From contig JADGPS010000023.1 of NCBI GenBank assembly GCA_017882285.1, forward strand, positions 1 to 40,515: 40,515 bases of DNA. Direction: 5' to 3'. This document shows positions 1 to 40,515 of the stretch, piece after piece. Position 1 is the stretch's first letter, and each line of letters starts with the position of its first letter. A program made the position numbers and the translations under genes. The notes below the pieces were generated by a model. The model did not search any database. It was given only the letters and a program-made list of their open reading frames with translations, and was not told the origin of the DNA. The DNA comes from Paludibacter sp. GTDB lineage: Bacteria; Bacteroidota; Bacteroidia; Bacteroidales; Paludibacteraceae.

Positions 1-1449
1 GCCATCCGATCGATCCAATATAATAGTCTCATGATTATTAACTAAGGTTTTCCCAAATACAAAATTGTGCTTTTCATTTTGGTAACAAACTAATCCTGCC
101 AAATCCTGACCAGAATCGGGTTGAAAATTGAGTTCGGTTGTTATTTCAAAATTTGTATGTTGCTGACGGCGACCCAGAAAGGCCGGCTGACAAACTTCAT
201 AAATACTTTTGGGCAATGCTTGCAATACCAGTTCACCGTTTTTTAAATCGTACCATTCTGAGTGCGGAGTGCGTATCATAAGCCATTTCATATCTAATGT
301 ATTGCTTTCGAAGTCGTCCCGTTCAATCAGATTTCCTGTAAAGAGAGTCGGTTTATTTTCCAGTTTCTTCTTTTTTACAAGTATGGGCATAGCTTCGCCA
401 TGGGGTAAAATAACCGGAACATCATTTTTCCAGATAACCGGAAGCAAAAACGTTTCGCGGCCGGTATTGTAATAATTACCTTCGTATGGACGACATCCTA
501 AAAATACTGCCCAGGTGTTTCCATCCAAGTCATCAACAATATCGGCATGACCAACACTTGTAATTTTATTAGGACGGTTTTCGGGCATGTCGCGTTGAGT
601 CAGAATCGGATTTTCGGCGTATGGAATATAGGGGCCAAAAACATTATCGCTCAATAAAGCTACTTGCGAGTGGTTGACCGAAGTTCCACCTTCGGCATCA
701 ATCAACAAATATTTGCCGTTTCGTTTATACAAATGCGGTCCTTCAATCCAAATTGGATTTTTAGATGGATCAACTCCGGCATCGAGTATTACAATGCTGG
801 TCCCAAATGTTTTATCAGTGTTCACATCAAATTCATGAATCCAAATGGCACGATGTCCATCATACCGGGGCGTTCCTTTCGGAGCATCATTATTTACAAT
901 ATAAGCTTTCTCATTATCGTCGAAAAAAAGAGAAGGATCAATTCCTCCCACTTTAGGTAATGGTATGGGGTCAGACCATCCTTTTTCCGGATCTTTGGTT
1001 TTAACTATAAAATTCCCGATGCCATCCACACAGGTTGTTATCAGGTAAAAAGTGTCGTTATATTTATTGTATTGAATGGCAGGAGCATAAATGCCTCCTG
1101 AAATGCGGATTCCATCTAATTTTAGCTGTGAAGGACGGTCAAGTACATGCCCGATTTGAGTCCAGTGTACCAAATCTTTACTCGTAAAAATGGGAATGCC
1201 CGGGAAAAAAGAAAAACTGGAATTGACTAAATAAAAGGTATCGCCTTTCCTGCAAATGCTCGGGTCGGGATAAAATCCTGCAAGAATGGGATTTTGATAT
1301 TCCTTTTTAGGATTCCTTTTTTGCATAAAGAGACTGTCTTTCCCCACGTACTGGAAGTAACTGAAATGTGCAGTGGGTTGCCCATTGACACTAAAAAGAA
1401 ATTCTGTAAACAGGGCGGAAACAATAACTGACAAATATTTAAAATTCAT
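1..1449 (-). CDS. Secreted GH43 beta-xylosidase/arabinofuranosidase, 3' end outside window
   Basis: The minus strand is open from an ATG at 1449 to the left edge, giving 483 residues with no stop, so the C-terminus is missing. Residues 1-24 look like a signal peptide ending VNGQ. The GH43 five-bladed propeller starts near residue 52 with NPILAGFYPDPS, whose D62 fits the catalytic base. GGIDPSLFFDD supplies the modulating Asp and WIEGPHLYKRNGKY the general acid Glu. After about residue 340 a beta-sandwich begins, as in GH43 xylosidases with the C-terminal concanavalin-like domain. The family removes xylose or arabinose from xylo-oligosaccharides; the secretion signal suggests a periplasmic or surface location. 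It is divergent from the HTCS gene and has its own TACCTTTG box. Family assignment is firm; xylosidase versus arabinofuranosidase is not resolved. Confidence 0.9.
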   Translation of the reverse strand, partial: MNFKYLSVIVSALFTEFLFSVNGQPTAHFSYFQYVGKDSLFMQKRNPKKEYQNPILAGFYPDPSICRKGDTFYLVNSSFSFFPGIPIFTSKDLVHWTQIGHVLDRPSQLKLDGIRISGGIYAPAIQYNKYNDTFYLITTCVDGIGNFIVKTKDPEKGWSDPIPLPKVGGIDPSLFFDDNEKAYIVNNDAPKGTPRYDGHRAIWIHEFDVNTDKTFGTSIVILDAGVDPSKNPIWIEGPHLYKRNGKYLLIDAEGGTSVNHSQVALLSDNVFGPYIPYAENPILTQRDMPENRPNKITSVGHADIVDDLDGNTWAVFLGCRPYEGNYYNTGRETFLLPVIWKNDVPVILPHGEAMPILVKKKKLENKPTLFTGNLIERDDFESNTLDMKWLMIRTPHSEWYDLKNGELVLQALPKSIYEVCQPAFLGRRQQHTNFEITTELNFQPDSGQDLAGLVCYQNEKHNFVFGKTLVNNHETIILDRSDG

Positions 1450-1473
1450 GAGTTGGATTTATTAAATTTTTTA

Positions 1474-1581
1474 CAAAGGTACGTAATTCAGCATAAAAAC
1501 ATTTATCTGGAAGTATCAATATATACTGTATCAGAACCAAATAGTTTAAGTTCGTTACATAAACTTTTAAACCAGTTACAC
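1474..1581 (-). promoter_or_regulatory. Promoter and candidate HTCS half-sites for the GH43 gene
   Basis: Read on the minus strand, TACCTTTG (1481 to 1474) matches the Bacteroidota -7 consensus TAnnTTTG and lies 24 bases before the GH43 start. Upstream are ATGTAAC (1560 to 1554) and GTGTAAC (1581 to 1575), direct repeats whose starts are 21 bp apart. They end 72 and 93 bases from the -7 box. The same heptamer occurs in register upstream of three other units in this window. No clear -33 TTTG is visible. The -7 box is seen directly; the operator role is inference. Confidence 0.5.
1547..1554 (+). promoter_or_regulatory. Weak candidate -7 box for the HTCS gene
   Basis: TAAGTTCG matches TAnnTTTG except at one position and is followed by TTACAT, much like the box upstream of susC2. 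It lies about 140 bases before the preferred HTCS start at 1697. No -33 element is visible. HTCS genes are usually expressed at a low constitutive level, which a weak promoter would fit. Confidence 0.25.
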
Positions 1582-1603
1582 TCGCTTTAATTTCAAACGA
1601 AAA

Positions 1604-4600
1604 ATGGTTCGTGAATTTATGAAAAAGATTGGATTGTTCATTTTTTTAGTAACTTTGTCCTTTGTTATTCCCTTTGATCTAGAAATGGTCATATACATGA
1701 AAACCCTCCGTTTTTATATTCTTGTTGTATGCTTCATTGCATCGACATCAAGTTTATTTGCCCAAATGGGTACTTTCTATTCTACCGATAAAGAGTTATC
1801 CAATAGTTTAATAAATTGTATTTATCAGGACAGACGAAATTATATTTGGGTTGCCACTGAAGATGGGTTAAATAAATTTGATGGTGTTAAATTTACGATT
1901 TATAAAAGCGTAAAAGGTAACGATAAAACTCTTAAAAACAATTATGTAAGAATTCTGTTCGAAGATTCTCGTGGTAAATTCTGGGTTGGCTGCGTTAATG
2001 GTTTGAACTGGTATAATCGGGCAGAAGACTCATTTACAGAAGTTGAGCTTTATAACAAAAATCAGAAAATACAACCGCACATAACTTCCATTATTGAAAG
2101 TAAATCGCACGAAATATGGATAACAACATCAGGTCAGGGTATTATTCGAATAAAGAAAAATTCTACAACATATAAGGTTGATAATCAGTTGTCTTCAAAG
2201 TTGTGCAGTCGTTTTTTAATTTCTGTTTTTGAGGATAGCAAAGGAAATTTCTGGATTGCATCTGAAAATCAGGGGCTGAATATATATTCACCCGAAACGG
2301 GTAAATTGAAGATATTTAAGGCTCCTGAAAGTATCGGTAGTAATCAAATATCTTCGATATGTGAAGATAATAAAGGAAATATCTTTGTTGGAACTCTTAC
2401 AGGTGGACTTTTCAAGCTAAATCCGGTTACTTTCAAGTTTGATGCGATTCGGTGCGAGAATACCTCCGGAATTTTACCAGTTAAGAGCTTGCTTTTTGAC
2501 CGGCAAAACCGCTTGTTGGTAGGTACCGATGGACGTGGAATGAAAATCTATAACTCCAAGACAAATTCACTGGACGACTTTCAAATGCCTTCAATGCCTT
2601 TCGATTTGTCAAAAATGAAAATTCATGCCATTTTTCAGGATAAAACAGGCAATATCTGGACTGGCTTATTTCAAAAAGGCGTTTTTCTCTCTCCGAATAA
2701 ACCAAATAAATTTAATTATTGGGGCTATAAGTCTTACAACCGGAATGTAATTGGGTCTAGTTGTGTGATGTCTTTGTTGGAAGATAAAAACAATATGCTC
2801 TGGGTTGGGACTGATAATGATGGAATTTACGGTGTTAACAAAAGCGGGCATTCAATACACTATCCGCATACAAACAGTGCAACTTCAGTATCTAATACAA
2901 TCATGTCAATGATTGAGGATAATAACGGAACAATTTGGTTAGGTTCTTATCTCGACGGGTTGGCACGATTCGAAAATTCAACCGGGAAATGCACGTATTT
3001 TAATAATAAATCAGAAAGTAATAATACATCAAATAATAGGGTGATCTGTTTAGCCAAAGACAAAAAAAATCAACTTTGGGTTGGAACCAATGGTGCCGGT
3101 GCTTATGTGTTCGATGTTGCCAAACAAGCCTATACTGAACATTATTCACAGAGCGGAACTGGGAAATTCAAATTGCTCGGTGACTGGGTTAACTCTGTTT
3201 TTTGCGATAAGGATGGCGTTATGTGGTTTGGAACCTACGATGGAATTTGTTTTTTTGATCCCAGTACCAACAAAACAGGAAGTTATACAATAAAAGATAA
3301 AGTCTTACCGGGTAATATCGTTTATGCAATTAATGAAGATCGCAAAGGTAATTTATTGATAGGAACCACTGAAGGTTTAGCCTGCTTCGATAAAAAAACT
3401 CAAAAATCGAAGCTATATACTATGAAGGATGGTTTGCCGAGTAATGTGATTTGTGGAATACTGGAAGATGAGAAAGGAAATATTTGGCTGAGCACGCATA
3501 TGGGGATTTCTAAGTTAATTGTGACAGAAAATAAATTTGTAAATCATTATGCATTTGATGGTTTGCAAGGAAATGAATTCTCGATGGGAGCGGTTTTTAA
3601 ATCTCGTGATGATGAAATGAATTTTGGTGGAATAGGTGGTGTTACGTTTTTTTCCCCTTCAAAAATTAATGATCAACGTGCTCCGCTTCAGTTGTTTTTA
3701 ACAGGTCTATACATTATGGATAAACCAGTTATTAAAGGCCAAAAATCGGGCGGTGACGAAATTATTAACAGTTTTATATCCGATGTTACTAAGATACACC
3801 TGAATTATAAAGATAATATGTTTAGTCTGGAATTTTCCACTTTCGATTTTGCAAGTTCAGGGCGTATTTACTATCGGTATAAATTGGACGATTTAAATTC
3901 AGAATGGATGAATACTGAGCAAGGTGAAAATCGTATAAACTTTACCAATATAAATTATGGGACTTACAAACTGAAAGTAATGGCTTGTATTCAGGATAAC
4001 ATGTCTCCAGAAAAAGAATTTTTGATTATTATTTCGCCTCCATGGTATTTAAGTTGGTGGGCAAAATTGCTCTATTTTTTCTTGTTTATGTTAATAGTTT
4101 GGGCTATCTCCAGATATGCATTAGAACGGATAAGAAACAAACAGGAAATGATGCGACGCGAGCATGCCGAACAAATAAATGAAGCTAAATTGCAGTTCTT
4201 CATCAATATCTCTCATGAAATCCGTACGCCAATGACATTGATAATCAGTCCGTTGGAAAAACTTATTTCGGAAAATACAAATAAAGATACTCAAAAAGTG
4301 TATCGAATGATGTATCGCAATGCACAGCGAATTCTGCGGTTGATAAACCAATTAATGGATGTGCGGAAAATTGATAAAGGTTTGATGTTTCTGAAATTCA
4401 GAGAGACCGATATTGTCGGTTTTGTGGATGATCTGATGCAGACATTTGATTACCAGGCATCTAAACGTAATATAAGTTTCAGGTTCGAAAAAGAAGTACC
4501 AGAACTCAAAGCCTGGATAGACTTGAATAATTTTGATAAAGTACTGCTTAATATTCTCTCGAATGCATTCAAGTATACCCCGGATGGTGGTGAAATTGTT

Positions 4601-5803
4601 GTCAAACTTCAAACTGGGCAAGATGAATCGACAGAAGGTCCATTACAGCATTATTTTGAATTAATCATTTCTGATACCGGAATAGGAATCGAAGCAGATA
4701 AAATTGAGAAAATTTTTGAACGATTTTATCAGATTGATAACGACCAAACAAATTCAAACTTTGGTACCGGGATTGGATTACACTTATCACGATCATTGGT
4801 TGAACTGCTACACGGAACCCTGCAAGCTCGTAATAGAAACGATAGGATTGGAAGTGAATTTATCGTTCGATTACCTTTGGGAAGCAATCATTTAACTCCA
4901 TCGGAGATTGAACATGCAGAATCAATGGTTCCATCTGTTTTGCCAATTTCCAACAACACAGTGTGGGAAGAAAACATAGAAGAAGATGATGGTTCAAAAA
5001 AGATAAAACCCAAAACGAAATATAGGATATTAGTAGTTGATGATGAGGAAGATATTCGGCATTATATCCGAAAGGAACTTTCACCAATTTACCGTATAAG
5101 TGAATGCAGCAATGGTAAAGAAGCATTGGATTACATCCTGAAAGAAAAACCGGACCTTGTGATTAGCGATGTGATGATGCCAGAGATGGATGGTTTTACA
5201 CTTTGTAAGAAGTTGAAATCGAATATAAATATTAATCACATTCCTATCATCTTATTAACTGCCAAATCAACTGATGAAGAAAAAGCCGAAGGATTTGATA
5301 TTGGAGCGGATGCTTACATCGTAAAGCCTTTTAATGTAGAATTATTAAGAAAACGTATTGCGAATATAATTGATAATCGAGAACGATTGGAAATGAAACC
5401 TTCTGACTCTGAAGAAAATCAGTTATTAATAAAACCGGTAGTATTGCGATCATTTGATCAGATTTTACTCGAGAAAATCATGAAGATTATCAATGAAAAT
5501 ATTGCCGATTCCGATTTAAATGTGGAAATGTTGGCAAGTGGAGTGGGAATGAGTCGTGTTCACATGCATCGCAAACTGAAAGAACTGACCAACCAGTCTG
5601 CTCGCGATTTGATTAAATCTATCAGGCTTAAACAGGCGGCTGATCTGTTACAAGGCCAAAAACTGACGATATCCGAAGTAGGGTATGCTTTGGGATTCTC
5701 CAACTTATCTCATTTTTCGAACACATTTAAGGAATTCTATGGCGTTTCACCTAAAGAATTTTCCAAAAAAACCCTACATATTTCAAAGGAACACGAATCC
5801 TAA
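1604..5803 (+). CDS. Hybrid two-component system regulator (HTCS) of the xylan PUL
   Basis: A one-protein sensor, kinase and transcription factor. Residue numbers count from 1604. A signal sequence is followed by about 13 Reg_prop repeats of the type IWVGTxxGL (about residues 60-690), the usual two seven-bladed propellers of the periplasmic sensor. A Y_Y_Y domain (about 750-810) and one membrane helix (about 815-840) follow. The kinase has the H-box ISHEIRTP with H871, an N-box around NAFKYTPDGG and G-boxes DTGIGI and GTGIGLHLS. The receiver starts at RILVVDDEED and has phospho-acceptor D1189 in ISDVMMPEMDGF. An AraC-type HTH (about 1300-1393) ends the protein. The likelier start is the ATG at 1697, giving a clean signal peptide ending SLFAQ; the ATG at 1604 adds a second hydrophobic stretch. 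HTCS proteins typically bind oligosaccharides of the glycan their PUL degrades, here presumably xylo-oligosaccharides. The gene has its own terminator. Confidence 0.96.
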   Translation: MVREFMKKIGLFIFLVTLSFVIPFDLEMVIYMKTLRFYILVVCFIASTSSLFAQMGTFYSTDKELSNSLINCIYQDRRNYIWVATEDGLNKFDGVKFTIYKSVKGNDKTLKNNYVRILFEDSRGKFWVGCVNGLNWYNRAEDSFTEVELYNKNQKIQPHITSIIESKSHEIWITTSGQGIIRIKKNSTTYKVDNQLSSKLCSRFLISVFEDSKGNFWIASENQGLNIYSPETGKLKIFKAPESIGSNQISSICEDNKGNIFVGTLTGGLFKLNPVTFKFDAIRCENTSGILPVKSLLFDRQNRLLVGTDGRGMKIYNSKTNSLDDFQMPSMPFDLSKMKIHAIFQDKTGNIWTGLFQKGVFLSPNKPNKFNYWGYKSYNRNVIGSSCVMSLLEDKNNMLWVGTDNDGIYGVNKSGHSIHYPHTNSATSVSNTIMSMIEDNNGTIWLGSYLDGLARFENSTGKCTYFNNKSESNNTSNNRVICLAKDKKNQLWVGTNGAGAYVFDVAKQAYTEHYSQSGTGKFKLLGDWVNSVFCDKDGVMWFGTYDGICFFDPSTNKTGSYTIKDKVLPGNIVYAINEDRKGNLLIGTTEGLACFDKKTQKSKLYTMKDGLPSNVICGILEDEKGNIWLSTHMGISKLIVTENKFVNHYAFDGLQGNEFSMGAVFKSRDDEMNFGGIGGVTFFSPSKINDQRAPLQLFLTGLYIMDKPVIKGQKSGGDEIINSFISDVTKIHLNYKDNMFSLEFSTFDFASSGRIYYRYKLDDLNSEWMNTEQGENRINFTNINYGTYKLKVMACIQDNMSPEKEFLIIISPPWYLSWWAKLLYFFLFMLIVWAISRYALERIRNKQEMMRREHAEQINEAKLQFFINISHEIRTPMTLIISPLEKLISENTNKDTQKVYRMMYRNAQRILRLINQLMDVRKIDKGLMFLKFRETDIVGFVDDLMQTFDYQASKRNISFRFEKEVPELKAWIDLNNFDKVLLNILSNAFKYTPDGGEIVVKLQTGQDESTEGPLQHYFELIISDTGIGIEADKIEKIFERFYQIDNDQTNSNFGTGIGLHLSRSLVELLHGTLQARNRNDRIGSEFIVRLPLGSNHLTPSEIEHAESMVPSVLPISNNTVWEENIEEDDGSKKIKPKTKYRILVVDDEEDIRHYIRKELSPIYRISECSNGKEALDYILKEKPDLVISDVMMPEMDGFTLCKKLKSNININHIPIILLTAKSTDEEKAEGFDIGADAYIVKPFNVELLRKRIANIIDNRERLEMKPSDSEENQLLIKPVVLRSFDQILLEKIMKIINENIADSDLNVEMLASGVGMSRVHMHRKLKELTNQSARDLIKSIRLKQAADLLQGQKLTISEVGYALGFSNLSHFSNTFKEFYGVSPKEFSKKTLHISKEHES

Positions 5804-5831
5804 TATTATTCTTTTAAGGTTTAAGCGAAGG

Positions 5832-5864
5832 CAGAATTGGTATATATCAATTCTGTTTTTTTTT
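5832..5864 (+). terminator. Intrinsic terminator of the HTCS gene
   Basis: Perfect 8-bp arms CAGAATTG (5832-5839) and CAATTCTG (5848-5855) enclose an 8-base loop and are followed directly by nine T. It lies 29 bases after the HTCS stop and separates it from the susC1 unit. Confidence 0.85.
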
Positions 5865-6029
5865 AGCCAAGAGTTTCATTTCGGTGATTAAAATTTTTTC
5901 TTAGTACCCAAAAGAGAAGTTTAAATTTAAATTTAATACAATAAGGTCATTGATATTTTATATCAATAAAAAGATATATTATTAAATAGTGCTTGAGAAA
6001 AAGCCGTAAAGGTTGTAAAAACTGAAAAA

Positions 6030-6096
6030 ATGTAACATATAGGAAATAATATGTAATGTGGCGGTAAATAAAAACAATGTTGTAATAATATATTTG
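6030..6096 (+). promoter_or_regulatory. susC1 promoter with candidate HTCS operator
   Basis: TATATTTG (6089-6096) fits the -7 consensus TAnnTTTG. ATGTAAC (6030-6036) ends exactly 52 bases before it, and a variant ATGTAAT (6051-6057) starts 21 bp downstream of the first. No -33 TTTG is present at the usual spacing, as expected for a promoter that needs an activator. The 52-base spacing recurs upstream of susC2 and of the GH10 gene at 37683. Confidence 0.6.
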
Positions 6097-6216
6097 CATA
6101 AAATAAAACAATGTATAATTTAAAAGAATAAAATCACGTGAAGCTAAAACAAATAAAACTTTAAAATCAAATTCAAAGAGTATTAAACAATGAATTAAAT
6201 AATGAATTAAAAATCT

Positions 6217-9200
6217 ATGAAAGTCACAATTAAAAAGCAAATTATTTTTCTGTTCTTTATGCTGTTAATTCCAATATGGGCTGTCGCACAGGTAATGACA
6301 GTAAAAGGGACAGTAAAGGATGACAAAAGTGAAGCATTGGTAGGCGTGAGTATTCTCGAGGCAGGATCTACTACAAACGGAACAATAACCGATGTGAATG
6401 GTAATTTTGTAATTAAAGTAGCCAGAAACGCAAAACTCAATATTTCGTATATTGGTTACAATAAAACTGTAGTAAATGTTAATGGCCGCTCAGTTATCAA
6501 TATTGAACTTGAAGAACAATCGAGATCATTAAACGAAGTTGTCGTGGTTGGTTATGGTAATATGAGGCGTACCGACTTGACTGGAGCTGTAACTTCAGTA
6601 AGTAGTGAAGCTATAGATAAATCGGTTGTAACATCGGTAGATCAGATACTTCAAGGGCGTGTAGCCGGGGTGCAAGTACAGCAAAACTCAGGTCAGCCGG
6701 GTGCCAGCTCATCTATCCGAATTCGTGGTATTAACTCTGTATCCGGAAGTAATGAACCGGTATATGTAGTTGATGGTGTTATTATTGATGGTAATTCCGG
6801 TTCAGATACATCAAATCCGCTTTCATCCATCAACCCATCAGATATTTTGTCGATGGATATTTTGAAAGATGCTTCTGCGACAGCTATTTATGGCTCACGT
6901 GGAGCTAACGGGGTGATTATGATTACCACTAAACATGGTAAAAGTGGTGAAGCTAAAGTAAGCTACAACGGTTATGTTGGTTTGCAGGAAATGCCAAAGA
7001 AATTGGATATGTTGAATTTGCAACAATATGCATACCTCAAAAACGCACGCTCGGCTGCCGGCATTGTACAACCCGATAACTCTTTTGTACGACCTGATTT
7101 ATTAGGTGCAGGTACTGACTGGCAAGATGAGTTGTTCAGTAAGGCACTTATGACAAGCCATAACTTATCTATTACCGGAGGATCTGATAAAAGTACGTAC
7201 GCTTTTGGGGCTGGTTATTTGAATCAGGATGGTATCGCAACAGGTTCCGGCTTCGAGCGTTTCACTTTACGTGCTAATATTGATACACAAGTAAAAAAAT
7301 GGTTGAAATCAGGTGTAAATCTTGCCTTGAGCAATTCAACTCAGAAACTGACTGTTTCTGATGAATCGTTGATTAAAACAGCACTTAGGCAGATACCTTC
7401 AGTAGCTGCCCGAAACGCTGATGGTACATTCGATGGTCCTCAAACTACTGATTTTGTTGTGACTAATCCGCTCGGTATGGCATTGTTGAAAGAGAACTAC
7501 AATGAAAAAACTGCAATTCGTGGAAATATCTATTTGGAAGCTACCATTCTAAAAGGACTTACCTATAAAACAGAATTATCATTTAATTTTGGAATGGATA
7601 ATACTTATAAATTCAGTCCTTCTTATACATTTGGCGCACTCGTAAATAATGTCATCGAATCTGAACGTTCCAAATCATACAGCAAATACTGGGTGCTTAG
7701 AAACCTGATTAATTATAACACTACATTTGCAAAGGTACATAGTGTGAATCTGATGTTGGGACAGGAAGCCCAGAAATCGGGATGGGAGTATTTGGACGGT
7801 TACAGAAGTGGTTTTGTCAGCAATGTAGCTCACGATTTGAATATGGGAGATGCTACTACGGCTAAAAATCAAGGTAGTAGTTATTCCAATACACTCTCAT
7901 CTTATTTCGGACGTTTGTTTTATTCTTATGATGATAGGTATTTACTTACTACCACTATGCGATATGATGGTTCGTCTCAATTAGCTGAAGGTCACCGTTG
8001 GGCATGGTTTCCCTCTGCCGCTTTGGCATGGAAGGTGTCGAACGAATCATTTATGAAAGAAATTCCTGCTGTATATAACCTGAAACTTCGTTTGGGATGG
8101 GGGTTAGTTGGTAACCAAAATGTACCAAATTATGCTTACACGTCTTTATTGACATCGGTACAGACCGCCAACTGGGGAACCGGTTTATTGAGCGGAAATA
8201 CTGCAAACCCTAATTTAGCATGGGAAACAACTTCTTCGAGCAATATTGGTATAGATTTGGGTTTATTTAAAAATAGAATTGAGCTTACGGCAGATGTATA
8301 TTATAAGAGAACAAATAACTTGTTATTACAATTGCCATTACCAGCTTATGTAGGTACTACTGGTATGGGTTCGACCAGTGCACCTTGGGGTAATGTTGGG
8401 TCAATTGAGAACAAGGGGATAGAATTGGCATTAAATACTGTGAATGTCGAAAAAAAGAACTTTAGTTGGAAGTCAAATTTTGTATTTTCGCTTAATCGTA
8501 ACAAAGTTCTTCAGTTGAATTCTGAAACAGGAGTCATAAACGCAACTATTTCGGAAGGTTCAGAAACAAATATCGTAACACGTACTGAAGTAGGGCAACC
8601 TATAGCTCAGTTCTATGGTTATAAAGTGATTGGACGTTTTGAAAAAGCCACCGATTTTTATTACAAAGATGCTAACGGAGTTATCAAACCAACTGCTCTC
8701 CCAACGGGAATGGCCATTGGTAAAAATGGCGTGTGGATAGGTGATTATATTTTTCAAGATGTAAATAAAGACGGTGTGATTGACGATCAGGATCGTACTT
8801 ATATAGGAAATCCTGAGCCTAAATTTACTTACGGTATTGGCAATACCTTCGTCTATAAAAACTGGGATTTGACAATTTTTCTGACCGGTTCCTATGGTAA
8901 TAAGGTTGTGAATTATCAACGTCGTTGGTTTGAAAATCCGGCTTCGAACAATAATGTACTATATGAAGCAACACAATATGCAGTATTGAGTAAAATAGAT
9001 CCAGCCGGTCCTGATGATTACAGAAATATTTACATTTCAGGTGGAGACCCCTATATGCCTCGTATGGCTGCTTCGTCAGCTTCTTCTACGTCAAACTTCC
9101 GTTATAGCGATCGGTTTTTGGAAGATGGTTCGTACTTGCGTATACAAAATGTGTCGTTGGGCTATAGCTTACCACATGCTTGGACGAAAATGCTGAAAAT

Positions 9201-9372
9201 AGAAAATCTGAAGATATATGCCAATCTTCAAAACTTGTACACATTTAGTGTTTACAAAGGATACGATCCTGAAATTGGTTCAATGAATCAGAATGTGTTG
9301 CTGACGGGTATCGATAATGCCCGTTATCCTTCACCACGTATTTATACCTTTGGATTAAACCTGACATTCTAA
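6217..9372 (+). CDS. susC: SusC-like TonB-dependent transporter (first pair)
   Basis: Outer-membrane importer for xylan oligosaccharides, energised by TonB. Residues 1-25 are a signal peptide ending AVAQ. A carboxypeptidase-D-like domain follows (about 28-105, with VKGTVKDDKSEALVGVSI). NEVVVVGYG near residue 107 is the usual SusC linker and TonB-box region. The plug carries IRIRGINS, the SusC signature LKDASATAIYGSRGANGV and then the barrel, which ends in the aromatic terminus LNLTF. The length of 1051 residues is normal. The next gene, a SusD lipoprotein, starts one base after the stop, and the two would form the usual bivalve complex. It is the first gene of unit A and has a dedicated promoter upstream. 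Confidence 0.97.
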   Translation: MKVTIKKQIIFLFFMLLIPIWAVAQVMTVKGTVKDDKSEALVGVSILEAGSTTNGTITDVNGNFVIKVARNAKLNISYIGYNKTVVNVNGRSVINIELEEQSRSLNEVVVVGYGNMRRTDLTGAVTSVSSEAIDKSVVTSVDQILQGRVAGVQVQQNSGQPGASSSIRIRGINSVSGSNEPVYVVDGVIIDGNSGSDTSNPLSSINPSDILSMDILKDASATAIYGSRGANGVIMITTKHGKSGEAKVSYNGYVGLQEMPKKLDMLNLQQYAYLKNARSAAGIVQPDNSFVRPDLLGAGTDWQDELFSKALMTSHNLSITGGSDKSTYAFGAGYLNQDGIATGSGFERFTLRANIDTQVKKWLKSGVNLALSNSTQKLTVSDESLIKTALRQIPSVAARNADGTFDGPQTTDFVVTNPLGMALLKENYNEKTAIRGNIYLEATILKGLTYKTELSFNFGMDNTYKFSPSYTFGALVNNVIESERSKSYSKYWVLRNLINYNTTFAKVHSVNLMLGQEAQKSGWEYLDGYRSGFVSNVAHDLNMGDATTAKNQGSSYSNTLSSYFGRLFYSYDDRYLLTTTMRYDGSSQLAEGHRWAWFPSAALAWKVSNESFMKEIPAVYNLKLRLGWGLVGNQNVPNYAYTSLLTSVQTANWGTGLLSGNTANPNLAWETTSSSNIGIDLGLFKNRIELTADVYYKRTNNLLLQLPLPAYVGTTGMGSTSAPWGNVGSIENKGIELALNTVNVEKKNFSWKSNFVFSLNRNKVLQLNSETGVINATISEGSETNIVTRTEVGQPIAQFYGYKVIGRFEKATDFYYKDANGVIKPTALPTGMAIGKNGVWIGDYIFQDVNKDGVIDDQDRTYIGNPEPKFTYGIGNTFVYKNWDLTIFLTGSYGNKVVNYQRRWFENPASNNNVLYEATQYAVLSKIDPAGPDDYRNIYISGGDPYMPRMAASSASSTSNFRYSDRFLEDGSYLRIQNVSLGYSLPHAWTKMLKIENLKIYANLQNLYTFSVYKGYDPEIGSMNQNVLLTGIDNARYPSPRIYTFGLNLTF

Positions 9373-9373
9373 T

Positions 9374-11038
9374 ATGATGAAGAAAATGAAAACATTAAAT
9401 AAATTATTTTTAGGACTAATCATAACAACCCCTCTGTTATTAAACAGTTGTAGTGATAGCTTCCTTAATATTCAGCCAAACGACAAATTAACACTGGATA
9501 ATTTCTTCCAATCTGAATCTGATCTTCAGGCCTCTACAGCAGGCTTGTATAACAAGGTTTGGTTTGATTTTAACGATAAGTTCTATTACGGCTTAGGCGA
9601 TGGGCGAAGCAACAATATGTATGCTCCTTATTCGGATTATATCTATCCTTTCAGCGATTTGACTGAAACTTCACTTACCGGCCCTTTGGTATTAGCTTGG
9701 GGATCGTTTTACAATGTTATCGGACAATCAAATAATGTGATTAATAATATTCGCAAGAATTCTAAGAATGTTACTGAAGATCAGAAAAATGCAGCTATTG
9801 CCGAAGCTCGTTTCATGAGAGGAACTGCATATTGGTATCTTGCTTCATTGTGGGGTAACGCTATTATTGTAGAAGATAATACCGTGCTAGTAAATCACCC
9901 GGTAGTAAATACAAGCCCACGAAAAGACGTGTTTGAATTTGCAATGCGAGATTTAGAATTTGCGGCAAAATATCTACCGGCTACTGTTAGCCAAGCTGGT
10001 CGTTTGACAAAATGGAGCGCCTTTGGGATGTTGTCACGTGTTTATTTGTCTTACTCTGGTATTAGTGTTGACCCAAATAGTGGTGTTAGAGATCAGGCTT
10101 ATCTTGATTTAGCTGCGAAAGCCGCTAAAAAAGTTTCCGAAGAAAGTGGTTTGGCACTGATGAGTAGCTATGCTGATTTATACAAAATAGAAAACAACAA
10201 TAATCCTGAATCACTTTTTGCACTTCAATGGGTACCTAACGGCGATTATGGGGTAACCAATACGCAACAGGCTTACTTTGCTGTTGCCTCGGAAATTACC
10301 GGTGACGATGCTGCATGGGGTTATTATACAATGGCTTCGGCGAACGTGATGTCTGAGTATGAAACTGCTGATAGCCTTCGTAGAAAAGCAACCTATATGG
10401 CTTACGGCGACCATTATGCTGAATTGGAAAAAGCAAATGGAGGTTATACCTATACTGTATTACACAATAGCAAAAAATGCTGTAACATCAAAAAAGGTGT
10501 GGTGGGTAATACTACCGATAATAATGGGAAATCCACAAGAATGAATTCAGCTTTAAATACTTACATGCTCCGTTTAGCTGAGGTGTACCTGAATTATGCT
10601 GAAGCTGTTCTTGGAAATAATTCATCTACTTCTGATGCTACTGCGCTGCTTTATTTCAATAAAGTTCGTACTCGTGCAGGGATACCGGCTAAAAACAGCA
10701 TTTCTTACGAAGATATTCGTCACGAACGCCGTGTAGAATTTGCGATGGAGGGTCAGTACTGGTACGATGAGGTTAGCCGTGCTTATTATAAACAACAGGA
10801 AGTGCTTGACCGCATAAATACCGAGAAACGTGATTTTATTGATTTATACGATTATGACAAAACGTCTAATACATGTACTATAAAGCTTAACACTACAGCA
10901 AGAGCCGTAAATCAGGCAACTGCACAAAGAATGTTATTGCCATATCCTGAATCTGAAGTTGTACAGAATCCTTTGCTTAAACAAGCACCGGTTAAATACA
11001 CTTTCACCGAAGACAAAATAACAGACTTATTTAATTAA
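9374..11038 (+). CDS. susD: SusD-like glycan-binding lipoprotein (first pair)
   Basis: Surface lipoprotein that caps the SusC barrel and binds the incoming glycan. The N-terminus has a lipoprotein signal with lipobox LLNSC, followed by acidic SDS, which fits surface export. The all-helical TPR-like SusD fold is indicated by IAEARFMRGTAYWYLASLWG near residue 140-160. The C-terminal RagB/SusD segment has NKVRTRAGIP, HERRVEFAMEGQYWYDEV and a final LLPYPESEV. The 554-residue length is typical. ATGATGAAG at 9374 starts one base after the susC1 stop; the second or third ATG could also serve. The natural ligand is presumably xylan or xylo-oligosaccharide, by context. Confidence 0.96.
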   Translation: MMKKMKTLNKLFLGLIITTPLLLNSCSDSFLNIQPNDKLTLDNFFQSESDLQASTAGLYNKVWFDFNDKFYYGLGDGRSNNMYAPYSDYIYPFSDLTETSLTGPLVLAWGSFYNVIGQSNNVINNIRKNSKNVTEDQKNAAIAEARFMRGTAYWYLASLWGNAIIVEDNTVLVNHPVVNTSPRKDVFEFAMRDLEFAAKYLPATVSQAGRLTKWSAFGMLSRVYLSYSGISVDPNSGVRDQAYLDLAAKAAKKVSEESGLALMSSYADLYKIENNNNPESLFALQWVPNGDYGVTNTQQAYFAVASEITGDDAAWGYYTMASANVMSEYETADSLRRKATYMAYGDHYAELEKANGGYTYTVLHNSKKCCNIKKGVVGNTTDNNGKSTRMNSALNTYMLRLAEVYLNYAEAVLGNNSSTSDATALLYFNKVRTRAGIPAKNSISYEDIRHERRVEFAMEGQYWYDEVSRAYYKQQEVLDRINTEKRDFIDLYDYDKTSNTCTIKLNTTARAVNQATAQRMLLPYPESEVVQNPLLKQAPVKYTFTEDKITDLFN

Positions 11039-11057
11039 CTATTAAACTGAAGAAATA

Positions 11058-12440
11058 ATGAAAAGTATATTTTCAAATAAAAACATTTGGACAATCGGTT
11101 TACTTGTAAGTTTGTTCGTCGGCTCATTGGGCTTTTCGTCCTGTAAGCAAGATGTTGACATCGCAAGTACACCGATAAAAGTAGATTCTGTATTCCTTGA
11201 AGATGCTACATCTTCGGTAATTGACAGAAAGGTAACATTTGCCCGCTTAGGGTCCTTAATCCGTATTCAAGGTTCGGGTTTCACTGGAATGAAAAAGGTA
11301 TATATCAACGGATATGATTCATATTTTAGTGTTACGATGGTTACGGATATATCTATGTTAATTCAGGTTCCGGGAAAAGCTCCTATTGTAGACGCTGATA
11401 CCACGGTGCGTAATACCATTCGTTTGGTGAAAGATGGTTCTGAATTTATATACAAAATTCAAATCCGTAGTGGAGCACCAACATTGACTAGTATTTCAAA
11501 CACAATGCCGGCTGCCGGTGATACCATCACCATTTTTGGAACGGGATTGACTGAAATCAAAAAAATTACATTCCCAGAAAATGTGGTTGTTACTGTAGGA
11601 ATTGTTTCAGATAAGGCTGGAACATACTGTAAAGTGGCTGTACCTGCCGGACTAACGAAAAGCGGCTCTTTAAAGGTAGAAGGATCGAATGGTGGGGTGT
11701 ATTCACCAGCCTATTTTAATTGCAAATCGGGTGTTATACTTGATTTCGATGGTGTAGGTTCACAAGGCTATTGGGGATGGACAGCAACAGGAAGTATGAT
11801 CGATGCCTCTGATTTGGAATCTGCTGTTATCGGAACAAACGGTGTAAAATCACAAGGAAAATATTGTGCTCACCGCCCGTCACGTATCACTCAGTTTGCT
11901 GCAGGTAAAAACCGTCTTTCAGAGGTTTGGACAGCAGGCAACGGTGACGACTGGCGTGGACGTTTTACTTCGCTTATCCCGGCCACTACGACCGTAAGTC
12001 AGTGTGCTTTTCAGTTCGATATTTATGTGCCGCAAGCATGGTCGAATACAGGTTTCCTTAAAATCTGCCTGATCAACAATTTTAATGGGGGCGAATGGAC
12101 AGATAAATGTTATAACTATGTACCTTGGCTTGTAAATGGTATTGTTACTCCATTCCAAACGTCAGGTTGGACAACAGTAACTATTCCGTTTAGCTATTTT
12201 TATACTTATGCGGATACTAATTCTTCATATACATTCGAAAATATACTGGCTGCGCGTGAAACTGCTACGTATCAGAATTTTGGAATCTTTTTTGAAAACT
12301 CGGATATAAAGTTGCAGAATGTTACAGGAAACGTCAAAGATGCAAATACAACACTTACATCGGCGGCTACTTCAATAAGTGTATATACTGATAATTGGCG
12401 GGTAGTTCCATTGTCGAGCCCAACTTACACAGATTATTAA
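11058..12440 (+). CDS. Surface glycan-binding protein (SGBP), IPT/TIG domains plus binding domain
   Basis: A non-catalytic surface lipoprotein (lipobox GFSSC, then KQD) that would hold xylan near the SusCD complex. After the signal, Ig-like IPT/TIG folds run to about residue 220, with SGAPTLTSISNTMPAAGDTITIFGTGL as a clear TIG start. From about residue 226 a larger beta-sandwich begins with VILDFDGVGSQGYWGW. It is rich in Trp and Tyr and resembles the C-terminal ligand-binding domain of SGBP-B proteins. It sits 19 bases behind susD1, the position where these proteins occur in many PULs. The fold assignment is by pattern; xylan as ligand is inferred from the neighbours. Confidence 0.85.
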   Translation: MKSIFSNKNIWTIGLLVSLFVGSLGFSSCKQDVDIASTPIKVDSVFLEDATSSVIDRKVTFARLGSLIRIQGSGFTGMKKVYINGYDSYFSVTMVTDISMLIQVPGKAPIVDADTTVRNTIRLVKDGSEFIYKIQIRSGAPTLTSISNTMPAAGDTITIFGTGLTEIKKITFPENVVVTVGIVSDKAGTYCKVAVPAGLTKSGSLKVEGSNGGVYSPAYFNCKSGVILDFDGVGSQGYWGWTATGSMIDASDLESAVIGTNGVKSQGKYCAHRPSRITQFAAGKNRLSEVWTAGNGDDWRGRFTSLIPATTTVSQCAFQFDIYVPQAWSNTGFLKICLINNFNGGEWTDKCYNYVPWLVNGIVTPFQTSGWTTVTIPFSYFYTYADTNSSYTFENILAARETATYQNFGIFFENSDIKLQNVTGNVKDANTTLTSAATSISVYTDNWRVVPLSSPTYTDY

Positions 12441-12565
12441 TCAGGGGTCTGACAGATTCAATAAAAGACTCTAAGTAAAGAAACGAGCATGATTCAATTA
12501 GATAATAGGGGTAAATAACTCATCATGCGGGTTACACAACCTATAACTTTTAAAATTTAATACAG

Positions 12566-14212
12566 ATGAAAGTAAAATTTATATTTATGATCGTTGTCCT
12601 TTCAGCTCTTTTGTTCTCCTCTTGCGAGGAACAAGTAATGAACTGGTATAAGGATCCGACTCATGGCGAGATTACCAATGCAGAATTGCCCCTTCAATTG
12701 GCAGAAAAAATTACACGATATGATGTTCTTAAGTCATATACTGATTTTACACTGGGTGTGGGTATGGACTTGGACATGTATCTATCAAATCCGACTTACA
12801 GAGGGATTATCAATAATAACTTTGATCAGGTAACTGTTGGTTATGCCATGAAACATGGTCCAATGGTCACATCAACCGGCGCACTTAATTATATCATGGT
12901 TGATTCTTTAATGAGAGTATTAACAACCAATGGGTTAACTGTTTTCGGTCACTGTTTAGTGTGGCACTCCAACCAGAATGCAACCTATTTAAATGGTATT
13001 ATTGCACCTCAGGTTTCAATTACGAATCTTTTGAATAATGGAACTTTCGAATCTGGAATATCTGGATGGTCAGCCTGGAATGGAAGTGCTCCTACGGCAA
13101 CTACAACTGCATATCAGGGCAATGGTGCGATGAAAGTGGTAAATGCGTCGAACAATGCTGGCGGTCAGTGGCACACACAGATTCATTCCGATTTTAATGT
13201 CAAAATGACTGCTGGTGCAAGTTATACCATTTCTTTCTATATCCGTTCAGATGCTGCGGGCTCTGTTCGTTGTTCTACAGCCGGTTCTGCTCATTATCAG
13301 AATGATGTGGTTACAAATACGAGCTGGATAAAAGTATCATGGATATTATCTGCTCCAGATGGTGGTGAATCGGGTTTAAACTTTGACCTCGGTCTGGTGG
13401 CAGGTACTTACTATATTGACAATGTGGTAGTAGGATTAACAAACTCGCCTACAGTTGAATTGGCTGATACAACCAAAACCCGTATCATTGGCAATGCAAT
13501 GACTTCTTGGATTTCGAATATGGTGGGTCACTATAAAGACAAAGTGAAAGCTTGGGATGTGGTGAATGAACCAATGAAAGAAGATGGTACTGTTCACGAT
13601 GGTAAAGAGAACATTACAGCAAACGACCAGTTCTACTGGGTAAAGTATCTGGGTAAAGATTATGCGGTAACAGCTTTTAAACTGGCTCGTCAGTATGGTA
13701 ATGCAACGGATAAACTTTTTATCAACGATTATAACCTGGAATACAGTCTGTCTAAGTGCGATGGTTTGATTAATTATGTAAAATACATCGAAAGTAAAGG
13801 TGCAACTGTTGATGGCATTGGAACTCAAATGCATATCAGCATTACTACCGATACATTAAAAATAGATCAGATGTTCCAGTTATTGGCTACTTCTGGTAAG
13901 TTGATTAGAATATCAGAGCTTGATATACAGGTGAATACAGCTAATCCTACTACAGCTATTATGGCAACCCAGGCACACATGTATCAATATGTAATCGATT
14001 CTTATAAAAAATATGTTCCTAAAGCCCAACAATATGGAATTACAATTTGGGGTGTATCGGATAATGCAAAAGAACATGTCAACTGGATACCTAATGATGC
14101 TCCGAATGTGTGGGATAGTAATTACGCCCGAAAACATGCATACAAAGGGGTCGCCGACGGACTTGCAGGAGAAGATGTAAGTACTCATTTCTCGGGTGAA
14201 CTTAAGTATTAA
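12566..14212 (+). CDS. Surface lipoprotein GH10 endo-xylanase with a CBM inserted in the catalytic domain
   Basis: Endo-beta-1,4-xylanase of family GH10. The lipobox LLFSSC followed by EEQ suggests an outer-membrane, outward-facing lipoprotein. The catalytic barrel begins near residue 40, and GHCLVWHSNQN (about 131-141) carries the family His and Trp. It is interrupted at about 150-290 by a CBM4/9/22-type beta-sandwich starting NLLNNGTFESGISGWSAW and ending YYIDNVVVGL. The barrel then resumes with AWDVVNEPM (acid/base E335) and ISELDIQV (nucleophile E451). CBM insertion at this loop is known from Bacteroides and Prevotella xylanases, often as two modules; only one is seen here. It follows the SGBP gene after 125 bases and probably makes the first cuts at the surface. 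Confidence 0.95.
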   Translation: MKVKFIFMIVVLSALLFSSCEEQVMNWYKDPTHGEITNAELPLQLAEKITRYDVLKSYTDFTLGVGMDLDMYLSNPTYRGIINNNFDQVTVGYAMKHGPMVTSTGALNYIMVDSLMRVLTTNGLTVFGHCLVWHSNQNATYLNGIIAPQVSITNLLNNGTFESGISGWSAWNGSAPTATTTAYQGNGAMKVVNASNNAGGQWHTQIHSDFNVKMTAGASYTISFYIRSDAAGSVRCSTAGSAHYQNDVVTNTSWIKVSWILSAPDGGESGLNFDLGLVAGTYYIDNVVVGLTNSPTVELADTTKTRIIGNAMTSWISNMVGHYKDKVKAWDVVNEPMKEDGTVHDGKENITANDQFYWVKYLGKDYAVTAFKLARQYGNATDKLFINDYNLEYSLSKCDGLINYVKYIESKGATVDGIGTQMHISITTDTLKIDQMFQLLATSGKLIRISELDIQVNTANPTTAIMATQAHMYQYVIDSYKKYVPKAQQYGITIWGVSDNAKEHVNWIPNDAPNVWDSNYARKHAYKGVADGLAGEDVSTHFSGELKY

Positions 14213-14243
14213 GCCTCTCTCTAAAGATGATATAAAAAAGAAA

Positions 14244-14276
14244 AACTTTCCCAAAGTTCTAAACTTTGAGAAAGTT
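14244..14276. repeat. Imperfect inverted repeat behind the GH10 gene
   Basis: Arms AACTTTC-C-CAAAGTT (14244-14258) and AACTTTG-A-GAAAGTT (14262-14276) pair as 7+7 bp around one C.A mismatch with a 3-base loop. No T tract follows, so it is not a standard terminator. A related, more degenerate sequence lies at 35143-35161, so it may be a dispersed repeat. A further short hairpin (TACCC/GGGTA) is at 14302-14315. Confidence 0.6.
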
Positions 14277-14363
14277 GAAAATCATTCAAATCCCTTTAAA
14301 GTACCCAAGAGGGTAGGGGTAAATTATACCGATTGCACAAATAATATAGTCCAATTTCGACCC

Positions 14364-14378
14364 TGCCTGCCGCAGGCA
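14364..14378. repeat. Short GC-rich palindrome
   Basis: TGCCTG and CAGGCA enclose CCG in otherwise AT-rich DNA. GC-rich palindromes of this kind occur as small dispersed elements in Bacteroidota spacers (recalled, not checked). No second copy was noticed in this window. Confidence 0.4.
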
Positions 14379-14430
14379 AGTTCGTCTTATTGCACTATTT
14401 ATTTGTATGCATCGGCATTAACAACAGTAA

Positions 14431-14462
14431 ACGTATAAAACAGTTTGGACTGTTTTATACGT
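14431..14462 (+). promoter_or_regulatory. Perfect 14-bp hairpin just upstream of the GH35 gene
   Basis: Arms 14431-14444 (ACGTATAAAACAGT) and 14449-14462 are exact reverse complements around the loop TTGG. The downstream arm contains only TTTT and no U tract follows, so it is at best a leaky terminator. It ends 19 bases before the ATG at 14482. It could lower GH35 expression relative to the upstream genes, protect a processed mRNA end, or be a protein-binding palindrome. Confidence 0.55.
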
Positions 14463-14481
14463 ACAATTGGTATTACTTAAG

Positions 14482-16098
14482 ATGCAAAAATTTAAATGGA
14501 TACTTTTTCTATGCGCTACTTTCGTTATTTCAGGTGTTTTTGCACAAAAAACACCTGAAATTGTAAAAGGAAAACAAGGAGATTTTCAGATGATTGTCAA
14601 TGGCAAACATTTTTTGATATTAGGTGGTGAGTTGGGTAATTCTGCTACATCTGATGTAGATGAAATGAAGGGTATATGGCCAAAATTGCAGAAAATGAAT
14701 TTGAATACAGTACTTGCTCCGGTTTACTGGGAGTTGATGGAGCCTGTAGAAGGAAATTTTGATTTCACTTTAGTAGATGCAATGATTAATCAGGCTCGTG
14801 AAAGTAATCTGCATTTGGTGTTTCTATGGTTTGGAACATGGAAAAACAGTATGTCGTGCTACACGCCCGAATGGATAAAAAAAGATTTTAAACGATTTCC
14901 ACGCACGCTCGACAAAAGCGGAAACCCTTCCGAGATTGTATCGGCATTCAGCAAAAATATTTTGGCTTCGGACATTAAGGCCTTTAGTGTTCTAATGACG
15001 CATATAAAATCAGTGGATGCCGTACTACAGACTGTGATTATGATTCAGGTAGAAAATGAAATTGGACAATTGCCGGAAGCAAGAGATTATTCGGTTGATG
15101 CCTGCAAAGCCTTTCAGACCGAAGTGCCCTATAAATTGATGAATTATTTGACCAAAAATAAAGCCATTTTGTTGCCACACATAAAAGACTTATGGGCTAA
15201 AAATGGATTTCTTCAAACCGGTAACTGGGAAACTGTTTTTGGAAAAAGTTTAAATACCGACGAATTGTTTACGGCATGGAATTATGCTGTCTTTGTTGAT
15301 AAAGTGGCTGAGTCGGGTAAAGTAATATACAACCTACCGATTTATGTAAATTGTGCTTTGAACCGACCTAATGTAGATCCGGGCAAATATCCGAGTGGGG
15401 GACCTTTGCCTCATTTAATAAATATCTGGCAGGCTGCTGCTTCTCATATCGATATGTTGTCACCCGATGTATATCATGGCGATTTTCGTAATTGGTGTGT
15501 ACAGTACGATAAATTGAATAATGCACTATTTATGCCTGAAATAAAGATGGAACCGGAAAATGCAGCACAGGTTTTTTACGTTCTCGGACGGCATAAAGCA
15601 TTGGGATATTGTCCGTTTTCGATTGAATCAGCTTCTGAAAATGAAGCAACTCCATTACAGAAAAGCTATCGTGTGCTAGATAATTTATCTGAGATGATAT
15701 TGGCTAATCGTCCAAAAACAGATGGAGTTTATCTCGATAAAGTTCACAAAGTTGATACTTTATTGATTGGAGATTATCAGGTGGTTATTGCTCATGTGTG
15801 CACTTTGCCATGGACCGATGGTGCTAAAGCCGAAAAATGGACACCAGCAGGATGTATTATTATTGAAACTAATCCAGGCGAGTTCTGGATAGGTGGAACG
15901 AGCGTAGTATGCACATTCCGAAATGTAAAGAATAAAGAACTTACAACCGGTATATTATCAGCTGATATTTGTATTAAACAAGAAAATAGCTGGAAATATA
16001 TACGGCTTAATGGTGATCAAACACACCAGGGGCGACACATGAGAATAGGTTCAGGTGAATGGGAAATTCAATGTATACGACTTTACGATTATAAATAA
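14482..16098 (+). CDS. GH35-type glycosidase with DUF5597 C-terminal domain (probable beta-galactosidase)
   Basis: Predicted secreted exo-glycosidase. The ATG at 14482 gives a clean signal peptide (MQKFKWILFL to VFAQ); a TTG at 14467 is less likely. The TIM barrel shows NTVLAPVYWELMEP near 75-88, IQVENEIG with acid/base E193, and LFMPEIK with likely nucleophile E353. The C-terminal part (about 390-535) resembles the DUF5597 beta-domain found behind GH35 catalytic domains. The 539-residue length fits this subgroup. GH35 enzymes are mostly beta-galactosidases. In a xylan locus it may remove terminal galactose from complex side chains, as in cereal glucuronoarabinoxylan or contaminating xyloglucan; this is inference. 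It is the last gene of unit A, with a terminator 17 bases after the stop. Confidence 0.85.
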   Translation: MQKFKWILFLCATFVISGVFAQKTPEIVKGKQGDFQMIVNGKHFLILGGELGNSATSDVDEMKGIWPKLQKMNLNTVLAPVYWELMEPVEGNFDFTLVDAMINQARESNLHLVFLWFGTWKNSMSCYTPEWIKKDFKRFPRTLDKSGNPSEIVSAFSKNILASDIKAFSVLMTHIKSVDAVLQTVIMIQVENEIGQLPEARDYSVDACKAFQTEVPYKLMNYLTKNKAILLPHIKDLWAKNGFLQTGNWETVFGKSLNTDELFTAWNYAVFVDKVAESGKVIYNLPIYVNCALNRPNVDPGKYPSGGPLPHLINIWQAAASHIDMLSPDVYHGDFRNWCVQYDKLNNALFMPEIKMEPENAAQVFYVLGRHKALGYCPFSIESASENEATPLQKSYRVLDNLSEMILANRPKTDGVYLDKVHKVDTLLIGDYQVVIAHVCTLPWTDGAKAEKWTPAGCIIIETNPGEFWIGGTSVVCTFRNVKNKELTTGILSADICIKQENSWKYIRLNGDQTHQGRHMRIGSGEWEIQCIRLYDYK

Positions 16099-16114
16099 AC
16101 AATTGATTTAATGG

Positions 16115-16147
16115 AACTTCGATTTTTGTAAAAGACCGGAGTTTTTT
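16115..16147 (+). terminator. Intrinsic terminator of unit A
   Basis: AACTTCG (16115-16121) pairs with CGGAGTT (16137-16143), one pair being a G-U wobble. The inner TTTT/AAAA can extend the stem, and a run of six T ends at 16147. It begins 17 bases after the GH35 stop. Confidence 0.7.
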
Positions 16148-16416
16148 ATAAGAAAAAACAAACAAAAGCTTTTAATTGTCATTTTTTTATTCTCATTTTG
16201 CAAGTTCATAATGTGTGGTAAATGGTTCGAAAATATTAAAATAAATACCTTGAAAACCTTATGGTTGATTTTGAAAAGTAACAAAAGAATCAGTCTCAGA
16301 AAAATAATTACATCCTTTTTTTAGAGTCAAATTTATATATGTTTTGATAATATTTTCTTGATTTTTTTATTAAGGATTCAAACTTTTTTTAACAAAAGCA
16401 ACCCGGACGAAAATAA

Positions 16417-16503
16417 TTGTAACAGAGATGTAACAAATGTAACCAAAAGAAAATTATTTGATATGTCCCAAATTGAATATAACTTTTGATTATTGTAAGT
16501 TTG
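16417..16503 (+). promoter_or_regulatory. susC2 promoter with candidate HTCS operator
   Basis: TAAGTTTG (16496-16503) fits the -7 consensus, and a TTG at 16473-16475 lies 20 bases upstream, near the expected -33 position. Three heptamers precede it: TTGTAAC (16417-16423), ATGTAAC (16428-16434) and ATGTAAC (16437-16443). The last ends exactly 52 bases before the -7 box and the first 72 bases before it. Clustering and register support a regulator-binding site. Confidence 0.65.
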
Positions 16504-16647
16504 TTACATAGAAAAATCAATTTATTAATTTAATTAAACAAATACATTATGAAGACATGAAAAACTAAAGAAATTATTAAAAAATTACCTTTTATTTAAA
16601 AAATACTTATAAAAAATGAATTAAAAATCAAAAAAAGAATTCTGATC

Positions 16648-19600
16648 ATGAAAATCACAAAACTATTTAGGTCAATTGGCCTATTATTTCTGTTCTCATT
16701 ATTTTCACTTACTGTAAATGCGCAATCAATTTTTGTTAAAGGAGTTGTGAAATCTTTTGCAGGTGAAAGTTTAATTGGTGTTAATGTAACAGAAGTTGGA
16801 GCTACCAATGGAACTGTTACCGACATAGATGGTAATTATACTATTAAAGTACCTTCTCAATCTAAATTAAAGATTTCATATTTAGGTTACAAAACACAAG
16901 TAATAGATGTAAACGGGAAAACATATTTTAGCGTTGTTCTTGAAGAAGATAACAAAGCTTTAGATGAAGTTGTAGTTGTAGGATATGGTAATCAACGGAG
17001 AGAAGCTGTAACTGGTTCAGTTGCTTCAGTAAAAGGAGATGTGATGCGTGAAGTGGCATCTTCTAATATTACGCAGGCTTTACAAGGTCGCGTTGCCGGT
17101 GTGGAAATGTCACAAACCTCCTCTAAACCGGGCGCTGAAATGCAGATCCGTATTCGCGGTACACGTTCGCTAACTGCCAGTAACGATCCGTTGGTGGTAC
17201 TCGACGGTATCCCTTTTGCTGGAAACATCAGTGACATCAACCCGAATGAAATCAAGAGTATAGACATCCTGAAGGATGCTTCGGCAACTGCTATCTACGG
17301 ATCGCGCGGCGCTAACGGTGTACTCTTGGTAACAACTAATAGGGGACAAAACGGCCAGAAAGCGAGGATAACCTATAATGGCTACTATGGTGCAAATGAG
17401 GTGTTTTCCAAATTTGACATGATGGACGGAGAGAAGTTCGCCGCGATGCGAGCTTATGCCAATATGCCTGCATACGTAAATAATACAGCGGATGAAATTC
17501 CGGGAACAAATACCGATTGGCAAGGCTTGTTTTTTAAAACCGGTGCTGTACAAAGCCATGATGTAGGCGTTTCAGGCGGAACAGATCGCGGTGCTTATAC
17601 CTTTGGAGTAGGCTATTACAAAAATGAAGGTGTAGTACCCTTGGAAGGGTTTAGTCGTATTTCGATGCATGCCAGCATTGATCAGGAAGTAGGTAAAATC
17701 TTCCGCATCGGTTTCACTACCAACAGCAACTACAATGTGACCGAAGGAGCCAGTTCGGGAGGATTGTATCAAGTATTACAGAATGACCCGCTTCTCTACC
17801 CCTATAATGCTGATGGCTCTTGGAAAAGAACTGTAGATATGCCGGCAGATAAAGGTATATGGGTCTATACAAGAGATGTTGTGCAGGCTAATAAAGACCG
17901 TATGCTTAGCCAAACTAAAGGCTTCGGTTCTTATAATACAATCTATGGCGAGGTGAAAATACCCGGCGTAGAAGGTTTGAAATATCGTGTCAATTTAGGT
18001 TTGAACTTCCGTATGTCAACCGGAGGAAGCTACACTGGACAAGGAATAAACAACGCCTCAGCAACCAATCCTTCCTCAGCTTCTGTCAGTAACTCGTTGA
18101 GAACTAATTGGGCAATTGAAAACTTACTTACCTACGACCGCACCTTTGCCGATAAGCATCAAATAAATGCCGTAGCTATGTACTCCGCAGAAGAAACCAT
18201 GTACAATCAGTCACGGATGACTGCAAAGGGTGTTGCCGAAAACTTTCAATGGTATAATTTGGGTATGACTGATGGTGAAAGGTCTATTCTCCCAGGCGAT
18301 CAACTATATGAGAAGAGCGGCTTGATGTCATATATGGGACGTGTAATGTATTCGTACGACAGTCGCTATATGATCTCGGCTACCGTCCGTTCCGATGGTT
18401 CCTCACGATTGGCACCCGGACATCAATGGCATACCTATCCGGCCGTATCTGTGGGGTGGAATGTAAAAAAAGAAAATTTTATGCAAAATGTAAATTGGCT
18501 CGACAATCTTAAACTTAGAGTAGGCTATGGAGAGACCTCCAATCAGGCCGTTGCTCCCTACGCAACACTGGGTGGTTTGAGTACCCGCCCTTATAACTTC
18601 GGCGATGCGAGCGCTAATTTTGTAACAGGTACGTATGTAAGTACACTGCCTAACACTGCTTTAGGATGGGAATATTCTAAAACATGGAACTATGGTGTGG
18701 ATTTCTCTCTGCTGCATAACCGCCTGTCCGGTACATTTGAGTATTATGTAACCAACACCAAAAATCTTTTGCTGAGTGTTAACCTTCCTCAAACATCGGG
18801 CGTAGGTAGTTACATGGCAAATGTAGGAGAAACTCAAAACAAAGGTTTTGAATTTTCGCTTAATGGCATTATACTGGACAACCTCAATGGTTGGACCTGG
18901 ACTGCAGGCGTCAACGTGTATTCTAACAAGAACAAAATTGTATCCCTTGCTTCAGGAAACCTTAAAGATGAGGGTAACGCATGGTTCGTAGGACACTCCA
19001 TCAATGTAATCTATGCCCCCAAAAAGATAGGTCTTTGGCAGGAAGGCGACCCCTATTTGAATATCCTTGAGCCGGGTGGAAACGTAGGTATGATTAAGGT
19101 TGAATATCTTGGCGATTATTACAAACAAGGTGATGTTATACCGAAAGGAAGTAATGTAGGAGACCCTGTAAGAGCAATAGATGGAGGCGGTAAAGACCGT
19201 CAGATCCTTGAAGTAGATCCCGACTTTCAGGGTGGTTTCAATACCACAGTGGCGTACAAAGGATTTGACCTGACCGTGATTGGTGCGTTCAAAAGTGGCG
19301 GTACACTCGTCAGCTCACTTTATTCTGCCAACGGTTACCTCAATATGTTGTCTGGACGTAGAGGCCAGGTGAATGTGGACTATTGGACACCGGAAAATAC
19401 CGGTGCAAAATATCCTAAACCAGGTGGCTTAATAAGCGGTGACAATCCGAAATACGGTAATACCCTGGCTCTCTTTGATGCTTCGTATGTGAAAATACGC
19501 GCTATAACTTTGGGATATAATTTCAATATAAAGGCGGTTAAAGAGTTTGGTATTCAAAATTTGCGGATTTATACTACTGTTCAGAATCCATTTGTGTTGT

Positions 19601-19764
19601 TCGCTCCTTATACGAAAGAAACAGGTATGGATCCCGAAACGAACTCCTATGGCGATGAAAATGCGGCAACAACAACAGGTTTAGTTAACAGACGTATCCT
19701 GACCATTGGTACCAACTCACCTGCCATTCGCAGCTACATGTTTGGTGTTAGTTTAACATTTTAA
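16648..19764 (+). CDS. susC: SusC-like TonB-dependent transporter (second pair)
   Basis: Outer-membrane oligosaccharide importer of 1038 residues. The signal peptide ends LTVNAQ near residue 26, followed by the carboxypeptidase-D-like domain (VKGVVKSFAGESLIGVNV). DEVVVVGYG lies near residue 108, then the plug with IRIRGTRS and LKDASATAIYGSRGANGV. The barrel ends in VSLTF. It shares family features with the first SusC, but the barrels differ strongly, so the pairs probably take different chain lengths or decorations. Sampled lines suggest a composition step: about 35% GC in the first 350 bases, about 50% from roughly 17040 on, and a low-GC patch near 19490-19560. SusD2 follows after 13 bases. 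It heads unit B. Confidence 0.97.
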   Translation: MKITKLFRSIGLLFLFSLFSLTVNAQSIFVKGVVKSFAGESLIGVNVTEVGATNGTVTDIDGNYTIKVPSQSKLKISYLGYKTQVIDVNGKTYFSVVLEEDNKALDEVVVVGYGNQRREAVTGSVASVKGDVMREVASSNITQALQGRVAGVEMSQTSSKPGAEMQIRIRGTRSLTASNDPLVVLDGIPFAGNISDINPNEIKSIDILKDASATAIYGSRGANGVLLVTTNRGQNGQKARITYNGYYGANEVFSKFDMMDGEKFAAMRAYANMPAYVNNTADEIPGTNTDWQGLFFKTGAVQSHDVGVSGGTDRGAYTFGVGYYKNEGVVPLEGFSRISMHASIDQEVGKIFRIGFTTNSNYNVTEGASSGGLYQVLQNDPLLYPYNADGSWKRTVDMPADKGIWVYTRDVVQANKDRMLSQTKGFGSYNTIYGEVKIPGVEGLKYRVNLGLNFRMSTGGSYTGQGINNASATNPSSASVSNSLRTNWAIENLLTYDRTFADKHQINAVAMYSAEETMYNQSRMTAKGVAENFQWYNLGMTDGERSILPGDQLYEKSGLMSYMGRVMYSYDSRYMISATVRSDGSSRLAPGHQWHTYPAVSVGWNVKKENFMQNVNWLDNLKLRVGYGETSNQAVAPYATLGGLSTRPYNFGDASANFVTGTYVSTLPNTALGWEYSKTWNYGVDFSLLHNRLSGTFEYYVTNTKNLLLSVNLPQTSGVGSYMANVGETQNKGFEFSLNGIILDNLNGWTWTAGVNVYSNKNKIVSLASGNLKDEGNAWFVGHSINVIYAPKKIGLWQEGDPYLNILEPGGNVGMIKVEYLGDYYKQGDVIPKGSNVGDPVRAIDGGGKDRQILEVDPDFQGGFNTTVAYKGFDLTVIGAFKSGGTLVSSLYSANGYLNMLSGRRGQVNVDYWTPENTGAKYPKPGGLISGDNPKYGNTLALFDASYVKIRAITLGYNFNIKAVKEFGIQNLRIYTTVQNPFVLFAPYTKETGMDPETNSYGDENAATTTGLVNRRILTIGTNSPAIRSYMFGVSLTF

Positions 19765-19777
19765 TAACTTCTAAATA

Positions 19778-21739
19778 ATGATAATCATGAAAAAGATAAA
19801 TATAAAAGTTATGTTGGGAGCACTGATAATGTTGTTCCTGTCAGCATGTAGCGATATATTGAAAGAACAGCCGCGCGCTACTTATGAACCCGGTTTTTTT
19901 ACAACCAAGGAAGGTGTTCAAAGCGGATTGACCTCTATGTACGCTCACTTGCGTTACATCTATGGGCAAGGCTATTACTATAATATTACCCTTACCGGTA
20001 CCGACGAATATACTTGGGCAGCAAGCGCCGATGCAAACTTTAAAGATGCCGACATGACCAGTGGCGGGACGATGACTCCATCCACCTCTCGTGCTGATGT
20101 GGTTTGGAATGCGGCATTCCCGAATATCAACACCACCAGTGGTGTAATCGAAAATGCAGAAGCGGTAGGTTTGGCTCCTTCTTTGATAGCAGAAGCCCGC
20201 TTTTTCCGTGCATTCGACTATTTTCAGTTAGTGCAAACCTTCGGTGGTGTACCTCTCGATTTGGGTGGAGGCGTTCTGAAATTCAACAAATCTACTGTGA
20301 GAACATCAGTGCGCAATACAGTGCCCGAAGTGTATACAATTGGTATATTTCCGGACTTGAAACAAGCTATAATCGACCTTCCTGACGCTCCCCGTATTGT
20401 AGGGGCTGCCGCAAAAACGGTTGCTCGCCTTTATTTGGCTAAGGCTTATCTGACTTACGCATGGTGGTTGCAAAATCCGAATAACGTTCCTACCTATCCT
20501 GCCGCTGCTCGTACCGACCCTGATGGACATGATGCAACCTGGTATTTCCAACAGGCTTATGATGTAGCTACCGAAGCGATCGCTAATCCCGGTACTTTTG
20601 GCTTACAGCCCACTTACTACAGAATCCACTTAGCACAGAATGACCGCAACAGCGAAATATTATTGTTTGCCGACCATACCAATGCAAGCGAACAATATAA
20701 CGGCGGAATCAGTTTTTCGTACGCAAACGGAGAAGCACCGGATAACTTTGCATCTTGGATGGTGACACCGCAGATGGAGAATCTAAGAAGTGCGAAGAAT
20801 TCTGATGGAACAGGAGCTACAAGTTCTGTTCCACGCGAAGCAACGCAATGGGGTGGTCGTCCTTGGACACGTATGGCTCCTCCCATTGGTGTCTTTACAA
20901 AAACTTTTGCTGACAAGACCAACGACTCGCGTTATGACGGTACTTTTACATCCGTTTACCACGCCAATTGGAATAAGAGTGCAAGTACTGCGTCAATTAA
21001 TGTTATGTATAATGCTAACAAAATGCCGGTGCACGTAGGAGATGCCATATTGTCTTTCTTACCGGATGAAACACTAGCGGGTTCTATTACTTACCCTTCG
21101 GGAGGTGGTGTTAGTAATATAGGTGCAGCTGAAATTCCAGGAAGAGCCGATTATGTAATCTCTCCACGAGCTATAAACCGGCAGTATTATCCGGGACTTT
21201 GGAAGATTGGAACATATCGTACCGACAATGGTACCGGATTAGGAACCCCGAATGGTAGTACCTGTCGTCCGTTTGATATCGCCAAATTCTCTGAACTCTA
21301 CCTGGTAGCTGCCGAAGCGGCTGTAAAAGGTGCCACCACTAAAGCTGGTCAAAGTGCAAGAGAACTTGTCAATGTGCTTCGTGCAAGAGCCGGGAAATGG
21401 AGCTTTAGCAATGCTGACAATATGGCTAAAGTAGAAGACCATAGTCAGGCTATGACTGATGCTACTCCGGCTACGATAGATGTTAATTATATCCTGGCTG
21501 AACGTTCACGCGAGTTCTTTGGCGAAGGTTATCGCTGGTTCGACTTGGTGCGTACGCAAAAGTGGGAAGAAATTGCCGGTACCTACGAAATCGCTGAAGC
21601 GGGAAGCCATTCTCCCAAAACGGTTACTCGTACTATCAACAAAGCGGTTCATTATCTGCGTCCTATTCCTCAAGGACAACTTGATAGATTAGATATGACA
21701 ACTGAAGAAAAAGCAGCTTATCAGAATCCTGGTTATTAA
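19778..21739 (+). CDS. susD: SusD-like glycan-binding lipoprotein (second pair)
   Basis: Surface lipoprotein partner of the upstream SusC. Lipobox LFLSAC is followed by SDI. SusD-fold motifs include LIAEARFFRAFDYFQLVQTFGG near residue 130-150, LAEAAVKG further on, and the C-terminal segment ILAERSREFFGEGYRWFDLVRT ending in YLRPIPQGQLD. At 653 residues it is longer than the first SusD (554), consistent with extra loops for a different ligand. Either the ATG at 19778 or the one at 19787 may be the start; the latter gives a more typical MKK start. Its base composition is similar to the GC-richer part of susC2. Confidence 0.96.
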   Translation: MIIMKKINIKVMLGALIMLFLSACSDILKEQPRATYEPGFFTTKEGVQSGLTSMYAHLRYIYGQGYYYNITLTGTDEYTWAASADANFKDADMTSGGTMTPSTSRADVVWNAAFPNINTTSGVIENAEAVGLAPSLIAEARFFRAFDYFQLVQTFGGVPLDLGGGVLKFNKSTVRTSVRNTVPEVYTIGIFPDLKQAIIDLPDAPRIVGAAAKTVARLYLAKAYLTYAWWLQNPNNVPTYPAAARTDPDGHDATWYFQQAYDVATEAIANPGTFGLQPTYYRIHLAQNDRNSEILLFADHTNASEQYNGGISFSYANGEAPDNFASWMVTPQMENLRSAKNSDGTGATSSVPREATQWGGRPWTRMAPPIGVFTKTFADKTNDSRYDGTFTSVYHANWNKSASTASINVMYNANKMPVHVGDAILSFLPDETLAGSITYPSGGGVSNIGAAEIPGRADYVISPRAINRQYYPGLWKIGTYRTDNGTGLGTPNGSTCRPFDIAKFSELYLVAAEAAVKGATTKAGQSARELVNVLRARAGKWSFSNADNMAKVEDHSQAMTDATPATIDVNYILAERSREFFGEGYRWFDLVRTQKWEEIAGTYEIAEAGSHSPKTVTRTINKAVHYLRPIPQGQLDRLDMTTEEKAAYQNPGY

Positions 21740-21831
21740 GAATTAGTTTTCTCAAGTTGATAATACCTGTTTTGGATTATTATCATTGGTAAGTTTTTAG
21801 GTATTATTAAAGAGTTTATTTAACGATAAAT

Positions 21832-21864
21832 CTGGCTAACCCGATAAAGGGTTAGCCGGATTTT
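21832..21864 (+). terminator. Strong hairpin between susD2 and GH115 (terminator or attenuator)
   Basis: Arms 21832-21842 (CTGGCTAACCC) and 21849-21859 pair over 11 bp, with one T-G wobble, around the loop GATAAA. ATTTT follows, and the GH115 ATG is only 12 bases further on. A weaker hairpin (GATAATA/TATTATC) lies at 21759-21784. Since no good promoter is visible before GH115, partial termination or 3'-end protection of a susCD mRNA is more likely than a full stop. Confidence 0.65.
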
Positions 21865-21876
21865 AATCAAAATTCC

Positions 21877-24390
21877 ATGAGGCGCACTATTTCAATTTCC
21901 TGCTTTCTATTTCTCAGTTTACTTCAGTTTTTATTTGCTCAAGAATATTTTGCTAGTTTTCAGGTTGCCAGCAATCAATTTGTTTTGGTAAACGAAGGAA
22001 AATCTGCACCGCTTTTGGTCGACAGTATGGATGATCGGGGTGTACTTCATGCTGTGAATGATTTGCAGAATGATATCAAGAAAGTTTCAGAAGATTTACC
22101 TGTTTTGTTTAAAAATATTGTTCCAAAGAACAAACAACTACTTATTATTGGTACTGTAGGAAAGAGTATATTTATTGATAAACTTCTGAAGTCAGCCAAA
22201 ATAAGTACAGCTGACATTGTTGGTAAACGTGAGAAGTTTATTATTCAGACTGTATTAAATCCCTTCCCAGGCGTTGATGAAGCGCTTGTAATTGCCGGAA
22301 GCGATAAACGCGGAACTATTTACGGCATTTACGAATTATCACAACAAATTGGTGTATCGCCATGGTACTACTGGGCTGATGTTCCGGTATATAAACATAA
22401 AAATATTAGTATAAATCGTGGAACTTATACGGATGGCGAACCTGCCGTGCGTTACCGCGGTATTTTTCTTAATGATGAAGCTCCGGCTCTTTCGGGTTGG
22501 TCGAAAGCAACCTTTGGAGGCTTCAATCATCAGTTTTACGAAAAAGTATTTGAGTTAATCCTTCGCCTGAAGGGTAACTTTTTATGGCCTGCCATGTGGG
22601 GAAGTGCTTTCTACGATGACGACCCTGAGAACGGCAAACTATCCAATGAAATGGGAATTGTAATAGGAACTTCGCATCACGAACCAATGGGAAAGGCTCA
22701 TGCCGAGTGGCAAAAGTACGGCTCCGGCAAGTGGGATTACAGCAAAAACGAAAATGTATTGAAAGATTTCTGGCAGAAAGGCTTCGAACGCCAGAAAAAT
22801 TACGAAACTGTTGTTACGCTTGGAATGCGTGGTGATGGTGACGAACCGATGAGTGAAGACAGCAATATCAAATTGCTTGAAAAAATTGTAAAATATCAAC
22901 GCGATATTATCAAAAAAGTATCCGGAAAAAAAATAACAGAAACGCCCCAGGTTTGGGCTTTATATAAAGAAGTGCAGGATTATTACGATAAGGGAATGCG
23001 TGTACCGGAGGATGTGACGCTGATGCTTTGCGACGATAACTGGGGAAATGTACGCAAGCTCCCTGATCCGAATACTGCTAAACAGCACAAAGGCGGATTC
23101 GGTATGTATTATCATTTCGACTATGTGGGTGGCCCGCGCAATTATAAATGGATCAACGTAACTCAGATTCAACGGGTCTGGGAACAAATGAACCTCACAT
23201 ACAGTCATGGAGTGGACAAAATCTGGATTGTAAACGTAGGCGATTTGAAGCCCATGGAATATCCGATCAGTTTCTTCCTCGATATGGCATGGAACCCAAC
23301 TCGGTTCAACTCGCAAAATCTGGTACAACATACCGAAGCCTGGTGTGCACAGCAGTTTGGTGAAAAGTATGCAACAGAATCGGCACGAATCATAAATCAA
23401 TATACTAAATATAATCATCGCGTTACACCCGAACTGCTTAATGATAAAACCTACAGTTTGAAAGACTATCGGGAGTTCGAAACCGTAACGGGCGATTATC
23501 GTACACTGGCTTTGGATGCTTTTCGTTTGTATCAGCAAATTCCATCCAATGCAAAAGATGCTTTCGACCAGTTGGTTCTATATCCGGTAGATGCCTGCGC
23601 TAATTTATACGAAATGTATTACGCTGTGGCCAAAAACAAAGAACTGGCGGCTCTGAACAATCCTGAAGCAAATTATTGGGCGGATAAAGTGCAGTCCTGC
23701 TATGAACGCGATTCATTGTTGACCTTATATTATAATACCGTAATTGCAGGAGGAAAATGGAATCATATGATGGATCAGATTCATATAGGATATACTTACT
23801 GGCAGCAACCGGTAACCCGCGTAATGCCGAAAGTAACCCGAATCAAAAATGCCGAAACTAAAATTATAAGTCCTGTTTGTTCGAAAGAAAACGACTATAT
23901 ATCAATCGAAGCCGAACATTTCAACAGAAAAGGCGAAACAAAAACAATTCATTGGGAAATTATTCCCGATTTAGGAAAAACACTCTCGGGTGTCACTATA
24001 TTTCCGCAAAACTTAAGTCCGAAGGAGTCCGATTCGGTTTATCTGGAATATGATCTGAATATTCATAAAACAGGCGAATTTGATCTGCATATATTGGTTT
24101 CACCTACGCTGAATTTCAATGACAACAAAGGTTTACGTTATGCCGTATCTTTCGACGGCGGACCGGAACAAATTGTGAATATCAACGGAAAGTACGATGT
24201 CAGATTGATGGAAAAATGGCAGGCGAACAGTATTAACGAAACCATTACCAAACACAATATTACAACAACCGGCAAACATACATTGCGTTTCAGGGTGTTG
24301 GAACCGGGCATTGTGTTACAAAAAATCATTATTGATACAGGAGGTTTGAAACCATCCTATCTGGGGCCACCAGAAACAAAAAATTATTAA
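21877..24390 (+). CDS. GH115 xylan alpha-1,2-glucuronidase
   Basis: Removes (4-O-methyl)-glucuronic acid side chains from xylan, including from internal xylose units. The signal peptide ends FLFAQ near residue 22. Family-typical sequence includes GVSPWYYWADVPV, YRGIFLNDE, LRLKGNFLWPAMWGSAF, GIVIGTSHHEPM and VTLGMRGDGDEPMSE (about 311-326), then LCDDNWGN and YYHFDYVGGPRNYKW. A helical segment follows the barrel, and from about residue 665 a C-terminal beta-sandwich runs to the end. The 837-residue length matches full GH115 enzymes. No lipobox is seen, so the periplasm is likely. It is one of two alpha-glucuronidases in this locus; GH67 at 33007 covers chain ends. A strong hairpin lies directly upstream. 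Confidence 0.95.
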   Translation: MRRTISISCFLFLSLLQFLFAQEYFASFQVASNQFVLVNEGKSAPLLVDSMDDRGVLHAVNDLQNDIKKVSEDLPVLFKNIVPKNKQLLIIGTVGKSIFIDKLLKSAKISTADIVGKREKFIIQTVLNPFPGVDEALVIAGSDKRGTIYGIYELSQQIGVSPWYYWADVPVYKHKNISINRGTYTDGEPAVRYRGIFLNDEAPALSGWSKATFGGFNHQFYEKVFELILRLKGNFLWPAMWGSAFYDDDPENGKLSNEMGIVIGTSHHEPMGKAHAEWQKYGSGKWDYSKNENVLKDFWQKGFERQKNYETVVTLGMRGDGDEPMSEDSNIKLLEKIVKYQRDIIKKVSGKKITETPQVWALYKEVQDYYDKGMRVPEDVTLMLCDDNWGNVRKLPDPNTAKQHKGGFGMYYHFDYVGGPRNYKWINVTQIQRVWEQMNLTYSHGVDKIWIVNVGDLKPMEYPISFFLDMAWNPTRFNSQNLVQHTEAWCAQQFGEKYATESARIINQYTKYNHRVTPELLNDKTYSLKDYREFETVTGDYRTLALDAFRLYQQIPSNAKDAFDQLVLYPVDACANLYEMYYAVAKNKELAALNNPEANYWADKVQSCYERDSLLTLYYNTVIAGGKWNHMMDQIHIGYTYWQQPVTRVMPKVTRIKNAETKIISPVCSKENDYISIEAEHFNRKGETKTIHWEIIPDLGKTLSGVTIFPQNLSPKESDSVYLEYDLNIHKTGEFDLHILVSPTLNFNDNKGLRYAVSFDGGPEQIVNINGKYDVRLMEKWQANSINETITKHNITTTGKHTLRFRVLEPGIVLQKIIIDTGGLKPSYLGPPETKNY

Positions 24391-24455
24391 TAAACAAAAA
24401 ATTACAAATTCAGTAAAAAAGTATATTTCAGCACATAAAACATAATTAAATTGAT

Positions 24456-25937
24456 ATGAAATCAACAACACAGAAAGTCTCAATTATTGAGAAAATCGGC
24501 TATAGTTTAGGGGACTTGGCAGCGAATCTTATTTTTCAAACCTTAATGACATTTATAGCGTTTTTCTATACAGATGTTTTTAAAATTCCACCAGCATCAG
24601 CTTCGGTTATTATTTTTGTCGGAGGTATGATTGGTGCATCTTTTAACCCTTTTATGGGAGCTATTGCCGACCGCACCATAACTCGTTGGGGTAAATTCCG
24701 TCCCTGGATTTTGTGGACTGCTGTTCCTTTTGGAATAATTGCATTATTGACATTTTCTACCCCAAATTTTGGTCCTCATGGGAAACTCATTTATGCATTT
24801 GTAACTTATATATTTTTAGTACTTATTTATTCTGCCAATAATCTTCCGTACTCAGCTTTAAGCGGTGTTATGACAGGGGATATGTCTGAACGAAACAGCA
24901 TTTCTTCTTACCGGTTTATAGCCGTGATGATTGCTCAGTTTATTGTTCAGGCACTGCTTTTACCACTTGTTTTAATCTTCGGCGATGGAGACAAAACAGT
25001 TGGTTTCGAAAAAGTAATGACTATTTTTGCAGTAACAGGTGTCATTTTCTTTATAATTACGTTTCTGACAACACGGGAAAGAATTATTCCAAAACCTGAG
25101 CAAAAGTCAAGTGTGAAACAAGATATTAAAGATTTATCTAAAAACAAACCATGGATAGCCATGTTGTTTCTTACCATTTTGGTTTTTATAACATTATCCC
25201 TTAAAGGTGGTATGTATGTTTTTTATTTTGAAAATTACCTGGACAAAGTGCAACTTGCAGCTTTTCTTCAGAATATTGGTTTTAACGGTTTTATTGATGG
25301 ATTGAATGCATTGTTAACCAGAATTGGGTTAGTGGGTTTTGTATGGCCTAAAGATGCAGCTACATCAGGTTTTAGTTTGTTTAATGGCGGAGGTATTATT
25401 TTTATGATTCTTGGTATTTCATTTTCGAAAAAACTGGCGGACAGATTTGGGAAACGTGATGTTTTTGTTGTGGGCCTGATATTATCTACTATATGCTTAT
25501 TTGCATTTTTGTTTTTCTCAAAAGGATCAATAGGACTGGTTTTTATCGCACAAGTATTTCATGGATTTTTCTACGGACTCACCATTCCACTTTTATGGGC
25601 TATGATAGCCGATGTAGCTGATTATTCTGAATGGAAAAACAATCGTCGTGCAACAGGTATTATTTTTTCTGCAATGATATTCGGATTAAAAGCCGGGTTG
25701 AGTATTGGTGGCGCATTAGTGGCAGGTATTTTAGCTATTTTTGGCTATAACGAACAACTGGCAATTCAATCTGACAGTACAATTATGGGGATAAAGTTAT
25801 CTGTTAGTGTATTTCCAACCATTACTTTTTTAATGGCAGCTTCTTGTTTATTATTTTATGAAATAGACAAGAAAAAAGAAAATGAAATAGAACATGCCCT
25901 TAAAAAAGGTCGCTCAGATTCTGAGAATAAATTGTAA
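24456..25937 (+). CDS. GPH-family sugar:cation symporter (MFS type), probable xylo-oligosaccharide uptake
   Basis: Inner-membrane transporter of the glycoside-pentoside-hexuronide:cation group related to MelB and XynT-like proteins. The N-terminus KIGYSLGDLAANLIFQ, the segment FNPFMGAIADRT and GKFRPWILW are characteristic. About twelve hydrophobic helices cover the 493 residues, and the tail is charged. A stretch around 260-300 between helices (LQNIGFNGFIDGLNALLTRIG) is slightly longer than in the smallest family members. It sits between extracellular or periplasmic glycosidases and a GH43 that lacks a signal peptide, which suggests that it feeds xylobiose-like or decorated products into the cytoplasm. 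Substrate is inferred from context only. Confidence 0.92.
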   Translation: MKSTTQKVSIIEKIGYSLGDLAANLIFQTLMTFIAFFYTDVFKIPPASASVIIFVGGMIGASFNPFMGAIADRTITRWGKFRPWILWTAVPFGIIALLTFSTPNFGPHGKLIYAFVTYIFLVLIYSANNLPYSALSGVMTGDMSERNSISSYRFIAVMIAQFIVQALLLPLVLIFGDGDKTVGFEKVMTIFAVTGVIFFIITFLTTRERIIPKPEQKSSVKQDIKDLSKNKPWIAMLFLTILVFITLSLKGGMYVFYFENYLDKVQLAAFLQNIGFNGFIDGLNALLTRIGLVGFVWPKDAATSGFSLFNGGGIIFMILGISFSKKLADRFGKRDVFVVGLILSTICLFAFLFFSKGSIGLVFIAQVFHGFFYGLTIPLLWAMIADVADYSEWKNNRRATGIIFSAMIFGLKAGLSIGGALVAGILAIFGYNEQLAIQSDSTIMGIKLSVSVFPTITFLMAASCLLFYEIDKKKENEIEHALKKGRSDSENKL

Positions 25938-25961
25938 ATAATAATCTAAATATATTATGCT

Positions 25962-27092
25962 ATGAAAATAATAAATCGATTTCTAATAATAACATTTTCC
26001 ACTTTGTTATTACTGGTGTCATGTTCAGCGAAAAAGAGAACAACATTAAAAGATGCTTTTGCAGATAAATTCTTAATTGGAACTGCTATGAATTCGGAGC
26101 AAATAAGTGGCTTGGATAGTGCTTCAACCCGTGTAATTAAAGAACAATTTAGTGCCATTGTCCCTGAAAATATCATGAAAAGTGAAGTCATTCAGCCCGT
26201 TGAAGGAGAATTTAATTTTTCGTTGGCTGATCAGTTTGTCGAATTTGGTGAAAAGAACAATTTGTTTGTTACCGGACATACTTTAATTTGGCATTCACAA
26301 CTTCCTGCATGGTTTTGCGTTGATTCAAAAGGAAATAACGTTAGTCCTGAGATATTAAAGCAACGGATGAAGACTCACATTTCCACATTGGTTGGTCGTT
26401 ACAAAGGGCGTGTGAAAGGTTGGGATGTGGTGAACGAAGCAATAGAAGACGACGGTTCGTGGAGGAAAAGCAAGTTCTATGAGATTTTGGGAGAAGATTA
26501 TATCCGTTTGGCATTTGAATATGCACGTGAGACTGATCCCAAGGCTGAGTTATATTACAACGATTATTCGATGGCTCAAAAAGGACGCCGCGATGCTGTC
26601 GTGAAAATGGTAAATAAACTCAAACAGCAGGGTGTGAAAATTGATGGAATCGGTATGCAGGGACATATGACAATGGATTTCCCTACCATCGAAGAATTTG
26701 AAAAAAGCATGATCGCATTTTCGAATACAGGTGTAAAAGTGATGATTACTGAAATGGATATATCTGTTTTACCTAAACCGGGTAAAAATTTGGGAGCCGA
26801 TGTGTCGCTTCATTTCAAATACGACAAAGAGCTGAATCCATATGCCCAGGGGTTGCCCGATTCTGTTGCGACTGCTTTACAAGATCGTTACGCAGGTTTT
26901 TTCCGATTATTTATAAAACATAAAGATAAAATCAGTCGGGTTACCCTTTGGGGTGTAAACGATGCCCAGTCGTGGCGTAACAATTGGCCGGTGCACGGAC
27001 GAACCGATTATCCTTTACTTTTCGACCGGAATAACAATCCAAAACCAATAGTTGAGGCAATTATTAAAGAGGCTGAAGATGTGAAAAAATGA
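25962..27092 (+). CDS. GH10 endo-xylanase, probable periplasmic lipoprotein
   Basis: A compact single-domain GH10 xylanase of 376 residues. The N-terminus has lipobox LLLVSC followed by SAKKR. Unlike the other lipoproteins here there is no acidic residue right after the Cys, which would fit retention in the periplasm rather than surface export. Motifs: [28 protein letters not shown] (acid/base E159), GIGMQGHM and MITEMDIS (nucleophile E264), then [13 protein letters not shown]. Such enzymes typically shorten imported oligosaccharides. It starts 24 bases behind the symporter gene. Confidence 0.95.
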
Positions 27093-27186
27093 ATTTGAAA
27101 ATTTGAAAATGGAATAATGGAATAATATTTAAACCTGAAATATTGAATATAAAACCTAAATTCCAAAACGCGGAACGCGGAACGTC

Positions 27187-27230
27187 AAACCTTTCAAACA
27201 ACAAACCTTTCAAACAACAAACCTTTCAAA
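27187..27230 (+). repeat. 16-bp tandem repeat in the spacer before GH43
   Basis: The unit AAACCTTTCAAACAAC occurs twice in full (27187-27202, 27203-27218) and a third time in part (27219-27230). Just upstream are smaller direct repeats (GGAATAAT twice, GCGGAAC twice). Downstream, TCCCGCA (27248-27254) can pair with TGCGGGA (27276-27282) around an inner CCGT/ACGG hairpin. The 226-base spacer is thus unusually repetitive for this operon. Confidence 0.7.
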
Positions 27231-27318
27231 TCGGAACGCAGTGGAGATCCCGCACCGTAAACGGCATGTACCACTTGCGGGACTCTTCGAACACGAAACC
27301 CTAAACAACAAAAACAAA

Positions 27319-28296
27319 ATGAAACAACCAAGATACTTAGTCCCGGATTTATACACAGCCGATCCGGCTGTACATATTTTCAACGGGAAAATTTATATTT
27401 ATCCATCGCACGATATTGAATCGGGAATTCCTGAAAATGATAACGGTGACCATTTCGATATGCGGGATTATCATGTTTTTTCGATGGATGAAATTGATGG
27501 TGAAGTAACCGATCATGGAGTAGTTCTCGATGTGAAAAACATTCCATGGGGAGGGCGACAATTATGGGCTCCCGATGTTGCCTTTAAAAACTGTAAATAC
27601 TATCTTTATTTTCCATTGAAAGATAAAAACGATATTTTCCGTATTGGAGTAGCCGTGAGCGGTAAACCTGAAGGACCATTTATTCCGCAAAGTGATCCGA
27701 TAAAAGGAAGTTTCACCATTGACCCTGCCGTATTAGACAATAACGATGGCAATTTCTTTATTTATTTTGGTGGTTTATGGGGCGGTCAGTTACAACGTTA
27801 CCGGAACAACAAAGTGATTGAAAATCCGGCTGAACCGGCAGATGCTGAACCTGCATTGTGTGCCCGGGTGGCAAAACTCAGCGACGATATGTTGGAATTT
27901 GCGGAAGAACCTCGCGATGTACTTATTCTCGACGAAAACGGTAAACCGTTGAAAGCCGGCGACCACGATCGCCGTTATTTCGAAGGTTCCTGGATGCACA
28001 AATACAACGATAAATACTATTTCTCTTATTCTACCGGGAATACACACCGGTTGTGTTATGCAATTGCTGACAACCCATACGGTCCGTTTACCTACCAAGG
28101 GGTGATTTTAACTCCGGTAGTTGGTTGGACAACCCATCACTCCATCGTTGAATTCAAAGGTAAATGGTATCTTTTCCATCATGACAGTGTCCCTTCCGGC
28201 GGAAAAACATGGTTACGCAGCATTAAAGTAGTGGAACTCGAATACAACGAGGATGGAACGATAAAAACGATTGATGGAGGAGGTAATTTAGAATAA
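27319..28296 (+). CDS. Cytoplasmic GH43 beta-xylosidase/arabinofuranosidase
   Basis: A 325-residue single-domain GH43 enzyme. The ATG at 27319 (MKQPRYLVPDLYTADPAV) aligns with the normal family start; a GTG at 27241 would add 26 residues encoded by the repeat-rich spacer and is unlikely. Catalytic Asp D15 lies in YTADPAV, the modulating D135 in FTIDPAVLDNN and the acid E222 in YFEGSWMHKYNDKYYF. There is no signal peptide and no accessory domain, so it should act in the cytoplasm on products brought in by the symporter two genes upstream. The order symporter, GH10, short GH43 resembles the classic xylanase clusters of Prevotella and Bacteroides. Confidence 0.92.
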   Translation: MKQPRYLVPDLYTADPAVHIFNGKIYIYPSHDIESGIPENDNGDHFDMRDYHVFSMDEIDGEVTDHGVVLDVKNIPWGGRQLWAPDVAFKNCKYYLYFPLKDKNDIFRIGVAVSGKPEGPFIPQSDPIKGSFTIDPAVLDNNDGNFFIYFGGLWGGQLQRYRNNKVIENPAEPADAEPALCARVAKLSDDMLEFAEEPRDVLILDENGKPLKAGDHDRRYFEGSWMHKYNDKYYFSYSTGNTHRLCYAIADNPYGPFTYQGVILTPVVGWTTHHSIVEFKGKWYLFHHDSVPSGGKTWLRSIKVVELEYNEDGTIKTIDGGGNLE

Positions 28297-28311
28297 TAAT
28301 TTTTTAGATTA

Positions 28312-30264
28312 ATGTTAAAAATGAAAAATAGAAACGGTCGAAAGATAGTGTTATTTATCTTCATTTCACTATCGTTTTCTGCTTTTGCAACTGTCAGGTT
28401 ACCAAAGCTTATTTCGGATGGAATGGTACTTCAGCGCGATTGCAAGGTGAAAGTTTGGGGATGGGCCGATCCGAATGAAAAAATTACAATCGAAATTGCC
28501 GGAAAAAAGCTGGCATGCCAGGCCAATGAAAAAGGAGAGTGGGTTGCATTACTTTCTCCTCAAAAGTCCGGTGGTCCTTTTTCTATGGAAATAACAGGGA
28601 CAAATTCAATCAAAATCAGTAATATTCTTTTTGGCGATGTGTGGCTGTGTTCCGGTCAGTCAAACATGGAATTACCCATGTCCCGGGTGAAACCAAGGTA
28701 TGAAGACCTGATTAATAATTCCGAAAATACGAATATTCGTTGTTTTACTGTTTCGCAAAAATATAATTTTAAAAATCCTGAAGCGGATTTTAATATGGGA
28801 GAATGGAAAATGGCAAACCCAACAAACGTGTTGAAATTTTCAGCTGTTGCCTATTTTTTTGCAAAAGAATTATATGACAACTATAAGGTTCCGGTTGGTT
28901 TGATTAATGCAAGTTTAGGCGGTTCACCTATTGAGGCCTGGATGAGCGAAGACGCGTTGAAAAAATTTCCGGATTTTTATACTGAAACTCTGAAATTCAG
29001 AAATGATGATCTTATTAAACAGATCGAAAAATCAGATAATGAGCGTATTGGGACCTGGTATGCTGAATTGGTAAAAAAAGATGCCGGATATAAAAATACA
29101 ACTAATCACTGGAGTAACTTTGAATTGGTCACGGCTGACTGGGGAATCATGAATATACCCGGATATTGGGCCGATACAGAACTTGGTGCTGTAAACGGCG
29201 TTGTTTGGTTCAGAAAAGAAATTCAACTTACATCTGATATGGCAGGAAAACAGGCCAGATTAAATCTTGGCCGGATTGTAGATGCTGATTCGGTTTTTAT
29301 CAACGGTAGTTTTATCGGAACTACCAGTTATCAATATCCGCCGCGATGGTATACTGTTCCAGCTAATGTTTTGAAAGATGGAAATAATACAATTGTTGTC
29401 CGGGTTATCAGTAATTCAGGAAAAGGAGGTTTCGTATTGGATAAACCTTACACATTGACAGTCGGAAACACAACAATTGATTTAAAGGGAGTCTGGCACT
29501 ATAAACTTGGAGCAAGGATGCCGCCACTCGGGAGCCAGACTTTTATTCGCTGGAAACCTATGGGTTTGTACAATGCAATGATTGCTCCTTTGCGTAATTA
29601 TAATATTAAAGGCGTAATCTGGTATCAGGGTGAATCGAATACTGGAAATCCGGCAGAATATGCCCAACTTTTCCCGGCTATGATCCTCGACTGGCGAATG
29701 CAATTCAAACAAGGTGTATTTCCTTTCTTATTTGTTCAGTTACCTAATTTTATGGAGCCAAATCCAAATCCTGCTCCCAGTAGTTGGGCCGTGCTGAGGG
29801 AATCACAGCTAAAAACGCTGTCTGTTCCCAAAACCGGAATGGCTGTTGCTATTGATTTAGGTGAATGGAATGACGTTCATCCGTTGAATAAACTTGATGT
29901 GGGAAAGCGACTGGTTTTAGCTGCTCAATATGTTGCATACCATGATAAGAAAGTTGTGTATTCGGGTCCAGTTTATAAATCGATGAAAATTGTGGGGAGT
30001 AAAATTGAATTAACATTTGATCATATCGGTAGTGGTTTAATTGTCAAAAACGGACAACATCTTCATTATTTCTCCATTGCCGGTGCTGATAAAAAATTTG
30101 TGTGGGCGAAAGCAGAAATTAAAGGCAATAAAGTGATAGTTTGGAGCGATGAAGTTACCAATCCTGTTGCAGTGCGATATGCCTGGGCAGATAATCCCGA
30201 GAACGCCAATTTGTATAACCGGGAAAATTTACCTGCTTCTCCTTTTCGTACCGATTCGTGGTAA
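28312..30264 (+). CDS. Secreted SGNH esterase of the sialate O-acetylesterase type (probable acetylxylan esterase, CE20-like)
   Basis: Probable carbohydrate O-acetylesterase. A signal peptide (to about residue 26) is followed by a small beta-domain (LPKLISDGMVLQRD). The SGNH block has LCSGQSNMELPM with nucleophile S117, GLINASLGGSPIEAW and GVIWYQGESNTGNP, and the D521/H523 pair in EWNDVHPLNK. Between the SGNH halves (about 265-395) is a jelly-roll resembling a GH2 sugar-binding domain (GVVWFRKEIQL, VFINGSFIG, WYTVPANVLKDGNNTIVVRV). This split arrangement is known in xylan and xyloglucan acetylesterases. In this locus acetylated xylan is the natural guess. ATGs at 28312 and 28321 are both possible starts. 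It follows the GH43 gene by 15 bases. Confidence 0.88.
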   Translation: MLKMKNRNGRKIVLFIFISLSFSAFATVRLPKLISDGMVLQRDCKVKVWGWADPNEKITIEIAGKKLACQANEKGEWVALLSPQKSGGPFSMEITGTNSIKISNILFGDVWLCSGQSNMELPMSRVKPRYEDLINNSENTNIRCFTVSQKYNFKNPEADFNMGEWKMANPTNVLKFSAVAYFFAKELYDNYKVPVGLINASLGGSPIEAWMSEDALKKFPDFYTETLKFRNDDLIKQIEKSDNERIGTWYAELVKKDAGYKNTTNHWSNFELVTADWGIMNIPGYWADTELGAVNGVVWFRKEIQLTSDMAGKQARLNLGRIVDADSVFINGSFIGTTSYQYPPRWYTVPANVLKDGNNTIVVRVISNSGKGGFVLDKPYTLTVGNTTIDLKGVWHYKLGARMPPLGSQTFIRWKPMGLYNAMIAPLRNYNIKGVIWYQGESNTGNPAEYAQLFPAMILDWRMQFKQGVFPFLFVQLPNFMEPNPNPAPSSWAVLRESQLKTLSVPKTGMAVAIDLGEWNDVHPLNKLDVGKRLVLAAQYVAYHDKKVVYSGPVYKSMKIVGSKIELTFDHIGSGLIVKNGQHLHYFSIAGADKKFVWAKAEIKGNKVIVWSDEVTNPVAVRYAWADNPENANLYNRENLPASPFRTDSW

Positions 30265-30331
30265 GCGTTAATTTAATTTATAAAAATCAAATAGAGTTTC
30301 ATTTAATCTGCTAAAATAGAATTAAAAATAG

Positions 30332-32980
30332 ATGAAAACTGGTATAAAAAGAATTGCTTTTGCAATCATTATCTCGTTAACTTTTACTTCTTTCAAACCT
30401 GTAGAACCGTATCTGAATACAAATCTGAGTTTCGAAGAGCGAACCAATGATTTAGTTTCCCGTCTCACTTTAGAGGAAAAAGTTCAATTGTTGCGTTATG
30501 ATTCTCCGGAAATAAAACGATTGGGTATACCTGCTTATAATTGGTGGAACGAATGTTTGCATGGTGTTGCCCGTTCGGGACTGGCTACCGTTTTTCCTCA
30601 GGCTATCGGCATGGCCGCCATGTGGGATACCGATCAAATGTTTGTGAATGCCAATTCAATTTCGGATGAAGCCCGTGCCAAGCATCATGAGTATGTACGT
30701 CAGGGGAAACGAGGTATTTATGAAGGATTGACATTCTGGACTCCAAATATTAATATTTTCAGGGATCCACGTTGGGGCCGTGGCATGGAAACGTATGGTG
30801 AAGATCCCTTTCTGACTGCAGAATTAGCTATCCCTTTTGTTAAAGGATTGCAAGGCGATGATCCTAAATATCTTAAACTTGTAGCTACTGCCAAACACTT
30901 CGCAGTTCACAGCGGTCCCGAATCGACTCGGCACTCCTTCGACGTGTGGCCTAACGACTACGATATGGCTGAAACGTATCTTCCTCACTTCAAACGTACC
31001 GTGCAGGAGGCAAATGTTTATTCGGTGATGTGCGCTTATCAACGATTTAAAGGCGCACCCTGCTGTGGCAATAAATATCTGGAAGATTTGGTTCGTAATA
31101 AATGGGGATTTCAGGGTTATATTGTTTCCGATTGTTGGGCGATACGTGATTTTTTCGAAAAAAATGCCCATGCTGTGGTGGCAACTCCAGAAGAAGCCGC
31201 AGCTATGGCTGTAAAGGCCGGGACTGATTTGAATTGCGGAAATACCTATTATCCTTATCTGATTGGTGCCGTAAAACAGGGACTTATTACTGAGTCTGAA
31301 ATAGATGTTTCAGTAAAACGGGTCATCTTGGCACGTATGAAATTAGGACAATTCGATCCGGATTCGATGGTTAAATATTCGCAGATGCCTATTAATGTGG
31401 TTGATTGCGAAAACCACCGTTTGCTTGCACTTCAATCGGCACGGAAATCGATGGTGCTATTGAAAAATGAAAACAATATTCTTCCTTTTTCAAAACAAAT
31501 CAAAAGAGTAGCCGTTATTGGTCCTAATGCCAACGATAACGAAGTTCTGTTAGGAAATTATAACGGTTATCCTGCCATTAACATAACTCCTTTTGAAGGA
31601 ATTAAACAAAAATTGCCTGATGCAGAGGTTAATTATGCCCAGGGTTGTGAATTAGCCGAAAATTTTCCATTTTTATCGGCAGTACCGGCTGATTTTCTTT
31701 TTACCGATAAGTTGGCTAAACAAAAAGGATTGAATGCGGAGTATTTCGATACTGTCGATTTGAAGGGTAAACCGCTACATAAACGGATTGATCCGAATGT
31801 CGATTTTACCTGGCGTACCAAAGCACCTTTCGATGATTTAAAATATGAACGGTATTCGGTTCGTTGGAAAGGTGTGCTTATCCCCAAAGAAACAGGCGAA
31901 TATGTTTTAGGAGGCGAAGGTTTAAGCGGATTTAAACTTTTTGTCAATGGGAAACAGATTTTGGATTATAAAAATAATAAACATCATGCCCGCAAAATTT
32001 TCCAGCCGATGAATCTGATTGCCGGGAAAGCGTATCACATTAAAATTGAATACAGTCAGGAAGATAATGAATACTCCATTATCCGTTTTTTGTGGGAATC
32101 ACCCAAAACAAATTTGAAAAACCAAGCTGTCGAGTTGGCTAAAAAATCCGATTTAGTGGTACTTTGTATGGGATTGAGTCCGCTGTTGGAAGGTGAAGAA
32201 ATGAAAGTAAATGTAACTGGTTTTTATGGAGGCGACCGGACGGATATTAAGTTGCCCGAAATGCAGACCGATTTGATTAAAGAAATTAAGAAACTCGGAA
32301 AACCAACCATTTTGGTTTTATTGAACGGAAGCGCATTAGCTTTCAATTGGGAGAATGAAAATATACCGGCTATTTTGGAAGCGTGGTATCCGGGGCAAGC
32401 CGGTGGACAAGCCATTGCCGATGTGATTTTTGGTGATTATAATCCTGGTGGACGGTTACCGCTGACTTTCTACAAGAGCATTGACCAGATTCCGGCTTTC
32501 GATAATTACGATATGAGTGGCAAAACCTATCGTTACTTTAAAGGAGAACCTCTCTATGAATTTGGTTACGGGTTAAGCTTTACGAATTTTGAATACTCGG
32601 TGAAACAAATGCCGGAAACAATTAAAACTGGTGAAAATATCGATGTTTCGGTTGATGTTAAAAACATGGGAAAACTGGATGGAGATGAAGTCGTTCAGTT
32701 GTATGTTTCATTGCCTGAAAGTAGATTACGGGTTCCAATCCGTTCACTTCAGGGTTTTAAACGCATCCATTTAGCAGCAGGAGAAACAAAATCTGTGAAT
32801 TTTACTCTGAAACCCGCCCAGTTTGCCGGACGAAATGCGGATAATGTGGCTTTGGTTGAGCCAGGAGTTGTTCAGATTTCTGTCGGTAGAAAACAACCTG
32901 ATGTTAAATGTATAGCATCCAGGCAAGTTGTGCAGCAAAATGTGATGATGACCGGAGATGCTTTTACAGTAAATGAGTAA
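30332..32980 (+). CDS. GH3 beta-xylosidase with PA14 insertion
   Basis: Exo-acting beta-xylosidase of 882 residues with a weak signal peptide (about 1-22), so probably periplasmic. The N-terminal barrel has WWNECLHGVARSG, DPRWGRGMETYGEDP, ATAKHFAVHSGPE and nucleophile D267 in YIVSDCWAI. The alpha/beta sandwich is split by a PA14 domain at about 460-600 (KGLNAEYFDTVDLKG to IIRFLWESP). It resumes with LVVLCMGLSP, GEEMKVN, WYPGQAGGQAIADVIFGDYNPGGRLPL and ends in a fibronectin-III-like domain (YGLSFTNFEY, DGDEVVQLYVS). PA14 insertions are common in GH3 and can restrict access to long chains. It probably releases xylose from oligosaccharides trimmed by the neighbouring enzymes. Confidence 0.95.
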   Translation: MKTGIKRIAFAIIISLTFTSFKPVEPYLNTNLSFEERTNDLVSRLTLEEKVQLLRYDSPEIKRLGIPAYNWWNECLHGVARSGLATVFPQAIGMAAMWDTDQMFVNANSISDEARAKHHEYVRQGKRGIYEGLTFWTPNINIFRDPRWGRGMETYGEDPFLTAELAIPFVKGLQGDDPKYLKLVATAKHFAVHSGPESTRHSFDVWPNDYDMAETYLPHFKRTVQEANVYSVMCAYQRFKGAPCCGNKYLEDLVRNKWGFQGYIVSDCWAIRDFFEKNAHAVVATPEEAAAMAVKAGTDLNCGNTYYPYLIGAVKQGLITESEIDVSVKRVILARMKLGQFDPDSMVKYSQMPINVVDCENHRLLALQSARKSMVLLKNENNILPFSKQIKRVAVIGPNANDNEVLLGNYNGYPAINITPFEGIKQKLPDAEVNYAQGCELAENFPFLSAVPADFLFTDKLAKQKGLNAEYFDTVDLKGKPLHKRIDPNVDFTWRTKAPFDDLKYERYSVRWKGVLIPKETGEYVLGGEGLSGFKLFVNGKQILDYKNNKHHARKIFQPMNLIAGKAYHIKIEYSQEDNEYSIIRFLWESPKTNLKNQAVELAKKSDLVVLCMGLSPLLEGEEMKVNVTGFYGGDRTDIKLPEMQTDLIKEIKKLGKPTILVLLNGSALAFNWENENIPAILEAWYPGQAGGQAIADVIFGDYNPGGRLPLTFYKSIDQIPAFDNYDMSGKTYRYFKGEPLYEFGYGLSFTNFEYSVKQMPETIKTGENIDVSVDVKNMGKLDGDEVVQLYVSLPESRLRVPIRSLQGFKRIHLAAGETKSVNFTLKPAQFAGRNADNVALVEPGVVQISVGRKQPDVKCIASRQVVQQNVMMTGDAFTVNE

Positions 32981-33006
32981 TTTTGCAAAATAAGCTGTTT
33001 GAAATT

Positions 33007-35124
33007 ATGTATAAAAGGCTCATTGTTTGTATTTTTGTTTTGGGATTTATATTTAGTTCCCATGCCGAGGATGGTAGTCAACTTTGGTTGCGGTTTCATT
33101 CCGTTCATCCTCAAAAACAACTTTTTTCGGGAGTGACTGGTACTACTGCTACGACAGCAATGACAGAATTGCAACATGACTGGATGGAGATGACAGGAAA
33201 ACCACTGTACCAGACTAATAAAATTGAGAATAATTCATTGGTTATCGGAACGATTCAATCCCGGAATATTCGTTCGTTCGGATTATCAAAGGAACTTATT
33301 CAATTGGGAGACGAAGGTTATGTAATCAAAACCATTCAGCAAATGAATAAAAAAATTACGGTAATTGCCTCATCAACAGATAAAGGTCTGCTTTATGGTG
33401 TCTTTCACCTGTTACGATTAATCCAGACAGATCATTTATCACAAAACCTGAATATCTCAGAGAAACCGTCTTATCAGGTTCGCGTTCTTAATCATTGGGA
33501 CAATCTGGATCGTACTGTTGAACGCGGTTATGCCGGACGTTCTATCTGGCGTTGGGATGAATTGCCCGGGAAAATATCGCTTCGTTACAAAGCTTATGCC
33601 CGCGCAAATGCTTCTATCGGTATTAATGGAACAGTGTTGAATAATGTGAATGCAGCACCGGAAATTCTGTCGGACACAAACCTGCAAAAAGTAAAAGTGA
33701 TTGCCGGCGAATTGCGTCCCTATAACATCAAAGTTTATTTGGCAATCAATTTTTCATCACCGGCCAAATTAGGAGGTTTATCAACTTCCGATCCCATGAA
33801 TGCACAAGTACGTGATTGGTGGAAGGATAAAACCAACGAAATTTATCGTATGATTCCCGATTTCGGCGGTTTTTTGGTGAAAGCCAATTCTGAAGGTCTG
33901 CCGGGCCCGCAGGATTATGGACGGACGCATGCTGATGGTACCAATATGTTGGCCGATGCACTTAAATCCCATGGTGGTATTGTGATGTGGCGGGCTTTCG
34001 TGTATGCACCAACAGGAGACGATCGTGCCAAGTTAGCTTACGAAGAATTTGTTCTGTTGGATGGACAATTCCGTGATAATGTGATTATTCAGGTTAAAAA
34101 CGGACCGATTGATTTTCAACCGAGGGAACCTTTCAGCCCTTTATTTGGTGGTTTGAAAAAAACGAAATTAATGCCGGAGTTTCAGATAACCCAGGAATAT
34201 TTAGGGCAGGGAAATCATTTGGTTTTTTTATCACCAATGTGGAAAGAATGTTTGGATGCCGATACATATTGTAATGGAGCAGGATCAACTATTGCAAAAA
34301 TAACAGACGGAACTTTGTATGGAAATAAAATTTCAGCCATTGCGGGTGTCGCCAATATCGGAGAAGATCCAAACTGGTGCGGTCATCATTTTGCGCAGGC
34401 AAACTGGTATGCTTTCGGTCGTTTAGCGTGGAACAACAGCCTGATTTCGAAGCAGATTGCACAAGAATGGATAAAAATGACTTTCTGCTCATCTGATTCT
34501 TTTGTAGAACCTATCACTGATATGATGCTTCGTTCAAGGGAAGCTGCTGTAGATTACATGATGCCACTGGGACTTCACCATTTATTTGCCTGGGAACATC
34601 ATTATGGACCTCAACCTTGGTGTTACATACAGGGAGCACGACCCGACTGGTTGCCATCTTATTATCACAAAGCTGATTCAGTTGGTTTGGGATTCGATAG
34701 ATCAACAAGTGGGAGTAATGCAGTTTCACAATATTATTCCCCTTTACGTGAAGTATATAACGATCTATCAACTTGTCCTGAGAATCTTGTTTTGTGGTTC
34801 CATCATGTTCCGTGGGATTACCGCATGAAAAACGGATTTACCATGTGGGATGAACTGTGTTATAAATATGATTCCGGATTAAAAGAAGTGCGTGATTTCC
34901 AGAAAATTTGGGATAAAATGGAAAAATATGTTGATACTCAACGTTTCAAGGGAGTTCAGTCTAAACTTCGGATTCAGGCACACGATGCAGTTTGGTGGAA
35001 AGATGCCTGTCTGCTATATTTTCAAACTTTTTCAAAACGACCGATTCCCTACGATATTGAACGACCGGTTTATGAATTAGGAGATTTGAAGAAGATAAAA
35101 TTGAATATGAAAAGTCATAATTAA
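33007..35124 (+). CDS. GH67 alpha-glucuronidase, secreted
   Basis: Cleaves (4-O-methyl)-glucuronic acid from the non-reducing terminal xylose of short xylo-oligosaccharides. The ATG at 33007 gives a signal peptide ending SSHA; a TTG at 32983 is less likely. GH67 order is clear: a small N-terminal domain, then the barrel from YQVRVLNHWDNLDRTVERGYAG. FLVKANSEGLPGP has acid E296, GPIDFQPREP has D369, and FQITQEYLG has E397. The two basic residues are 28 apart, as in characterised family members (recalled). A helical C-terminal domain (WFHHVPWDYRM) follows. The 705-residue length is typical. It complements GH115 at 21877. It begins 26 bases after the GH3 stop. Confidence 0.95.
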   Translation: MYKRLIVCIFVLGFIFSSHAEDGSQLWLRFHSVHPQKQLFSGVTGTTATTAMTELQHDWMEMTGKPLYQTNKIENNSLVIGTIQSRNIRSFGLSKELIQLGDEGYVIKTIQQMNKKITVIASSTDKGLLYGVFHLLRLIQTDHLSQNLNISEKPSYQVRVLNHWDNLDRTVERGYAGRSIWRWDELPGKISLRYKAYARANASIGINGTVLNNVNAAPEILSDTNLQKVKVIAGELRPYNIKVYLAINFSSPAKLGGLSTSDPMNAQVRDWWKDKTNEIYRMIPDFGGFLVKANSEGLPGPQDYGRTHADGTNMLADALKSHGGIVMWRAFVYAPTGDDRAKLAYEEFVLLDGQFRDNVIIQVKNGPIDFQPREPFSPLFGGLKKTKLMPEFQITQEYLGQGNHLVFLSPMWKECLDADTYCNGAGSTIAKITDGTLYGNKISAIAGVANIGEDPNWCGHHFAQANWYAFGRLAWNNSLISKQIAQEWIKMTFCSSDSFVEPITDMMLRSREAAVDYMMPLGLHHLFAWEHHYGPQPWCYIQGARPDWLPSYYHKADSVGLGFDRSTSGSNAVSQYYSPLREVYNDLSTCPENLVLWFHHVPWDYRMKNGFTMWDELCYKYDSGLKEVRDFQKIWDKMEKYVDTQRFKGVQSKLRIQAHDAVWWKDACLLYFQTFSKRPIPYDIERPVYELGDLKKIKLNMKSHN

Positions 35125-35291
35125 CCGACAATTTTTCAAAAATTCTAACCTTTAGAAAGTTATAATAATCTTAAACGGGAATGTTTACTGCAATAGAAGT
35201 AATCGAAGATAAAGAATTAAATGTAAACTGATCCGAAATAATACATATCCTGTACTGAAAAATAGTTTAACAAAAAATAGAAATAAAAATT

Positions 35292-37346
35292 ATGCAAAAA
35301 GTTTTTGAAGTGAAAAATCCGGACTTTGAATTAAGTCCATTTACCGGGATGACGAAAAGGCATTATATTGAATGTGCTAAATATATTCTGGAAAGAGCCT
35401 TTAAACACGTTGATTCATTAGAAACATCCATATCATTTCCTACCGTTCCGGGGAAAACATATCCACAGCCAAACGCTCCTGAATGGCGTTATCGTGCTGC
35501 AGATTTTGAAGCCCTTGAACGAACTTTCAATCTTGCCGGACCACTTATTCATAATGATCCAGAAGTAACCATAAACAACATAAAATTGCGTGACTATTAT
35601 AGTTTGCATATATACAATGCATTTACGCCTGGCCATGCTAACTCAATACCTCTACCCGAAGAACTTCCAGACTCAACGTATCAGTTTACTTGTGAATTTG
35701 GTGGTTTGTTTAAAACCTTGCTTCTTATGCCGGATACTATTTGGTCGGGTTACACGCAAAAGCAAAAAGACGAGATGGTTGAATGCATTTCAAAATGGGG
35801 ACACCACAGAACAACACAGAATAACTGGCGTATATTTAATGTTACAACCCTTTCCTTCCTTAAAAAACACGGTTATGAAATTGATGATGAATTATTAAAA
35901 AGTCATCTTTTATGGATTGCTTCTTATCATTCGGGCAATGGATGGTATCTGGAACAAACTTACAATTACTATACAATTAGTTTATTTATTGTATATTTAA
36001 CAATATGGAACAGAACCTTTGGTGATGAGTTTTACCCTGAAATCGCTGAAACCATTGAAAAATCCGCCCAAGAATTATATAAAACGTATGTTAATTTCTT
36101 CGGAAGGGATGGTTATGTAAATATGTGGGCAAGAAGCATCACTTACAGAACCTGGATATCCGGAGGTTTCCCTGTTTCTTTTTTATTGAAAGGAGGATCG
36201 CCATTGGATCCCGGAATGGCCAGAAGGCTTTGTTCCGGTTCTTTACTCCAGTTTGTAACTCGTGAAGAATTTTTTGAAAATGATATACCGAGCCTTGGTT
36301 ATTACAGACATACCGAATATATTTTACAAAACTATAGTTGTGCCGGTAGTCCTTTTATCATGTTTATCCCTTTTATTGCCTTGGCATTGCCCGATGATTC
36401 TCCTTTTTGGACAGCCAAAGAAAATGAAGGTTTTTGGAAAGAGCTTGGAAACGAAACAAATGTTGAAGTTCTGAATAATCCGGGAATTGTACTTGCGAAC
36501 CATGGAAAAACAGGAACTTCCGAAATAATACCCGGTAAAGTTTACTACCAGGACCCAAATTATTCCAAACTTGCATACAACACACATTTCCCTTGGGAGG
36601 ATCATAACCCACAAGGTGGAACTGCTATGGAATACAGTTTCAGAAGCCTCGATCCAAGAGACTTACGTGGTGATGATATTAATTTTTATCTTACAGGTCA
36701 TAAATTACAAAATAGTTCTGAAAAGAACACTGTATATACCACTTCGGAAAGTATGCTCTATAATGGCGTCAGGAAGGATGTGATTTATAGGCAGGCTATT
36801 ATGCGAAAACCACCCAATAATGGTGTAGGATATATTATTGATCTGGCTGAAATTATTATTCCCGGAGGTATAATCAGAGTTGACCGCTCACGCATGGCAT
36901 TTGAATATGAGCTAACATTAGGAAACTATGGTTTACCGCATATAAAAGGGGTAAAAGCAGTTGTTAAGCAATTTGAAGATGGCAATAAGAAAGTGATTAC
37001 CGCATCCATCCCAGGAAGAAAAGTGGCATTGATAACCTATAACGGATGGGATGAAGTGAGAAGTTTAACTCATGAGGGACGAAATGCGGAAGCTGATGAA
37101 AGTACAGTTGTGTATGCTCATAAACAAAGAGTGGAAAAAAATCCTCCAATGGAATTGATGGTATCTGTTTTACTTCATAAAATGGATGATACGGAATGGA
37201 CCAAGGAAGAATTATCACCCATAAAAAGCTTTGAAATTATGGATATAACCCCTACTTTTTCAGCTTTGGGTGCAAATATTATCCTTAACAATAACAAAAA
37301 ATATGAAGTAGATTTTATTGATATAGATGGATACCGTTCTTGCTAG
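35292..37346 (+). CDS. DUF2264 family protein, cytoplasmic
   Basis: A 684-residue protein with no signal peptide. The N-terminal half (about 20-375) is an alpha/alpha-barrel-like domain of the DUF2264 type, with NPDFELSPFTGMTKRHY, WRYRAADFEALERTFNLAGPL, WRIFNVTTLSFLKKHG and DGYVNMWARSITYRTWISGG. The C-terminal half (about 380-680) is beta-rich. Many such two-domain proteins are polysaccharide lyases or exo-glycosidases. DUF2264 members occur in glycan PULs, and I recall a link to glucuronidase-type glycosidase families, but I cannot confirm it. As the last gene of unit B, behind two alpha-glucuronidases, it may process glucuronic acid-containing or other decorated products in the cytoplasm. 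The catalytic residues are not known to me. Confidence 0.75.
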   Translation: MQKVFEVKNPDFELSPFTGMTKRHYIECAKYILERAFKHVDSLETSISFPTVPGKTYPQPNAPEWRYRAADFEALERTFNLAGPLIHNDPEVTINNIKLRDYYSLHIYNAFTPGHANSIPLPEELPDSTYQFTCEFGGLFKTLLLMPDTIWSGYTQKQKDEMVECISKWGHHRTTQNNWRIFNVTTLSFLKKHGYEIDDELLKSHLLWIASYHSGNGWYLEQTYNYYTISLFIVYLTIWNRTFGDEFYPEIAETIEKSAQELYKTYVNFFGRDGYVNMWARSITYRTWISGGFPVSFLLKGGSPLDPGMARRLCSGSLLQFVTREEFFENDIPSLGYYRHTEYILQNYSCAGSPFIMFIPFIALALPDDSPFWTAKENEGFWKELGNETNVEVLNNPGIVLANHGKTGTSEIIPGKVYYQDPNYSKLAYNTHFPWEDHNPQGGTAMEYSFRSLDPRDLRGDDINFYLTGHKLQNSSEKNTVYTTSESMLYNGVRKDVIYRQAIMRKPPNNGVGYIIDLAEIIIPGGIIRVDRSRMAFEYELTLGNYGLPHIKGVKAVVKQFEDGNKKVITASIPGRKVALITYNGWDEVRSLTHEGRNAEADESTVVYAHKQRVEKNPPMELMVSVLLHKMDDTEWTKEELSPIKSFEIMDITPTFSALGANIILNNNKKYEVDFIDIDGYRSC

Positions 37347-37479
37347 CTAATTAGTAAAAAATAAAACTGAAAAAGATTAGTTCAGACTTTTTATGTTAAA
37401 ATAAATACTGTTATGAACAGTGACAAAATGCAGATTGTAAATTGATATGGAATCTAAATATTTGAATGTTTAGCAGTAA

Positions 37480-37587
37480 ATGTAACTAAAGACTGATGAT
37501 TTGAAAGAAAATAGTGATAAATGTAACCATTAAACAACTATATGAACGCATGAAGCAATTCTCTGAATTTGAAATGATATATATTTG
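37480..37587 (+). promoter_or_regulatory. Promoter of the T9SS unit with candidate HTCS operator
   Basis: TATATTTG (37580-37587), identical to the susC1 -7 box, lies 95 bases before the GTG start. ATGTAAC at 37521-37527 ends exactly 52 bases upstream of it. A second ATGTAAC at 37480-37486 starts 41 bp before the first, about four helical turns. No -33 TTTG is seen at the usual distance. The shared 52-base spacing ties this unit to susC1 and susC2 control. Confidence 0.6.
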
Positions 37588-37646
37588 TAATTGTTAAGTT
37601 TACAATATCTGTGTTTTTGATATTCTGTGTTTTGAGAATTTTGCTT

Positions 37647-37682
37647 AAGTAACTAAACCAATTAAAAGTAACTAAACCAATT
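37647..37682 (+). repeat. 17-bp direct repeat touching the GTG start codon
   Basis: AAGTAACTAAACCAATT occurs at 37647-37663 and again, unchanged, at 37666-37682, a 19-base period. The second copy ends at the base before the GTG start. It looks like a recent duplication by slippage and occupies the ribosome-binding zone of the xylanase gene. Confidence 0.8.
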
Positions 37683-39017
37683 GTGAAAAGAATAATATTG
37701 CTCGTTTGGGTTTTGATTATTTCCTTTCTAAGTCAAGCTCAACTTCAGCAATCATTGAATTTTTACGCGGATAAATGTCAAAGTCTGAAAATTGGAACAG
37801 CAGTCGGGTCCAACTTTTATACAGCTTATGATAATGGAGATATTTATAATCGAACGATAATAAATAATTTCAATATTTTAGTAGCTGAAAACGAGATGAA
37901 GTTTGATGCCATGGAGCCTCAAAAAGGAAATTTCAATTATAATAATTCAGACAAATTGGTGGCGTATGCACAAAAATACAACATGCAACTAAGAGGACAT
38001 AATCTGTGCTGGCATAGCCAATTACCTTCATGGATAACGGCAGGGCTGACAAACGGAATAGCAAACGGAACATTTACACGTACGAGCTTACAAGCAATTT
38101 TAAAGAATCATATTAACACTATTGTTACCCGATACAAAGGAAAAGTGCAGCAATGGGATGCGGTAAACGAACCGTTTAATGATGGAACCGGAACGTTAAG
38201 GAACAGTATTTGGCAACAGGTAATTGGAAATGATTATATCGATTCGACTTTTGTGTGGGCGCATAGAGCCGATCCGGATGCAAAATTGTACCTGAATGAA
38301 TACAGTGGCGAAATGTATGGAGATACAAAATCGGAAGCAATGTTTAATTATGTGAAATCAATGAAAGATCGCGGAATACCCATTACAGGCGTGGGGTTTC
38401 AATGCCATTTTATGGTTAATACAATCAACTTTACCAAATTGGATCAAAATATTAAACGATATGCTGTTGCAGGGTTAGAAGTGATAATAACAGAGTTGGA
38501 CATACGGATTAAAAATACCGATTATAATTCAAATCCTGCAAAATGGCTGGCTTATCAGGCAAGCGATTATCAGAATATGATTAACATTTGTTTAAATAAT
38601 TCCAATGCCAAAACCTTTGTTACCTGGGGATTTACCGATAAATATTCCTGGATTCCAAATTTTACAAATAATGCATACGGATATTCTCTGATTTTTGATA
38701 ATTCATACACGATAAAACCGGCTTATACGAGTATATTGAATGTCCTAGCTACTGAAAGTGCCAGATTAAGTGCAGTTAATCCGGTTAAGGAGACTGCTGA
38801 GGTCAGATTATTTTTTACAAACGGTTTGGCTTTTATTAAAACTGATAATGCAATGACCCGATGCCAATTGTTTGATATGAAAGGGAACTGTTTGATTGTT
38901 TCGGAAGTCAAAAATAACAAGATAGAAATTCCCTTGAATAATGTTCAAAGTGGAATGTACATATTAAAAGTCCAATTGGAAAACGGACAAACGATTACCC
39001 GAAAATTTATACGTTAA
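37683..39017 (+). CDS. GH10 endo-xylanase with T9SS sorting domain
   Basis: Secreted xylanase of 444 residues. The GTG at 37683 is the only plausible start: it gives the signal peptide MKRIILLVWVLIISFLSQAQ, and the frame has a TAA at 37650 with no ATG between. The barrel shows GHNLCWHSQLPSW, QWDAVNEPFNDG (acid/base E163), GVGFQCHFM and IITELDIRI (nucleophile E271), then TWGFTDKYSWIP. Residues about 372-444 form a type A T9SS C-terminal domain, with CQLFDMKGN, VQSGMYILKVQLENG and the basic end RKFIR. It should therefore cross the outer membrane by T9SS and be released or anchored outside. This differs from the lipoprotein route of the GH10 at 12566. Confidence 0.93.
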   Translation: MKRIILLVWVLIISFLSQAQLQQSLNFYADKCQSLKIGTAVGSNFYTAYDNGDIYNRTIINNFNILVAENEMKFDAMEPQKGNFNYNNSDKLVAYAQKYNMQLRGHNLCWHSQLPSWITAGLTNGIANGTFTRTSLQAILKNHINTIVTRYKGKVQQWDAVNEPFNDGTGTLRNSIWQQVIGNDYIDSTFVWAHRADPDAKLYLNEYSGEMYGDTKSEAMFNYVKSMKDRGIPITGVGFQCHFMVNTINFTKLDQNIKRYAVAGLEVIITELDIRIKNTDYNSNPAKWLAYQASDYQNMINICLNNSNAKTFVTWGFTDKYSWIPNFTNNAYGYSLIFDNSYTIKPAYTSILNVLATESARLSAVNPVKETAEVRLFFTNGLAFIKTDNAMTRCQLFDMKGNCLIVSEVKNNKIEIPLNNVQSGMYILKVQLENGQTITRKFIR

Positions 39018-39076
39018 TTTAATTTCTAACTACATATTTTTTTAATTCAATTATTAATTTAAAAATTTTATTTATT

Positions 39077-40318
39077 ATGAAAAAAATTACTCTTTTATTA
39101 GGCGTTTTGGGACTTAGTATGACTATGGCAGCCCAAACAAAAATTACGTTTGAATCCGATGCTATTGGATCATCAGGAGGAGTTACTCCCGTTTGGAGTG
39201 CTGGCACAGTAGATGTTGTTGCAAATACGTATACGACAGGTAATCCATCTTCTAAAGCATTGCACGTTTTGAATACAGATTATCTTGGTTTATATTTTAC
39301 GAATTTACCTCTACCTGCCGGTGCAGAATCTATGTATTCGAAAATTAAAGCAAAATATTTAATTATTGGAGGTGCAGATACAGGTTATCCTACGTTGGAA
39401 ATTTTTTCTTCTCCAAATAGCTACACAATGGGTGCTACCGAAAAAATAGGTGAAGTTGCTTGGGCAGGTTTATGGGGTAATGCAGAAATTGGAGTTTGGA
39501 AAACCGTTGAATTTACTTTTGCAAATGCTACGTTAACACCGATACCAGCCGGAAACCTTGTTTTAAAGTTATCCAAAAGCAGTTGCGAATACCTGATTGA
39601 TGACGTTGAATTGGTACCTATTCCGGTAGCAACACCAATTTTTACTTTAGCCGATTTTGAATCTAATACAATCGGAGATAATTTGAATATGAGAAGATGG
39701 AGTCCGACCGATGCTACAGCAACAGTTGAAGCAAATCCTACAATTCCAACTGAAAAATCTGCCCATATTTTAGCAACCAACTGGAATTCTGCTTTAAGAA
39801 TGAATATTGTACTTCCTGCAGGAAAAGTGTTAGCAAATTACAATAAATTAACATTTGATGTTTATTTAAATAACCTTGATGGTACTGACAATGTATATAA
39901 AAATACAGAAGTTTATGTGGGAGATACAAAGGTAATTGATATTCAAGCTGCTGGAGTAGCTAATGCATGGGAAACAAGAAATTTTACATTGGATAATCTT
40001 GCAGGTGGTAATGCTTTTATTCTTGATATTGGGATAAATACAAATAAGGCAAATTATTATCTTGATAATATCAAACTGACGGAAATAAATACTGGTTTGA
40101 CCAAAAATACAATAAATCCGCTTATGATTTATTGTGCAGGTAATACTCTTCGAATCAGCGAAATTGTAAATCAGGTCGATGTTTATAATGTTGAGGGGCG
40201 TTTAATGGTTTCTGCAAAAAACACTTCTAATGTGGATGTAGCAATTCTTGAACGTGGAATTTATATAATAAAAGCAATTAAAGATGGACAAAATTATATC
40301 TCTAAAGTTGTAAAATAG
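39077..40318 (+). CDS. Secreted protein with two CBM-like modules and T9SS sorting domain
   Basis: No catalytic family recognised. The signal peptide ends MTMAAQ (residue 19). Two similar beta-sandwich modules follow: about 20-185, beginning KITFESDAIGSSGG and ending YLIDDVELVP, and about 191-338, beginning LADFESNTIGDN and ending YYLDNIKLTE. The shared FES-x-x-IG start and Y-L-(I/D)D-(V/N) end suggest an internal duplication of a jelly-roll carbohydrate-binding fold. Residues about 344-413 are a type A T9SS domain (VDVYNVEGRL, LERGIYIIKAIKDGQNY). It lies 59 bases behind a T9SS-sorted xylanase, with no terminator between. A role as a secreted xylan-binding partner is likely but is inference. 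Confidence 0.8.
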   Translation: MKKITLLLGVLGLSMTMAAQTKITFESDAIGSSGGVTPVWSAGTVDVVANTYTTGNPSSKALHVLNTDYLGLYFTNLPLPAGAESMYSKIKAKYLIIGGADTGYPTLEIFSSPNSYTMGATEKIGEVAWAGLWGNAEIGVWKTVEFTFANATLTPIPAGNLVLKLSKSSCEYLIDDVELVPIPVATPIFTLADFESNTIGDNLNMRRWSPTDATATVEANPTIPTEKSAHILATNWNSALRMNIVLPAGKVLANYNKLTFDVYLNNLDGTDNVYKNTEVYVGDTKVIDIQAAGVANAWETRNFTLDNLAGGNAFILDIGINTNKANYYLDNIKLTEINTGLTKNTINPLMIYCAGNTLRISEIVNQVDVYNVEGRLMVSAKNTSNVDVAILERGIYIIKAIKDGQNYISKVVK

Positions 40319-40356
40319 ATAGTGTGTAGTTAGAAATTTAATATTTATAAGGTTGT

Positions 40357-40389
40357 CGGGGTCGGAATTTATTCTGACCTCGTTTTTTT
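40357..40389 (+). terminator. Intrinsic terminator ending the PUL
   Basis: Arms 40357-40368 and 40371-40382 can pair over about 12 bp with two G-U wobbles (the innermost pairs open to form the loop), and seven T follow. It lies 38 bases after the stop of the T9SS protein gene. The sequence directly behind its T tract looks like the 5' end of a group II intron. Confidence 0.85.
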
Positions 40390-40390
40390 A

Positions 40391-40515
40391 GTATGTCGGG
40401 CATGGTATTAAGCTGACAGGATGTAAGTTCCTGCATGTGCCGAGTTGATAGGAAACATTAGCGATTGGCAAGTGTGTTGCAGGTGACTGCAAATCTGAAA
40501 GAAGCCCTTAGCAAA
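40391..40515 (+). mobile_element. Group IIC intron, 5' end only (domain I), runs off the right edge
   Basis: The 125 bases read like the start of a bacterial class C group II intron RNA. GTATGTCGGGCATGG at 40391 parallels the family start (GTGTGCCCGGCATGG in the Oceanobacillus intron, recalled). A short hairpin CAGGA/TCCTG enclosing TGTAAGT matches the usual GTGAGAGT-type hairpin. AATCTGAAAGAAGCC near 40491 matches the conserved AATCTGAAGGAAGC stretch, followed by GCAAA. It starts one base behind the T tract of a terminator, the known insertion preference of IIC introns. The first bases GTATG deviate from the consensus GTGYG. The ORF for the reverse transcriptase/maturase would lie outside the window. 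Confidence 0.75.

Follow-up and report, generated by a model that had tools for sequence, protein, structure and literature searches.

Among PUL regulators, HTCSs form a major class, and many of them have no known operator. XynR of Prevotella bryantii, attributed to Miyazaki et al. 2003, is said to be among the systems closest to the one considered here. The text of Ravcheev et al. (2013, PMC3878776) describes the predicted HTCS operators of Bacteroides thetaiotaomicron as direct repeats with half-sites that lie on average 21 bp apart, leaves 20 of the 36 HTCSs of this species without a predicted motif and, figures and supplementary alignments aside, states no promoter distance. As given in the text of PMC11253607, receiver-AraC fragments of BT4124 and BT4663 bind susCD promoters in gel shifts. 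The promoter of the Bacteroides main sigma factor is described in the text of PMC7366714 as TAnnTTTG at -7 with TTTG at about -33.

Here we consider a xylan locus of Paludibacter sp. that occupies a stretch of 40,515 bases (the window), which is the entire contig C137 of a 143-contig, 3,179,187-base (3.18-Mb) assembly. The initial annotation had proposed that the heptamer ATGTAAC, placed 52 bases before the box TAnnTTTG, is bound by one activator. With a probability of roughly 0.86, the comparative data suggest that this heptamer is a half-site of the predicted operator of the xylan HTCS encoded at 1604, and one sugar-sensing protein very probably switches on several sets of xylan-degradation genes together.

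The xylan locus and its four promoters

Pfam searches with 19 window proteins indicated that the units of the window make up a xylan PUL. The HTCS is followed by SusCD1 with a surface glycan-binding protein and a GH10, then by the SusCD2 unit (GH115, MFS transporter, GH10, GH43, esterase, GH3 and GH67), and then by a GH10 with a T9SS-type tail (Table 1). The product of 1604-5803 belongs to the HTCSs by definition, since Reg_prop, Y_Y_Y, HisKA, HATPase_c, Response_reg and HTH_18 all exceed the Pfam cut-off.

Table 1. Genes, half-sites and presumed -7 boxes of the window, with the gap-42 sites; gap, bases between half-site and box
Feature	Position	Strand	Remarks
GH43 gene (with GH43_C2), fourth unit	1..1449	-	Divergent; start at 1449; runs off contig
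Presumed -7 box of divergent GH43	1474..1481	-	TACCTTTG
GH43 half-site ATGTAAC, gap 72	1554..1560	-	21 bp from GTGTAAC; just upstream of HTCS start
GH43 half-site GTGTAAC, gap 93	1575..1581	-	Just upstream of HTCS start
HTCS, presumed activator	1604..5803	+	Reg_prop/Y_Y_Y sensor, HisKA and HATPase_c, receiver, AraC-type HTH_18 (Pfam)
susC1 half-site ATGTAAC, gap 52	6030..6036	+	
susC1 half-site ATGTAAT, gap 31	6051..6057	+	21 bp downstream of the 6030 half-site
Presumed -7 box of susC1	6089..6096	+	TATATTTG
susC1 gene	6217-9372		
susC2 half-site TTGTAAC, gap 72	16417..16423	+	
ATGTAAC upstream of susC2, gap 61	16428..16434	+	Outside the 20-21 register
susC2 half-site ATGTAAC, gap 52	16437..16443	+	
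Presumed -7 box of susC2	16496..16503	+	TAAGTTTG
susC2 gene	16648-19764		
Xylanase half-site ATGTAAC, gap 93	37480..37486	+	
Xylanase half-site ATGTAAC, gap 52	37521..37527	+	
Presumed -7 box of GH10 xylanase	37580..37587	+	TATATTTG
GH10 xylanase gene with T9SS-type tail	37683-39017		
Gap-42 sites	C11:12019, C16:4242, C47:647; loci L101-L130		C11, C16 and C47 belong to the own genome

The three matches to ATGTAAC-N52-TAnnTTTG reported by the initial annotation at 6030, 16437 and 37521 lie exactly there and are the only ones in the window, while none of 100 shuffles reached three. The additional copies or variants that it had listed at gaps 31 (susC1), 61 and 72 (susC2) and 93 (xylanase) are present as well; the proposed spacing, mostly in multiples of about two helical turns, holds for gaps 31, 72 and 93, which step by 20-21 from 52, and not for gap 61. 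A fourth operator, absent from the initial annotation, was found at the divergent GH43 gene. All four window promoters carry a perfect TAnnTTTG, and these boxes are presumably -7 boxes, judging by their match to the published consensus.

Each window promoter has two rungs of an incomplete ladder: 52 and 31 at susC1, 72 and 52 at susC2, 93 and 52 at the xylanase, and 93 and 72 at GH43. A direct repeat of about 21 bp is found in three of the four (period 21 at susC1, 20 at susC2 and 21 at GH43), and the xylanase promoter has only the rungs at 93 and 52, 41 bp apart. An ATGTAAC copy on the opposite strand (16503-16509, minus) overlaps the end of the susC2 -7 box.

The heptamer is not unique to promoters, as the initial annotation had remarked: six of its 13 exact copies in the window are intragenic. 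Their total is only mildly unusual (7.1 expected; 3 of 100 shuffles reach 13), which would suit an origin by chance in AT-rich intergenic DNA. However, the other seven copies fall within 2745 intergenic bases, where 1000 shuffles of the intergenic DNA gave a mean of 0.41 and never reached seven. Furthermore, a scan of all 3,179,187 bases of the assembly returned exactly three matches to ATGTAAC-N52-TAnnTTTG, all in the window and none at unrelated genes, with 0 matches for the reversed-pattern control; when gaps 23-53 were allowed, 10 matches were obtained in this genome, the three at gap 52 being again those of the window. Together with the conservation at orthologous promoters and the rungs at 72 and 93, which go beyond any shuffle (see below), the comparative data speak strongly against chance, and we give this explanation next to no weight.

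The half-site ladder and its conservation

An operator made of a single heptamer was ruled out, because the extra copies at 31, 72 and 93 are accounted for by a direct-repeat ladder with a step of 20-21 bp. The rungs of this ladder are TGTAAC-like half-sites at gaps of 31, 52, 72/73 and 93/94 from the presumed -7 box. We aligned 19 promoters on the box, 18 of them chosen by the 52/53 rung and the GH43 promoter by 93/72; the occurrence of the 52/53 rung in 18 of 19 is therefore by construction, while the other rungs played no part in the selection of these 18. The rung at 72/73 was present in 13 promoters and that at 93/94 in 12, whereas that at 31 reached 5 of 6 letters in only five. In 500 shuffles the count for a pair of adjacent gaps never exceeded 6 and that for a single gap never exceeded 5, so the 72 and 93 rungs are secure, unlike the 31 rung taken by itself. 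Six aligned susC2 promoters showed an identity of 0.59 at the 72/93 rungs and 0.58 at 31, against 0.38 in the other columns.

In the half-site consensus, ATGTAAC is followed one turn on by an A-rich stretch at +12 to +15, as the two helix-turn-helix motifs of an AraC domain would lead one to expect. A -33 TTTG (gap 16-24) is not enriched, being found in one of the 19 ladder promoters against 1.7 expected from shuffles, which is in line with activator-dependent promoters. For a class II-like activator that overlaps the -33 region, this scarcity and the fixed 52/53 register would be expected, but the 31 rung, which lies beside that region, has a low count.

Orthologs of the HTCS (53-68% identity) were detected in 13 other genomes of the genus out of 47 searched, which makes 14 with the own genome; another was found in a different family (G058, HTCS 51%, gaps 52 and 31). 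Comparison with these relatives showed that motif and spacing are kept in the ortholog-bearing genomes at susC1, susC2, GH115, MFS, GH10 and GH43 promoters. All four susC1 orthologs of at least 60% identity with upstream DNA retain the site, three at gap 52 (G010, G019 and G029, the SusC-like frame of G019 at the end of C282 having been read by eye) and one at 53 (L159). The same is true of all six susC2 orthologs selected in this way, at gap 52 in G029, G033, G063, G066 and G071 and at 53 in G014, where the site precedes an MFS gene that stands before susC2. Genes with missing upstream DNA (susC1 of G013 on C198, susC2 of G025 on C114 and of G064 on C41) were excluded, and homologs of 43-44% in G013, G019 and G027 lie outside the ortholog counts.

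Sites also occur before GH115 in G033, before a GH10 with T9SS tail in G025 (an ortholog located via the motif, not by protein search), before a divergent susC and before an MFS operon in G003, and, in G065, before a gene oriented divergently to an HTCS copy; G064 has rungs 93/72/52 at a promoter downstream of its HTCS. The fourth unit is kept in G063, with a partial GH43 ortholog (76.5% over 230 aa) and rungs at 74/53/31. In L159 from Dysgonamonadaceae, where the HTCS is 65% identical over residues 610-1389, gaps of 53 and 32 precede the susC1 ortholog of 60%. No site was detected in the available DNA of G013, which possesses the ortholog and in which the susC1 contig begins 45 bases before the gene. 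Some targets lie far from the regulator: HTCS and susC2 are on C30 and C14 in G033, and on C2 and C1 in G066. G065 harbours three relatives of the xylan HTCS (C127, C200 and C82; 59, 53 and 41%) and offers a natural test of whether paralogs share or split operators.

The preference for gap 52 was also seen in spacing counts. In 10 genomes picked for an HTCS ortholog, this gap was the most frequent of 31 (37-67), with 18 of 105 matches (P 8e-9 under a uniform model). The total for these gaps did not exceed the reversed control (105 vs 109), so that only specific gaps are enriched. Genus-wide, 55 matches at gap 52 were counted in 48 genomes against 13 for the reversed control; 32 of them lie in 34 genomes without the ortholog and 23 in the 14 genomes with it, where 16 precede xylan-PUL or HTCS-adjacent genes and seven are elsewhere.

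These distributions bear on the possibility that another AraC-family regulator, encoded elsewhere, binds the ladder instead of the HTCS at 1604. The own genome holds 13 matches to this HTCS, and similar half-sites at gap 52 are met in the genomes without the ortholog; one of these sites, L077 in G005, adjoins another HTCS-like gene (39%) and a SusC-like gene. Nevertheless, a gap of 52 or 53 at xylan genes or at genes next to an HTCS tracks the ortholog, being found in 13 of the 14 same-genus genomes that have it, own included; an HTCS-like gene is situated within 1.5 kb of seven of 29 gap-52 loci; the HTCS is the sole regulator among the 19 Pfam-scanned window proteins; and a 21-bp direct repeat is the published HTCS type. 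We therefore consider a different regulator unlikely. The proposal that the HTCS at 1604 couples all units is thus supported by the uniqueness of the pattern in the own genome, by the gap-52 peak and by the conservation together with the ortholog, with the correction that its predicted operator is a ladder and not one heptamer.

Gap 42 and the register at other HTCS loci

Gap 42 is as enriched as gap 52, with 15 of the 105 matches in the 10 genomes and 62 matches against 14 in the control over 48 genomes, 28 of which have at least one match, some of them intragenic. Many of these sites have TGTGAATT before ATGTAACTTATT, with GTGTAAC 21 bp on, and belong mostly to non-PUL genes (proteins judged by eye); SusC-like and HTCS-like genes were each found within 1.5 kb at two of 30 gap-42 loci. 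The idea that gap 42 represents the same regulator one helical turn nearer to the box was set aside on the grounds of the other consensus and the other genes, which is a judgement and not a proof. Gap 42 looks like a different regulon.

Some gap-52 sites resemble ATGTAACATTTCTCC with TTGAAAT 21 bp on (L061, L073, L081, L083, L084 and L085); they precede long secreted-looking proteins in G002, G004, G011, G018 and G068 and are perhaps the operator of another regulator. Among the matches listed, a dispersed short repeat, TGTAACTCGTAACTATTTACTTGTAAC with close variants, appears in many contigs of G063, and TGTAACTGACGAAGGnATTGTAAC with close variants is repeated in the own genome at C1:73364-74221 and C24:31408-31950. 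The spacing of TGTAAC pairs in five genomes was excluded from the results because the dispersed repeats of G063 swamp the signal.

For a wider comparison, 80 HTCS loci (26-65% identity) were fetched by protein similarity and not by motif, L159 and L181 being members of the clade of the window HTCS. A scan of 1190 geometries over 353 promoter-side regions of these loci, with one half-site mismatch permitted, placed TGNNAC-N15-TGNNAC-N31-TAnnTTTG (geometry 15/31) at the top, with 19 sites in 17 of the 80 loci against a mean of 0.18 and 4 for the next geometry. The distance from upper half-site to box is then 52 bases, which matches the window. Over the whole 80 loci, the pair TGNNAC-N15-TGNNAC before TAnnTTTG gave 26 matches within gaps 0-109, and gap 31 accounted for 14 of these; none of the twelve other spacers from 9 to 21 exceeded 6 matches in total or 1 at gap 31. 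When the columns outside the scored ones were clustered at 60% identity, the 19 sites gave 18 clusters, with one pair 81% alike. At least two A at +13 to +15, unused in selection, occur in 33 of the 38 half-sites, compared with 4 to 21 of 38 at six other offsets.

Of the 17 loci that contain sites, 16 carry the label Prevotella, Prevotellaceae, Xylanibacter or Paraprevotella, and one Prevotella locus (L162) has four such promoters, as well as relatives of the GH115, GH10 and GH3 genes of the window. The promoter-side regions scanned in the other 63 loci contain no 15/31 site; one locus of Parabacteroides (L158, HTCS 47%, with xylan genes) has none in the whole-locus scans either. L159 and L184 (Bacteroides oleiciplenus) have gap 32 in place of 31. 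In 20 other HTCS loci from the genus and order (130 kb), geometry 15/31 was found once and was not the top one (mean 0.05, best 2).

The half-site letters vary among the HTCS loci: TGTAAC in the window, and TGAAAC, TGATAC and others in the Prevotella-type ones. The inner bases of TGNNAC seem to help set the identity. A register unique to the window HTCS was ruled out, since other HTCS promoters share it with other half-site letters and gap-52 matches occur in genomes without the ortholog. Many HTCS-driven promoters seem to have this register in common, in which 52 bases separate the box from the upper half-site of the proximal pair. It follows that the fixed 52-base spacing, which the initial annotation had taken as a sign of one activator, is insufficient alone, given the share of genus-wide matches in genomes without the ortholog, the shared register and the equal enrichment of gap 42.

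A register that recurs in many loci, genomes without the ortholog included, would also be left if RNA polymerase recognized a general promoter or upstream element with no specific activator involved. Such an element is very unlikely, because the half-site letters differ between HTCS loci, the enrichment is confined to specific gaps and the rungs recur every 20-21 bp like a protein array. Returning to HTCS operators, we lean slightly towards one grammar for HTCS-driven promoters across Bacteroidales: TGNNAC-N7-AAA every 21 bp, a distance of 52 or occasionally 53 bases from the upper proximal half-site to the -7 box, a missing -33 element, inner NN and flanks that code which HTCS binds, and in some promoters a second tandem pair at 72/93. 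If this is true, HTCS operators and regulons would be readable from sequence alone.

Proposed regulation and comparison with known systems

We suppose that a periplasmic oligosaccharide signal would lead to phosphorylation of the receiver and free the AraC-type domain, which would bind as direct-repeat dimers, proximal at 52 and 31 and distal at 93 and 72, with all rungs on one helix face. The proximal dimer would extend to the -33 region and bring in polymerase that carries the main sigma factor, at a fixed position, while the distal dimer would contribute cooperativity. In this way the four units (SusCD1, SusCD2, secreted xylanase and GH43) would be switched in concert by a single regulator. 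The role of the HTCS as an activator, its dimers and their proximal and distal functions are suggested by the geometry, by the 21-bp repeats described in the text of PMC3878776 and by the binding described in that of PMC11253607. Since the rungs at 1554-1581 directly precede the HTCS start at 1604, their occupation may affect HTCS expression too.

In the texts of PMC3878776, PMC11253607, PMC10766802, PMC11107044, PMC12125979, PMC7366714, PMC6874557, PMC12877422, PMC11501099 and PMC4942465, a fixed distance between HTCS site and -7 box is not stated; nor were the four-rung arrangement and the TGTAAC half-site of a xylan HTCS found in the literature searched, supplements and figures aside. The promoter register may be a general rule. 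If fixed, it would make operator finding a spacing-constrained search, would predict regulon members distant from the regulator (as susC2 is in G033 and G066), and would allow HTCS contact with polymerase to be tested directly by spacing mutants.

With the Bacteroides main sigma promoter, as described in the text of PMC7366714, the window promoters share TAnnTTTG and differ in the -33 TTTG, which is not enriched. BT4124 and BT4663 resemble the proposal made here in that an HTCS output domain binds susCD promoter DNA of its own PUL, which is predicted for the window; they differ in belonging to other PULs, in B. thetaiotaomicron, and the text of PMC11253607 gives no half-site register. The direct repeat of 21 bp is the known part of the HTCS operator, and the window ladder is, on sequence evidence, a candidate for a real operator of this known type, at which binding and activation are probable. 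Like the B. thetaiotaomicron operators described in the text of PMC3878776, it has two half-sites on one helix face upstream of PUL operons, with an AraC-type HTCS encoded nearby, whereas it differs from them in the number of its rungs, which reaches four in two tandem pairs, in standing at a fixed distance from the -7 box and in the letters TGTAAC of the half-site of the putative xylan HTCS.
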